A stretch of 64,000 nt of DNA, taken from contig NC_089314.1 in NCBI RefSeq assembly GCF_036669915.1, positions 4,043,120 to 4,107,119 of the forward strand, given 5' to 3'. Numbering within the stretch: the first letter of the stretch is position 1; each line of letters opens with the position of its first letter. This stretch comes from Pocillopora verrucosa (lineage: Eukaryota; Cnidaria; Anthozoa; Scleractinia; Pocilloporidae). The notes below the pieces were generated by a model that ran no database searches, was not told the DNA's origin, and was given only the letters and a program-made list of their open reading frames with translations. Position numbers and translations under genes: made by a program. Below, piece after piece: positions 1 to 64,000 of the stretch.

Positions 1-157
1 TTTGATGTGCTTCGTGATCAGTTACTAAAAAGAGCCACGGCAACATAGAGTCCATTTGTTTTCTACGCTGTGAAGACGTAAAATATCATTAACAGTAACG
101 TCATCTATTCGTCTTTCTATAAAAGACCTTAAAAACTAATCAAAACTCAGACATAGT
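1..157. repeat. Dispersed repeat, second copy near 38.2 kb
   Basis: This stretch, with its conserved words for the AGAGCCACGGCAACATAGAG core, recurs at about 38,223-38,350 with scattered substitutions. The match is direct by eye. It lies just upstream of the Penelope-like remains here, but no Penelope-like coding sequence follows the second copy. It is therefore a separate dispersed repeat or an ancient flank. No coding potential was recognised. Confidence 0.6.
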
Positions 158-211
158 TTGATGCTACTCTGGTTTAAAGATTTAATGAATGTAACCGAAG
201 AAGTTGCGATT

Positions 212-258
212 TATAGACCCAACATTTGTACACTCCTGTCTAATGCCTTCATCAGGGG
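212..258 (-). ncRNA. Decayed hammerhead-ribozyme-like motif
   Basis: On the minus strand the segment reads CTGATGA (249-255), then a short stem-loop, then CAAATGTT (from about 228 down). A hammerhead core is CUGANGA, stem II, GAAA. Here stem II could pair GGCATT with AGTGTA at about five of six positions including wobbles. GAAAC has become CAAAT, partly a CpG-type decay. Hammerhead motifs are known from terminal repeats of Penelope-like elements, and a Penelope-like reverse transcriptase relic starts about 200 bp downstream. The motif is antisense to that ORF and is probably inactive. Confidence 0.35.
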
Positions 259-446
259 TGATCTTAACACTGCCACAAGAGGTCCTTTTATACGATCACT
301 TATTAGCTGCCTTTTTTCTGACGAAGTGTATCATTTGTATTTCAATCACCTATGTAAAGAAAACTATGTGCTTCCATCGAGTTTAAGGTTTCGGCCTCCT
401 TTGCGGAGTGCTAAAAGTGCTTATTATTTTCTAAAGTTACGAATAG

Positions 447-1860
447 ATGAATATCACAGTTCCAAACTGTGTTTGCGTGCGTTATTCTCCCGTTCACTCA
501 ATGAACTCTGCTTTGATCAACAACTCCGAAACTTCCTGGGTCGAGGAGTTCTGCTGTTCGAAAGAACAACAGACATTTACCAAACAGAAAGAGAAACACG
601 GCAGAAAATTCCGTCATTTACTCAGTAAGATAAATGGGTCATGAACCTTTCCTCCGAGGAGTTATCCGCGCTAGAACGGAATGGTGTAGAGAAGGGTCTG
701 AAGTTTGCTATTGCTCCTCGCAAAATGCCGACTGCTGAAATTGTCGCCGCTGTCGAGGAGAGCATCTCTCAATTCAACGATGACCGTTACTCAGGCGTGC
801 TAAACCTCCTCCCAAAAACATTCAAAAGGATGTTTTCAATGCGCTTATATCTATTAAAAAGGATTCGGACAGGCTCGTATTATCTGCTGACAAGAGTAAC
901 TATGCTGTGCTTATGGACAAACAGTAATATCACCTCAAAGCTTTGTATCTGCTTAATGAGGAAAGTACGTATGCAGTCTTAGACTCTGATCCTACCAGTA
1001 AAACTCAAAGAAAGTTAAACAAAATGTCGCTTGATTTGAAAAAAACCTGTAAGAGTGGTGACTATACCCAAAAGATATTTTACAGTAGTGACGGCTTATG
1101 TCCACGTTTTTGTGGCTCACCTAAAATTCGTAAACCGGGAATTCTTTTGAGACCTGTCGTCTCTTTTTTTAATTCTCCGACTTGTGCATTTCTGGTTCTC
1201 TTGCGAAAATATCGTCGCCTGTTGTTGGGGATACTTATTACACTCTGTCAAAAATTCCTGCGAATTTGCGGATTTCTTAAGACATAAAACTCTTAACGCT
1301 TGTGAAGAATTACTATCTTTCGACGTTGTTTCGCTCTTCACGAAAATCCCACCTGATCTTGACGTTAAGGTTGCGGAGGAGAGACTCAGAGAAGATACTT
1401 CCCTAGGACAAAGAACTGGAGGATATCATTCATCTGCTGTCTTTTTGCCTCAAAACCACGCAATTTGCATACAACGGCACCTACTATCAATGGCAATGGA
1501 AGACGTGGAACAAAAGGGCCTTGGCCACTTCACCGGTTAAACCCTTTTTCTGGAAACGATATGTCGACGATGTTATTTTTGCGGTATCCGGAAATGAACC
1601 AGAGCGCCTCCTATCGCATTTGAATTCAATAGAGCCGTCTACTCAATTTACCCTTGAGCGTGAAAAAGATAACATGGCTGCTTCACCGATAAACGAAATG
1701 TTTTGGACTGCAGTACACTGTTTCTTGTTTATCTTAGAGTACTGAGAGACGTGGTTCGACGTGAATTGCATTATCGAGGGTCAAATTATATAGAGAATTA
1801 TTTGAAGGGAAAATTGCTACGAGTTGTCGGGAGGTTCGAGTTATCGAGGTGATCGAGTTA
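447..1860 (+). pseudogene. Penelope-like element reverse transcriptase, decayed
   Basis: The translated pieces follow the order of a Penelope-like (PLE) reverse transcriptase but need at least four frame changes. In order: a KFRHLLSK segment (about 590-630), KGLKFAIAP (about 690-720), an RT finger block resembling PKIHKPG..LRPIVS (about 1,120-1,170), FDVVSLFTKIP (about 1,319-1,351), and the catalytic YVDD box at 1,560-1,571 followed by a LNSIEPSTQFTLE segment. YVDD is intact, but stops and frameshifts separate every block. No GIY-YIG endonuclease domain is visible, so the 3' end is missing. The assignment to PLE rather than LINE rests on the whole block series. It is dead and unrelated to the pentraxin genes. 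Confidence 0.8.
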
Positions 1861-3525
1861 TCAGAGTCAACTATATTTGTGTTTTTCTAGATAAGCGTTA
1901 GGAGACTCAAAAAGCATATCATTAAGACAAAAAGCATACAAAGACGTAAAGTAAAAAATGTCGAACACTTCGAAATAACTTGAAGGCAGGTATTTTCATA
2001 AAGCACCTGAATTCATTTGAAAGGCGATTTTCCCAGTTAAATCCTCTCTAATCTTTCAGGTGAAAAAATGAAGGAAAACACGAATTACATGTATAAGCAT
2101 AGCGCCAAAAACACTCTTTTCAACAAGACATAGAGTTGGAATTGTGAGATATCCAGCAACTTAAGCAAAAGTCTGTTCTGCCAATGCGAATGGAATCATT
2201 ACATTGATAAGAAAAAAGGTTACGAGGAATCCAATGACAAACTACAAGGCCTTTTATTGTTGGGCTTCCTTCGTCATATGTTTTTCACAATTTAACACCA
2301 AGATAATGGGGAAATTAAAGAAGTTTGTCGCTGTTTGTTTCAGTGTAATCACCTGCTCCATGATATTCTTTAGTATCAAAAAGATCCATTCAAGATCCGT
2401 AATTGGTTCCCTGCACTTTCGTATATTTTTGACATAGGTATTGCCTACAAATAATAGCACAGACAACGCTTCCAATCTGTTTGTGTTAAGATTATTGTCC
2501 CTATTATGGTGCATAAAATAATGAGCTGTGATCGTATGTAGAGCTCTTCATGAAAAAATCCGGATCAATCAATGTCCCATGATAGCAGATTAATCTACGC
2601 TACAATTCAATTTGTCTTTTGACAGCCCCTGAAGAATTTTTCTACAACTGAAGTAAGTATACGAAGATGAAAGCTCGTTTTTAGACATCACAGAACAGCA
2701 ACAAAGGTAAGCTGACACCAACGACGTACAAAACGCATTAAAAAGAAAACTAATTAAAAGAAAAGGAGTAGATTATGGAAGAACTGATATTGCAAGCAGA
2801 GATCTTGATATCATCCTGTTTTTCCACTCGAGAATATCTTAGTGCGACTTGAGTCCTCTAATTCAACATTCTGTTGACAAATGGCAAAATCCAAAACCCA
2901 CCTGACGCCTAAACTCCTGTCAGAAGACCTAGACTGAAAAATCAATTTTTTTAAATCTAAAGAAGTTCAAATCGTAACCGTGGCTTTACTCAGATTATAG
3001 CAAGGCCCTATCAGTGACAAGAAAAATGTTTGTTTGTCTTCGCTATACATCAGCGGGAACATATCAAGAATTTCAAGCGAAGGCGATCACACTCAGACTG
3101 AAGTCGCTCGAAATAATAACTCTAAGTGGCTTCGTCTACTTTTTGACCGATATGCTGTTCGAACAAACCCACCTTACGAAACCGAATAAATTAAGTAAAT
3201 TTGCAGATGATAGATGAAAAGCTGATTGCAAAAGGTCTCAACGGAGTTAAGCGTTAGCCAGACCTTTTCCTATTTAGCCGTGAAGCGTAAAAACTTTGAA
3301 ATTCAACCGTTAGTCATAAGAAAAAATCTACCGTAAAATTTTTCTGGTGACCTTAATGGAGAGATAATAATCTTTAGCCGTAAGTTGGCCAAAATTTTAG
3401 CTGTGAAAGCCATCACTCCATTGGAACCCTTTGCCAAACCCCCAATTTTCTATGGTTCGATTATTCTTCGAATTGTTCTAAAAAATCGTTTCTTTTCGAG
3501 GACGGAGTAAGAAATAGACCAGAAA
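1861..3525. other. Gene-poor sequence, nothing recognised
   Basis: Short ORFs at 2,204-2,437 (+), 2,254-2,514 (-) and 3,014-3,217 (+) show no recognisable domain. Near 3,240-3,420 the word TTAGCCGT and close variants recur, reminiscent of degenerate short-period repeats. I found no splice-consistent exon. Confidence 0.4.
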
Positions 3526-3765
3526 TTGATGGACCCAGCAAAGATCATGTCCTTTTCCTGTCCTCATGATCAAACCTTCGCCTATTACCTAGATGACATA
3601 GCCTCCATTCAAGCTACAGTAGTCAGCACCCTCGTTGCAATTCCTGCAACTATATCTTTAAACATGTTACTGATCGTTGCAGTGATTAGAGAGAAATTAC
3701 CGCAAAACCATACATACCATGCAGGTTCCGGGCGCTACTACTAACTGAGTTATGAAGCCACACTT
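3526..3765 (+). pseudogene. Class-A GPCR fragment, TM1 only
   Basis: The ORF encodes a short polar N-terminus and then one hydrophobic helix (about residues 28-55) containing SLNMLLIVAVIR. This fits TM1 of a rhodopsin-class receptor, including the conserved Asn. After REKLP the frame is lost, although a shifted frame offers RALLLTEL, resembling the start of TM2. Nothing further matches a receptor, so this is a truncated, frameshifted gene copy. Cnidarians carry many intronless rhodopsin-class receptors, so a dead retrocopy or duplicate is plausible. The subfamily cannot be told. Confidence 0.45.
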
Positions 3766-4349
3766 TGGGTGTATGAGGGTTCTTCCACCCAGTAAAGGAA
3801 TCTGATCTGTGAAGCTTTATGCGAGATAATGGTAATCACTGTATTTCCACGCACCCTGGTATTTTTCAATATTTCGGGACCGTTTAGATTGTCTATAATC
3901 GGGGTTTATTACACCTACGATTATACTCAGCACCTGATTGATTGAATGTTTAGCGTAGTGCTTTCTGAAGACTTAAAAAATTAAGGGCTACCAGATAAAT
4001 GTTTTGCTTTTGCAATTTGACTGAAATCACTTTGATGATAAATCATAAAAGCGTGTGAGAGTTAGAGGTAAGATAACGTTGGTCGCATTTTCTGTTGTGG
4101 GGTGAAAAGCTTTTATTGATTGAAAATTTGCTACTTTTGCAGACTTGCACAACGTGAAATAATCATGTCAGAGAATTGTAATGACTTTCTCCATCTTTTT
4201 CAAACCTCACACTTCGGTAGCATTTCCTCATTCTCGCCGATCATGGCCGGACGAATATTCTGATAGAACGATTGTCAATAGACCAACTTTCTAAGCGATT
4301 TACAGGGAATTTGATATTGCTTTGTTTTTTTGTTTTTTGTTTTACTTCG
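3766..4349. other. Spacer, no gene seen
   Basis: No coding region, RNA gene or clear repeat was recognised here. The sequence grades into a copy of the array's intron-4 block downstream. Confidence 0.4.
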
Positions 4350-4730
4350 CACTGTGATTGGTTCAGAAAACATGAATCAAGAATGGCTTTTTTGCTTCAA
4401 GAACCGAGAAAGAAAGCCAATTGTGTTTGTAGCACAATAAACTCACGAGTGTTGCTTATGTTTTCTTTGTTTTGTTTTTTTTGTTTTGATTTTTACGACT
4501 CCACTGCCGGCATTGTCCAAAAATTACGAAAACTGTTAGTCCGCTTGGGTAGCCAGCTCGAACACAGGATTCGCTTCCTATTGTCCACGGGCGCTGCCAG
4601 CGATATAATGATTTCATGTATTGTATTTTGCTGTAGTTTTATCTCCTTCGTTGCGCGCTTAGTGCGAATAGTTGAAGGAAAGTTTGTTATTTTCGTACAA
4701 TGGCGAAACTTCTAAACTACTATGTCTTGC
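4350..4730 (+). pseudogene. Relic of the array's intron-4 block
   Basis: This matches the block that follows exon 4 in every pentraxin gene copy. It contains the GTAGCACAATAAAC word, the GACTCCACTGCCGGCATTGTCC word and the GTTAGTCCGCTTGGGTAGCC word in the same order as at 8,640-8,820, 42,880-43,050 and 62,840-63,000. It shows that the array once extended further left. The 147-residue ORF over it (4,272-4,715) has no splice sites or start shared with real exons and is treated as non-coding. Confidence 0.65.
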
Positions 4731-5739
4731 TGTACGCCACAAGAAACGAAGATTCGTTCGTCCACTCGAAGAGCCTTAAACTATTTTCCATATAACCCAT
4801 TTAAAAGGAAAGGATGAACTTTAAGTGGCCAGCAGAATGTTCTTCTCTCAGTTCACACCCCGAAGAGTTATGTAAATCCCTTTTGCAATTTTAATAAGTG
4901 TTACATAAAGAATTGATCATCACTGCATTTCAAAACAGTATAATTTAATTAATTTCCAGAGCATATACGGAGTTGGCGTACATATTTACCATCATTGTAA
5001 GGTAAAATGGACTTGAAACTGTTGACAATTTTCCATCCCGCCAAGTGTAAAAAAACATAGTAATAATAATAAAAAATGTCAGATTACTTTTAAATTTTAG
5101 TTATCCATGAATAGCATTTGTGTTAAGGCCAAGCTAAGGCCAGGTTGAAGATAAATGCTTGTTCAGCTAACCGCTGAAGATTTTATCAGACCCAGTCAAC
5201 CGTGGCAGTCCGAAATACGTGCATACTAAATGCATGCATGATTTTTCGATGCCTTACTTGCTTCGCAACGGAAAAAAAAAAAAAAAAAAAAAAAACTACC
5301 TAACCCCAGGCAAAAGCATTTAATTATTGCGGGTGATGCTCAGTCGCCGTTTCTCCGATCACAGTGAGAGTTGCCAAATATATTTCAGAGAATTAACAAC
5401 CAAATACTGGCCAGTTTTTAAGCTTTAATTATTATTTCCCTTGTACACTGATTATTCTATCTGTTCTTCTACAATATAATTTTTCATGCTGATCTTTGGA
5501 GACTTACTTCCCGCCTAACAGCATGAGAAGTAGCCGTGAGTATAGCAAATGAAACTAGCTGGCGAAACATTATGAACATAATGATTGCCATCTACGCGTT
5601 TTGGCTGGAAGTAAAACCTAAATTCAATATAAATAAAAGTACATTCTGTCATTCTTCTATTCTTAACAGTGTTTTAAATTCAAAACAAACAAAGTACATT
5701 CTGTTATTCTTCTATTCTTAACAGAGCTTTCAAAAAAAC
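4731..5739. other. Spacer with poly-A tract
   Basis: No exon was recognised. The stretch contains a 24-base A run (5,272-5,295) and an imperfect duplication of a CATTCTGT..TTCTATTCTTAACAG word at about 5,641-5,672 and 5,697-5,725. Short ORFs here lack family features. Confidence 0.4.
5272..5295. repeat. Poly-A run of 24
   Basis: An uninterrupted run of 24 A. It could be a simple-sequence expansion or the tail of a lost retroposon. No retroposon body or target duplication was identified next to it. Confidence 0.7.
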
Positions 5740-6480
5740 ATGAGTAAATAAACGAAGCTCACCCTCCTAATAATCCTGACTGTCTTCATTCAAAACTACG
5801 GACAATGCCAAGTGGGACGAGGAAATCGGGTCTCTAAAGATTTCTTGTAAAACAAGGGCTTATGATTAAATAATTGCTCGTAAGTTTGACTATCAAACAA
5901 CTACAGTACTGTATCTTCAATGCAAGGCTTCAGACTATGACAAGGAGGGGCAGGAAAACAGGGTTAAAACATATTTGCCTAGCTTTCTTTGAAGCTGGAG
6001 CTTCATAAAAATATAAAAAAAACTTCCTCATTCGATGCATGGCTTCAAAGTGTGCCATGACCGACGAGAAAACCTCGAGTACCATTATTTTTCTCCTAAA
6101 ATTAACATATCAAAACTAGAGCGCTCTAAAATAATAGCAACTGCAAAGAAAAGTAAAGAAACGCAAGAGCCTCAAATAATAAATTAAAAACTCCCCTGGT
6201 AGCTTAACTATCCGACATATCATCAGGGAACTTTCTCATTCAATGCATGACTTCAGAGAGTGCCATGGGCGACGAGAAAACCTTGTGTACCATTATTTTT
6301 CTCCTGAATTTACATATCAAAAACTAGAGCGCTCTAAAATAATAGCAACTACAAAGAAAGCTAAAGAAACCCAGGGGCGCTTGAAAACATTTCAAGAGGA
6401 AAACAAAAAATCGAAACAAGAGGCCAGACGCTTAAAAAAAGGACCGCCAATTAATAATTGATGACAAGATATCGTGTCAT
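5740..6480. repeat. Upstream block of gene A with tandem duplication
   Basis: The part from 5,740 to about 6,060 has a diverged copy at about 39,490-39,900. Inside it, about 6,020-6,175 and 6,235-6,385 are tandem copies of one segment. Both carry CGACGAGAAAACC, then ACCATTATTTTTCTCCT, then CTAGAGCGCTCTAAAATAATAGCAACT. This segment is the start of the upstream region shared by all gene copies and probably holds the promoter. No clear TATA box can be fixed. Confidence 0.55.
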
Positions 6481-6534
6481 CAACAGAAGCAGATGTATGC
6501 AAAGCCCCATTTCTCTTTGAGCTACAAGAATAAG

Positions 6535-9500
6535 ATGGCTTTTTTCTATTTATCTGCTAATTTTCTTGCTCTGGTTGTATTGGCGAGTTCTGTGAAGACT
6601 TCAAAAGGTATTTTCCTTCCGTTGCAGTGATACTCGCGTTCTTTTTGCTCTATTTTTGCTGATCTCTACGTCGTGTATTTAACAAAGTATGAGCCAAAAC
6701 CGTTTTAATTGGTCGTCTTCATTTCTTTTTTGAACACAGGACAAACGCCAAACGTCGGGTTTGTCTTCACCAATTTTCTTGCTCACGAAGGCTACCATTT
6801 AAACGTTACAACTGTTGGTACAGAACTGGTCCAAGACTCCTGTGAGTGCGCGTTCAAGTGTCTGGAGAAGGATCCATGTTTGTCCTTCAACCTGGCAGAT
6901 TTGGATGATAACATGGACAATCTGCTATGTGAACTGCTTCCATTTGACCATTACACCCATTCAGACAAGTTCATCACCAACCATCTTTGGTATCACTACA
7001 GTATTGCGGTAAAAAAATTTTTCTTTTTCTACTTTATCTTTATCATCATTTTTTTCTTATTATTTCATTCTGATAATAGCTACAACCAGTTGAAATCATT
7101 TGAGCAAATTTTATTCAACTTTTCAACGTTAATACATCTCTCGTCGGAAGCCATTTTTAAGTCGTTTTATCGATCCGTCATCGAAGTTTGTTTAACTGGT
7201 TTTTATCAAGGGAGTAAGTAATTGATTTTCTCGGTCTTAGTCTCCTTGCTCGAAGTTGCCCTGTCAAAACAATGGAACTTGTGTACCTCTGTACCGGACA
7301 AACAGCTACAAGTGTCGCTGTACGAAACCATACACAGGAAGCCACTGCGAAAAAGGTAAAGTTTTGGTTTCTAAAACAATATTTTCAGAAATATTTCGCG
7401 CGCGTGCTTGTCATATCTGATTCCTAAAGAACCATCACTCGTCGCCATTTGACTTCACTCTGACTTATTTTTGCAAACAAAAATTTTACAATGATTATTT
7501 ACTTTCTCTATTCTTTTTACATCAGTTGATAATAACTGCAGTTGTTCATCAGGACCAGAAGGAAAACAGAGATGCAAAATAGGTCAGTTAATATCTCGCC
7601 TTCGAGTTAAGGAAATAACTTGAAATAGCTTTCCGAGACACCTATACCGGATATATATAAAAAGCCCTAAAAAGCGCCCTCCCTTTACGAAGTCAAAGGA
7701 AAGTCACACTTGTTCACAAAAAGATTAAAGTTTTAAGGCAAACGTGACCACAATTGATGCACTTATACATGGGGAAATCCCGTTACACAGTTTTTTGGGT
7801 CGATGTCGTAATATCTCCAATAGATTTTTTTCTCAACTTAAGAATTTTGTTTTTCGAGCTAGACCTCGCTGTTGAGTGAATTTCATCACATTAAACTGAG
7901 TCGTTTCAAAATCATGACTCCGTTGAGTTTACTCTTTCTCCACGTGGATCAATCTAAAATAAACGCAAGCTCCAAATCAACTTTTACTGATTATATCGCA
8001 ATAGTCTTACATCTGAAAAATTTTCAATGGGTTCTGAGCTGTTGTGTTAAATTTAAAACAGTTCCTCGTATCGATAAGAAACCGCAAACTAGCCAATTAA
8101 GAGTAATTTTCTATCATTACATCATTCATCCACTAATTTCCATTGTTTTGTTTTTTTTCGGAAGTGGCTCTACAAAATTTGTCTTAATTTTGCAATCTTG
8201 AAATACAGCACATGTACATTACATTAACTTTTTTGAAGACTCAGAGAAATAGTACCTATTTACCTACGTCGTTTCCCTGTTCAACTGGAAGATAGAAATT
8301 TGACAGCTTTTATCTTTTCCTTTTTTTCTGAGCAAAATGCCGTCAACTCTAATTTGCATAGGTCAGCATGCGTCACAGTTTCCTAACACGTTTTCGTCGG
8401 CTGAAAATGCAAATGTATGGCGGACAATGTATATACGTTTTTGACCATGACAACTGAATGTTAGCTTCGTTCTCTTTTGCCCTTTTTATGGACCTTGACA
8501 TCCTCTCGGTCAATGAAAAAAGGGAGAAAAAGAGCGAAGCGAATGTCCAGTCATCTTGACTGAACAAGCTTTGTCAATAAAGGATTTATCATTTAGCTAA
8601 CGATTTCGTTTTATTTTAAAAGAAGCAAGAATGATATTTTACTTCCAGAGCCGAGAAAGAAAGCCAACTGTGTTTGTAGCACAATAAATCCACGACAGTC
8701 GTTTATGTTTTCTTTGTTTTGTCTGTCCTCAGCTGATTTTTGCGACTCCACCGCCGGCATTATCGAAAAAAATTGCTAACTCTGTTAGTCCACTCGGGTA
8801 GCCAGTCGGATCTCAGGATTCGCTTCAGTTTCCTATTGCCCTGCTATGGAGAAAAGAAATTATCTCGGAAATGAAAATTAACTTGAAGGCATGGTCCCTG
8901 AAAAATTTTTACAATGCCAAAGAATACGTTGAAAATCTGTTAGATGAAAAGTTATTGCTACAAATTCAACAAACTTGTTTTAGAGCTCGGTTTTTGAATA
9001 ACTTCGCCTGGAAGCTGAAAATTAAGACTAATTTTGAAAGAGCTTGATTTAATTTGTTGCCTTCTTCACCCTGCGCATAAGAGAAGGTACGTTTTTTTTT
9101 CGGTGGGGGGCGGGCTGGGACCTCGTAGGGGAGGGTCATCTGTGAAAGTAAACAAAGGGAGGGTCGTACCTCTTTATAGGCTATTTAAGGGGAGGATTAC
9201 ACACCTTTTGCAGAATTTTTCTTTTTTGTGATGTTGCTTTCTATTATTCTTACAGAGTAAGTTTTTCTTTTCACTACTTCGATTTTAATTTGGTGTTTTA
9301 TTATAGGTTCTATGCTACATTTCTAGGTGTATATTATGCTATGGCACATAGTTTTTCTCAGAGGACTCTTGTCCTTTTCCATCCGTATCGAGACGTACTA
9401 GACTCAGGTATCGTTTCTTCAGCTTCTTGCTTCTGTTGACTATCCGCTGCCTGATCTCCTGAGTCATTTAGTTCTGAATAGTTACTTCTAGATTCAACAA

Positions 9501-12321
9501 AGCGCTCTACCCTGTCACTGTCACTGTCAGACTCTGACGTTGAGCAGAGGCTGGTTTAATGTTGTTTAGACTGTCGTGCACAATAGAGGTCAAAATCTTA
9601 CCGCCAGTATGTGCCTTCACCACCCTCACTTTTTCATATTTCTTTACTTGAAATGCAATATTGTGGTGATTAATATAAAGTTCAAGTTTACCTACTCTGA
9701 GGGAAGTCAACTGATCTACGTAATAGAGATCTTCTCAGTAAATATCATTGTATTCCTGTTGATTTCTGTTTGCCGCTTATCTTTTCGTATTTCAATATCA
9801 GTTAGATGCTCAATAAAATCTGCAACAAGCTTTTTTGATGTATTTTTCAGAAACCTGTTTGATTGCCTTTTTATCCCCTGCTTTGAGCTTACCCTCTTGA
9901 AACATCTGTTTTATTTGAGCTCGAGGCTGATAATCATCGGGTTTGCGGCCACTCGTAGGTGTTTTCGTACCTGGTAAGCGGTAAAAGTCGGGAAGTTTGC
10001 TATAATCGGGATAGGGTCGTGGAGTTGGTGTAGCTGGAGAATGAATTACCCAGTCTCAAAGTTTATGCTTCCATATTCAAACTTCAGCTCTAAAACACTG
10101 ACTGTTCGCATTTTCTTGTTTTAGCTTGCTCACATTCAATATCGAGATGTATTTATATTCAAACATTTTGCGTCCACAAGCGAAATTTCGTGAGGTTTCT
10201 ATGGCATAGAACATACCGTGTAGTAGTGAGGGGAGGGTCGCAATTTTGTCAGTCACCTAAAGGTGGGGGGTCAGGAGTTTTTTTTTATTAACACGCAAGG
10301 GAGGACTAACACTTCTTTTAGAAAAAAATACAAAATTTCCCAAACCCCCCCCCCCCCACTCCCAAGAAAAAAACGTACCGTCCCTAATCATGACATCTAT
10401 TCAACGATTCTTCATATTCTACATTGTCAATAATTGCATAATGGCCTTAGATATTTCATGAGGATGCAGCCCGAACCAGCTACCTTGCAAAGAAAGCGGG
10501 GCAGAGTATGAGTTACCTAGGTAGAACTGCGGGTCAGACAAAACTTGACAACAAGACGGGATGGAGTCTTATTCTATTTTGCTTACAATTGAACGCTGCA
10601 GGGCTATCGTCTCCGTTAAGCGTGCGGCATTTCTGAAGAACACCAGAAGATTTATACAAATACTGGATACTTCTGGAGTGGGAAAATTTATTAAACAAGC
10701 ACAGTTTCTCAAACAACTGTCTAAAATTTCTGCAATTCATTTCCTCTGTTCTAGAGTACCTTATGATGTTTCCCGAGCTGCGTTCTACAGAAAATTACGC
10801 CATGAAGAATCCAGCCATAGCTTCAGATCTCAGCCAGTTGTCGCTGTGTTTTTTCATCAAACTTGTTCAAGACCAAGGGGATCAGATAGTCGTCAGCTAT
10901 GCCCGTGTTCATAGCAACGACATGATTGTCGAGATTTATCCGACACGGACAGAGTTTTATGTTGGCTTCAAGATGTTCCGGTAATGCTGCATATATTTTT
11001 TTAGATGCCGCTCGGGGAATTTCTTTTTCGAGCCACAATAAGTCATGTTACAGGAAATGCTACGATTGGCTTCTTTCTAATGCTTGGAGAGAGAGAGAAA
11101 ATTGAACATACAAACAAACGAAAATCCTTGGCTTCTTTCTCTTTACTTATCATAATTTAAATACCAAATATGTTAATCTTTGACCAAAACAAATCTAGAC
11201 GTATTTTCCTTACGCTTTGCAAATAACTATTCGGGTCTTTTTTTTTTTAAATTTGATTTAGATCACTATGCTCAGTAGGGCATAATAGTCGTCTTTCCAG
11301 TGACGGGGACTCGCTTAATATGGTTCTAGCCATAAAAGTATGAGGTTTCTTAACCGACCCGGCTTTCAAAATAGTAGCTCAGATGATACTTTGATATAGC
11401 GGAGATAAAATTACCTCAGTAAGCATTTTATAAGTAGAGAGAGACGTTTTTCGTCTTGTCACGAGCGTGGGACAAAGAAAAAATTCTGAGTTCCCATGAG
11501 GAATCGAACTTCAGACCTTCGGAATCCGAATCCTTTGCTCTACCGCTGAGCCACAGAGACGCTACAATAAGCGATGACTCTATTTTATAAGTAATTGCAT
11601 GAATAAGAGATTAACTGAAAGAATGAAAACACTGAACGAATGGAAGCCTGAATGTATGAACGATTAAGTCATTGATAAAAGATTGATTGACTGATTGAAA
11701 GTTTACTGACTGTTTTATTGATTGACTTGCTAACAGGCTGACTGACAGATTGACTGACTGACAGGCTTATTATATGTTGTTATAAACTGACTGACAGACT
11801 GAACGACTCTACTGACTGACTTAGTGACAATGGAAAAGGAGGGTCTTAAATGACCAGATATTTTAATATTGTTTTTTTTCTGTTTTTTTTGTTTTGTTTT
11901 GCTTTTTGTTTTTGTTTTTATTTTTGTTTTTATTTTTTTTTTTAGTTTTACCTCGACAAATCTCTACGATGATACCTGGCAACACCTGTGTCTCACCTGG
12001 GAAAACACTCAAGGAGTAACGAAACTCTATAAAGATGGCAAATTTACCGGACAGGTAACAAATAATGCCACTAAGAGCTATACACTTAAGGCTAACGGCG
12101 CTCTGGTGCTTGGACAAGAGCAGGACTCTATTGGCGGAGGCTTTAATCGTAAGCAAACTCTTCATGGCCAACTGGCAAGTGTTAACATGTGGGATAAAGT
12201 GCTGTCCGAAAGCGACATTGCCGCTCAGTACACACATTGCAGCGTACCTCATGGTTCTGTTTTTAACTGGTCTGTATTCAAAAGTCTTACTCATGGCAAT
12301 GTCACAGTTGAAGAGCCGTGA
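6535..12321 (+). CDS. Gene A: secreted PAN-EGF-pentraxin protein, intact
   Basis: Six exons: 6,535-6,607; 6,740-7,008; 7,241-7,355; 7,526-7,582; 10,755-10,980; 11,946-12,321, all with GT/AG borders, summing to 1,116 nt (371 aa). Residues 1-24 form a signal peptide (MAFFYLSANFLALVV). Residues 25-114 are PAN/apple-like with four Cys (ECAFKC, DPC, LCELL). Residues 115-152 are EGF-like with six Cys, 153-171 a CSC linker, and 172-371 a pentraxin domain. The pentraxin part shows the Cys pair in LSLCFF and HLCLTW, the block LGQEQDSIGGGF and VNMWDKVLSESDI. Ca2+-ligand positions read S-N, E-Q-D, N and Q against CRP. There are sequons NVT, NGT, NAT and NWS. AATAAA overlaps the stop (12,321-12,326). The start was chosen because this ATG is kept in all intact copies while upstream ATGs are not. 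Function: probably a Ca2+-dependent secreted recognition or matrix protein, inferred from families. Confidence 0.88.
7583..9080. other. Intron 4 of gene A, conserved proximal block
   Basis: This block follows exon 4 in every copy (also 17,796-18,845, 21,103-21,896, 31,918-33,550, 42,326-43,990, 51,858-52,252 and 62,198-64,000). It includes a TATATATAAAAAG word (about 7,650), the AGCACAATAAA word with a possible polyadenylation signal (about 8,680) and the TTCTCAAATGCG region in longer copies. In gene A the block breaks at about 9,045-9,060 and jumps to sequence that in F lies near 45,350, so about 2 kb of intron has been deleted. ORFs inside are not spliced to anything. Confidence 0.6.
9081..10384. 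mobile_element. TIR DNA transposon remnant, TAA target duplication
   Basis: The left end GAGAAGGTACGTTTTTTTTT and the right end (reverse complement GGGACGGTACGTTTTTTTCT) are inverted repeats continuing into G-rich sequence. TAA flanks both sides (9,078-9,080 and 10,385-10,387). Paralogous introns at about 23,930, 34,955 and 56,765 carry a single TAA at this spot (GCAATAACCA), i.e. the empty site. A second copy is at 45,375-46,299. Three-base TAA duplications fit the PIF/Harbinger superfamily, but no DDE transposase is visible, so the class is tentative. It contains a 13-base C run at 10,345-10,357. Confidence 0.75.
9507..9980 (-). pseudogene. Transposon-encoded protein remnant with SAP-like segment
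   Basis: On the minus strand, codons from 9,980 downward give a basic, charged sequence: GTKTPTSGRKPDDY, then AQIKQMFQEGKLKAGDKKA, then after a one-base slip in an A run KLVADFIEHLTDIEIRKDK. A stop and frame change follow, and then LTSLRVGKLELYINHHNIAF..KKYEKVRVVKAH. The last part resembles the L.V.EL..YL..H.L...GKK..K pattern of SAP-like helices in cnidarian transposon proteins, recalled from general knowledge. It lies within the TIR element, and the same segment recurs at about 45,500-45,900. It is frame-broken, so non-functional. Confidence 0.45.
11445..11562 (-). mobile_element. tRNA-derived SINE in intron 5 of gene A
   Basis: On the minus strand the element starts GTCTCTGTGGCTCAGCGGTA (box A like, TGGCTCAGCGG) from 11,560. 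It continues to AAGTTCGATTCC (box B like, about 11,500-11,512) and ends in the tail word CTTTGTCCCACGCTCG..AAGACG. This is the layout of a tRNA-derived SINE. Orthologous copies sit at the same intron position in C, F and H, so it predates those duplications. Box A is best kept in this copy. Confidence 0.7.
11590..11945. repeat. Degenerate TGAC-type repeats and poly-T tract before exon 6
   Basis: From about 11,600 to 11,825 the intron consists of GAATGAATG, GATTGATTGACTGA and GACTGACTGACAGG words in loose tandem. It is followed at 11,868-11,945 by a T-rich tract with TTTTTG/TTTTG periodicity that runs directly into the exon 6 acceptor TTTAG. The same order occurs before exon 6 in C, E, F and H. 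The tract serves as an unusually long polypyrimidine tract. The 164-residue minus-strand ORF over it is a shadow of exon 6. Confidence 0.7.
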
Positions 12322-12872
12322 ATAAAATTGTTTAGTGATCATACACTCAAAACCCATAACTCACGTCATGTAAAAAATTCCTTGTGTTAGTGTATTTACT
12401 ATAGGCATGACTTAATCACGTGGTATACGTACAAATTAGATAGCGAAAGTTAAACACGATAAAATTGAGCAAAGAAAACTCAAGGAACAGAGATGTATGT
12501 TCCTGATCCAGGCCAAGATCCAAAATACGTGATCTCCACTAAAAGTATTTATAGACAGTCCCTCGCACGAACAGGTCGGTATGAGGGCTAACCTCGATCG
12601 TATGCACAGAGATAGGAAAGGAGCTAGTATTTTACACGAGATACTATTTGAATGTTTGACTTTCCAATTTTGAAGCCACTGTTGTTTCCGGGGGAAGTGG
12701 AACGTTCTGGGACAGCTTCAATTCAGACAGTTTGAAGTATTGAAAACATGAAAAAGGATAAGCGGTAACAACTTTCTCTTTTCAAACAACTCTTGCTGCA
12801 CTGCTTGTACTACTTAAAAGCATTAAAACATCTGTAAAAGTTTACGAATTTCTTTCCGCTTTTTCAATTTCC
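12322..12872. other. 3' flank of gene A, shared with gene E
   Basis: This follows the stop and resembles 36,675-37,230 after gene E: AATTGTTTAG..GATCA.ACACT, AGGCATGACT.AATCACGTGGT, and TCCTGATCCAGGCC in order. It may include the 3' UTR. The other genes (C, F, H) have a different 3' flank type, so A and E form one class here. Confidence 0.55.
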
Positions 12873-13460
12873 GAAAATCTTACTCATGGCAATGTTGCAG
12901 TTGAAGAGCCGTGAACTACATTGGTCAGTGATCAAAACTCTTGCAGAGCCTAAAATCATAATTCGCGTGATGTAAATTCCGAATATTAGTGAATGTACCA
13001 TATGCATGGCATAGTAGAAAAATATATACCAAAAATGTTAGTTAGCCAGTTATTTGTAAAATGTTTCATTCGTTTATTTATTCACCTATTTACTTAGTTT
13101 TTTGATAAAAAATATTAAGATAAGAGGTAAATTTAAGGAGACCGGTGTTTGCCATAAAGTTAACACAGCTCATGGCAATGTTGCAGTTGAAGAGCCGTGA
13201 ACTACATTGGTCAGTAATCAACTCTTACAAAGCCTAAAATCATAACTTGCGTGATGTAAATTCCTAATATTAGTGGATGTACCATATGCATGGTATAGCA
13301 CTAAAATAGATATCAAAATATGACATGATATTTCGTCGAAACGCTGCTTTTGGCCAGTTATTTGTAAAACATTTCATTTATTTATTCACCTATTTACTCA
13401 GTTGTTTGATCTAATATATCTAAGTTTTAAGGTGACCGGTGTTTGCCATAAAGTTAAGAC
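12873..13460. repeat. 286-bp tandem repeats carrying the end of exon 6
   Basis: Two tandem units begin with the last bases of the coding sequence (CATGGCAATGTTGCAGTTGA through the stop) at 12,885 and 13,171, exactly 286 bp apart. Each continues through ATATGCATGGCATAG, a TTATTCACCTATTTACT word and GGTGACCGGTGTTTGCCATA. The same 286-bp period occurs after gene C (25,715 and 26,001) and gene H (58,575 and 58,861). These are duplicated gene 3' ends, not coding. Confidence 0.75.
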
Positions 13461-13965
13461 AGTTACTTGTTTTATTGTAAGCAGCCTTAACAACATAACA
13501 CGTTTCTTCTCTGTTCTAATTCATAACACCTGAGAAGAAATTAAGAGGTCCTTTAAAGATCTTTCAAGATCCCAAAGAAATTTCAAACATTGAGAGGCTG
13601 ACAGGACGAGCGCAAATACTTTGAATGTGCGCCCATGAAAGTCTTCTAGGATGATTATCGCATGTGCCCTATTGCATATATATGATAAGTTGCGACTATG
13701 AGAAAAGCCGGCATGTCCCTAATAAGCCACCGTGTTCTACCGCTTTTTGCAACCTCTTAAAACACTCAGGGTGCTTCTGTACAGATTTCTTGGAGTCCAT
13801 ATTACTTGACATCGAAAAACATCGCATGTCCCACAAGGGCCACAGTAGAAGAAAGATATCGGTAAGTTCTTTACAAATCTGATGTATGCTTGCAGTAGTC
13901 TAGAAAATTCCAGAATAAAACTTACAGAATCTGGAAATTCTGCTGTTGACATCGTAATTTTAGAA
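13461..13965. other. Spacer after gene A, shared with genes C and H
   Basis: The sequence from GACAGTTACTTGTTTTATTG through GAGAGGCTGACAGGACGAGC recurs at about 26,300-26,480 and 59,150-59,400. No coding content was recognised. ORFs at 13,664-13,882 and 13,737-13,952 lack features. Confidence 0.5.
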
Positions 13966-15270
13966 CTAGGGTATGTGCTACAGATGGATGGGGGTGAGGG
14001 GTGGGCTATGACAAGGTTTGATGTATTAAACTGTTAGAGCGGAAGTTTAGCTGTTAGTTGGCCTACATTATCAATGTTAGCTGTTATGCAGACCCCCTAC
14101 CCCCTACCCCCTCCCCCCTTACTCCATGGTGGACCTTGCATCACATCTCTCCTGTATTGCGTTACATGAAAAGTACATTATCCAAGGCAATTAAGATGAA
14201 GAATCTTCTCATGCATGTTTTCGATGTAAATCCTCAGACTCAAGATAGAGCACTTTTCGCTTGAGTATCGTAAAAGCGTGAAAACAAACCTGTAAAAGGA
14301 AAGACTAAAAATATCCAAAATAATTCAGAGTAAAATTAGGCTTAGGGCTTCCCAAAGAACAAAAACCCACTCAGCGTTGTCTTCAAGCAACAAAGCTAGA
14401 TAAATACAATAAAGAAGAAAATTAAATAAACATACGCTCCATTATTTCTGAAATTTTCCGTGGCAGCAGAACGAGCTGAACTGGAGCTCTTCCCTACCAT
14501 TATTTATCTCCTGAATTCACACATCAAAATCTAGAGGGCGCTAAAATAATTAACAGAGACTAGGACTGAAAAAAAAGTAAATCCAGGCGCACTAGAAAAC
14601 ATCTACAGAGACTAACAAGAGCAAAACAGGAGGCCAAACGACTAAAAAGGAAGAAAAATATAGTAATTGATGAAAAGATATCGTGTCTAGTTTATCGTGT
14701 TGTAAGTTTTCTATTGCCTACCGTATCTGTTTCCTACTGAGCCATCATTTGTCGTCATTTTACTTCACACTGACTTGTTTTTCAAACAGAAATTTTTTCA
14801 TTTTAATTCATTTTCTCTTTTCTTTTTACATCAGTCGATAATGACTGCAGCTGTTCATCAGGACCAGAATGAAAACAGAGATGCAAAGTAGGTCAGTTAG
14901 TAGTCCACCTTCGAGTTAATATAGCTTGAAACAGTTTTCCGCGACACTAATCATTAAGAATGATTTTGTTTTACCTCGAGGGTCGTGTTTGTAGCACAAT
15001 AAACCCACGAGAGTCGTTTATATTCTCTTAGTTTGGTCTGTCCCCTGCCGATCTTTGCAACTCCACCGCCGGGTAGCCGATTCGCACTCAGGATTCGATT
15101 CATATTCTCCACAGGAGCTGCCAGCGATATAAAGCATGATTTCATGTATTGTATTTTGCTGTAGTCTTATCTCCTTCGATACGTGCTTAGTATGAATTAA
15201 GTAACAGAAGTTTTTTAGAACTGTCTAAAATCTCTGCAATTATTTTCTCTGTTATAGAGTAGTGTTATAG
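13966..15270 (+). pseudogene. Gene relic: broken exon 4 plus exon 5 acceptor
   Basis: This piece holds an upstream-type segment (14,450-14,700), then a full-length exon 4 copy at 14,835-14,891 whose GGA codon is now TGA (14,870-14,872), then a shortened intron-4 block (14,980-15,200). At about 15,217-15,262 come the last 45 bp of intron 4 and the exon 5 acceptor TTATAGAGTA, cut off after four exon bases and joined to intergenic sequence. Exons 1-3 and the pentraxin part are gone. The stretch 13,970-14,950 closely resembles 48,150-49,100. Confidence 0.7.
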
Positions 15271-16269
15271 ATGTATTAAACTGTCAGAGCGAAAGTTTAA
15301 CTGTTGGCTGGCCAATATTTTTAATGTTAGCTGTATGAAGACCCCCCTCCCCCTCTCTTCTCCCTCATATAGGACCTTACATTAAATCTCTTCTGTATTG
15401 TATTACCTGAAAACTGCATTTATCTAAACCAATCAGAATAAAGAATTTTTTCATGTATGTTTTCATTGCAAATCCTTAAGCTCAAGATAGAGCTTATTTC
15501 GATTGAGCATCGTAAAAGCGTGAAAACAAACCTGTAAAAGGAAAGTTAAAAAAGCGTTTAATAAAATCAGGGTAAAATCAGCTCCGTCTTCAAGCCATAA
15601 AGCTAGATAAGTAAAATAAAAATAATAATAATTATTAAATAAACAGACGCTCCATTATTTCCTGAAACTTTTCGTGACAGCAGAATTGAAACGAGCTGAT
15701 TTCAAGAACTGTAGTTCCTCTGTACCATCATTGATCTCCTGAATTTACAAATCAAAAAGTAGAGTGCTCTAAAACCATAGCAACTAGAAAAAAAAAAGAT
15801 AACGAAAACTTAGGGGCGCTAAAAAACATTTATAGAGGAAGACAAACAGAAGTTAAACAGGAGGCCAAACGCCCAATAAAGGAAAACAAAATATCAATTG
15901 ATGAAAAGATATCGTGTCATTCACTGTTCGAGCAGATGTTTGCAAATCCTGTGGAAAAGCTTTATGTTGCGTGTCTGTGGCATCGCGAGATCGTGTATCA
16001 CAATGAAAATCACTACTCTTTGAGCTTCAAGAATAAGATAGCTTTTTTTCTATTTATCTGCCAATTTTCTTGTTTGTTTGTATCGCGGTTTGTGTCCAGA
16101 CTTCAGAGGTTATCATCTTTCTTCCGTTTGCGGGAAAGACCAAAAAATGCTAAAAGAATTCAGAGTAAAATCAGTGAAAGGGCTTCCCAAATAACAATAG
16201 CCCACCGAGCGCTGTCTTCAAACAATAACGCTAGATAAGTTCGATAAAAAAGCCTTAATAAACAAACGC
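15271..16269 (+). pseudogene. Upstream block with exon 1 relic lacking ATG
   Basis: The sequence repeats the family's 5' flank twice over. At 16,038-16,110 lies an exon 1 relic in which the usual ATGGCT start is ATAGCT, followed by the diverged signal-peptide variant seen also at 27,683 and 60,546 (FFLFICQFSCLFV). It has no following exon 2. A C-rich segment at about 15,343-15,362 is also present. Confidence 0.6.
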
Positions 16270-16758
16270 TCTATTATTTCCTAAAACTTTCCGTGACAAC
16301 AGAATTAAAACGAGCTGAACTGGAGCTCTACTATTCCATTATTTTCTCCCGAATTTGCAAATAAAAAACTAGAGCGCTAAAATAGCATCAACTAGAAAGA
16401 AAAAAATAAAGAACTCAAGGACGCTTGAAAAAATTTTCAGAGGAAGACAAACAGGAGCAGTACAGGAGGTCAAACGCCTGAAAAAAAAATTTAACAGAGA
16501 AAGAAAACATTTTTGAAAACATTTACAGAGAAAGAAAACATTTTTGAAAACATTTAAATAGAAAGACAAACGGGAGCAAATTAGGAGGCCAAGCCCCCAA
16601 AAAAGGAGAACAAAATAATAATTGATGCGAAGATAAATTGTCATTACCAGAAGCAGATGTTTGCAAAGCCCATGCAAAAGTTTTATGTTGCGTGTCTGTG
16701 GCATTACGAAATCGTGTATCACTATGAAAGTCATTTCTCTTTGAGCTACGAGAATAAG
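16270..16758 (+). promoter_or_regulatory. Shared upstream block of gene B
   Basis: This block precedes exon 1 and is closely shared with E (about 30,410-30,866) and H (about 50,390-50,826). It contains the CTTTCCGTGACA, CTAGAGCGCTAAAATAG and TTGCAAAGCCCATGCAAAAG words in order. An in-frame upstream ATG exists (16,657), but the extra N-terminal codons are frame-broken in H and deleted in A, so I read it as 5' UTR or promoter. An internal duplication of GAAAGAAAACATTTTTGAAA occurs at about 16,498-16,560. No certain TATA box. Confidence 0.4.
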
Positions 16759-17795
16759 ATGGCTTTTTTCTTTTTATCTGCCAATCTTCTTGCTCTGGTT
16801 GTATCGGCGAGTTCTGTGAAGACTTCAAAAGGTGTTGTCTTTCTTCCTTTTTGCTTTATTTTCCTGATATCTGCATCGTCTTTTTGAGGAAGTCGAAATC
16901 ATTTTAAATGGTAATTTTCATTTCTTTATCAAAACACAGGACAAACGCCAAACGTTGGGTTTGTCTTCACCAATTTCCTTGATCACAAAGGCTACTATTT
17001 GAACGTTATAACTGTTAGTACAGAACTAGTCCAAGACTCCTTTGAGTGCGCGTTCAAGTGTCTGGAGAAGGATCCATGTTTGTCCTTCAACCTGGCAGAT
17101 TTGGATGATAACATTGACAATCTGCTATGTGAACTGCTTCCATCTGACCGTTACACCCGTTCAGACAAGTTCAACGCCAACCATCTTTGGTATCACTACA
17201 GTATTGCGGTAAAATTATTTTCCTTTTTCTACTTTATCTTATCATCACGTGTTTTGTTATTATTATTATTATTATTTCATCCTAATTATAACTAAAATCG
17301 ATTGCAATCGTTTGAGCAAACTTTATTCAAGTATTCAACGTTAACATATCTCTCGTCGGAAGCCATTTTTAAGTCGTTTCGTTGATCCGTCATCGCAGTT
17401 TGTTTAACTGGTATTTATTAAGGGAACAAGTAATTGATTTTCTCCGTTTTAGTCTCCTTGTTCGAGGTTGCCCTGTCAGAACGATGGAACTTGTGTACCT
17501 CTGTACCGGACGAACAGCTACAAGTGTCGCTGTACGAAAGCATACCAGGGAAGCTACTGCGAAAACGGTAAGGTTTTGGTTTCTAGAACAACATTTTCAA
17601 AAATATTTCGCGCGCGTGCTTTTCGTATCTGATTCCTTCTGAGCCATCATTCATCGTCTTTTTACTTCACACTGACTTGTTTTGACAAACATAAATTGTA
17701 TGCATTATTATTCATTTTCTTTGTTCTTTCTGTATCAGTTGATAATGACTGCAGCTGTTCATCAGGACCAGAAGGAAAACAGAGATGCAAAATAG
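16759..17795 (+). CDS. Gene B: PAN-EGF module without pentraxin exons
   Basis: Exons 16,759-16,831; 16,940-17,208; 17,453-17,567 and 17,739-17,795 are all open with GT/AG borders and the family phases. They encode signal peptide, PAN-like (ECAFKC, DPC, LCELL), EGF-like with six Cys (ending YCEN) and linker. No exon 5 or 6 follows: intron 4 is cut at about 18,845 and joined to intergenic sequence. Three fates are possible. Read-through past exon 4 would add 13 codons to a stop at about 17,830. Exon 4 could splice (phase 1) to exon 5 of gene C at 24,272. Or the copy is dead. Sequence shows no disabling change in these exons. A secreted PAN-EGF protein or alternative 5' module is an inference. 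Confidence 0.6.
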
Positions 17796-18849
17796 GTCAG
17801 TTAATATTCCACCTTCAAGTTAAGGTAGCTTGAAACAGCTTTCCGAGACACCTATACCGAATATATATAAAAAAAAAACCCTCAAAAAGAGACTTTCCCT
17901 TTACGAAGCCAAACGAAATTTACACGTGTTCACAAAATGATTTAAGTCTGAAGTAATGGGCGTTCCAAGGCAACCACAATAGATGTACTTATATATGGGA
18001 AAATCCCTTTACATAGTTTTTTAGATCGATCTCGTAATACGAAACCAATATCCAGCCATCATGACCGAACAAGCTTTTTTAATAAAGGATCTATCTTGTA
18101 GCGAACGATTTCTCTTTATTTTGAAAGAATCAAGAATGAATTTTTGACTTCCAGAGCCGAGAAAGAAAGCCAACTGTCTTTGTAGCACAATAAACCCACG
18201 ACAGTCATTTATGTTTTCTTTGTTTCGTTTGTGGTGGTCCTCCGCCGATTTTTGCGACTCCACCGGCATTGTCTAAAAATTGCAAACTCTGTTAGTCCGC
18301 TCGGGTAGCTAATGCAAACGATGGATTCGCTTCTCCACGGGTGCTGCCAGCGATATAACGCATGATTTCATGTGTTGTATTTTACTGTAGTTTTATCTCC
18401 TTTGTAACCAGGTAACACGCTTAAAGCGCATTAGGTAAGAAAAGTTTGTTGTTATCCTATTATGGCGAGATAGAAATTATCTCGGAAGTGAAAATTCAAT
18501 TTGACGGCATGTTTTGAAGATTTTTTACAATGCCTAAGAACACGATGAAAATTCGTCAGATGAAACGTTATTGCGACAAATTCAATAAACTTGATTAAGA
18601 GCTCAGTATCTGAATAACTTTGCGTGGAAGCTGAAAAATTAAGAGTTATTTTGAAAGGGCTTAATTTAATTTGTTAATATTTTCTCAAATGCGAGGATAT
18701 AGCCCAAAAAGCATTTTCTCTGAGGTTGAGAAAAATTCCTATCAAAGATTCTATTCCAAAAACCTCTTTAACGGCATTTCCCCATAACATACGCATATCA
18801 GTAGTGATTGACACGACACCCGCTACTTCAAACTTTAAATATTGGTGAA
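17796..18849. other. Truncated intron-4 block after gene B
   Basis: This follows the usual order of the intron-4 block up to ACTTTAAATATTGGTGAACA. At about 18,848 it switches abruptly to AGAATCTGGAAATTCTGCTA, a word that elsewhere (30,146, 59,946) lies in intergenic sequence. The junction marks the deletion that removed exons 5-6. AATAAA at 18,189-18,194 lies in the conserved block. Confidence 0.6.
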
Positions 18850-20070
18850 CAAAAAGAATCTGGAAATTCTGCTATTGACATCGTAATCTTAGAACTGGGG
18901 AATATGCTATAAATAGGGGCGAGGGGGGGGAGGGCTATGACATGGTTTGATGTATTGTATTAAAGGAAAGTTTAAAAATTGCTAAAAGAAATAAAAAAAA
19001 AACTCACCCAGCGCTGTCTGCAAGCAATAAAGCTAGATAAGCACCAAAAAAATTAAATAAACAGACGCTCCATTATTTCCTGAAACTTTCCGTAACAGCA
19101 GAATTGGAACGAGCTGATTTCAATAGCTTAAACTCTTCTGTACCATTATTTATCTCCTGAATTTACAAACAAAAAGTAGAGCGCTCTAAAACCATAGCAA
19201 CTGGGAAAAAGAAAGATAGAGAAACCCAGGGGCACCAGAAAACATTTACAGAGGAAGACAAACAAGAGCAAAACAGGAAACCAAACTCCCGAAAAAGAAA
19301 ACAAAATAATAATTGATGACAAGCTATCGTGTCATTAACTGTTCAAGCAGATGTTTACAAAGCCCATGGAAAAGCTTAATGATGCGTGTCTGTGGCATTG
19401 CGAAATCGTTTATTACTATGAAAATCACTTATCTTCGAGCTTCAAGAATAAGATGGCTATTTCCTATTTATCTGCCAATTTTCTTCTTTGTTTGTTTGTA
19501 TCGGCGAGTTGTTTGTAGACTTCAAAGGTTATCACATTTCTTCCCTTGCAGGAAAGACCTGTCATGTTGGAGCACTTTTCGATTGAGCAAAGTGCCAAAG
19601 AATTCAGAGTAAAAACAGGTTAAGAGCTTCCCAAATAACAAAAACCCACCAATTGCTGTCTTCAAACAATAAAGCTAGATACCTACAATAAAAAAAAATG
19701 TAATAAACAGACTGAAAGTTTCCGTGACAGCAGAATTAAAACGAGCTCAACTGGAGCTCTACTGGTCCATTAGTTTTCTCCTGAATTTACACATCAAAAG
19801 TTAGAGCGCTAATTGAATTGACAGCAACTAGAAAGAAAAATAAACCCAGGGGCGCTAGAAAACATTTGCAGAGGAAGACAAACAGGAGCAAATCAGGAGG
19901 CCAAACGCCTGAAAAAGAAAACAAATTAATAACTGATGACAAGATATCGTGTCATTAACCGAAGCAGTTGTTTGCAAAGCCCATTTAAAACGCTTAGTGT
20001 TGCGTATCTGTAGCATTACGAAATCGTGTATCACCATGAAAAGCTTTTTTCTTTGAGCTACAAGAATAAG
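18850..20070 (+). pseudogene. Upstream region of gene C with exon 1 relic
   Basis: The region is nearly identical to 59,945-61,164 upstream of gene I. It contains an exon 1 relic at 19,453-19,527 that reads the signal-peptide variant MAISYLSANFLLCLFV but ends in an in-frame TAG just before the donor. In the 60.5-kb copy the same codon is CAG. The remainder is the family's 5' flank, including CTAGAGCGCT-type words before gene C. Confidence 0.6.
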
Positions 20071-23000
20071 ATGGCTTCTTTCTATTTATCTGTCAACTTT
20101 CTTGCTCTAGTTGTATCGGCGAGTTCTGTGAAGACTTCAAAAGGTGTTGTCTTTCTTCCTTTTCGTTTTATTTATCACTGATATCCACATCGTCTTTTTG
20201 AGAAAGTCGAAACCATTTTAAATGGTAATTTTCATTTCTTTATAAAAACACAGGACAAATGCCAAACGTTGGGTTTGTCTTCACCAATTTCCTTGCTCAC
20301 AAAGGCTACTATTTGAACGTTACAACTGTTGGTACAGAACTGGTCCAAGACTCCTTTGAGTGCGTGTTCAAGTGTCTGGAGAAGGATTCATGTTTGTCCT
20401 TCAACCTGGCAGATTTGGATGATAACATTGACAATCTGCTATGTGAACTGCTTCCATCTGACCATTACACCCATTCAGACAAGTTCATCACCAACCATCT
20501 TTGGTATCATCACAGTATTGCGGTAAAATTATTTTCCTTTTTCTACCTTATCTTTATCATCACGTTTTTTGTTATTGCTATTTTTCCATCCTAATAATAA
20601 CTAAAATCGGTTGTAATCGTTTGAGCAAACTTTATTCAAGTGTTCAACGTTAATATGTCTCTCGTCGGAAGCCATTTTTAAGTCGTTTTATTGATCCGTC
20701 ATCGAAGTTTTTTTAACTGTTTTTATCAAGGGCGTAAATAATTGATTTTCTCGGTTTTAGTCTCCCTGTTCGAGGTTGCCCTGTCAGAACAATGGAACTT
20801 GCGTACCTCTGTACCGGACAAACAGCTACAAGTGTCGCTGTACGAAAGCATACACAGGAAGCCACTGCGAAAACGGTAAAGGCTTTGGTTTCTAGAAAAA
20901 ATATTTTCAAAAATATTTCTTGCCTTTCGTATCTGATTCCTACTGAGCCATCATTCATCGTCATTTTACTTCACACTGACCTGTTTTGACAAACATAAAT
21001 TTTTTCCTATTATTATCAATTTTCTCCGCTGTTCTTCTATATCAGTTGGTAATGACTGCAGCTGTTCATCAGGACCAGAAGGAAAACAGAGATGCAAAAT
21101 AGGTCAGTTAATATTCCACCTTCAAGTTAAGGTAGCTTGAAACAGCTTTCCGAGACACCTATACCGAATATCTATAAAAAAAAAACCCTAAAAAAGCGAC
21201 TTTCCCTTTGCGAAGCCAAAGGAAATTCACTCGTGTTCACAAAATGATTAAAGTCTGAAGTAATGGCGTTTCAAGGAAACCACAATCCCGTTACATGGTT
21301 TTTTAGATCGATCTCGTAATACGAAGCCAATATCCAGCCATCTTGACCGAACAAGCTTTTTTAATAAAGGATTTATCTTGTAGAGAACGATTTCTCTTTA
21401 TTTTGAAAGAATCAAGAATGAATTTTTGACCTCCAGAGCCGAAGAAGGAAGTCAGCTGTGTTTGTAGCACAATAAAGCCACGTCAGTCGTTTATGCTTTA
21501 TTTGTTTTGTTTGTGGTGGTCCTCGGCCGATTTTTGCGACTCCACCGCCGGCATTGTCTAAAAATTGCTAACTCTGTTAGTCCGCTCGGGTAGCTAATGC
21601 GAACGATGGATTCGCTTCATATCGTCCACTGCCGCTGCCAGCGATATAACGCATGATTTCATGTGTTGTATTTTACTGTAGTTTTATCTACTTCGTTACG
21701 CGCTTAAAGCCAATTAAGTAAGAGAAGTTTGTTGTCATCCTACTATGGCGAAATAGAAATTATCTCAGAAGTGAAAATAAATTCTATTTGACGGCATGTT
21801 TTGAAAATTTTTTAAAATGACTGAGAACACGATGAAAATTCGTCAGATGAAACGCTATTACGACAAATTCAATAAACTTGATTTAGAGCTCAGACAATTT
21901 GCGTCACGCCAAATCCCCGATTGCAGAACGTCTACAAGAAATAAAATAAAACAAAATAAAAGTAAGCAAAAAACAAAAGGTAGAATAACATAAAAAAGGA
22001 TATACATAATACAAACAGAAAATGAGATGCCACAAAAACCATCGAAACGGCCCAAGAGATACTGCCAAATCAGGAAAAACACAATAAAATAGCAAACGCG
22101 GAGTAAAAACAATTTGGCCCGGAACACGTACGGTCAAAACGACGATGCCAAATCAGGCAAAAGGTGCGAAACAAACGGAGGTCAGACTACTAAACAAAAT
22201 GACACTGCCAAATCAGGCAAAACACAACGAGGGTAGACTAAAAGATCAGCAATGACAAGGTGAGGATTAGAGCTGAAAGAAAAGAGACGTGCATGGTAAA
22301 CGAGGATGAAAAAAGCTCACCTAAAATCTACCCGCAACGCCAACATTCTGAATCTCGGGCAACCACTGAAAACCGAGGGACGCGCCTTGTAAATTTGCCT
22401 CTGGCCGGGACCTTCCAACAAGAGGTCTTCTATGCAAGGAAGCTCAAACCCTCCCTTAACAAAAGACTTGAACTGAGAAGAGCTGTCATGCAAAAAGGGC
22501 CAAAAATAGGCCGAAGGCCACTATGGGACGATCAAAGTGCCGAAGCCAGAGCACGACGAGAGAGCTCTAACAGAAGGGACGATGGCACTTACAGAAGGGC
22601 AGACCCAATTGCTCTCGTCTCGCCGATCCTGGGCCGAGGCGTCAACGCCGCAGCAGCCGGGGGAGGCGAATTTAGAATTGTAATGCGACGCAAACCGATC
22701 GATTGTGTGAGGGCCCCATTGGCGTCAATCACTCGAAATACAGAAGGGTTGACGGACCAGTCATCTTTGTCAACAAATCTGCTGAGAAGATCTGCCCTTT
22801 CATTAAGCGACCTTGGGATCCATTGCGCTTCCAGAACGATGCTGTTAACAAAACAGAGATTAAAAATGTCCATAGCCAGAGCCTGGAGATTAATTTTGGA
22901 GCTCCCGATAGCAACAATTCTGGCGGCGCCCTAATTATCAGTAAAGATTTTAACTCTCTTGTGTTTCAATCGAGCAACGTAGGAAAGCAACACGAAATAA

Positions 23001-25744
23001 ATAGCTTTCAGTTCGCGGAACTTTGGCCGATATCTTCGGGTTCCCACATGCCGCTGATAACGGTGCCGTCTAGAGAAGCTGAAAAACCTCCGAAAGCTAC
23101 TAATCACTTGTGTCGGAAAACATTACGGTGTGGGTCGCTGATGGTGGCCTTATAGAATAACCGTTGAGGCAATCGATGTTGCAAGACCAAACGTACCGCA
23201 GATATTTTGATACTCTGTTCAACCACCTTCTCATCAATGAAGCTGGTGGACGGACACTCGAAAACATTTACGGCGGTGGCAGGTTGAAGGCAAGACTCAG
23301 AAAAAACAGTCACTCATGCAAACGTGTCATCTTTTAGAAAAAGTTCGGATATAACGCGCCCTGTCATTGGTAGAAAGAGCGTGCTCTATCAGAGTACAAA
23401 ACATGGAGCTGAGCGCCAATTTCTTCTATGCTTGACCATTTTCCGGACTTCTCTTTAGCCTTTTTTTTTCGTGAACTGTCCGACTTTTGAAGGTTTTCAC
23501 GTAAGCTTAGGTACGGTAATAAACATCAAACACATCTAACACACGTATAGTATATATAGTTTCGTGTTCACAAAGTTTCAATAGTTTCGTCTTCAAAGAA
23601 GTGGGGAGAAACACTCCTCTACGTCTTGTGTATCTCCTTACACTTCTTTCCTGCTCTAGCCTCTTCCTCCGTGCTTTACAACAGAATGGAGCACAGTCAA
23701 GGCCTTTCTATTTGTTAATTAGTATAGCTATCGGATAATTACAGAGATGTGTAACTTACTCCCAAACACTCTTTATAGCGAATGAGGTCAAAAAGTGGTG
23801 GTTTAGTACACACGCACACACTTGGCTGCACCCAAACACAAAAGAGGTGAATGGGCTAAGAGACGCGTCCTACATTCTATTCACTAGTGAATGATAACTT
23901 CGTGTTTTGACTTCTTTACCCTATGCAATAACCATGACGCGTAAACGACGATCTTCATATTCTACATTGTTAATTACATTATGGCCTTAGATAGTTGACG
24001 AGAGCGCACCCGAACCAGCTACCTTGCAAAGAAACTGGGGGCAAATTACAAGTTACCTGGGTAGAACTGCGGGTCGTTCAAAGCTTGGCAACAAGACGGG
24101 ATTGACTCTTATTCTATGTTGCTACAATTGAACACTGTGCGGCATTCTTGAAGAACGCTAGAACATTTATACAAATAGTGCATACTTCTAAATAGGAAAA
24201 TTTAATTAAAGAAAGCGCAGTTGCTCAAACAACTGTCTAAAAATTTTTGCAAATCATTTCCTCTGTTCTAGAGTACCTTATGGTGTTTCCGGAGCTGCGT
24301 TCTACAGAAAATTACGCCATGAAGCATCCAGCCATAACTTCAGATCTCAGCCAGTTGTCGTCGTGTTTTTTTATCAAACTTGTTCAAGACCAAGGGAAGC
24401 AGATATTCGTCAGCTATGCCAGTGAACATGACAATGACATGATTTTCGAAATTCATCCAACATTGACACTATTTTATGTTGGCAACAATCCGTTCGGGTA
24501 ATGCTGCGTATATTAGAATTAGAAGTCAGTTGAGGAATTTCTTATTCGAGCCACAATAAGTTACTATACAGGAAATGCTACGATCGACTTCTTCCTAACG
24601 CTTGGAGAGAGAAAGTTAAACATACAAACAAACGGATAGCGTTAAGCTTCTTTATCTTTCCTTATCATGATTTAAATACCAAATATGTTAATCTTTGACA
24701 AAAACAGATCTAGAAGTATTTTCCTGTGGCATTGCATATAAATATTCGGATCCTTTTTAAAATATGATTTAGATCCCTCTGCTCAATAGGGCTCAACAGT
24801 CGTCTTTAAAGTGACGAGGACTCGCTTATTACGGTTCTAGCCGTAAAAGGATGAGGTTTCTTAACCGACTCGGCTTTCAAAATAGTAGCTCAGATGATAC
24901 GTTGATTTAAACATTTTATAAGTAGAGAAATTTTTTTCGTCTTGTCACGAGCGTGGGACAAAGAAAAAAATTCTGAGTTCCCATGAGGAATCGAGCCTCA
25001 AACCTTCGGATTCCGCGCTCTGAGCCACAGAGATTCTACTGTGAGTGAGATCTCTATTTTATGAGTAATTGCATGAATAAGAGATTGACTGAATGAATGA
25101 AAACACTGAACAAATCGAAGCTTGAATGTATGAATGATTAAGTCATTGATAAACGATTGATTGACTGACTGACAAGCCTCTTACATATTACTATAAACTG
25201 ACTGCCTACGGACTAACAGACTGAATAACTCTCTTGACTAACTTAGTGACAATGAAAAAGGAAGGTCTTGAATGATCAAATATATTTTATATTGTTTGTT
25301 TTTTGTCTTGTTTTTTGTTTTGTTTTGCTTTGTTTCGTTTATTGTTTTTTTTGTTTTTTTTTTTCCAGTTTTACCTCGACAAATCTCTACGATGATACCT
25401 GGCAACACCTGTGTCTCACCTGGGAAAACACTCAAGGAGTAATGAAACTCTATAAAGATGGTCAATTTACAGAACAGGTAACGAATCATGCCACTAAGAA
25501 TTACGCACTTAAGGCTGGCGGCTTCCTGGTGCTTGGACAAGAGCAAGACTCTATTGGCGGAGGTTTTCATGTTAACCAAACCTTTCATGGCCGATTGGCA
25601 AGTTTCAACATCTGGGATAAAGTTCTGTCCGAAAGCGACATTGCCGCTCAGTACACAAATTGCAGCATACCTTATGGTTCTGTTATTAACTGGTCTGTAT
25701 TCAAAAATCTTACTCGTGGCAATGTTGCAGTTGAAGACCCGTGA
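20071..25744 (+). CDS. Gene C: secreted PAN-EGF-pentraxin protein, intact
   Basis: Exons 20,071-20,143; 20,254-20,522; 20,761-20,875; 21,046-21,102; 24,272-24,497; 25,369-25,744 give 1,116 nt and 371 aa with all borders GT/AG. Domain order is as in gene A: signal 1-24, PAN 25-114, EGF 115-152, linker 153-171 (VGNDCSC), pentraxin 172-371. The pentraxin disulfide pair is kept (LSSCFF, HLCLTW). The Ca2+ pocket equivalents are D-N in HDNDMI, E-Q-D in LGQEQDS, then H and Q. The exon 5 end differs from its paralogues (GNNPFG). Intron 4 carries a DIRS-like insertion. Exons 1 and 2 are almost identical to those of gene I. The pentraxin exons are closest to H by shared residues such as GKQ and PTLT. 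Confidence 0.87.
22050..22226. repeat. Interspersed TGCCAAATCAGG repeats
   Basis: The word TGCCAAATCAGGMAAAA occurs three times on the + strand, near 22,063, 22,148 and 22,208, with different spacers between. It sits at the end of the DIRS-like remnant and may belong to its terminal region. No known function can be assigned. Confidence 0.5.
22300..23110 (-). pseudogene. RNase H region of a DIRS-like element
   Basis: Minus-strand reading gives, in order, FGGFSASLDGTVISGMWEPE, then (one-base shift) FRELKAIYFVLLSYVARL, the FTDN box followed by an in-frame TAG where Gln is usual, then AQWIPRSLNERADLLSRF, DKDDW, a PPPA segment, another stop, and GTLIVP.WPSAYFWPF. This series (SSxWRELKAI, TDNQ, WIPRxxNxxAD, DDW, GTLVVPxWPSAxFWPL) matches the RNase H end of DIRS/tyrosine-recombinase retroelements as I know them. 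It is broken by at least one frameshift and two stops. The 224-residue plus-strand ORF at 22,260-22,934 is its antisense shadow. Confidence 0.7.
23217..23600. repeat. Dispersed intron-4 module, copy in gene C
   Basis: This begins GTTCAACCACCTTCTCATCA and runs through GTCATTGGTAGAAAGAGCGT, CATTTTCCGGACTTCTCT and GTATAGTATATATAGTTTCG. Copies occur in E (34,064-34,600), F (44,512-45,050) and, shortened, H (about 56,160-56,400), plus an inverted copy outside any gene at about 40,645-41,020. In C the central part is deleted. The inverted stray copy suggests it is, or contains, a transposable unit. No coding content. Confidence 0.6.
23601..24271. other. Distal intron 4 of gene C
   Basis: This stretch is conserved with 34,627-35,308, 46,300-46,671 and 56,400-57,102. 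It includes the empty TAA site of the TIR transposon at about 23,930 (GCAATAACCATGACG) and a short CA-rich microsatellite near 23,810. It ends at the exon 5 acceptor TTCTAG. Confidence 0.5.
24932..25038 (-). mobile_element. tRNA-derived SINE in intron 5 of gene C
   Basis: This is the orthologue of the SINE at 11,445-11,562, at the same intron position and strand. Box A is damaged: the TACCGC of copy A is missing, leaving CGCGCTCTGAGCCACAG on the + strand. Box B (GAATCGAGCC on +) is recognisable. Inactive. Confidence 0.65.
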
Positions 25745-26290
25745 ACTACATTGGTCAGTGATCAAAACTCTTGCAGAGCCAAAAAGCATAAATCGCGTTA
25801 TGTAAATACCTAATATTAGTGAATATACCATATGCATGGCATAGTACTAAAATAGATACCAAAGCTGTTAGTTAGCCAGTTATTTGGAAAATACTTCAGT
25901 CATTTATTTATTCACATATTTACTTAGTTTTTTGATAAATGTATTGAAATAAGAGGTAAATTTTTTAGGTGACCGGTGTCTGCCATAAAGTTAACGCAGC
26001 TCATGGTAATGTTGCAGTTGAAGAGCCCTGAACTGCATTGGTCAGTGATCAAAACTCTTGCAGAGCCTAAAATCGTAACTCGCGTGATGTAAATTCCTAA
26101 TATTAGTGAATGTACCATATGCATGGCTTATTACTATAATAGATACCAAAACATGAGAAGATATTTCGTTGAAACGCTGCTTTTGGCCACTTATTTGGAA
26201 AACATGTCATTTTTTTACTCACCTATTTACTCAGTTGTTTGATGAAACATTAAAATAAGATGTAAATTTTTAGGTGACCGGTGTTTGTCA
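25715..26290. repeat. 286-bp 3'-end tandem duplication after gene C
   Basis: The last bases of exon 6 with stop, followed by TACATTGGTCAGTGATCAA and the 3' flank, are repeated once with a 286-bp offset (GTGGCAATG at about 25,715 and CATGGTAATG at 26,001). The second unit holds only the final ~30 coding bases, with CCCTGA as its end. Confidence 0.7.
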
Positions 26291-26520
26291 TAAAGTTAAG
26301 ACAGTTACTCGTTTTATTGTAAGCAGCCTTAACAACATAAAACTTTTCTTCTCTGTTCTAAGTCATTCATGACACTTGAGAAGAAGTTTCGAGGTTTCAA
26401 GATCCCAAAGAAATTTCAAACATTAAGAGGCTGACAAGACGAGCGCTAATACTTTGAATGTGCGCCAATGAAAGTCTTCTAGAATGATAATCGCATATGC
26501 CCTGGTGCTTCGCATAGGGT

Positions 26521-26629
26521 GCGACATTGCCGCTCAGTACACAAATGCAGCGTACCTCATGGTTCTGTTCTTAACTGGTCTGCATTCAAAAATCTTACTC
26601 ATGGCAATGTCACAGTTAAATAGCCGTGG
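26521..26629 (+). pseudogene. Exon 6 relic after gene C
   Basis: An isolated 3' part of exon 6, from GCGACATTGCCGCTCAGTAC to the end. One base is missing in the ACAAATTGCAG word, shifting the frame, and the usual GAAGAGCC end reads AAATAGCC. It is a leftover of another gene copy. Confidence 0.7.
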
Positions 26630-28182
26630 ACTGCATTGGTCAGTGATCAAAACTCTTGTAGAGCCTAAAATCATAACTCGCCTAATGTAAATTCCTAATA
26701 TTAGTGAATGTACTATATGCATGGCATAGCACTAAAATAGATACAAAAATATCAAATGATTTTTAGTTCAAATGCTACTTTTGACCAGTTCTTTGAAAAC
26801 ATTTCATTTATTTATTCACCTATTTACTCAGTAAAATGCTTCCGGTAGTCTAGAAAATTCCAGTGTGCTATAAATGGAGGCAAGGGGTGGGGGGGGGGGG
26901 GGGAACAAAACAAGGTTTGATGTATCAAACTGTTAGAGCGAAAGTTTAACTGTTGGCTGGCCTACATTTTTAATTTTATCTGTATGAAGACCCCGTCCCC
27001 TCTTCCCCCTCCCCCCCTACCCCATCTAGGACCTTGCATTACATCTCTTCTGTATTGTTTTACCTGAAAACTACATTTATCTTAGCCAATCAGAATAAAG
27101 ATTTTTTTTTAATGTTTTCAATGCAAATCGTAAGGCTCAAGATGGAGCTTTTTCAATTGAGCGTCGTAAAACCGTGGAAACAAACCTGTTAAAGGAAAGT
27201 TTAAAACGTGCCTAAAGAAATAACAAAAACCCACCCAGCGCTGTTTGCAAGCAATAAAGCTAGACAAGTACAAAAAAAATTGAATAAACAGACGCTCCAT
27301 TATTTCCTGAATCTTTCCGTGACAGCAGAATTGGAACGAGCTGATTTCAATAACTGAAACTGTTTTGTACCATTACCTATCTCCTGAATTTACAAACAAA
27401 AAGTAGAGCGCACTAAAACCATAGCAACTAGGAAAAAGAAAGATAACGAAACCCAGGGGCACTATAAAACATTTACAGAGGAAGACAAATAAGAGCAAAA
27501 CAGGAAACCAAACCCCCGAAAAAGGAAAACAAAATAATAATTGATGACAAAAGATATCGTGTCATTAACTGTTCAAGCAGATGTTTGCAAAGCCCATGGA
27601 AAAGCCTAATGTTGCGTGTCTATGGCATTGCGAAATCGTTTATCACCATGAAAATCACTTGTCTTTGAGCTTCAAGAATAACATGGCTTTTTTTCTATGT
27701 ATCTGTCAATTTTCTTGTTTGCTTGTATCGGCGAGTTGTGCGCAGACTTCAAAAATCATATTTCTTCCCTTGCAGGAAAGACCTGTCATGTTGGAGCACT
27801 TTTCGATTATTGTTCCCGTTATTTTCTGAAACTTTCCGTGACAGCAGAATTAAAACGAGCTCAACTGGAGCTCTACTGATCCATTATTTTTCTCCTGAAT
27901 TTACAATCAAAACCTAGAGCGCTAAAATAACAGGAACTAGAGAGAGAAATAGAGAAACCCAGGGGTGCTAGAAAACATTTCCAGGGGAAGACAAACAGGA
28001 GTAAATCAGGAGGCCAAACGCCTGAAAAAGAAAACAAATTAATAACTAATGACAAGACATCGTGTCATAACAGAAGAAGATGTTTGCAAAGCCCACGTAA
28101 AAAACTTAATGTTGCGTGTCTGTGGCATTACGAAATCGTGTACCACCATGAAAATCATTTCTCTTTGAGCTACAAGAATATG
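26630..28182 (+). pseudogene. Intergenic and upstream region of gene D with exon 1 relic
   Basis: Contains a 15-base G run (26,889-26,903), a C-rich segment near 26,992-27,022, two serial copies of the family's 5' flank and an exon 1 relic at 27,683-27,756. The relic's signal peptide reads MAFFLCICQFSCLLV. Its donor GT is lost (CAAAAATC instead of CAAAAGGT), and no exon 2 follows. Confidence 0.55.
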
Positions 28183-29896
28183 ATGGCTTTTTTCTATTTA
28201 TCTGCCAATTTTCTTGCTCCGGTTGTATCGGCGAGTTCTGTGAAGACTTCAAAAGGTGTTGTTTTTCTTCCTTTTTGCTTTTTGCCTGATATCTACATCA
28301 TCTTTTTAAGAAAGTATAAGTGGAAACCATTTTAATTGGTCATATTCATTTCTTTATCAAAACACAGGACAAACGCCAACCGTTGGGTTTGTCTTCGCTA
28401 ATTTCCTTGCCCACAAAGGCTACTATTTGAACATTACAACTGTTGGTACAGAACTGGTTCAAGACTCCTCTGAGTGCGTGTTCAAGTGTCTGGAGAAGGA
28501 TCCATGTTTGTCCTTCAACCTGGCAGATTTGGATGATAAGAAGAATCTATGTGAACTGCTTCCATCTGACCATTACACCCATTCAGACAAGTTCATCACT
28601 AACCATCTTTGGTATCACTACAGTATTGTGGTAAAAATTATTTTTCTTTTTCTACTTTATCTTATTATCACGTTTTATTATCATTATCATTATTTCATCC
28701 TAAGAATAACTATAATCGGTTGGAATCGTTTGAGCAAATTTTATTCAACTGTTTAACATTAATATATCTCTCTATGGCTTTATCTTTACTTTTTTATTCC
28801 TCGCAAGCCATTTTAAGTCGTTTTACTGACCCGTAATCGTAGTTTGTTTAACTGGTTTTTATCAAGGGAGTAAGTGATTGATTTTCTTGGTTTTAGTCTC
28901 CTTGCTCGAGGTTGCCCTGTCAAAACAATGGAACTTGTGTACCTCTGTACCGGACAAACAGCTACAAGTGTCGCTGTACGAAAGCATACACAGGAAGCCA
29001 CTGCGAAAAAGGTAAAGTTCTGTTTTCTAAAACAATAATTCCAAAAGTTTTTCGCCTGCATGCTTGTCGTATCTGATTCCTACCGAGCCATCATTTGTGT
29101 TTTTCATCAAACTTGTTCCAGACCAATAAATTCAAATGGTCTTCAGCTCTGCCACTGAACAAGACTTCAGTGCTATGGCTGTCGAAATTCATCCAGCAAA
29201 AACATATATCATTGTTGGTGACGAACTTTTTTTAATAATGTGGTATTGATTTTTGAAAACTGGGTCGACGAAGAAAGAAATTTAAACATGCAAACTAACG
29301 AAAAATGTTGGCTTCTTTCTGTTTTCTTAGCATTAACAAAATTTAAAATGTGTTAAACTATTGCTAAAACAAATTTAGACTTACGCATTTTTCTAACGCT
29401 TTGCAGATAACGTTTGGATCCTTTTGGGGAAATATGACTCGGATCAATATGCTAACTAGGGCACAAAAGTTTTTCAATTGTCGAAGGTTCGCATTTTACG
29501 GTTCTAGCCCTAAAAGGACGAGATTTCTTAACCTACCCGGCTTTTGAAATAGTAGCTAACTCAAAGAAAGACACTACTTTGATAAAACAATAATAATAAT
29601 AATAATGGAAACAATGAGAATTCGATAGTTGACATTCCATGAGGTGGCTCTTCTTGTCCACTGCTTCCAAGTCGAATTGGAATGTAGAAATTTTGGTTTT
29701 ATGTGGAGGGAGTTTTATGCCTCGTAGCAAAACTTTTCATGGCCGATTGGCAAGTGTCAACATCTAGGCTAAGGTTCTTTCCGAAAGCGACATTGCCGCT
29801 CAGTACACAAATTGCAGCTTACCTCATGGTTCTTTTCTTAACTGGTCTGCATTCAATAATCTTACTCATGGCAATGTCACAGTTGAAGAGCCCTGA
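28183..29896 (+). pseudogene. Gene D: truncated PAN-EGF-pentraxin copy
   Basis: Exons 28,183-28,255, 28,368-28,630 and 28,897-29,011 are open and nearly identical to those of E from exon 2 onward, including the two-codon-shorter PAN (LDDKKNLCELL). At about 29,095 intron 3 runs straight into the middle of exon 5, so exon 4, intron 4 and the start of exon 5 are deleted. The remaining exon 5 (to about 29,235) is of a diverged type with a stop near its start. A SINE fragment then replaces the first half of exon 6. The surviving exon 6 end (29,730-29,896) has TAG in place of the Trp codon of VNMW. A transcript could still give signal-PAN-EGF if exon 3 (phase 1) spliced to exon 4 of E. Confidence 0.8.
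29588..29729 (-). mobile_element. SINE 3' fragment fused to exon 6 relic
   Basis: An (AAT)n tail at 29,590-29,606 is followed by GACATTCCATGAGGTGGCTC, CTTGTCCACTGCTTCCAAGT and TTTTGGTTTTATGTGGAGGG. This matches the 3' part of the SINE at 37,437-37,745 on the same strand. It joins exon 6 sequence at about 29,729. A shorter version of the same fusion occurs at 49,595-49,668. Confidence 0.7.
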
Positions 29897-30866
29897 ACTA
29901 CATTGGTCAATGATCAAAACTTCTGCAGAGCCTAAAATCAAAGCTCACGTGATATAAATTCTTAATATTAGTGAATGTACCATATGCATGGCATAGTTCT
30001 AAAATAGATACCAAAATACGGAATGATATTTCGTTGAAACGCTGCTTTTAACCAGTTATTTGGAAAACATTTCATTCATCTATTCACCTATTAACTTAGT
30101 AAAATGCTTGCAGTAGTCTAGAAAATTCCAGAGCAAAATGTACAGAATCCGAAAATTCTGCTATTGACATCGTAGTTTAAGAATTAGGGAATGTGCTAAT
30201 GTGTGTAGAGGGGGGTGGGGGAGGGAGGGCTATGACATGGTTTGATGTATTAAACTGTCAGATCGAAAGTTTAACTGTTGGCTGGCCTACATTTTTAATG
30301 TTAGCTTTATGAAGACAGTGGAAGGGTTTCCTAAATAACAATAGCCCACCGAGCGCTGTCTTCAAACAATAAAGCTAGATAAGTTCAATTAAAAAAGCTT
30401 CACTAAACAGACGCTTTATTATTTCCTGAAACTTTCCGTGACAGCAGAATTAAAACGAGCTGAAGTGGAGCTCTACTGGTTTATCATTTTCTCCTGAATT
30501 TACAAATCAAAAACTAGAGCGCTAAAATAGCAGCAACTAGGAAAAAAATAAGGAACCCAGGCACGCTTTAAAAAATTTCCAGAGGAAGACAAACAAGAGC
30601 AATACAGGAGGTCAAACGCCTAGAAAAAAATTTACAGAGAAAGAAAACATTTTAAAAAACATTTACAGATAAAGACAAAAGGGAGCAAATTAGGAGGCCA
30701 AACCCCCAGAAAGGAGAACAAAATAATAATTGATGTCAAGATAACATGTCATTAACAGAAGCAGATGTTTGCAAAGCCCATGCAAAAGCTTTATGTTGCG
30801 TGTCTGTGGCATTACGAAATCGTGTATCACCATGAAAGTCATTTCTCTTTGAGCTACGAGAATAAG
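29897..30866 (+). promoter_or_regulatory. Intergenic and upstream block of gene E
   Basis: After the 3' flank of D (to about 30,110) comes the AATTCTGCTATTGACATCGT intergenic word, a G-rich stretch near 30,205 and then the upstream block shared with B and H. The block contains CTTTCCGTGACAGCAGAATT, CTAGAGCGCTAAAATAGC and GCAAAGCCCATGCAAAAGC. It probably contains the promoter and 5' UTR of E. Precise elements cannot be fixed from sequence. Confidence 0.4.
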
Positions 30867-33800
30867 ATGGCTTTTTTCTTTTTATCTGCCAATCTTCTTG
30901 CTCTGGTTGTATCGGCGAGTTCTGTGAAGACTTCAAAAGGTGAGGTCTTTCTTCCTTTCTGCTTTATTTTCCTGATATCTACATCGTCTTTTTGAGAAAG
31001 TCGAAACCATTTTAATTGGTAATTTTCATTTCTTTATCAAAACACAGGACAAACGCCAAACGTTGGGTTTGTCTTCACCAATTTCCTTGCTCACAAAGGC
31101 TACTATTTGAACGTTACAACTGTTGGTGCAGAACTGGTCCAAGACTCCCTTGAGTGCGTTTTCAAGTGTCTGGAGAAGGATCCATGTTTGTCCTTCAACC
31201 TGGCAGATTTGGATGATAAGAAGAATCTATGTGAACTGCTTCCATCTGACCATTACACCCATTCAGACAAGTTCATCACTAACCATCTTTGGTATCACTA
31301 CAGTATTGTGGTAAAAATTATTTTTCTTTTTCTACTTTATCTTATTATCACGTTTTATTATCATTATTATTATTTCATCCTAAGAATAACTATAATCGGT
31401 TGGAATCGTTTGAGCAAATTTTATTCAACTGTTTAACATTAATATATCTCTCTATGGCTTTATCTTTACTTTTTTATTCCTCGCAAGCCATTTTAAGTCG
31501 TTTTACTGACCCGTAAACGTAGTTTGTTTAACTGGTTTTTATCAAGGGAGTAAGTGATTGATTTTCTTGGTTTTAGTCTCCTTGCTCGAGGTTGCCCTGT
31601 CAAAACAATGGAACTTGTGTACCTCTGTACCGGACAAACAGCTACAAGTGTCGCTGTACGAAAGCATACACAGGAAGCCACTGCGAAAAAGGTAAAGTTC
31701 TGTCTTTAAAACAATAATTCCAAAAGTTTTTCGCCTGCATGCTTGTCGTATCTGATTCCTACCGAGCCATCATTTGTCGTCACTTTACTTCACACCGACT
31801 TGTTTTTGCAAACATAAATTTTCCCATTTTACTTAATTTTCTCTATTCTTTTTACATCAGTTGATAATGACTGCAGCTGCTCATCAGGACCAGAAGGAAA
31901 ACAGAGATGCAAAATAGGTCAGTTAGTACTCCACCTTGAATTAAGATAGCTTGAAACAGTTTTCCAAAACACCTATACCGGAAGCGCTAAAAAGCGACCC
32001 TCCCTTTACGAAGTCCAACGAAATTCACTCTTGTTCACAATATGTTTAAAAATTTGAAGTAATGGGCGTTTCAAGGCAACCACAATTGATATGCTAATAC
32101 ATGGGGAATTCTCGTTATGGCTGTTTAAAAAAATCATGACTCCGTTGAATTAACTCTTCACAGTAAAAGCAAGCTCCACATCAAGTTTTACTAAATATAT
32201 TACAATAATCTTACATCTGACAAATTCTCAATGGGTTCTGAGCTATTGTGTTAAATTTAAACCATTTCCTCGTATCGACAAGAAACCACAAACTAGCCAA
32301 TTAAGGGTACTTTTTTATCATTACATCACCCGTTCACTAACTGATATTGTTTTGTTTTGTTTCGGAAATGGCTCAATAACATTTGTCCTAATTTGGCTTT
32401 CTTGAAATACAGAACTGTGCATTACTTCAGAATCAAGAATGACTTTTTGACTTCGAGAGCCGAGAGAGAAAGCCAACTGTGTTTGTAGCACAATAAATCC
32501 ACGATTGTAGTTTATGTTTTCTTCGTTTTGTCTGTCCTCTGCCGATTTTTGCGACTCTACCGCCGGCAGTTTCCAAAAATTGCGAACTCTGTTAGTCCGC
32601 TCGGGCAGCTAATTCGAACTCAGGATTCGCTTCATATGTCCACAGGCGCTGCCAGCGATATAACGCATGATTTCATGTATTGTATTTTACCGTAGTTTTA
32701 TCTCCTCCGTTACGCGCTCAGTGCGAATTGATTAACAGAACTTTTTCATTATCCTACTATGGCAAAATAGAAATGATCTTGGAAGTGAAAATTCAATTTG
32801 ACACCATGGTTTTAAAAAGTTTTGTAATGGCTAACGTTAAAAATTCGTCAGATGAAACGTTATGGCGACAAATTCAATAAACGTGATTTAGAGCTCGGTA
32901 TATGATTAAAAAATCAATAATTTCGCCTAGAAGCTGAAAAATTAAGAGTAATTTTGAAAGAGCTAAATTTAATTGGTTGATATTTTCTCAAATGCGAGTA
33001 TATGGCTGAGAAAACATTTTCCTGAAGTTGAGGAAAAAAATCTATCGAAGATTCTTCGAGATCAACCCAAAAACCTCTCAAAAGGTATTTCCCCATAACA
33101 TAAGCATATCAGTAGTGACACCCGCTACATTTGGTGAACCCAACTGTGAAATTTGTTCGACTGTGAAAAGGGAAATTTTCTTTTGAGCGCTTTGAACGCA
33201 GTCGCCAGGTGTCTAGGAAAACAGAAGACCTTCCACTCGGATGAAACCAAATTTACCTATGCTCACAGAGCCAGCACAGCGGTCATAAGCCGTGCATGCG
33301 CAAGGGGATCAGTTTTTACCAGGTGCGTGCCAATTTCCCACGCAAAGGCCAAAAGGAATACATAATAAACAATCGCTGACACGAAAAATACGCGGAAAAA
33401 ATTAGTGAAACTGTTATAGAAATCTGTAGAAAGATGCAAAAGGATGGAAAAGGAAACTTCAAGACTTTTTAGAACCCAAAACATATTTAATCATGGAAAG
33501 GGGCGTTAGTTTAGAGAGACTGTATTACTGCGTCGCTGGGAGAGTATAACAAGGTAATTTGGTATTATCAACTGAGTTGATAACGTATACTGGCCGACAA
33601 ATAAGACTTTCAAAGCTGACGTTTGGAGCGTTGGCCCTTGGTCAGAGCTAAGGGCTTAACTCTTAACAGTGGTCAGTTTATGTTATCAGCTCAGTTGATG
33701 ATACCAACTTACTTAATAATGTGTTTCCTGTTAATTTACCATTTTGATTTGAACTTTATCAAAAACGGTATACACCTAAACTTACAATTTTCTGTGGTGG

Positions 33801-36674
33801 TTTAAAGCTTCTACTAAACAAATTGGTTCTGACAACTTGAAAGAACGATACCCAACCAATACTACAGTCGCACTTGCATAGACGTTTGCGCGCTCTGTTG
33901 ACCGCGCCACTCTCTGGAAAAGTACAAGCAACAAAAATCCTGTTTTTATTCCTCTAAGCTACGTCTGAGAGGATAAAAACTATTAAAATATGATTAGCTT
34001 GCGGTGTGGACGGTGCTTGGTAACAAATTTTCCGTATTTCGACAAAATTAAGTTTATAAAATCCGTTCAACCACCTTCTCATCAATGAAGATGGTGGACG
34101 AACACTCGAAAACATTAACGGCGGTAGCAGGTTGAAGGCAGAACTCAGAAAAAATAGTTAATTATGCAAACGTATCATCTTTTAGAAAAAAGTTCGGATA
34201 TAACGCACGCTATCATTGGTAGAAAGAGCGTACTATATCAGAGTACAAAACACGGAGCTGAGCTAAAACTCTCACACCATCTGCCAATTTTTACTATACC
34301 CGACCAATTTCCGGACTTCTCTCTAGCTTTTTTTCATTAATTGAAAGTGAAAATTCGTAACAAGTGAGCCGGTAAGTAGCAACAGATGAGCCAAAAAAAG
34401 GTTTTTAAACATGCCAAGCGCCATAACTGACGTTACTATGACGTGAGACGAAAATCTTCAAAGGGGAAACGAAATGAACTTTTTTCCGAGTTTTAGAGGT
34501 TTTCACGTAAACTTACATACGGTAATAAACATAAAACACGTCTAATACCCGTATAGTATACATAGTTTCGTGTTCACAAAGTTTTTACAGTTTCGTCTTC
34601 AAAGAAGTGGGGGGGGGGGGGGGGGGACACACTCCACTACGTCTTGTGTGTCAACCTATACTTCTATCGTGCTCTAGCCACTTTCTCCGCACTTTACAAC
34701 AGAACAGGACAGGCCTATCTATTTGTTCATTATTATGACTATCGGATAATTATAGAACTGAGTGACTTAATCACAGGCGCACTTTATAGCGAATGAGGTA
34801 AACGTCGTAGTGTAGTAACGAAGGCAAAAAGTAGCAACAAACGCGCGCGGCACACACGGACACACCCAGACGCAAACACAAAAGAGGTCAATAGGCTAAG
34901 AGACTATTCACTAGTGGGTGACAACTTCCTGTTTTGCTTTCTTCACCCTATGCAATAACCACGACATCTATACGACGATCTTCATATTTTGCATTATTAA
35001 TAATTACATTATGGCCTTAAATAGTTGATGAAGACGCAACCCGAACCCACTACCTTACAAAGAAAGCGAGGGCAAACTATCAGTTGCGGGTTGTACAATA
35101 CTTGACAACAAGGCGGCATTGAGTCTTATTCTATGTTGCTGACAATCGAACACTGTCATACTATCGTCCCCGATAAATGTGCGGCATTTTTGAAGAACAC
35201 TAGAAGACATACAAATACTAGATCCTTCTGAGGAAGGAAATTAATTGAAGAAAGCGCAGTTGCTCAAACAACTGTCTAAATCTCTGCAATTCATTTCTTC
35301 TGTTATAGAGTACCTCATGGTGTTTCCGGAGCCGCGTTCTACCGAAAATTACGCCATGAAGAATCCAGCCATAGCTTCAGATCTCAACCAGTTGTCGCTG
35401 TGTTTTTTCATCAAGCTTGTTCAAGACCAAGGGGCTCAGACAGTCGTCAGCTATGCCAAAAAACATCAAAATGAGATCCTTGTCGAAATTTATCCAACAC
35501 GAACAGATGTTTATGTTGACAACAACTTGTTCCGGTAATGCTGCCTATATTTTTTTAAAGTCGGACGGGGTATTTCTTAATCGAGCCACGATAAATCATG
35601 ATAGGGGAAGTGCTACGATCGGCTTCTTCCTCCTAGCGTTAATGTCTAAACCTTTGCGGAAAGGAAGAAAGTTAAATATACAAACACTCAAACGGAAAGC
35701 GTCGGGCCTCTTTCTCTTTTCTTATCGTGATTTTAATACTAGGTATGTTAATCTTTGACCAAAACAAATCTAGACGTATTTTCCTTACGCTTTGCAAATA
35801 ACTATTCGGGTCCTTGTTTAAAATTTGATTTAGATCACATTGCTCAATAGGACATTTAAATCTTTCGAGTAACGAGGACTCGCTTATTGTGGTTCTAACC
35901 ATAAAAGGATGAGGTTTTTTAACCGACCCGGCTTTCGAAATAGTAGCTCAGATCATACTTTTGATATAGCAAAGATGAAATTAAGAGATTGACCGAATGA
36001 ATGCAATTAATGCAATGAATGAATTAAAGCAAAGAACGAATGGAAGCTTGAAGATTGACTGACTGACAGGTCACTGGTCAACTTGCTGACAGACCCACTG
36101 GTTGACAGATTGACCGACTGACAGGCCACTTACATATAACTTTAAACTGACTGACTACTGACTGACAGACTGAATGACTCTGCTAACTGACCTAGTGACA
36201 ATGAAAAAGGAGGGTCTTAAATGATCGAATATAATTAATATTCTTTGCTTTTGTTTTGTTTTGTTTTGTTCTGGTTTTTGTTCTTTTTTTTTCTTCAGGT
36301 TTACCGCGACAAATCTCTATGATGATACCTGGCAACACCTGTGTCTCACCTGGGAAAACACTCAAGGAGTAACGAAGCTCTATAAAGATGGCCAATTTGC
36401 CGGACAGGTAACAAATAATGCCACTGAGAACTTCACACTTACGGCTGGCGGCTCCCTGGTGCTTGGACAAGACCAAGATTCTATTGGCGGAGGTTTTCAT
36501 GTTGAAGAAACTTTTCATGGCCGATTGGCAAGTGTCAACATGTGGGATAAAGTTCTGTCCGAAAGCGACATTGCCGCTCAGTATACAAATTGCAGCGTAC
36601 CTCATGGTTCTGTTCTTAACTGGTCCGTATTCAAAAATGTTACTCATGGCAATGTCACAGTTGAAGAGCCTTGA
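30867..36674 (+). CDS. Gene E: secreted PAN-EGF-pentraxin protein, intact
   Basis: Exons 30,867-30,939; 31,048-31,310; 31,577-31,691; 31,861-31,917; 35,309-35,534; 36,299-36,674 give 1,110 nt and 369 aa. PAN is two residues shorter than in A, C and H (LDDKKNLCELL), as in D. The EGF domain has six Cys and ends HCEK. The pentraxin part starts EYLMVFPEPRSTENY, keeps the Cys pair (LSLCFF, HLCLTW) and reads LGQDQDSIGGGFHVEET. Thus Q-D-Q-D-S is kept, but the positions equivalent to CRP Glu147 and Gln150 are His and Glu. The segment HQNEIL is the closest in the array to CRP's QDNEIL, one residue shorter. Exon 1 and its flank resemble B and H, while exons 2-3 and introns are nearly identical to D, so the gene is a mosaic. 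The SINE in intron 5 is absent. Confidence 0.87.
31918..33558. other. Intron 4 of gene E, proximal block
   Basis: Conserved block in the usual order, with the CACAATAAATCC word near 32,490. The segment 33,130-33,550 (CGACTGTGAAAAGGGAAATT, GCATGCGCAAGGGGATCAGT) recurs at 43,590-44,000, 55,440-55,830 and 63,540-63,940. ORFs at 32,680-32,880 and 33,153-33,365 lie wholly inside and show no exon borders. Confidence 0.5.
33559..33707. repeat. Hairpin MITE with 36-base inverted ends
   Basis: The left arm TTGGTATTATCAACTGAGTT.. and the reverse complement of the right arm (TTGGTATCATCAACTGAGCT..) match over about 36 bases. The centre carries GCTGACGTTTGGAGCGTTGG and TTGGTCAG, whose reverse complement resembles a hammerhead core (CTGACCA, stem-loop, CAAAC) with two core changes. 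A second copy is at 44,006-44,150, a truncated one at about 55,833, and one cut by the window end at 63,945. Confidence 0.65.
34064..34600. repeat. Dispersed intron-4 module, copy in gene E
   Basis: The fullest copy of the module, together with F. It includes the GAAGATGGTGGACGAACACT start, the TTGGTAGAAAGAGCG word, GAGCCGGTAAGTAGCAACAG, and the CGTATAGTATACATAGTTTC end. It is followed by an 18-base G run at 34,609-34,626. Confidence 0.6.
34609..34626. repeat. Poly-G run of 18
   Basis: An uninterrupted run of 18 G. The same site reads GTGGGGAGAAACA in C, F and H, so this is a local expansion in E or a sequencing artefact. Confidence 0.7.
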
Positions 36675-37240
36675 CCTAAATTGTTTAGAGATCAAACACT
36701 CTAGACTTGATGTAAAATTCCTTATGTTAGAGTATATATTATAGGCATGACTGAATCACGTGGTGTAACTATGAAATAGATAACGAAAGTCAAAAAAGCA
36801 TGATGGAATTAAGCAAATAAAACTTCAGGGACAGAGATGTATGTTCCTGATCCAGGCCTAGAATATGTGATCTCCGCTAAAATTATTTATAGATTGTCCT
36901 ACGCACGAACAGGTCGGTATGGGGCTAACCTCAATAGTATGCATAGAGTTAGGAAAGGAACTGGTATCTGACTCGGAGCTCGAAGTACTGTTTGAATGTT
37001 TGACTTTCCAATTTTGAAGCCACTATTGTTTCCGGCGTAAGTGGAAAGTTCTAGAACAGTTTCAATTGAGGCAGTTTGAAATATTGAAAACATGAAAAAG
37101 GATAAACTGTGAAAGCTTTCTCTTTTCAAAAAACTCTTACTGCACTGCTTGTACTATTTAAAAGCATTTAAACATCTTTAAACGTTTACGAATTTCTCTC
37201 CGCTTTTTCAGTTTCTGGCATCTATTTCGTGTATAGCATA
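36675..37240. other. 3' flank of gene E
   Basis: Matches the flank of gene A (12,322-12,840) in order and spacing. AAATAAA at about 36,814 could serve as polyadenylation signal. No coding sequence. Confidence 0.5.
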
Positions 37241-37436
37241 ATGATAAAAATAAAAATAATAATAACAATAGGAATCAGAAACAGCTGCTGTTACAACGAT
37301 TCAAAAGGTCTTTATGCTGGGATCTGCGCGAATCCTCAGAAGGGTGTTTAGTGTATGAACAGAATGATCGACTTAAGTGACTGATGCCCTAGGTGCATGG
37401 TTTGCGTCCGGCTGATGCACAAGAATGTAAATATAT

Positions 37437-37745
37437 ATAAATGTAAATAATAACCAATAATAATCATTATCATAATCATAATCATAATAAAAATCGTAAT
37501 AATGAGAACAAAAAGAATTTGATGATTGACATTCCAAGAGGTGGCTCTTCTTGTCCACTGTTTTCAAGTCGAATTGGAATGTGGAGTTTTGGTTTTTTGT
37601 GAAGGGAGAAAAGCCCTCGTAGCAAGGACGTGGACCAAAAATAAACTCAACCCACATGTGGCGCCAGCAGGTCCAGGAATCGACACCGGGCTGCAACGGT
37701 AGGAGGACTATGAATACTCTCACCACTGTGTCATCTCCACTCCCT
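37437..37745 (-). mobile_element. tRNA-derived SINE, near complete
   Basis: On the minus strand from 37,745 the head reads GGGAGTGGAGATGACACAGT and GGTGAGAG (box A like). It continues to CCGGTGTCGATTCCTGG (box B like, about 37,673-37,690), a body with CACATGTGGGTTGAGTTTAT, and a 3' part with CTTGGAATGTCAATCATCAA before an (ATT)n-type tail at about 37,440-37,505. This is a second SINE family, different from the one in intron 5. The 167-residue minus-strand ORF at 37,373-37,876 is this SINE read through and is not a gene. Confidence 0.7.
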
Positions 37746-39489
37746 AATTTGACTTTAGTGACATTAGTGATTGAGAGCCTCTTTGCTCCTCGCAGTCGTA
37801 AATAGAAAAAATGATGTAGGCTGATGTAGGCCAGGCCAAACGCACGTGACGTTTCAACGCCAGATCTTGCGAGCATTTACGTATTTGTAGATGTTTATGT
37901 GCCCCAGGTCTCTGGCCCGCTCAGAAGTGAACACCATGTTTAATATGACAGCCTTGAGTGGCAATGTTAAAGATATATCCACGTCTTCAAAATTTTGCTC
38001 TTAACTGAATTCCTGGGCGCTACTTTACGCTGATAATGAAAGAGAAGGGAAAAGAGGATAAAGGGATAAAACTCGACAATGAATAAAGAGAAGAAAAGAG
38101 AGGGACTACTATGCAAATTGCAGTCAAACCTGTATTAAGCGGCAACGCACGGGGAATGGTAGGGTTACTGCTTAGGAAAAAGAGAAAGAAACTGGCACAC
38201 AGTGCGCAGCTGAGTGTGTCACTGATTTTCTTACCAAATTTTAATGTGCTTCATGATTAGTTATTAAACAGAGCCACGGCAACATAGAGTTCATTTGTTT
38301 TCTACAGTAAAGACGTAAAACATCATTAATGGTGATGTCATCGATACATCTGTCTCCTAATAAGTAATAATGTGTGTATAATTCAGCTGATCACATAAAT
38401 CTCTATGTTCGCACATCCGTGCTTTCATAATATGACTTGTGCAATTGCATTTTGAGTCAAAGTCGCATTACACTTCAGACGCGCGTTCTATCTTCGTTTT
38501 TGCAAACTAATTCCCAGCCCTCGTCTTTAGGAAATGCAATAATACTAAACCTAGTTTGGACCAAACCGCTCATTTATACCGCTTAAAGACTTTTTTCACA
38601 AATTCTAGAAACAATCCTTGGGGCAGGTTGCCAGATATAAGTTCTACAATGTTCTTGTAACTTTCCTCTTCGTATTCCTTAAAGACCTGCTTCAAGTTGA
38701 GCTCATGCTATAATTTTTTCACCTTGGATGAATCTCTTTTGCTTTTATCCTTCTGGAAAAAAGTAAACAAAATACAACAGAGTTATATTCCAGTTTCTCA
38801 TCACGAGTGCTTGTCGTGTACAATGAAAATCTCTGGGAGAGAAGGTAATCTTTTGTTGTAATTGTAATAATGTATAAGAAAAATTCACACTCTTATAATA
38901 AGCCGAAAACGAGTGAATTCTTCATGTAACACCAGTGCAAAGTTAAAACACAAGTGAAAATTACAAATAGCGCGCGCGAGCTGTCAAAATTTCGTCTGTT
39001 TTGACTTTCTGTGATGTTTTTCTCAAGTAATTTATTAATGAGAAATAAAATCACTTGTCGTGCAATTTCATGTAAATAAGCATTAGGATTAGGCTTTTTG
39101 TTCTGATTGTAATAAATCTTAGCTCATCCTACAAGTCATTACATAATCTGAAAATTAATAAAATTAGGATACTTGCCACCGTAGTAGCTGTTCGATATAG
39201 GTATTTCAAAGCAGGGTATATCACAGGTCCAAAAAATGAATGAATCGTAGTTTGGAAGTGGAAACCATAGGAAGCGCACACATAGATTTCATAGAACACC
39301 AGCCCAAGTCTAAACACTGCTTTTAACACGTTTAGCCGTAAAGTAAATGCAAAGTAAGTGCTTGGAGTATCCACAGACAGTGATTAGATCAGTGGAAGGC
39401 AAAAACAGGGGGATATGGAGGGTGGGGCTGGGGGGGTTGGGGAGGGGCTGCTGAACAACAGCAGCTACTTAACTGCTGGTAAACTCAGC
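37746..39489. other. Intergenic stretch, one known repeat
   Basis: Only the segment 38,223-38,350 was recognised, as a copy of the repeat at 1-157. A CTGTATTAAGCGGCAACGCA word near 38,130 looks transposon-derived, but no ends were found. A G-rich run (GGCTGGGGGGGTTGGGGAGG) lies near 39,426-39,447. The ORF at 39,129-39,374 (-) has no recognisable features. Confidence 0.4.
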
Positions 39490-40644
39490 AAGTAAATAAA
39501 TGAAGTTAACCACCTTAATAATCATGTAACTGTCTTCAATGCAACTCTACGGACAACCTCTTGTAGGCAAAGGAAACTGGGTTTCTAAAGACTTCAGGTA
39601 AAACAAGGACTTCAAAATTATGAATAAATAATTCCCCTTGAGCTTGACTATCACGCAATCTTCAAAGCAAGGCCTCGGACAACCTGTTAAAAAGTGGTTG
39701 TTCTCGGAAAACCGGTAAAAATATATTTTAAAAGCTTTCACTTGAAACAGTAGCTTCAAAAAATAAATTAAAAAATTGATCTTGTAGCTTAACTAACCAA
39801 CATATCATCACGAAACTTTCTCAGTCAATGCATGGCTTCATAGGGTGCCATGAGCGACAAGAAAACCTTTTGTAATTTCCATATCAAAAACTATAGATAA
39901 TAAAGAATCCGTTGAATTCCCCAAGCATTACTTTCAATTTTCAAAGCAAACTTTATTTCCAAAGCGAACAACAGTGTCGTCAGCATGTTCTATACTCTCA
40001 TAAAGCACGCTACAATAAGCCAATTAGAATCCTAGTTAGAATGGTTCAAAAAATATAATTGGCTGTACAAGACTAAAGCTGTCAAAAATGTCAAACCGTC
40101 AAAGTTCAAAAACCATCAAAGTTCACATTCTGCGATAGTTTACAAACTAAAATAGTTCGGCAGGTCGAATTTAACACTTTTTCCTGAAGTTTTTTTAAGT
40201 CTCTAATACGGAATCTTAAAGTGAAATGTTCAGTGAACTTCAGCCGAATTATGGCTCATAAAAACACGCGAATTCATTCTCATGATAAGGTAGAAGATAA
40301 ACTGTTCAAGGCGAGTGTTTTATGAATAAAGACAGCCGAATTCACCGGAACATGAAGATCGCTCGGGATGACAGCGCCGCAAAACTAGGCTACAGTGACT
40401 GATGAGGCTTTTCACTCAACGCATCGGAAAGGATATCAGAGCAAGCTCTTATTTTTTCACTCGAGGGGTGGCCGATGTAGTTTCTGACGCTTGCTTCACT
40501 GCGATGACCGGAGATCGCCATGATGAGCGAGCCGCGATGGACCTCAGCATGATCATATTCGCTCTGACACCGTCATGATTAGTATGAATTTTAACAGTTA
40601 TGCCAGTTTGGCTATATTTTTCATCATTCTTGTTTTTGTTTTGT
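39490..40644. other. Copy of gene A far-upstream block, then unassigned
   Basis: The part 39,490-39,900 is a diverged copy of 5,740-6,060 (TAATAATCATGTAACTGTCT, GTAGCTTAACTAACCAACAT). From 39,900 to 40,644 no gene or repeat was recognised, apart from short AAAGTTCA.A direct repeats near 40,095-40,125. Confidence 0.4.
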
Positions 40645-41020
40645 TTTTGAACACAAAACTTTATATACTATACGAGTGTTAGCTAACTGAGCGTGAAAAC
40701 CTTTAAAACTCGGACTGTCTATTTTGTTTTCCCTTTGAGGATTTTCGTCTCCACTCACGTTTTAAGGACGTAAATTACAGCGCCTGGTATGTTTACAAAC
40801 CTTTGTTTGATTCTTCTGTAGCTACTTGCCGGCTCGAATGTTCCGAAATTTCACTTTCAATTATCAAAAAAAAGGCTAGAAAGAAGTCCCAGAAAAGGTC
40901 GAACATAGTACAATTTGGCAGATGGCGTTACAGCTTTAGCTCAGCTCTATGCTCTATACTCTCATCGAGCACGCTCTTCCAACCAATGATGGCGCGTGTT
41001 ATATCCGAACTTCACTATAA
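40645..41020 (-). repeat. Inverted stray copy of the intron-4 module
   Basis: Read on the minus strand this matches the module of C, E and F: GATATAACACGCGCCATCAT, GGAAGAGCGTGCTCGATGAG, GAGCCGGCAAGTAGCTACAG, GGTTTGTAAACATACCAGGC and CTCGTATAGTATATAAAGTT in order. It is the only copy on the opposite strand and the only one outside intron 4. This argues for transposition or inversion rather than simple tandem duplication. Confidence 0.65.
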
Positions 41021-42325
41021 AGAAAAATAAAGAAGCCTAGCGAAGCGAGAAAACATTTACAAAGGAAGACAAACAGGAGCAAATCAGGAGGCCAAAGGCC
41101 TAAAAAAGGAAACCAAATTAATAATCGATGACAAGACATCACGTGTCATTAACCGTAGCAGATGTTTGCAAAGTCCATGGAAAAAGCTCTATGTTGCATG
41201 TCTGTGGCATTACGAAATGGTGTATCACCGTGAAAGTCATTTCTCTTTGAGCTACAAGATTAAGATGGGTTTCTCTCTATTTATGTGCCAATTTTCTTGC
41301 TTTGGTTGTATGGGCGAGTGCTGTGCAGACTTCAAAAGGTATCATCTTTCTTTCGTTGCAGTGATACTCGCGTTCATTTCCGCTCTATTTTCCTGATATC
41401 TACATCATGTTTTAAAGAAAGTATAGGCTAAAACAATTTTAATTGGTCATCTTCATTTCTTTATCAAACACAGGACATACGCCAAATAATGAGTTTGTCT
41501 TCACCAATTTTCTTGCTCACAATGGCTACTACTTGAACATCACAACTGTTGGTACAGAACTGGTCCAAAACCCCTTTGAGTGCGCGTTCAAGTGTCTGGA
41601 GAAGGATCCATGTTTGTCCTTCAACCTGGCAGATTCGAATGATGGACAATCTGCTGTGTGAACTGCTTCCATCTGACTATTGCACCCTTTCAGACAAGTT
41701 CATCACCAACCATCTTTGGTATCATCACAGTATTGCGGTAAAATAATTTTCTTTTTCTGCTTAATCTTATTATCACGTTTTTTTTTTCTCACTATTATTT
41801 CATCCTAATAATAACTAAAACCGGTTGCAATCTTCTGAGACTGTTCAACGTTAATGTATCTCTCAATGGCTTTATCTTTACAATTTTTTGGTTGTAAACC
41901 ATTTTTAAGTCGTTTTATCGATCCGTCACGAAGTTTGTTTAACTGGTTTTTATCAAGGGAGTAAGTTATTGATTTTCTCGGTTTTAGCCTCTTTGTTCGA
42001 AGTTACCCTGTCAAAGCGATGGAACTTGTGTAGCTCTGTACCAGACAAACAGTGTCGCTGTGCGAAAGCATACACAGGAAGCCACTGCGAAAAAGGTAAA
42101 GTTTTGGTTACTAGAACAATGTTTTTAAAAATATTTCATGCTCGTGCTTGTCGTATCTTACTCCTGCTAAGCCATCATTCATCGTCATCTGACTTCACAC
42201 TGACTTGTTTTTACAAACATAATTTTTTGCTCCATTATTATTCATTTTCTCTGTTCTTTCTATATCAGTTGATAATGACTGCAGCTGTTCATCAGGACCA
42301 GAAGGAAAACAGAGATGCAAAATAG

Positions 42326-44005
42326 GTCAGTTAATAGTCCACCTTCAAGTTAGGGTAGCTTAAAGCAGGTTTCCGAGACACCTATACCGAATATCAATAA
42401 AAAGCCCTAAAAAAGCGAGCTTCCCTTTACGGAGTTAAAGGAAATTCACACTTGTTCACAAACTATTAAAATTTGAAGCATGGGCGTTTCAAGGCAACCA
42501 CAATTGATGTACTTATATATGGGGAAATCCCGTTACTCGGGTTTTTGGGTCGATGTCGTAATATATTTTATAGATTTTTTTCAACTTAAGGATTTTGTTT
42601 TTTGAGCGTTTCAAAATCATGACCACATTGAGTTTACTCTTTCTCCTTCAAGTGGATCAATCTACAATAAACGCAAGTAGATATCTGACAGCTTTTATCT
42701 TTTCCTTTTGTTCTAAGCAAAATGCCGTCGTCGGCTGAAAATGCAAATATATGACTGACGTTTTTCAATATGATGACTGAATATTGGCTTCGTTCTGTTT
42801 TGCCCTTTTTATGGACCTTGACATCACTTAGCAAATGATTTCGCTTTATTTTAAAAGAATCAAAAATGACTTTTTTACTTCCAGAGCCGAGAAAGACAGC
42901 CAACTATGTTTGTGGCACAATAAACCTACGACGGTTGTTTCCGTTTTCTTTGTTTTGTCTTTGCTCTGCTGATTCTTACGACTCAACCGCCTACATTGTC
43001 CAAAAGTTGCTAACTCTGATAGCCCGCTTGGGTAGCCAATTCGAACTCAAGATTCGCTTCATATTGTCCCCAGGCATTGCCAGCGACACAATGCATGATT
43101 TCGCATATTGTATTTTGCTCTTGTTTTATCTCCTTCGTTCAGCGCTCAATGCGAATTAAGTAAGAGAAGTTTATCATTTTCCCACTATGGCGAAATAGAA
43201 ATTATTTCGGAAGTGAAAATTCCATTTGACGGCATGGTTTGAACAAATTTTAAAATGCCTAAGAACACGTTGAAAATTCGTCAGATGAAACGTTATTGCG
43301 ACAAATTCAATAAACTTGATATAGAGCTCGGTATTTGAATAATTTCGCGCAGAAGCTGAAAAATTAAGAGACCTTTTTGAAGGGGCTTGATTTGATTTGT
43401 TGATATTTTCTCAAATGCGAGGATATGGCCCAAAAAGTATTCTCCTGAGGTTGAGGAAAAAAATCTATCGAATATTCTACGAGATCAACCCAAAAACTTC
43501 TTTAACAGTATTTCCCCATAACATACGCATGTCAATAGCGATTATCATGACACCCGCTACTTCAAACTTTAAATATTAGTGAACACATGTGTGAAATTCG
43601 TTCGATTGCGAAAAGGGTAATATTGTTCTGAGCGCTATGAATGCAGTCGGTAGCTGTCTAGAAAAACCGTAGACCTTCCACTCGGATGAAACTAAATTTA
43701 CTTCGTTGACAGACCCAGCGCAGTGGTCATAAGTCGTGCATCCGCAAGGGGATCATTTTTTGCTTGATGCGTGCAAATTTCCAACCGAAAAGCCAGAAGG
43801 AATACATAGCAAACAATCGCTGACACGTAAAATATGCGGAAAAGCTCAATGAATGTGATAATTGAGTGTGATAAAAAGCTGCAAAAGTGGGGAAAAGGAA
43901 ATCTCAAGACTTTCTCGAACCCAAAACTTACTTAACCAAGGAAAAGAGTAGAAGTTTCAGAAAAGACTGTTTCGCTGCGTCGCTGGGAGAGTACAACAAA
44001 GTAAT
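42326..44005. other. Intron 4 of F, proximal block
   Basis: Full-length version of the conserved block. AATAAA occurs in the GGCACAATAAACC word near 42,920. ORFs 42,866-43,159 and 43,397-43,579 are in the block and have counterparts in other copies that are frame-broken, so they are not treated as genes. Confidence 0.5.
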
Positions 44006-44150
44006 TTGGTATTATCAACTGAGTTGATGACGTAAACTGGCCGACCGATAAGATTTTCAAAGCTGACGTTTGAAGCGTTAGCAATTCGTCAGAGGGAAGG
44101 GCTAAACTCTAAACAGTGGCCAACTTACGTTATCAAGTTGACAATACCAA
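44006..44150. repeat. Hairpin MITE with hammerhead-like core
   Basis: The ends TTGGTATTATCAACTGAGTT and the complement of ..CAAGTTGACAATACCAA are inverted. On the minus strand the centre reads CTGACGA (44,086-44,092), a TTGCTAACGCTT stem-loop, then CAAACGTCAGC. CUGACGA fits the hammerhead CUGANGA box exactly. The second box is CAAA instead of GAAA. Homologous to 33,559-33,707. Confidence 0.6.
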
Positions 44151-44511
44151 ATTATCACACTCAATCATGTGTTTCATGTTAATTTACTATTTTGATTTGA
44201 GCTTTATCAAAAACTTTATACACCTAAACTTACAATTTGGTGTGGCGGTGTATAAGGCTTCTGCCAGACAAATGGGTCCTGAAAATCTAAAAGCGCGCTA
44301 CACAACCAATACAACAGTCGCACTTGCGCAGACGTTTGGCCGCTGTGTTGACGGAGCCCCTCTCTAGTAAAGTACAGGCAAAAAAATCCCGTTTTCATTT
44401 CTCCAAGCTACGTCTGAGAGGAGAAATACTATCAAAATCGGATTGACTTTCGCGTGAACGCTGTTTGGTAACAAATTTTCGGTATTTCAACTTATTTTAG
44501 TTTACAAACTC

Positions 44512-45050
44512 CGTTCAACTACCTTCTCAGCAGTAAAGCTGGTGGACAGACACTCGAGAACATTAACCGCGGTGGCAGGTTGAAAGCAAAACTCAGACAA
44601 AACAGCCAGCCTTGCAAACGTATCATCTTTTAGAAAAAAAACTTCATATATAGCACGCGTTGTCATTGGTAGAAAGAACGTGCTCTATCAGAGTGCAAAA
44701 CACGGAGATGAGCTAAAGCTCTCGCGCCATCTGCCAATTTTAATTATGCCCGACCATATTCCGGACTTCACTCTAGCTTTTTTTCGTCAATTGGAAGGGA
44801 AATTTCGGAACAAGCGAGCCGGTAAGTAGCAACAGAAGAGCCAAATAAAGGTTTGTAAACATGCCAAGTGTCGTAATTGACGTTATTATGACATGAGACG
44901 AAAATCCCGGAGGAGGAACGAAATAAATTGCCCGAGTTTTGAAGGTTTTCACGTAAACTTACGTGCGATAATAAATATTAATCACAACTAACACCCGTAT
45001 ATTATAAATAGTTTCGTATTCACAAAGTTTCTGTAGTTTCGTCTTTATAG
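44512..45050. repeat. Dispersed intron-4 module, copy in gene F
   Basis: Same order of words as in E. It is followed at about 45,258-45,300 by a CA/CG-rich microsatellite (GCGCGCACACACACGCACAC), which generates a spurious minus-strand ORF. Confidence 0.6.
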
Positions 45051-45374
45051 AAGTGGGGAGAAACATTCGACTAAGTCTCGTGTTTCTAGCCGCTTCCAAC
45101 GTGCTTTACAACAGAACAGAGCGCTAGCACAATGAAAGCTTCTCTATTTGTTAATTCATTTGGTACAACTATCGGATAATTATAGCGATGTGTAGCTTGC
45201 TCACAAACACTATAAAGTCGTGGTGTAGTAACGAAGGTAAAACTAGACACAAACGCGTGCGCGCGCACACACACGCACACAACCATACACGCACACACTC
45301 GGGTGCACCATTCACATGCATATTCACCAGCGAGTGATAGCTTCGTATTTTGCCTTCTGTACCCTACGCTATAA

Positions 45375-46299
45375 GGGAAGGTTCGTTTTTCCTGGAGGTG
45401 GGAAGGGCTGGGTCCTCACAGAGGAGGGTCATCAGTGAAAGTCAGCACCAGAAGGGGAGGTTAATACCTCTTTGTTAGCTATTCAAAGGGAATATATGCC
45501 TTCACAGCCCTCACTTTCTCATATTTCTTTACTTTAAATGCAATATTGTGGTGATTAATTTAAATTTCAAGTTCACCTACTCTGAGGGAAGACAACTGAT
45601 TTATGTGATAGAGATCTTCTCAGTCAATATCATTGTATTCCTGTTGCTTTCTGTTCGCCGCTTATCTTTTCGTATTTCAATATCAGTTAGATGCTAAATA
45701 AAATCTGCAACAAGCTTTTCTGAAACAATGTATTTTTTCAGAAAACTCTTTGATTGCCTTTTTATCCCCTGCTTTGAGCTTACTCTTTTGAAGCATTTGT
45801 TTTATTTGAGTTCGAGGCTGACAATCATCAGGTTTGCGGCCATGGCCACTCGTATGTGTTTTCGTACTCGGTAGGTAGTGAAAGTCGGGAAGTTTGCTGT
45901 AATTGGGATAGGGTCGTGGAGTTAGTGTAGCTGGAGAAGAACTTACGAATTCGCAAAGTTTATGCTTCCATATTCAAACTTCAGCTCTAAAACGTAAATA
46001 TCCCACACTGATTGTTCGCATTTTCTTGTTTCAGCTTGCACACATTCATTACCGGGATACATTTATCATCAAATATTTTGCGTCCACAAGCGAAATGTTC
46101 TGAGGTTTCTATGGCATGGAACATACCGTGTAGTAGTGAGGGGAAGGGTCGCACTTTTGTCAGTCACCTAAAGTTGGGGGGTCAGGAGTTTTTTTTATTA
46201 AAATGCATGGGAGGGCCAACACTTCTTTTGGAAAAAAATACCAAAATTCCCCAACCTCACCCACCCCCTCCCCCTCCCAAGAAAATAACGTACCTTCCC
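45375..46299. mobile_element. TIR DNA transposon remnant, second copy
   Basis: Left end GGGAAGGTTCGTTTTTCCTG; the right end complement is GGGAAGGTACGTTATTTTCT. TAA flanks both sides (45,372-45,374 and 46,300-46,302). It is internally deleted relative to the 1,304-bp copy in gene A and retains the minus-strand coding remains at about 45,500-45,900. It occupies the same intron site as in A, so it was inherited by duplication or conversion rather than inserted twice. Confidence 0.75.
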
Positions 46300-47249
46300 T
46301 AACAATGACATCCATGCGACGATCTTCATATTCTACAATGTTAACAGTTACGTTGCGGTCTTAGATATTTGATAAGGGTGCAGCCCCCGAACCAACCACC
46401 TTGCAAAGAAAGTGGGAGCAAACTATGAGTTACCTGAGTAGAACTGCGGGTCGTTCAACACTTAACAACAAGACGGGATGGAGTCTTGTTCTATTTTGCT
46501 TACAATTGAACACTGTTGGGCCATCGTCCCGATAAGTGTGCAGCATTTTTAAAGAACTCTAAAAGATATTTACAAATACTAGATACTTCTGAAATGGGAA
46601 ATTTAATTAAACAAATTACAGTTTCTCAAACAACTGTCTAAAATTTCTGCAATTCATTTCCTCTCTTATAGAGTACCTTATGGTGTTTCCTGAGCTGCGT
46701 TCTACCGAAAATTACGCCATGAAGAATCCAGCCATAGCTTCAGATCTCAGCCAGTTGTCGCTGTGTTTTTTCATCAAACTTGTTCAAGACCAAGGGGATC
46801 AGATGGTCGTTAGCTATGCCCGTGTTCATAGCAATGACATGATTGTCGAGATTTATCCAACACAAACAGAGTTTTATGTTGGCTTCAAGATGTTCCGGTA
46901 ATGCTGCATATATTTTTTAGATGTCGGTCGGGGAATTTCTTTTTCGAGCCACAATAAGTCATGATAGAGGAAATGCTAAGATTGGCTTCTTCTTAATGCT
47001 TGGAGAGAGGGAGAAAGTTGAAAATACAAACAAACGAAAAGCCTTGGCTTCTTTCTCTTTTCTTATCGTAATTTAAATACCAAATATGTTTGACCAAAAC
47101 AAATCTAGACGAGGACTCGCTTATTACGGTTCTAGCTATAAAAAGATGAGGTTTCTTTACCAACCCAGCTTTCAAATAGTAGCTCAGATGATACTTTGAT
47201 ATAGCAGAGATGAAATTAGCTCCTGAAGCATTTTATAAGTAGAGAAAGA

Positions 47250-47352
47250 TGTTTTTCGTCTTATCACGAACGTGGGACAAAGAAAAAATTCTGAAATCCC
47301 ATGAGGCATCGAACTTCAGACCTCCAGATTCCGCGCACTGGGCCACAGAGAC
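47250..47352 (-). mobile_element. tRNA-derived SINE in intron 5 of F
   Basis: Orthologue of the SINE at 11,445. It is more decayed: box B complement reads GCATCGAACTTCAG, and box A is shortened (CGCGCACTGGGCCACAGAGA). Confidence 0.6.
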
Positions 47353-48139
47353 AGTGAGCAAAGTCTCTATTTTATAAGTAATTGCATGAATAAGAGATTG
47401 ACTGAATGAATGAAAACACTGAGCGAATCGAAGCTTGAATGTATGAACAATTAAGTCATTGATAAACGATTGATTGACTGACTGGTAATTTACCGACAGT
47501 TTTACCGACTAATTGGTTGACCGTGAGACTGACTGACTGACAGGCCACTTACATATTGCTATAAACTGACTGACTACTGACTAACAGACTGAATGACTCT
47601 ATTGACTGACTTAGTGACAGTGGAAAAGGAGGGTCTTGAATGATCAAATATATTTAATATTGTTTGCTTTTTTTTTAATCCTGTCCTTTTTTTTTTGTTT
47701 GTTTTTTTGTTTTTTTTTGTTTTGTTTTGTTTTTTAATTTTTTTTTTTTTTTTTTCAGTTTTACCTCGACAAATCTCTACGATGATGCCTGGCAACACCT
47801 GTGTCTTGCCTGGGAAAACACTCAAGGAGTAACGAAACTCTATAGAGATGGCCAATTTACAGAACAGGTAACGAATCACGCCACTAAGAATTACGCACTT
47901 AAGGCTGGCGGCTTCCTGGTGCTTGGACAAGAGCAAGACTCTATTGGCGGAGGCTTTGATCGTAACCAAACTCTTCATGGCCGATTGGCAAGTGTCAACA
48001 TGTGGGATAAAGTTCTGCCCGAAAGCGACATTGCCGCTCAGTACACAAATTGCAGCGTACCTCATGGTTCTGTTATTAACTGGTCTGTATTCAAAAATCT
48101 TACTCATGGCAATGTTGCAGTTGAAGAGCTGTGAACTAT

Positions 48140-49835
48140 ATTGATCATTGGTGGGGGTGGGATATGACAAGGTTTGATGTATTAAACTGTTAGAGCCGAA
48201 GTTTAGCTGTTGGCTGGCCCTACATTATCGATGTTAGCTGTTATGCAGACCCCCTACCTCCTCCCCCCTCCTCCATGGTGGACCTTGCATAACATCTCTC
48301 CTGTATTGTGTAACATGAAAACTACATTATCCAAGGCAATTATTATGAAGAATCTTCTCATGTGTGTTTTCGATGTAAATCCTCAGACTCAAGATAGAGC
48401 ACTTTTCGCTTGAGTATCGTAAAAGCGTGAAAACAAACCTGTAAAAGGAAAGACCAAAAATTTCTTAAAGAATTCAGAGTAAAATTAGGCTTAGGGCTCC
48501 CCAAATAACAAAACCCACCAAGCGCTGTCTTCAAGCAATAAAGCTAGATAAATACAATAAAAAAGAAACTTAAATAAACATGCGCTCCATTCTTTTCTAA
48601 ACTTTTCCGTGGCAGCAGAATTAAAATGAGCTGAACTGGAGCTCTTCCCCACCATTATTTATCTCCTGAATTCACACATCAAAATCTAGAGCGTTCTAAA
48701 ATAATTAACAGCGACTAGGACTGAAAAAAAAAGAAAAAAATTCAGGGGCATAAGAAAACATCTACAGCGGAAGACAAACAGGAACAAAACAGGAGGCCAA
48801 ACGACTAAAAAAGGAAAACAAAATATTAATTGATGAAAAGATATCGTGTCTTGTGCATCGTGTTCAGTGTCAGTTTTCTATTGCCTATCGTATCTGAAAC
48901 ACTGACTTGTTTTTGCAAACAGAAAATTTCCCATTTTAATTTACTTTCTCTTTTCTTTTTACATCAGTCGATAATGACTGCAAGTGGACCAGAAGGAAAA
49001 CAGAGATGCAAAATAGGTTAATTAGTATTCTACCTTCGAGAGTTAATATAGCTTGAAACAGTTTTCCGAGACACCTATACCGAGTACTTATTAAAAGCGC
49101 TCAAAAAGCGATTATCCCTTTACGAGCTCCAACCAAATTCACACGTGTTCACAAATGATCTAAGTTTGAAGAAGTGGTCGTTTTAAGGCAACCACAATTG
49201 ATATGCTTATACATGAGGAAATCCCGTCACACAGTCTTTTGGGTCGATCTCGTAAATTACATTAACTTTTTTGAACTTGAAGACACACAGAAATAGTACC
49301 TATTTACTTACGTCGTTTCCCTGTTCAACTGGAAGGCAGGTATTTGACAGCTTTTATCTTTTCCTTTTGTTTTGAGCAAAATGCCGTCAACTCTAATTTG
49401 CATAAGTTTGTATATGTCACCGTTATCTTCTATCACGCCGCGAATATTCAACTTGTCGGCTGAAAATGCAAATGTATGCTTGAGAATGTATATGCGTTTT
49501 TGACCATGATGACTAATTATTGGCTTCGCTCTTTTTGTCCCTTTTTATGGACCTTGACTTCCTCTCGGTCAATAAAAAAAGGGAGGAGAAGAACGTTGTC
49601 TACTGCTTCCAAGTCGAATTGGACTGTAGAAATTTTGGTTTTATGTGGAGGGAGAAAAGCCATAAAAAACATTTTTCATGGCCGATTGACAAGTGTCAAC
49701 ATGTGGGATAAGGTTCTTTCCGAAAGCGACATTGCCGCTCAGTACACAAATTGCAGTGTACCGCATGGTTCTGTTCTTAACTGGTCTGCATTCAAAAATC
49801 TTACTCATGGCAATGTCACAGTTGAAGAGCCCTGA
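48140..49835 (+). pseudogene. Gene relic: exon 4 deletion and SINE-fused exon 6
   Basis: The 3' flank of F is cut within about 15 bp of the stop and joined to upstream-type sequence. Exon 4 is at 48,968-49,016 with an eight-base deletion after GACTGCA. The intron-4 block follows in short form (49,080-49,590), then a SINE fragment, then the second half of exon 6 (about 49,668-49,835). That half is open and reads FHGRLTSVNMWDKVLSESDI to the normal end EEP. The 119-residue ORF from 49,476 is a chance fusion of intron, SINE and exon. This relic parallels that at 13,966-15,270 in its first part and gene D in its last part. Confidence 0.7.
49595..49667 (-). mobile_element. SINE fragment fused to exon 6 relic
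   Basis: CTACTGCTTCCAAGTCGAAT, GTAGAAATTTTGGTTTTATG and GGAGGGAGAAAAGCC match the SINE at 37,437-37,745 and the fragment in gene D. It lies directly before exon 6 sequence, as in D. Confidence 0.65.
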
Positions 49836-50826
49836 ACTACATCGGTCAATGATCAAAACTTCTGCAGAGCCTAAAAGCAAAGCTCACGTGATGTAAATTC
49901 TTAACATTAGTGAATGTACCATATGCATGGCATAGTTCTAAAATAGATACCAAAATACGGAATGATATTTCGTTGAAACGCTGCTCTTGACCAGTTATTT
50001 GGAAAACATTCCATTCATTTATTCACCTATTTACTTAGTAAAATGCTTGCAGTAGTCTAGAAAATTCCAGAGCAAAATGTACAGAATCTGAAAATTCGGC
50101 TGTTGATATCGTAGTTTAAGAACTAGGGCGGGGGGGGAGCGCTATGACATGGTTTGATGTATTAAACTGTCAGAGCGAAAGATTAACTATTGGCTGGCCG
50201 ACATTTTTAATGTTAGCTAACTTCAGAGGTTATCATCTTTCTTCCGTTTGCGGGAAAGACTAAAAAGTGCTAAAAGAATTCGGAGTAAAATCAGTGTAAG
50301 GGCTTCCCAAATAACAATAGCCCGCCGGGCGCTGTCTTCAAGCAATACAGCTAGATAATTTCAATAAAAAAAGCCATAATAAACAGACGCTCTATTATTT
50401 CCTGAAACTTTCCGTGACAGCAGAATTAAAACGAGCTGAACTGGAGTTCTACTGGTCTATTATTTTCTCCTGAATTTACAAATCAAAAACTAGAGCGCTG
50501 AAATAGCAGCAACTAGTAAGAAAATAAAGAACCCAGGGACGCTTGAAAAAATTTCTAGAGGAAGACAAACAAGAGCAATACAGGAAGTCAAACGCCTGAA
50601 AAAAAATTTACAGAGGAAGAAAACATTTTAGAAAACATTTACAGAGAAAGACAAACGGGAGCAAATTAGGAAGCCAAACCCCCAAAAAAGGAGAACAAAA
50701 TAATAATTGATGACAAGATAACATGTCATTAACAGAAGCAGATGTTTGCAAAGCCAATGCAAAAGCTTTATGTTACGTGTCTGTGGCATTACAAAATCGT
50801 GTATCACCATGAGCTACGAGAATAAG
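49836..50826 (+). promoter_or_regulatory. Intergenic and upstream block of gene H
   Basis: Begins with the C/D-type 3' flank (to about 50,040), continues with the TTCGGCTGTTGATATCGTAG intergenic word and a short G run near 50,129-50,137, then the upstream block shared with B and E. The upstream ATG at 50,746 is out of frame with the signal peptide here. That supports starting translation at 50,827. Confidence 0.4.
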
Positions 50827-52357
50827 ATGGCTTTTTTCTTTTTATCTGCCAATCTTCTTGCTCTGGTTGTATCGGCGAGTTCTGTGAAGACTTCAAAAGG
50901 TGTTGTCTTTCTTCCTTTTTGCTTTATTTTCCTTATATCTGCATCGTCTTTTTGAGAAAGTCGAAACCATTTTAATTGGTAATTTTCATTTCTTTATCAA
51001 AACACAGGACAAACGCCAAACGTTGGGTTTGTCTTCGCCAATTTCCTTGCTCACAAAGGCTACTATTTGAACGTTACAACTGTTGGTACAGAACTGGTCC
51101 AAGACTCCTCTGAGTGCGCGTTCAAGTGTCTGGAGAAGGATCTTTGTTTGTCCTTCAACCTGGCAGATTTGGATGATAACATTGACAATCTGCTATGTGA
51201 ACTGCTTCCATCTGACCATTACACCCATTCAGATAAGTTTATCGCCAACCATCTTTGGTATCACTACAGTATTGCGGTAAAATTATTTTCCTTTTTCTAC
51301 TTTATCTTATCATCACGTGTTTTTTATTATTATTATTTCATCCTTATAATAGCTAAAATCGGTTGCAATTGTTCGATAAAATTTTATTCAAGTGTTCAAG
51401 GTTAATATATCTCTCGTCGGAAGCCATTTTTAGGTCGTTTTATTGATCCGTCATCGAAGTTTTTTTAACTGGTTTTTATCAAGGGAGTAAGTAATTGATT
51501 TTCTCGGTTTTAGTCTCCTTGTTCGAGGTTGCCCTGTCAGAACAATGGAACTTGTGTACCTCTGTACCGGACAAACAGCTACAAGTGTCGCTGTACGAAA
51601 GCATACAAGGGAAGCCACTGCGAAAACGGTAAAGGTGTTGGTTCCTAGAACAATATTTTCAAAAGTATTTCGCGCACGTGCTTTTCGTATCTAACTCCTA
51701 CTGAGCCATCATTCATCGTCATTTTACTTCACACAGACTCGTTTTGACAAACATAAATTTTTTCCTGATACTATTCATTTTCTCTGTTATTCTATAACAG
51801 TTGATAATGACTGCAGCTGTTCATCAGGACCAGAAGGAAAACAGAGATGCAAAATAGGTCAGTTAATATTCCACCTTCGAGTTTAGGTAGCTTGAAACAG
51901 CTTTCCGAGACACCTATACCGAATACATATTAAAAAAACTCTAAAATAGCGACTTTCCCTTTACGAAGGCAAACGAAATTTACTCGTGTTCACAAAATGA
52001 TTAAAGTCTGAATTAATGGGCGTTTCAAGGCAAACACAGTTGGTGTACTTATATATGGGGAAATCCCGTTACATAGTTTTTTAGATCGGTCTCGTAATAC
52101 GAAGCCAATATCCAGCCATCTTAACCGCACAGGCTTTTTTGTATAAAGGCTCTATCTTGTAGCGAACGATTTCTCTTTATTTTGAAAGAATCAAGAATGA
52201 ATTTTTGACTTCCAGAGCCGAGAAAGAAAGCCAGCTGTGTTTGTAGCACAATCATGACGACTTCCACTTGAGTAGGGTTCGTGCATATGTATGAGCACTC
52301 TTACCTAGTAACGCGTGACGTATTATACGTCACGTTCCACTGGGAGTCTTATGCCCC

Positions 52358-52388
<31 letters not shown>

Positions 52389-55300
52389 TTGTTTTGTTAA
52401 ACACAGTTAATTTTTTTTTTCTTCATAGAAACTATTTAACCGAATATTTTTGACTTGAATGTAGCACATTGGAAATACAAGTTAGCTAGTACTTGAATCC
52501 AATGGAAAATCAAGTTTTTCAGTTCTCTGTTTATAATTTTCATTCAATGAAAACCAGTTTAACAAAACATGTTTTGCTGGTGTGAATGGGGTATTAGATG
52601 GAAGCTGTGTAGTAAAACCTGTTTGGATGCGGCCTAGCCTGAGAAACTAAGATCGAGAAATTCGACGTGAACAACGTCTGGTGTTTTGACTGTAATTTCG
52701 AAAGCTTTGTTTGCTAAGTGGATAAAGATAAAGCAGATGTAGTTTAGAAAATGGTTGTGATCTTTGAAAGTCATAAAGATTTTGTCCATGAAAGATTATG
52801 CAAATTCACGCCTGAAATTGAAGCGAATCGTAATTTGAACTTTTTGTTTACATAAGTTTGGGTGATATTTAAAAGTAAAAGTCGGTTTTCGTAAAGCGAA
52901 GACATTGTTCACTGAAGGGAAAGGTTTCTTCGCTTTCTTTTCCGATCAGGCAATGTTCGATCTCTGATCTCTCGTGGATCACAGACGCGGCGATTCCACT
53001 CCGCATTCCAGCCGTCAAAGGAAACGATCACGTAATCATCGTTTACTTCTTTAACCGTGCACACACATCAAACTCTTTCTTTCTTTCTTCATCGACTGCT
53101 TCAGCTTTGAAGCCCACAGTTTGTGAAAGCGACATCACGTTTTTATTTAACCGTGCGTTTAGCTCATGCGATCAAAACAGGTTTGCGATTGATAAAGCAG
53201 GTCAACTTGTTACTGGGATACCTGTGGTAGCCCAGTCATAAAATGCCTTTGTTTTTTTGTCGTCTTTTTTTTTTGTTTTTTGTTTTTTTCCTCCGCCACA
53301 AAATGGAAAAACTGCGCAATAGTACCCAGAGGTCATTGGGCCCTCAACACCATGACAATTAACTGTGATCCAATGAGGTGTTCACATGCTGATCACGCGT
53401 GCTATCTTGATGATCATTGACGTTGTCATGCACGGACAGGGCCGGGTCACATGACGAACACGAGATTTTTGCCCATAAACTATTTTGTCAGTCGTTTTGT
53501 ATTTCAACGTAATCGGATTACGATCATCTGGAGCATTATGGGGCAAACGCTCAAAATACTTATAGACGCATACGCAATTCGTATTGTTCGCGGCCAATCC
53601 ACACAAAAAGATGTTATTGAGCGAAAAATTTTGGATCGGACAGAATCGCGAACGCTTGAAAGCCATGAAAACATTGAATGCCTTGTATGTCTTGTATGCC
53701 AAGTATGCCAATGTCTTAGTTGAAAACGTAAACTCGTTGTAAAAAGCAAAATCTGAAATCTGAAACCAAACTGCATATACTCTATGCAATCTATTGAACA
53801 ACACTACTACCGTGAGACTGAAGAACAAAATTCAAATGGATGCAAACTGCTAGTGAAGAAACATGTCATGTTAGATTCACTTGATGCCAGGGAACGTAGC
53901 TACGATAACAATGCGAATGGTATTAATTTCACGATCAGAAAGGTGAATCTTATGTTTGTTTTCATTGTAATTGTATGGATATTCTTTTTTAATAAATACA
54001 TGATCCAAAATCCCGTGTATTTTGTGTATAATGTTATTATGTCAAGTATTGTTTACGCAATTGTCTTGTCACAGGCGACCCAAGGTCACGTTTCGAGAAA
54101 GAGCCAACGATTAATTCACGAACGCGTCACGCGTTGTGTGACTCAGAGTAAGTTATTCTAGGAACCGTTGAAACTTTGAACACGTTATAAGGAAAAGTAT
54201 AGGGAACGAAATATGGTCGATTTACAACGATAAATATTTCGAAATATGAAGATTTTTCTCGAAAAATCAATAAAACTTACTCATACCCTGTGTATCCGTT
54301 GTAGTTTCTGGCGATTGTTGCCGTTTTAAGCTTGCTTTACCATCACTATTATTCACGTCATCTACTTTTATTACATTGGTAAAATCTGTACAGACATCAC
54401 ACCAACCAACTCGCGCGCAAAGTAAGAAGACTATGTTGAAGGCTTGAAATTATATTACGATCGATTTTCATCAAGAAATGGGCCAGGAATTTTCCACAAT
54501 AGTGCAAATAATCGTGAAGGCTGATCGCGGAAAAGCGATTGCGTGACGCTCGGTAAGCTGTAAGATGACATGTTATTATATACCAGACGTAAAAACTCTT
54601 CAGATTCTCAGTCTGCACTTTGTACTCACTCTGCAGTCTATATTTTGTACCTGGTCTGCAGTCTTCTGTCTACATTTTGTACTAACAGGTATCCGTGGCA
54701 CAAATACAGTTTATTTTTGGTTACATTTATTCGCACAACACACATAATCTACCACAAAATACCTGTGTGTGAGGTAATTCGACATTTTCATTCTTTCCCG
54801 CGTTAATAATCTTCTTTCCTTTTGTAAGAATGTAGACCACTTACAATGTTTCAAGTAATCCACCCACCCTACAAAAAATAACTCTTGTAATAAATAACTC
54901 TAATGTTTTGAGACAGGTGTATGCCCTTAGCCAGACTTGAGCTCACTATTTCAGTATACTAGTCCGACACGCGTAGTATCACTACACTTGATTCCACGGA
55001 TCCAGTACCATCCAGGTATCCCAGTTACCCTGCTCACAGGGTCTAGTTTTGATGAATCTGCAATCGGTCGCTAGGATACTTAGTGGTGTCCTGTGTCCCT
55101 ATGTAATTCTAGCGCCTCATTGCGCATGTGTCGATTTAGACCGGAATTCTTAATAAATTACACACCGTGTTGAAGTCGTAATGAAACCCACGTCAGTCGT
55201 TTAGGTTTTCTTTTTTTGTCTTTCCTCTAACGATTTTTGCGACTCCGCCGCCGGCATTGTCTAAAAATTGCTGACTCTGTTAGTCCGCTCGGGTAGCTAA

Positions 55301-58300
55301 TGCCAACGATGGATTCGCTTTATATTGTCCTCGGGCGCTGCCAATGATTTAACGATATTTCCCCATAACATACGCATATCAGCAGTAATTGACATGACAC
55401 CCGCTACTTCAAATTTTAAATATTGGTGAACACAAGTGCGAAATTTGTTCGACTGCGAAGAGGGAAATTTTCTTTTGAGCGCTATGAATGCAGTCGGTAG
55501 GTGTCTAGAAAAACCGAAGACCTTCTTTTCGGATGAAACTGAATTTACCGATACCGACAGAGCCAGCACAGCGGTCATAAGTCGTGCATGTGCCGTGCGC
55601 GTGCCAATCTCTCACTCAAAGGCCAAAAAGAATACATAACAAACCATCGCTAACAAGCAAAATATGAAGAAAAGCTCAGTGAAACTGTTATAGAAATATG
55701 TAAAAAGATACAAGAGTAGGGGGGAAAAAATCTCAAGATTTTTCGAACCCAAACTTATTTAATCATGGAAAAGGGTGTGAGTTTCAGAAGATACTGTGTT
55801 GCTGCGTCGCTGGGAGAGTATAACAAGGTAATTTGGTATTGTCAACGCGGTTCTTCAGTTCGTGGGGCTGAATCGTTCTCGCAACTTCCATCTCTTCTTT
55901 ACTAGTAGAGTACGATGTATCAAAACTCTCGGTAGAGCTTGCTGACGGTAGGTATACATCGCTATCGGACATTGTTTCAAGAATATTTCAACGTTGACCG
56001 ATACAAAATTACAAGAGATGTGAGAGATTTGTAAGTGTCAACGGAGCCGGTTTTTACAGTTTTCTACGTCATCACCCGCTAATTCGTTACCAGTCCACGG
56101 GACACTTTTAAGACAAAATAAGAGCTCTTTAGGGCTCGAAAAAATCAAGTTTTAAGTTTTTTGCCGATAAGTAGCAACAGAAGAGTCCAAAAAAGGTCTG
56201 TATAAACATGCCAGGCGCTGTAATTGACATTATTATAACGTGAAAATCCTCAAAGAGGAAACGAAGTGAACTCTCCGACTTTTGATGGTTTTCACGTAAG
56301 CTTACGTACGGTAATAAATATCAAACACATCTAACACACGTATAGTATATAAAGTTTTGTGTTCACAAAGTTTCTACAGTTTCTTCTTCAAAGAAGTGGG
56401 GAGAAACACTCCTCTAATTCTCGTGTATCTCCCTACTCTTCTTTCCTGTTCTATCCACTTCCTCCGTGCGTTACAACAGTATGGAGCATAGTCCAGGCCT
56501 TTCTATTTGTTAATTAGTATGGCTATCGGATAATTACAGAGATGTGTAACTTACTCACAAGCATTCTTTATAGCGAATGAGGTAAAAAAGTGGTGGTTTA
56601 GTGACGAAGGCAGAAAGTAGACACAAACGCGCGCGCTCGTACACACGCACACACTTGGCTGCACCCAAACACAAAAGAGGTGAATGGGCTAAGAGACGCG
56701 TCCGACTTTCTATTCACGAGTGAATGATAACTTCGTCTTTTGACTTCTTTAACCTATGCAATAACCATGACGTGTAGACGATCTTCATATTCTACATTCT
56801 TAATTACATTATGGCCTTAGATAGTTGATGAGAGCGCGCCCGAACCAGCTACTTTGCAAAGAAACCGGGGGCAAATTACAAGTTACCTGGGTAGAACTGC
56901 GGATCATTCAAAGCTTGGCAACAAGACGGGATTGAGTCTTATTCTATGTTGCCTACAAATGAACACTGTGTGGCATTCTTGAAGAACGCTAGAACATTTA
57001 TACAAATAGTGTATACTTCTAAATAGGAAAATTTAATTAAAGAAAGCGCAGTTGCTCAAACAACTGTCTAAAAATTTTTGCAAATCATTTCCTCTGTTGT
57101 AGAGTACCTTATGGTGTTTCCGGAGCTGCGTTCTACAGAAAATTACGCCATGAAGAATCCAGCCATAACTTCAGATCTCAGCCAGTTGTCGTTGTGTTTT
57201 TTAATCAAACTTGTTCAAGACCAAGGGAAGCAGAATGTCGTCAGCTATGCCAGTAAACATAACAATGAGATTACTTTCGAAATTTATCCAACATTAACAC
57301 GATTTTATGTTGGCGGCAAAGACTTCAGGTAATGCTGCGTATATTTTTTAGAAGTCAGTTGAAGAATTTCTTATTCGAGCCACAATAAGTTATTATACAG
57401 GAAATACTACGATCGACTTCTTCCTAACGCTTGGAGAGAGAAAGTTAAACATACAAACAAACGGAAAGCGTTAAGCTTCTTTCCCTTTTCTTATCATGAT
57501 TTAAATACCAAATATGTTAATCTTTTACCGAAACAAATCTAGACGTATTTTCCTGTTGCGTTGCAAATAACTATTCGGGTCCTTTTTTAAAATATGATTT
57601 AGATCACTCTGCTCAATAGGGCTCAATAGTCGTCTTTAAAGTGACGAGGACTCGCTTATTACGGTTTTAGCCATAAAAGGACGAGGTTTCTTAACCGACT
57701 CGGCTTTCAAAATAGTAGCTCAGATGATACTTTGACTTAAACATTTTATAAGAAGAGAAAGATGTTTTTCGTCTTGTCACGAGCGTGGGACAAAAAGAAA
57801 TTCTGAGTTCCCATGAGGAATCGAACCTCAGTCCTTCCGATTCCGCGCGCTGAGCCACAGAGATTCTACAGTGAGTGAGGTCTCTATTTTATAAATAATT
57901 GCATAAATAAGAGATTGCCTGAATGAATGAAAACACTGAACGAATCGAAGCTTGAATGTATGAATGATTAAGTCATTGATAAACGATTGATTGACTGACT
58001 GACAAGCCACTTACATATTCCTATAAACTGACTGACTACAGACTAACAGACTGGATAACTCTATTGACCAACTTAGTGACAATGAAAAAGGAGGTTCTTG
58101 AATGATCAAATATATATTTAATGCTGTATGCTTTTTGTTTTTTTTCGTTTCGTTTTGTTTTGTTTTGTTTTGTTTTGCTTTGTTTTGTTTTGTTTTGTTT
58201 CGTTTATTGCTTTGTTTTGTTTCAGGTTTACTTCGATAAATCTCTACGATGATAACACCTGGCAACACCTGTGTCTCACCTGGGAAAACACTCAAGGAGT

Positions 58301-58604
58301 AACAAAACTCTACAAAGATGGCCAATTTACCGGACAGGTAACGAATGATGCCACTAAGAATTATGTACTAAAGGCTGGCGGCGCTCTGGTGCTTGGACAA
58401 GAGCAAGACTCTGTCGGCGGACGCTTCAATCCTAACCAAACTCTTCATGGCCGATTGGCAAGTGTCAACATGTGGGATAAAGTTCTGCCCGAAAGCGACA
58501 TTGCCGCTCAGTACACAAATTGCAGCGTACCTCATGGTTCTGTTATTGACTGGTCTGTATTCAAAAATCTTACTCATGGCAATGTTAGATTTGAAGAGCC
58601 GTGA
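50827..58604 (+). CDS. Gene H: secreted PAN-EGF-pentraxin protein, intact
   Basis: Exons 50,827-50,899; 51,008-51,276; 51,514-51,628; 51,801-51,857; 57,103-57,328; 58,226-58,604 give 1,119 nt and 372 aa, GT/AG throughout. Signal peptide MAFFFLSANLLALVV, PAN with ECAFKC and DLC, EGF with six Cys ending HCEN, linker DNDCSC, pentraxin from EYLMVFPELRSTENY. The pentraxin has one extra residue (YDDNTWQHLCLTW). The Ca2+ pocket equivalents are N-N in HNNEI, E-Q-D in LGQEQDSVGGRF, then N and Q. The extra Arg in GGRF is unique here. Intron 4 is enlarged by a 2.9-kb TIR insertion and lacks the Harbinger-like element (empty TAA site near 56,765). The (TTTTG)n tract before exon 6 is very regular. Confidence 0.87.
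52314..52334. repeat. Near-perfect 21-bp palindrome with TGACGTA arms
   Basis: The sequence CGTGACGTATTATACGTCAC plus G is palindromic except at its centre. Each arm carries TGACGTA/TACGTCA, resembling a CREB/ATF-type half site. It lies 60 bp inside the left end of the insertion and could belong to its subterminal region. Confidence 0.45.
52350..52595. mobile_element. Foldback MITE nested in the insertion
   Basis: Inverted ends TATGCCCCATTCACACCA and (complement of right end) ATACCCCATTCACACCA flank about 245 bp, with matching inner words AAACATGTTT and TTTGTTAAAC. This is typical of short non-autonomous foldback elements. No coding sequence. Confidence 0.6.
53784..54161 (+). CDS. Uncharacterised ORF, two hydrophobic segments
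   Basis: A 125-residue ORF inside the TIR insertion. Residues about 54-72 (VNLMFVFIVIVWIFFF) and 77-96 (PVYFVYNVIMSSIVYAIVL) are hydrophobic, flanked by charged N- and C-termini. I recognise no family. An upstream ORF at 53,451-53,723 (+) has an extended charged stretch and ends in CLVCLVCQVCQ, produced by a TGTATGCC-type repeat. Both could be remnants of a transposon gene or chance. Minus-strand ORFs over them (53,382-53,828; 53,504-53,776) are shadows. Confidence 0.15.
   Translation: MQSIEQHYYRETEEQNSNGCKLLVKKHVMLDSLDARERSYDNNANGINFTIRKVNLMFVFIVIVWIFFFNKYMIQNPVYFVYNVIMSSIVYAIVLSQATQGHVSRKSQRLIHERVTRCVTQSKLF
54609..54683. repeat. Short tandem repeat of a TCTGCANTTTGTAC word
   Basis: Imperfect units such as AGTCTGCACTTTGTACT, AGTCTATATTTTGTACC and TGTCTACATTTTGTACT follow each other at irregular spacing, with CTCTGCAGTC between. 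It produces small spurious ORFs. It lies in the 2.9-kb insertion. Confidence 0.5.
55184..57102. other. Rest of intron 4 of gene H
   Basis: After the insertion the intron-4 block resumes, with a deletion at about 55,345 and the segment shared with 33,130-33,550. The hairpin MITE is represented only by its first bases at about 55,833 and is interrupted by unrelated sequence to about 56,150. The shortened dispersed module (about 56,160-56,400), a CA-rich stretch near 56,620-56,660 and the distal block to exon 5 follow. Confidence 0.5.
55838..55972 (-). CDS. Possible first-exon fragment of an unknown protein
   Basis: On the minus strand an ORF starts MSDSDVYLPSASSTESFDTS and continues with a Ser/Glu-rich stretch to EEMEVARTIQPHELKN. 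It then runs into the hairpin MITE end. The acidic, Ser-rich start followed by a VARTIQP-type motif resembles N-termini of proteins carried by cnidarian transposons, as far as I recall. It is unique in the window and sits where the hairpin MITE is disrupted. No continuing exon was found. Confidence 0.25.
57762..57868 (-). mobile_element. tRNA-derived SINE in intron 5 of gene H
   Basis: Orthologue of the SINE at 11,445. Box B complement GAATCGAACCTCAG is well kept. Box A is shortened as in C (CGCGCGCTGAGCCACAG). Confidence 0.65.
58128..58225. repeat. (TTTTG)n tract before exon 6 of H
   Basis: A regular TTTTG pentanucleotide array with a few TTTCG and TTTGC interruptions ends in the acceptor TTTCAG. 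It is both microsatellite and polypyrimidine tract. It creates the repetitive N-terminus of a plus-strand ORF that is otherwise exon 6. Confidence 0.7.
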
Positions 58605-59440
58605 ACTACATTGGTCAGTGATCAAAACTCTTGTAGAGCCTAAAATCATAAATCGCTTGACGTGAATTCCTAATATTAGTGAATATACCATATGCATGGC
58701 ATAGTACTAAAATAGACACCAAAGCTGTTAGTTAGCCAGTTATTTGGAAAATATTTCATTCATTTATTTATTCACCTATTTACTTAGTTTTTTGATAAAA
58801 TATATTAAAATAAGAGGTAAATTTTAGGTGACCGGTGTTTGCCATAAAGTTGACACAGCTCATGGCAATGTTGCAGTTGAAGAGCCGTGAACTACATTGG
58901 TCAGTAATCAACTCTTACAAAGCCTAAAATTATGGCGATGTAAATTCCCAATATTAGTGAATGTACCATATGCATGACATAGTACTAAAATATATACAAA
59001 AATATGAGAAGATATTTCGTTGAAACGCTGCTTTTGGCCAATTATTTGGAAAACATGTCATTTGTTTATTCACCTATTTACTCAGTTGTTTGATGAAACA
59101 TATTTAAATAAGACATAAATTTTTAGGTGACCGGTGTTTGCCATAAAGTTAAGACAGTTACTTGTTTTATTGTAAGCAGCCTTAACAACATAAAACTTTT
59201 CTTCTCTGTTCTAATTCACTCATGACACTTGAGAAGAAGCTTCGAGGGCATTTCAAGATCTTTCAAGATCCCAAAGAAATTTCAAACATTGAGAGGCTGA
59301 CAGGACGAGCGCTAATGCTTTGAATGTGCGCCTATGAAAGTCTTCTAGAATGGTAATCGCATATGCCCTGTCGCATATGATAAGTTGCGATTATGAAAAA
59401 AGCCCGCATGTCCTTAATAAGCCACTGTGTTCTACCGCTA
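58575..59440. repeat. 286-bp 3'-end tandem duplication after gene H
   Basis: The coding end CATGGCAATGTTAGATTTGA is followed by the 3' flank, and after 286 bp a second unit starts CATGGCAATGTTGCAGTTGA (58,861) with stop and flank. The second unit matches the ancestral coding end better than gene H itself does, since H has AGATTT where others have GCAGTT. From about 59,150 the spacer shared with A and C follows. Confidence 0.7.
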
Positions 59441-61164
59441 GAACTAAATAATAAATCCAGGGGCACTAGAAAACATATACAAAGGAAGACAAATAGGAGT
59501 AAATCAGGACGCCAAACCCCCCGAAAAAGGAAAACGAAATAATCATTGATGGCAAGATATGCCTTAAACAGAAGCAGATATCTGCAAAGCCCATGTAAAA
59601 GCTTAGTGTTGCATGTCTGTGGCATTACGAAATCGTGTATCACCATGAAAGTCATTTCTCTTTGAGCTAAAAGAATAAGACGGCTTTTTTCTATTTATCT
59701 GTCACTTTTCTTACTCCGGTTGTATGGGCGAGTTGTGTGAAGACTTCAAAAGGTATCATCTTTCTTCCATTGCAGTGATACTCGCGTTTCCTTTTGCTTT
59801 ATTTTCCTGATATCTACCAAGTATTATTTCAAAAGTGTAAGCCAGTTCTAGACTAGTTCTTTGAAAACATTTCATCCATTTATTCACCTTTTTACTCAGT
59901 AAAATGCTTGCAGTAGTCTAGCAAATTCCAGAGTAAAATTACAAGAATCTGGAAATTCTGCTATTGACATCGTAATCTTAGAACTGGGGAATATGCTATA
60001 AATAGGGGCGAGGGGGGGAGGGCTATGACATGGTTTGATGTATTGTATTAAAGGAAAGTTAAAAAATTGCTAAAAGAAATAAAAAAAAAAAAAAACTCAC
60101 CCAGCGCTGTCTGCAAGCAATAAAGCTAGATAAGCACAAAAAAATTAAATAAACAGATGCTCCATTATTTCCTGAAACTTTCCGTAACAGCAGAATTGGA
60201 ACGAGCTGATTTCAATAGCTGAAACTCTTCTGTACCATTATTTATCTCCTTAATTTACAAACAAAAAGTAGAGCGCTCTAAAACCATAGCAACTGGGAAA
60301 AAGAAAGATAGAGAAACCCAGGGGCACCAGAAAACACTTACAGAGGAAGACAAACAAGAGCAAAACAGGAAACCAAACTCCCGAAAAAGAAAAACAAAAT
60401 AATAATTGATGACAAGCTATCGTGTCACTAACTGTTCAAGCAGATGTTTACAAAGCCCATGAAAAAGCTTAATGTTGCGTGTCTGTGGCATTGCGAAATC
60501 GTTTATCACTATGAAAATCACTTATCTTCGAGCTTCAAGAATAAGATGGCTTTTTCCTATTTATCTGCCAATTTTCTTCTTTGTTTGTTTGTATCGGCGA
60601 GTTGTTTGCAGACTTCAAAGGTTATCACATTTCTTCCCTTGCAGGAAAGACCTGTCATGTTGGAGCACTTTTCGATTGAGCAAAGTGCCAAAGAATTCAG
60701 AGTAAGAACAGGTTAAGAGCTTCCCAAATAACAAAAACCCACCAATTGCTGTCTTCAAACAATAAAGCTAGATAACTACAATAAAAAAAACTGTAATAAA
60801 CAGACTGAAACTTTCCGTGACAGCAGAATTAAAACGAGCTCAACTAGAGCTCTACTGGTCCATTATTTTTCTCCTGAATTTACACATCAAAAGCTAGAGC
60901 GCTAATTGAATTAACAGCAACTAGAAAGAAAAAAAAAACCCAGGGGCGCTAGAAAACACTTGCAGAGGAAGACAAACAGGAGCAAATCAGGAGGCCAAAC
61001 GCCTGAAAAAGAAAACAAATTAATAACTGATGACAAGATATCGTGTCATTAACCGAAGCAGTTGTTTGCAAAGCCCATTTAAAACGCTTAGTGTTGCGTA
61101 TCTGTAGCATTACGAAATCGTGTATCACTATGAAAAGCTTTTTTCTTTGAGCTACAAGAATAAG
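59441..61164 (+). pseudogene. Upstream region of gene I with two exon 1 relics
   Basis: Relic one (59,680-59,752) has ACG in place of ATG. Relic two (60,546-60,620) keeps ATG and an open signal-peptide variant (MAFSYLSANFLLCLFV..LQTSK) with a GT donor, but no exon 2 of its own follows before gene I starts. The part from about 59,945 is nearly identical to 18,850-20,070. Relic two could act as an alternative first exon: its donor lies three bases into the codon pattern, so the phase differs from normal exon 1. Confidence 0.55.
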
Positions 61165-64000
61165 ATGGCTTCTTTCTATTTATCTGTTAACTTTCTTGCT
61201 CTGGTTGTATCGGCGAGTTCTGTGAAGACTTCAAAAGGTGTTGTCTTTCTTCCTTTTCGTTTTATTTATCACTGATATCTACATCGTCTTTTTGAGAAAG
61301 TCGAAACCATTTTAAATGGTAATTTTCATTTCTTTATAAAAACACAGGACAAATGCCAAACGTTGGGTTTGTCTTCACCAATTTCCTTGCTCACAAAGGC
61401 TACTATTTGAACGTTACAACTATTGGTACAGAACTGGTCCAAGACTCCTTTGAGTGCGTGTTCAAGTGTCTGGAGAAGGATTCATGTTTGTCCTTCAACC
61501 TGGCAGATTTGGATGATAACATTGACAATCTGCTATGTGAACTGCTTCCATCTGACCATTACACCCATTCAGACAAGTTCATCACCAACCATCTTTGGTA
61601 TCATCACAGTATTGCGGTAAAATTATTTTCCTTTTTCTACCTTATCTTTATCATCACGTTTTTTGTTATTACTATTTTTTCATCCTAATAATAACTAAAA
61701 TCGGTTGCAATCGTTTGAGCAAACTTTATTCAAGTGTTCAACGTTAATATGTCTCTCGTCGGAAGCCATTTTTAAGTCGTTTTATCGATCCGTTATCGAA
61801 GTTTGTTTAACTGGATTTTATCAAGGGAGTAAGTAATTAATTTTATCGGTTTTAGTCTCCTTGCTCGAAGCAGCCTTGTCAAAACAATGGAACTTGTGTA
61901 CCCCTGTACCGGACAAACAGGTACAAGTGTCGCTGTACGAAAGCATACACAGGAAGCCACTGCGAAAAAGGTAAAGTTCTGTTTTCTAAAACAATAATTC
62001 CAAAATTTTTTCGCGCGCGTGCTTGTCGTATCTGGTTCCCACTGAGCCATCATCCGTCGCCATTTTACTTCACACTGACTTGTTTTTGCAAACAGAAGTT
62101 TTCCCATTTTAATTCATTTTCTCTATTCTTTTTACATCAGTTGATAATGACTGCAGCTGTTCATCAGGACCAGAAGGAAAACAGAGATGCAAAATAGGTC
62201 AGTTAGTACTCCACCTTGAATTAAGATAGCTTGAAACAGTTCTCCGACACACCTATACCGGAAGCGCTAGAAAAGCGACTTTCCCTTTACGAAGTCCAAC
62301 GAAATTCACACCTGTTCACAATATGTTTAAAGTTTGAAGTAATGGGTGTTTCAAGGCAACCACAATTGATATGCTAATACATGGGGAAATCCCGTTGCAC
62401 AGCTTTTTGTGTCGATCTCGTAAAATCTTCCATAGACTTAAGAAGTTTTCTTTTTGAGCTAGACCTCGCTGTTGAGTGAATCTCATCACATTAAATTCAG
62501 CCGTTTAAAAATCATGACTCCGTCGAATTAACCCTTTACAATAAAAGCAAGCTCCAAATCAAGTTTTACTTAATATATCACAATAATCTTACATCTCACA
62601 AATTTTCAATGGGATCGGAGCTATTGTGTTAAATTTAAACCATTTCCTCGTATCGACAAGAAACCACAAACTAGCCAATTAAGAGTACTTTTTTATCATT
62701 ACATCTATTGTTCACTAATTTACATGGTTTTGTTCTGTTTTGTTTCGGAAATGGTTCTATAAAATTTGTCCTAATTTTGCTTTCTCGAAATGCAGACGTG
62801 TCCATTACATCCGAATCAAGAATGACTTTTTTACTTCGAGAGCCGAGAAAGAAGGCCAACTGTGTTTGTAGCACAATAAACCCACGACAGTCGTTTATGT
62901 TTTCTTTGTTTTGTCTGTCCTCTAACGATTTTTGCGACTCCACCGCCGGCAGTTTCCAATAATTGCAAACTCTGTCAGTTCTCTCGGGTAGTCAATTCGG
63001 ACACAGGATTCGCTTCATATTGACCACGGGCACTGCCAGCGATATAACACATGATTTCATGTATTGTAGTTTTATCTCCTTCGTTAGGCGCTTAGTGCGA
63101 ATTAAGTAACAGAAGTTTGTTATTATCCTACTATGGTGAATTAGCAATTATCTCGGAAGTGAAAATTCGATTGGACGGTATGGTTTGAAAAATTTTTACA
63201 ATAGCTCAGAACACGTTGAAAATTCCTCAGTTGAAACGTTATTGCGACAAATTCAATGAACTTGATTTAGAGCTCGGTATATGAATAATTTCGCGTAGAA
63301 GCTGAAAAATTAAGAGTCATTTTAGAAGGGCTTGATTTCATTTCTTGATATATTTTCTCAAATGCGATCATGTAGCCCAAAAAAGCATTTTCCTGAGCTT
63401 GAGGAAAAAAATCTATCGAAGATCAACCTAAAAACCTCTTTCGCGGTATTTCCCCATAACATACGCATGTCAATAATGATTGCCATGACACCCGCTACTT
63501 TAAACTTTAAACCGTTGGTGAACACATGTGTGAAATTCGTTCGACTGCGAAAAGGGAAATTCTGTTTTGAGCGCTATGAATGCAGTCGGTAGGTGTCTAG
63601 GAAAACCGTAGACCTTCCACTCGGATGAAACTGAATTTGCCTATGCTGACAGAGCCAGCACGGCAGTCATAAGCAGTGCATGCGCAAGGGATCAGTTTTT
63701 GCCGGGTGCGAGTCAATTTCCCACGCAAAGGCCAAAAGGAACACATAAAAAACAATCGCTGACGCGCACAATATGCGGAAAAGCTTAGTGAAACTGCCAT
63801 AGAAATCTATAGAAAGATACAAAAGTGGGGAAGAGAGAAACTCAAGACTTTTTCGAACACAAAAAAATTATCTAATCATGGAAAAGGGGGAAGTTTCTAA
63901 AGAGACTGTGGAGCTACGTCGCTGGGAGAGTACAACAGGGTAATTTGGTATTATCAACTGAGTTGATAACGTAAACTGGCCGACCGATAAGAGTTTCAAA
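61165..64000 (+). CDS. Gene I: PAN-EGF-pentraxin gene, 5' part only
   Basis: Exons 61,165-61,237; 61,348-61,616; 61,856-61,970 and 62,141-62,197 are intact (signal, PAN, EGF, linker). Exons 5-6 are expected beyond the window. Exons 1 and 2 are nearly identical to gene C at a constant offset of 41,094 bases, down to the GQMPNV start and the DSCLSF change. Exon 3 ends HCEK as in A, D and E, and the following intron resembles E (ACCGGAAGCGCTA). The copy is therefore recombinant, with a switch between about 61,700 and 61,860. The EGF loop is slightly different here (SKQPC, TNRYKC). Intron 4 runs to the window end and includes the proximal block and the start of the hairpin MITE. Confidence 0.8.
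63945..64000. repeat. Hairpin MITE, cut by the window end
   Basis: Starts TTGGTATTATCAACTGAGTT and continues GGCCGACCGATAAGAGTTTC. It is the left arm of the element described at 33,559 and 44,006, in the same intron-4 position. Confidence 0.6.

Follow-up and report, generated by a model that had tools for sequence, protein, structure and literature searches.

Pentraxins are usually regarded as pattern-recognition proteins that are conserved and have fixed ligands, and a run of pentraxin genes in the coral Pocillopora verrucosa raises the question of whether a set of secreted pentraxins can diversify within one locus. The window, the whole stretch of 64,000 nucleotides that was analysed (contig NC_089314.1, positions 4,043,120 to 4,107,119, assembly GCF_036669915.1), had been described in an initial annotation as carrying nine copies or modules of one six-exon architecture, of the kind to be expected of a fast-evolving recognition system.

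On the forward strand, four complete six-exon genes lie head to tail with one broken gene, one that is truncated where the window ends, and two 5′ modules. The exon models agreed with the annotation in giving four complete open genes (A, B, C and E) and one cut by the window (F), and the spliced frames of the former, open from ATG to stop, encode 371, 371, 369 and 372 aa, as the predicted range of 369–372 aa required. Intron phases are 1, 0, 1, 1 and 2 in every complete gene. Junctions were placed using patterns that demand GT and AG, and these dinucleotides are thus partly present by construction; they are found at equal places in each copy with the frame kept. The linker is a single 57-nt exon with three Cys.

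6535-12321, + strand: gene A, complete, 371 aa; exons 6535-6607, 6740-7008, 7241-7355, 7526-7582, 10755-10980, 11946-12321
20071-25744, + strand: gene B, complete, 371 aa; exons 20071-20143, 20254-20522, 20761-20875, 21046-21102, 24272-24497, 25369-25744
30867-36674, + strand: gene C, complete, 369 aa; exons 30867-30939, 31048-31310, 31577-31691, 31861-31917, 35309-35534, 36299-36674
41264-48134, + strand: gene D, broken; its signal, PAN and EGF exons no longer keep the frame
42269-42325 (linker), 46672-46897 and 47759-48134 (pentraxin exons), + strand: exons of gene D that are still open
50827-58604, + strand: gene E, complete, 372 aa; exons 50827-50899, 51008-51276, 51514-51628, 51801-51857, 57103-57328, 58226-58604
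61165-62197, + strand: gene F, truncated at the end of the window after four exons; signal 61165-61237, PAN 61348-61616, EGF 61856-61970, linker 62141-62197

With the exons of gene E as query, blastn identified 13 signal, 8 PAN, 8 EGF and 9 linker exon copies, together with five copies and one fragment of pentraxin exon 1 and five copies and six fragments of pentraxin exon 2. The tandem six-exon family is as annotated, but the count of nine was too low, as the array contains eight PAN-EGF modules and, in addition, orphan pieces of linker, signal and pentraxin exons. The 5′ modules A2 and B2 are without a working pentraxin half, and the same blastn search found no linker exon for B2.

16759-17795, + strand: module A2, with intact signal, PAN, EGF and linker (16759-16831, 16940-17208, 17453-17567, 17739-17795) and without its own pentraxin exons
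28183-29011, + strand: module B2, with intact signal, PAN and EGF (28183-28255, 28368-28630, 28897-29011)
29052-29896, + strand: remains of pentraxin exon 1 (29052-29231) and exon 2 (29705-29896), decayed, behind B2
26521-26628, + strand: orphan end of pentraxin exon 2 (blastn)
49647-49835, + strand: orphan end of pentraxin exon 2 (blastn)
12874-12914 and 13169-13200, + strand: short copies of the pentraxin exon 2 end (its final 41 and 32 nt, respectively; 12874-13200 overall), lying in a direct repeat some 286 nt long
58859-58890, + strand: pentraxin exon 2 end, short copy (blastn)
14837-14891, + strand: orphan linker exon copy (blastn)
48970-49016, + strand: orphan linker exon copy (blastn)
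16030-16105, + strand: extra signal exon copy, decayed (blastn)
19445-19526, + strand: extra signal exon copy upstream of gene B (blastn)
27675-27754, + strand: extra signal exon copy upstream of B2 (blastn)
59672-59754, + strand: extra signal exon copy upstream of F (blastn)
60538-60619, + strand: extra signal exon copy upstream of F (blastn)

Module A2 differs from gene E at 17/514 exon positions and 47/515 intron positions, and between B2 and gene C exon divergence equals intron divergence (13/451 vs 12/372). Splicing of intact orphan 5′ modules (A2, for example) to the exons of a neighbouring gene seems possible though rather doubtful; the phases would permit it, since the linker ends in phase 1, and the PAN exon and pentraxin exon 1 both start in phase 1.

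The tandem nature of the array was borne out by 172 same-strand self-matches of at least 250 nt (E 1e-20, whole window), a few of which fall outside 6535-64000 on one side, and a number this large excludes chance as the source of the repeated copies. The trees of the two pentraxin exons differ, hence the modules recombine, as had also been proposed. A two-haplotype assembly artefact was rejected on the basis of intron differences of about 3 to 21 % and indels in the 5′ part, and the change in the copies' nearest relatives along the gene also argues against it.

The order signal, PAN/apple, EGF, Cys-rich linker, pentraxin was upheld by the exon models together with Pfam. Pentaxin (PF00354) was matched by all four complete proteins, with E values of 4e-32 (A), 8.6e-31 (B), 2.7e-32 (C) and 2.6e-32 (E) and scores of 107.6–112.6 bits against a cut-off of 25. 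EGF was also above the cut-off in all four (E 2.7e-7 in gene A). PAN_1 was matched by 7/7 intact PAN exons at E up to 1 (best 7.2e-6), with one exon scoring 23.5 against the gathering cut-off of 21.4 in the single-exon scan; in the whole proteins it fell below the cut-off, at 18.0–18.8 bits in three of the four, and gene A had no match. A profile of the PAN exon built from seven copies gave no match to solved structures at E up to 1, and an AlphaFold model of this exon from the seven-copy alignment (mean pLDDT 39.7) was set aside. No vWFA, Sushi, HYR or CUB domain was among the Pfam matches at E up to 1 in the complete proteins, nor was a second membrane-like stretch found, the top 19-residue hydropathy being at residue 2 with values of at most 1.33 past residue 30. 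Among solved structures, the pentraxin domain is closest to neuronal pentraxin-1 and CRP, and both Cys of the Cys36-Cys97 pair are kept in 5/5 copies. The PROSITE pentraxin signature, H-x-C-x-[ST]-W-x-[ST], was unmatched in the four open genes, which read HLCLTWEN with N at the last position. Ten other ORFs of the window had no Pfam match at E 0.01, and the five copies of pentraxin exon 2 found no relative when scanned against contigs of viral and prokaryote genomes, an outcome to be expected of an animal gene.

The copies diverge unevenly, with an excess of amino-acid changes in codons 42–74 of pentraxin exon 1. For this excess, comparison of models M1a and M2a using five sequences and a purpose-written codon-model script gave 2dlnL 23.3, a value reached by none of 200 null simulations, and omega is 1.36 in these codons vs 0.34 in codons 1–41. 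Genes B and E differ in the stretch by 15 nonsynonymous changes in 80 sites, vs 2/45 at synonymous sites and 38/695 in the flanking introns, and it is the densest 99 nt in 1583 aligned columns (permutation p 0.003).

24398-24496, + strand: variable part of pentraxin exon 1 in gene B, the densest 99 nt of B/E differences

The excess over flanking introns has p <0.05, uncorrected, in four of ten pairs (B/E, C/E, B/C and A/E). Neutral birth and death with gene conversion would account for the variable stretch as an old patchwork built via short tracts, without selection for diversity. The many relics, the broken copy, the conflicting exon trees, the residues in the stretch that are common to E and C and to B and A, and the six pairs in which it is not significantly above intron divergence all fit such a history, and small conversion tracts could inflate the selection signal. 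However, conversion should carry synonymous and intron changes too, and the low divergence of B and E at flanks and synonymous sites, set against the nonsynonymous changes in the stretch, therefore counts against it. The excess also persists on the trees tried, the star tree included (2dlnL 25.9 to 37.3 on three trees with pseudogene D left out). We consider the neutral explanation improbable.

Positive selection at the aligned binding face was seen in pentraxin exon 1 only. Pentraxin exon 2 gives a weak signal (p 0.028), which was set aside because it depends on pseudogene D (p 0.2 to 0.47 without it). Selection is not claimed for PAN (p 0.067, mainly from one site, residue 59, which is C/F/S/L) or for EGF (p 0.86).

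Alignment with CRP suggests that the selected sites lie near its calcium/phosphocholine pocket. Of the sites with a posterior of at least 0.9 in the joint model, five of the eight that could be mapped lie no more than 2 residues from a ligand residue of CRP (p 0.005 against a background of 33/185 positions, adjacent sites not being independent). Across eight combinations of threshold and distance p ranged from 0.002 to 0.33, and exactly at ligand residues it was 0.16 and 0.33. The ligands of the two Ca2+ in CRP, D60, N61, E138, Q139, D140, E147 and Q150 (residue numbering checked), fare differently from one another. Q139 and D140 are kept in 5/5 copies and Q150 in 4/5, position 138 is E in four copies and D in one, and position 147 reads N, H, H, D, N over the five copies, the open genes having N, H, H and N. 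The Ca2+ site seems incomplete in this respect, which weighs against a diversified ligand face. In the multi-copy alignment N61 is N in 5/5 with D60 in a gap, so that its retention depends on gap placement; the ungapped alignment of gene A puts N opposite D60 and D opposite N61. The phosphocholine residues of CRP are given as Glu81, Phe66 and Thr76 (PMC6503050). Position 66 reads V, F, V, V, F over the five copies (I for gene A in a second alignment), position 76 is Y in 5/5 and position 81 is M, P, L, M, D; as aligned, this pocket is not kept in the copies. The notion of a fast-evolving recognition system, originally a guess, now has some evidence in its favour, in that the selection signal is confined to the pentraxin part aligned with the CRP ligand pocket.

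The explanation that we favour, and give slightly more than an even chance, is a small germline set of secreted pentraxins in which the ligand face has diversified and the PAN-EGF part is steadier. Each gene encodes a signal peptide, PAN/apple, EGF, a short three-Cys linker and one pentraxin domain. The proteins would be secreted, and would form rings or disulphide-linked oligomers through their pentraxin domains. The variable face would bind ligands on the surface of microbes, algae or damaged cells, and docking to the host's matrix, mucus or partner proteins would fall to the steadier part. Every gene would have a ligand preference of its own, and new preferences would arise as genes duplicate, copies exchange exons and selection acts on the rim of the pocket. 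We infer that the array may have an immune use. A germline repertoire of constant/variable design, in which the PAN-EGF-linker stalk is steady, the pentraxin face varies and exon-scale recombination pairs pentraxin exon 1 of one copy with exon 2 of another, seems possible though rather doubtful.

Alternatively, these pentraxins might be structural parts of the extracellular matrix, mucus, attachment disc or skeleton, with the copies serving as dosage or tissue variants. Matrix proteins often contain PAN and EGF domains. The Nematostella matrix protein Polydom is reported to combine pentraxin with PAN/Apple (PMC12549020), neuronal pentraxin-2 to be up in the Exaiptasia pedal disc (PMC6626399) and pentraxin-domain proteins to increase in coral metamorphosis, a rise that the authors connect with remodelling of the matrix, calcification and immunity (PMC12960093). 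However, a structural role does not predict change focused in a pocket-aligned half-exon while EGF and linker stay alike, although PAN is itself loosely constrained (omega 1.18), and we regard such a role as unlikely, if by no means far-fetched. That the diversified pocket instead reads the surface glycans of symbiotic algae, not of pathogens, would fit the listing of neuronal pentraxin-2 as down-regulated in symbiotic Exaiptasia (PMC6554683), and appears to us highly improbable.

If the favoured explanation of a diversified ligand face is true, the array would be an invertebrate example of pentraxins that diversify as other recognition lectins do, near the ligand pocket and on a PAN-EGF stalk; the residues concerned are named, those aligned with CRP 56–59, 72–81 and 147–149, so this claim is open to bench testing. 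The folds of tachylectin-2 and C1q-domain proteins are unrelated to that of pentraxin. Coral tachylectin-2 is described as a recognition protein with positive selection (PMC2880987) and bivalve C1q-domain genes as encoding recognition proteins with tandem expansion (PMC6835236). About 30 % of the genes in two coral genomes are reported to be tandem duplicates (PMC10236652), hence an array as such would be ordinary for a coral; neither "pentraxin" nor "pentaxin" occurs in the main text of that paper. Cnidarian Polydom/SVEP1 is likewise secreted, with pentraxin and PAN/Apple (PMC12549020). It is, however, large, with vWFA, Sushi, HYR and CUB and with the pentraxin ahead of PAN, and the array proteins are without those extras. 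The C-reactive proteins of Limulus are short pentraxins (218 residues) that are not known to carry PAN or EGF. Like the array, they represent a set of homologous pentraxin genes; the three genes are described as having products identical at N- and C-terminal stretches and different between (PMC6503050).

Vertebrate CRP, SAP, PTX3 and neuronal pentraxins share with the array proteins a fold family, the Cys36-Cys97 pair and the LGQEQD block. They are not known to have PAN or EGF, the neuronal pentraxins carrying an N-terminal coiled coil where the array proteins have PAN-EGF-linker, and the phosphocholine residues of CRP are not kept in the array. Coral and anemone genes termed "neuronal pentraxin-like" have been recorded (PMC10662330, PMC8590396, PMC3247206, PMC3722494). 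Of 16 Montipora ortholog pairs with Ka/Ks >1, four are annotated and one of these is a neuronal pentraxin (PMC10662330); two such genes are up in heat-stressed Montipora (PMC8590396), one is down in parasite-exposed sea fans (PMC3722494), and an Acropora palmata paralog table in this set of papers gives neuronal pentraxin-1 with 6. The array is alike in that neuronal pentraxin-1 and CRP are its nearest solved structures, but a PAN-EGF architecture, an array and a map of selected sites are absent from the relevant passages of these accounts. Though the rest of the literature may hold one, no description of a PAN-EGF-pentraxin array was found in the available passages of open-licence PMC papers. 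What is new here is the uneven divergence of the copies, concentrated in codons 42–74 of pentraxin exon 1.

From position 6535 to the window end, a family of six-exon genes lies in tandem on the + strand. Exon junctions were set by patterns requiring GT and AG, and the GT/AG sites at the chosen junctions preserve the frame in every open copy. The exons, in order, are:

Signal exon, 73 nt
PAN exon, 263-269 nt
EGF exon, 115 nt
Linker exon with three Cys, 57 nt
Pentraxin exon 1, 226 nt
Pentraxin exon 2, 376-379 nt

Genes A, B, C and E have start-to-stop open frames, intron phases 1,0,1,1,2 and products of 369-372 aa, and gene F is truncated by the window end, so that the exon models agree with the initial annotation's four complete open genes and one cut by the window. 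In the broken gene D, the signal, PAN and EGF exons have lost their frame and the two pentraxin exons are open; an inverted repeat (40692-41012 and 44640-44953, 321 nt at 76 %) flanks its 5' part. Two 5' modules complete the set: A2 consists of four intact 5' exons without any pentraxin exon, and in B2 three intact 5' exons precede decayed pentraxin pieces. Using the gene E exons as blastn queries, we found 13 copies of the signal exon, eight each of the PAN and EGF exons, nine of the linker, five of pentraxin exon 1 (plus one fragment) and five of pentraxin exon 2 (plus six fragments). Broken ORFs at 140-1745 and 22242-23155 give the impression of mobile-element remnants; those tested had no Pfam match at E 0.01.

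All four complete proteins exceed the Pfam cut-offs for Pentaxin (107.6-112.6 bits, cut-off 25) and EGF, as had been predicted. The PAN assignment fared less evenly: PAN_1 matched each of the seven intact PAN exons scanned singly (E up to 1, best 7.2e-6; the only one with a printed score exceeds the cut-off), and in whole proteins the matches, found in three of four, fell below it. The predicted fold of the PAN exon was unusable (pLDDT 39.7). For the pentraxin half of gene A, the closest solved structures are neuronal pentraxin-1 (E 2.2e-21) and human C-reactive protein (CRP; 4.8e-21). The four proteins contain no membrane-like stretch past the signal peptide and are therefore likely to be secreted; in mature form they have 16 or 17 Cys and 5-8 N-glycosylation sequons. 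Residue 59, in the PAN exon, is C, F, S or L depending on the copy, and makes the Cys count of gene A odd.

When the window was compared with itself, the closest relative was found to change from one part of a gene to another. Gene B is nearest to F in its 5' half (94.3 % across 2449 nt) and to E in its 3' half (90.0 % across 3122 nt), A2 resembles E (90.2 %), B2 resembles C (94.0 %), and the pentraxin region of A resembles that of D (88.2 %). Among the five copies, pentraxin exons 1 and 2 also yield conflicting codon trees, exon 1 pairing A with D and B with E, exon 2 pairing B with D and, only narrowly, A with C, and each exon rejects the best tree of the other (p 0.0006 and 0.04). Together, these patterns show that the array has undergone both duplication and exchange at the scale of exons, in line with its earlier description as tandem and recombining. 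Directly 5' of pentraxin exon 2, all five copies carry a T-rich or TTTTG-type tract, which might be a recombination spot because the exon trees conflict across its intron. The list below gives these tracts and, for genes A, B and E, a two-unit direct repeat (unit about 286 nt) located at the gene end or behind it:

11869-11949, T-rich/TTTTG-type tract, gene A
25295-25364, T-rich/TTTTG-type tract, gene B
36249-36302, T-rich/TTTTG-type tract, gene C
47687-47755, T-rich/TTTTG-type tract, gene D
58133-58222, T-rich/TTTTG-type tract, gene E
12883-13462, direct repeat, gene A
25713-26304, direct repeat, gene B
58573-59157, direct repeat, gene E

Five of the six repeat units start with, or just past the start of, the terminal bases of pentraxin exon 2.

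Module A2 differs from E at 17/514 exon and 47/515 intron sites with no exon indels, a contrast resembling that of whole-gene pairs such as B and F (15/514 and 48/512). As its exons are less diverged than its introns, A2 may remain in use, or the loss of its pentraxin half may be recent. Between B2 and C, exon and intron divergence are equal (13/451 and 12/372).

Models M1a and M2a were compared with a purpose-written codon model on the five pentraxin copies, D included unless stated. Positive selection was favoured in pentraxin exon 1 (2dlnL 23.3, p 9e-6; maximum of 200 null simulations under M1a, 17.6), in exon 2 (7.2, p 0.028) and in both joined (29.8, p 3e-7). Without the pseudogene D, exon 1 gave 25.9-37.3 on all three trees and exon 2 was not significant (p 0.2-0.47). 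Within exon 1, codons 42-74 alone gave 13.9 and codons 1-41 gave 0. For seven copies, the comparison gave p 0.86 for EGF and a borderline p 0.067 for PAN, where residue 59 is prominent in the site model (posterior 0.99). Overall omega for PAN is 1.18, hence PAN is not tightly constrained, and a "constant stalk" fits EGF and the linker better. By pooled Nei-Gojobori dN/dS, the linker (0.23) and EGF (0.25) are lowest, followed by pentraxin exon 2 (0.45), PAN (0.60), the signal exon (0.71) and pentraxin exon 1 (0.78; 2.39 for the pair B/E).

With exon 1 split by eye at codons 41/42, codons 42-74 have the higher nonsynonymous density in nine of ten pairs (p < 0.001), the exception being A/D. A rival explanation is a neutral patchwork generated through gene conversion, and here comparison with flanking introns gives a mixed picture, codons 42-74 being more diverged than these in four of ten pairs (p < 0.05, uncorrected). 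The clearest is B/E, with 15/80 nonsynonymous, 38/695 intron and 2/45 synonymous differences. A scan for the densest 99 nt, which needs no prior split, placed it for B/E (1583 columns) at 24398-24496, within pentraxin exon 1 (p 0.003), and for A/D in an intron (p 0.013). The A/D stretch overlaps a tRNA-Pro (cgg) at 11488-11560, - strand, in the last intron of gene A.

Sites from the joint model of both pentraxin exons were placed on CRP via a MAFFT alignment. Those with posterior > 0.5 fall at CRP 50, 56, 57, 59, 72, 74, 79 and 81 (exon 1) and 120, 126, 132, 147, 148, 149 and 167 (exon 2, only two sites when modelled alone); two more have no CRP partner. Of the eight sites that have posterior >= 0.9 and can be mapped, five are no more than two residues away from a ligand residue of CRP, compared with 33 of 185 positions (p 0.005; p 0.002-0.33 over eight combinations of threshold and distance), and enrichment exactly at the ligand residues was not significant. 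Gln139 and Asp140 are fixed in all five copies, each of which also has an Asn at or, according to gap placement, adjoining position 61; hence the Ca2+ site appears to be partly kept as its rim changes. The phosphocholine pocket of CRP is made up of Glu81, Phe66 and Thr76 (PMC6503050). These residues are not conserved in the copies, which makes CRP-like binding of phosphocholine improbable.

On the best reading, the array is a small set of germline genes for secreted pentraxins in which selection and exon exchange have diversified the ligand face, carried on a steadier PAN-EGF part. By analogy, these proteins probably serve to recognise microbes, algae or damaged cells; further rival readings are a role in matrix or adhesion, and the sorting of symbionts. 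The source animal is probably a coral or an anemone. Positive selection on a coral lectin, tachylectin-2, is already reported (PMC2880987). Within the portion of the literature known to us, a PAN-EGF-pentraxin array with changes mapped to the ligand face appears to be new. Tandem duplication, as in the present array, is common in coral genomes, tandem duplicates making up about 30 % of genes in two of them (PMC10236652).
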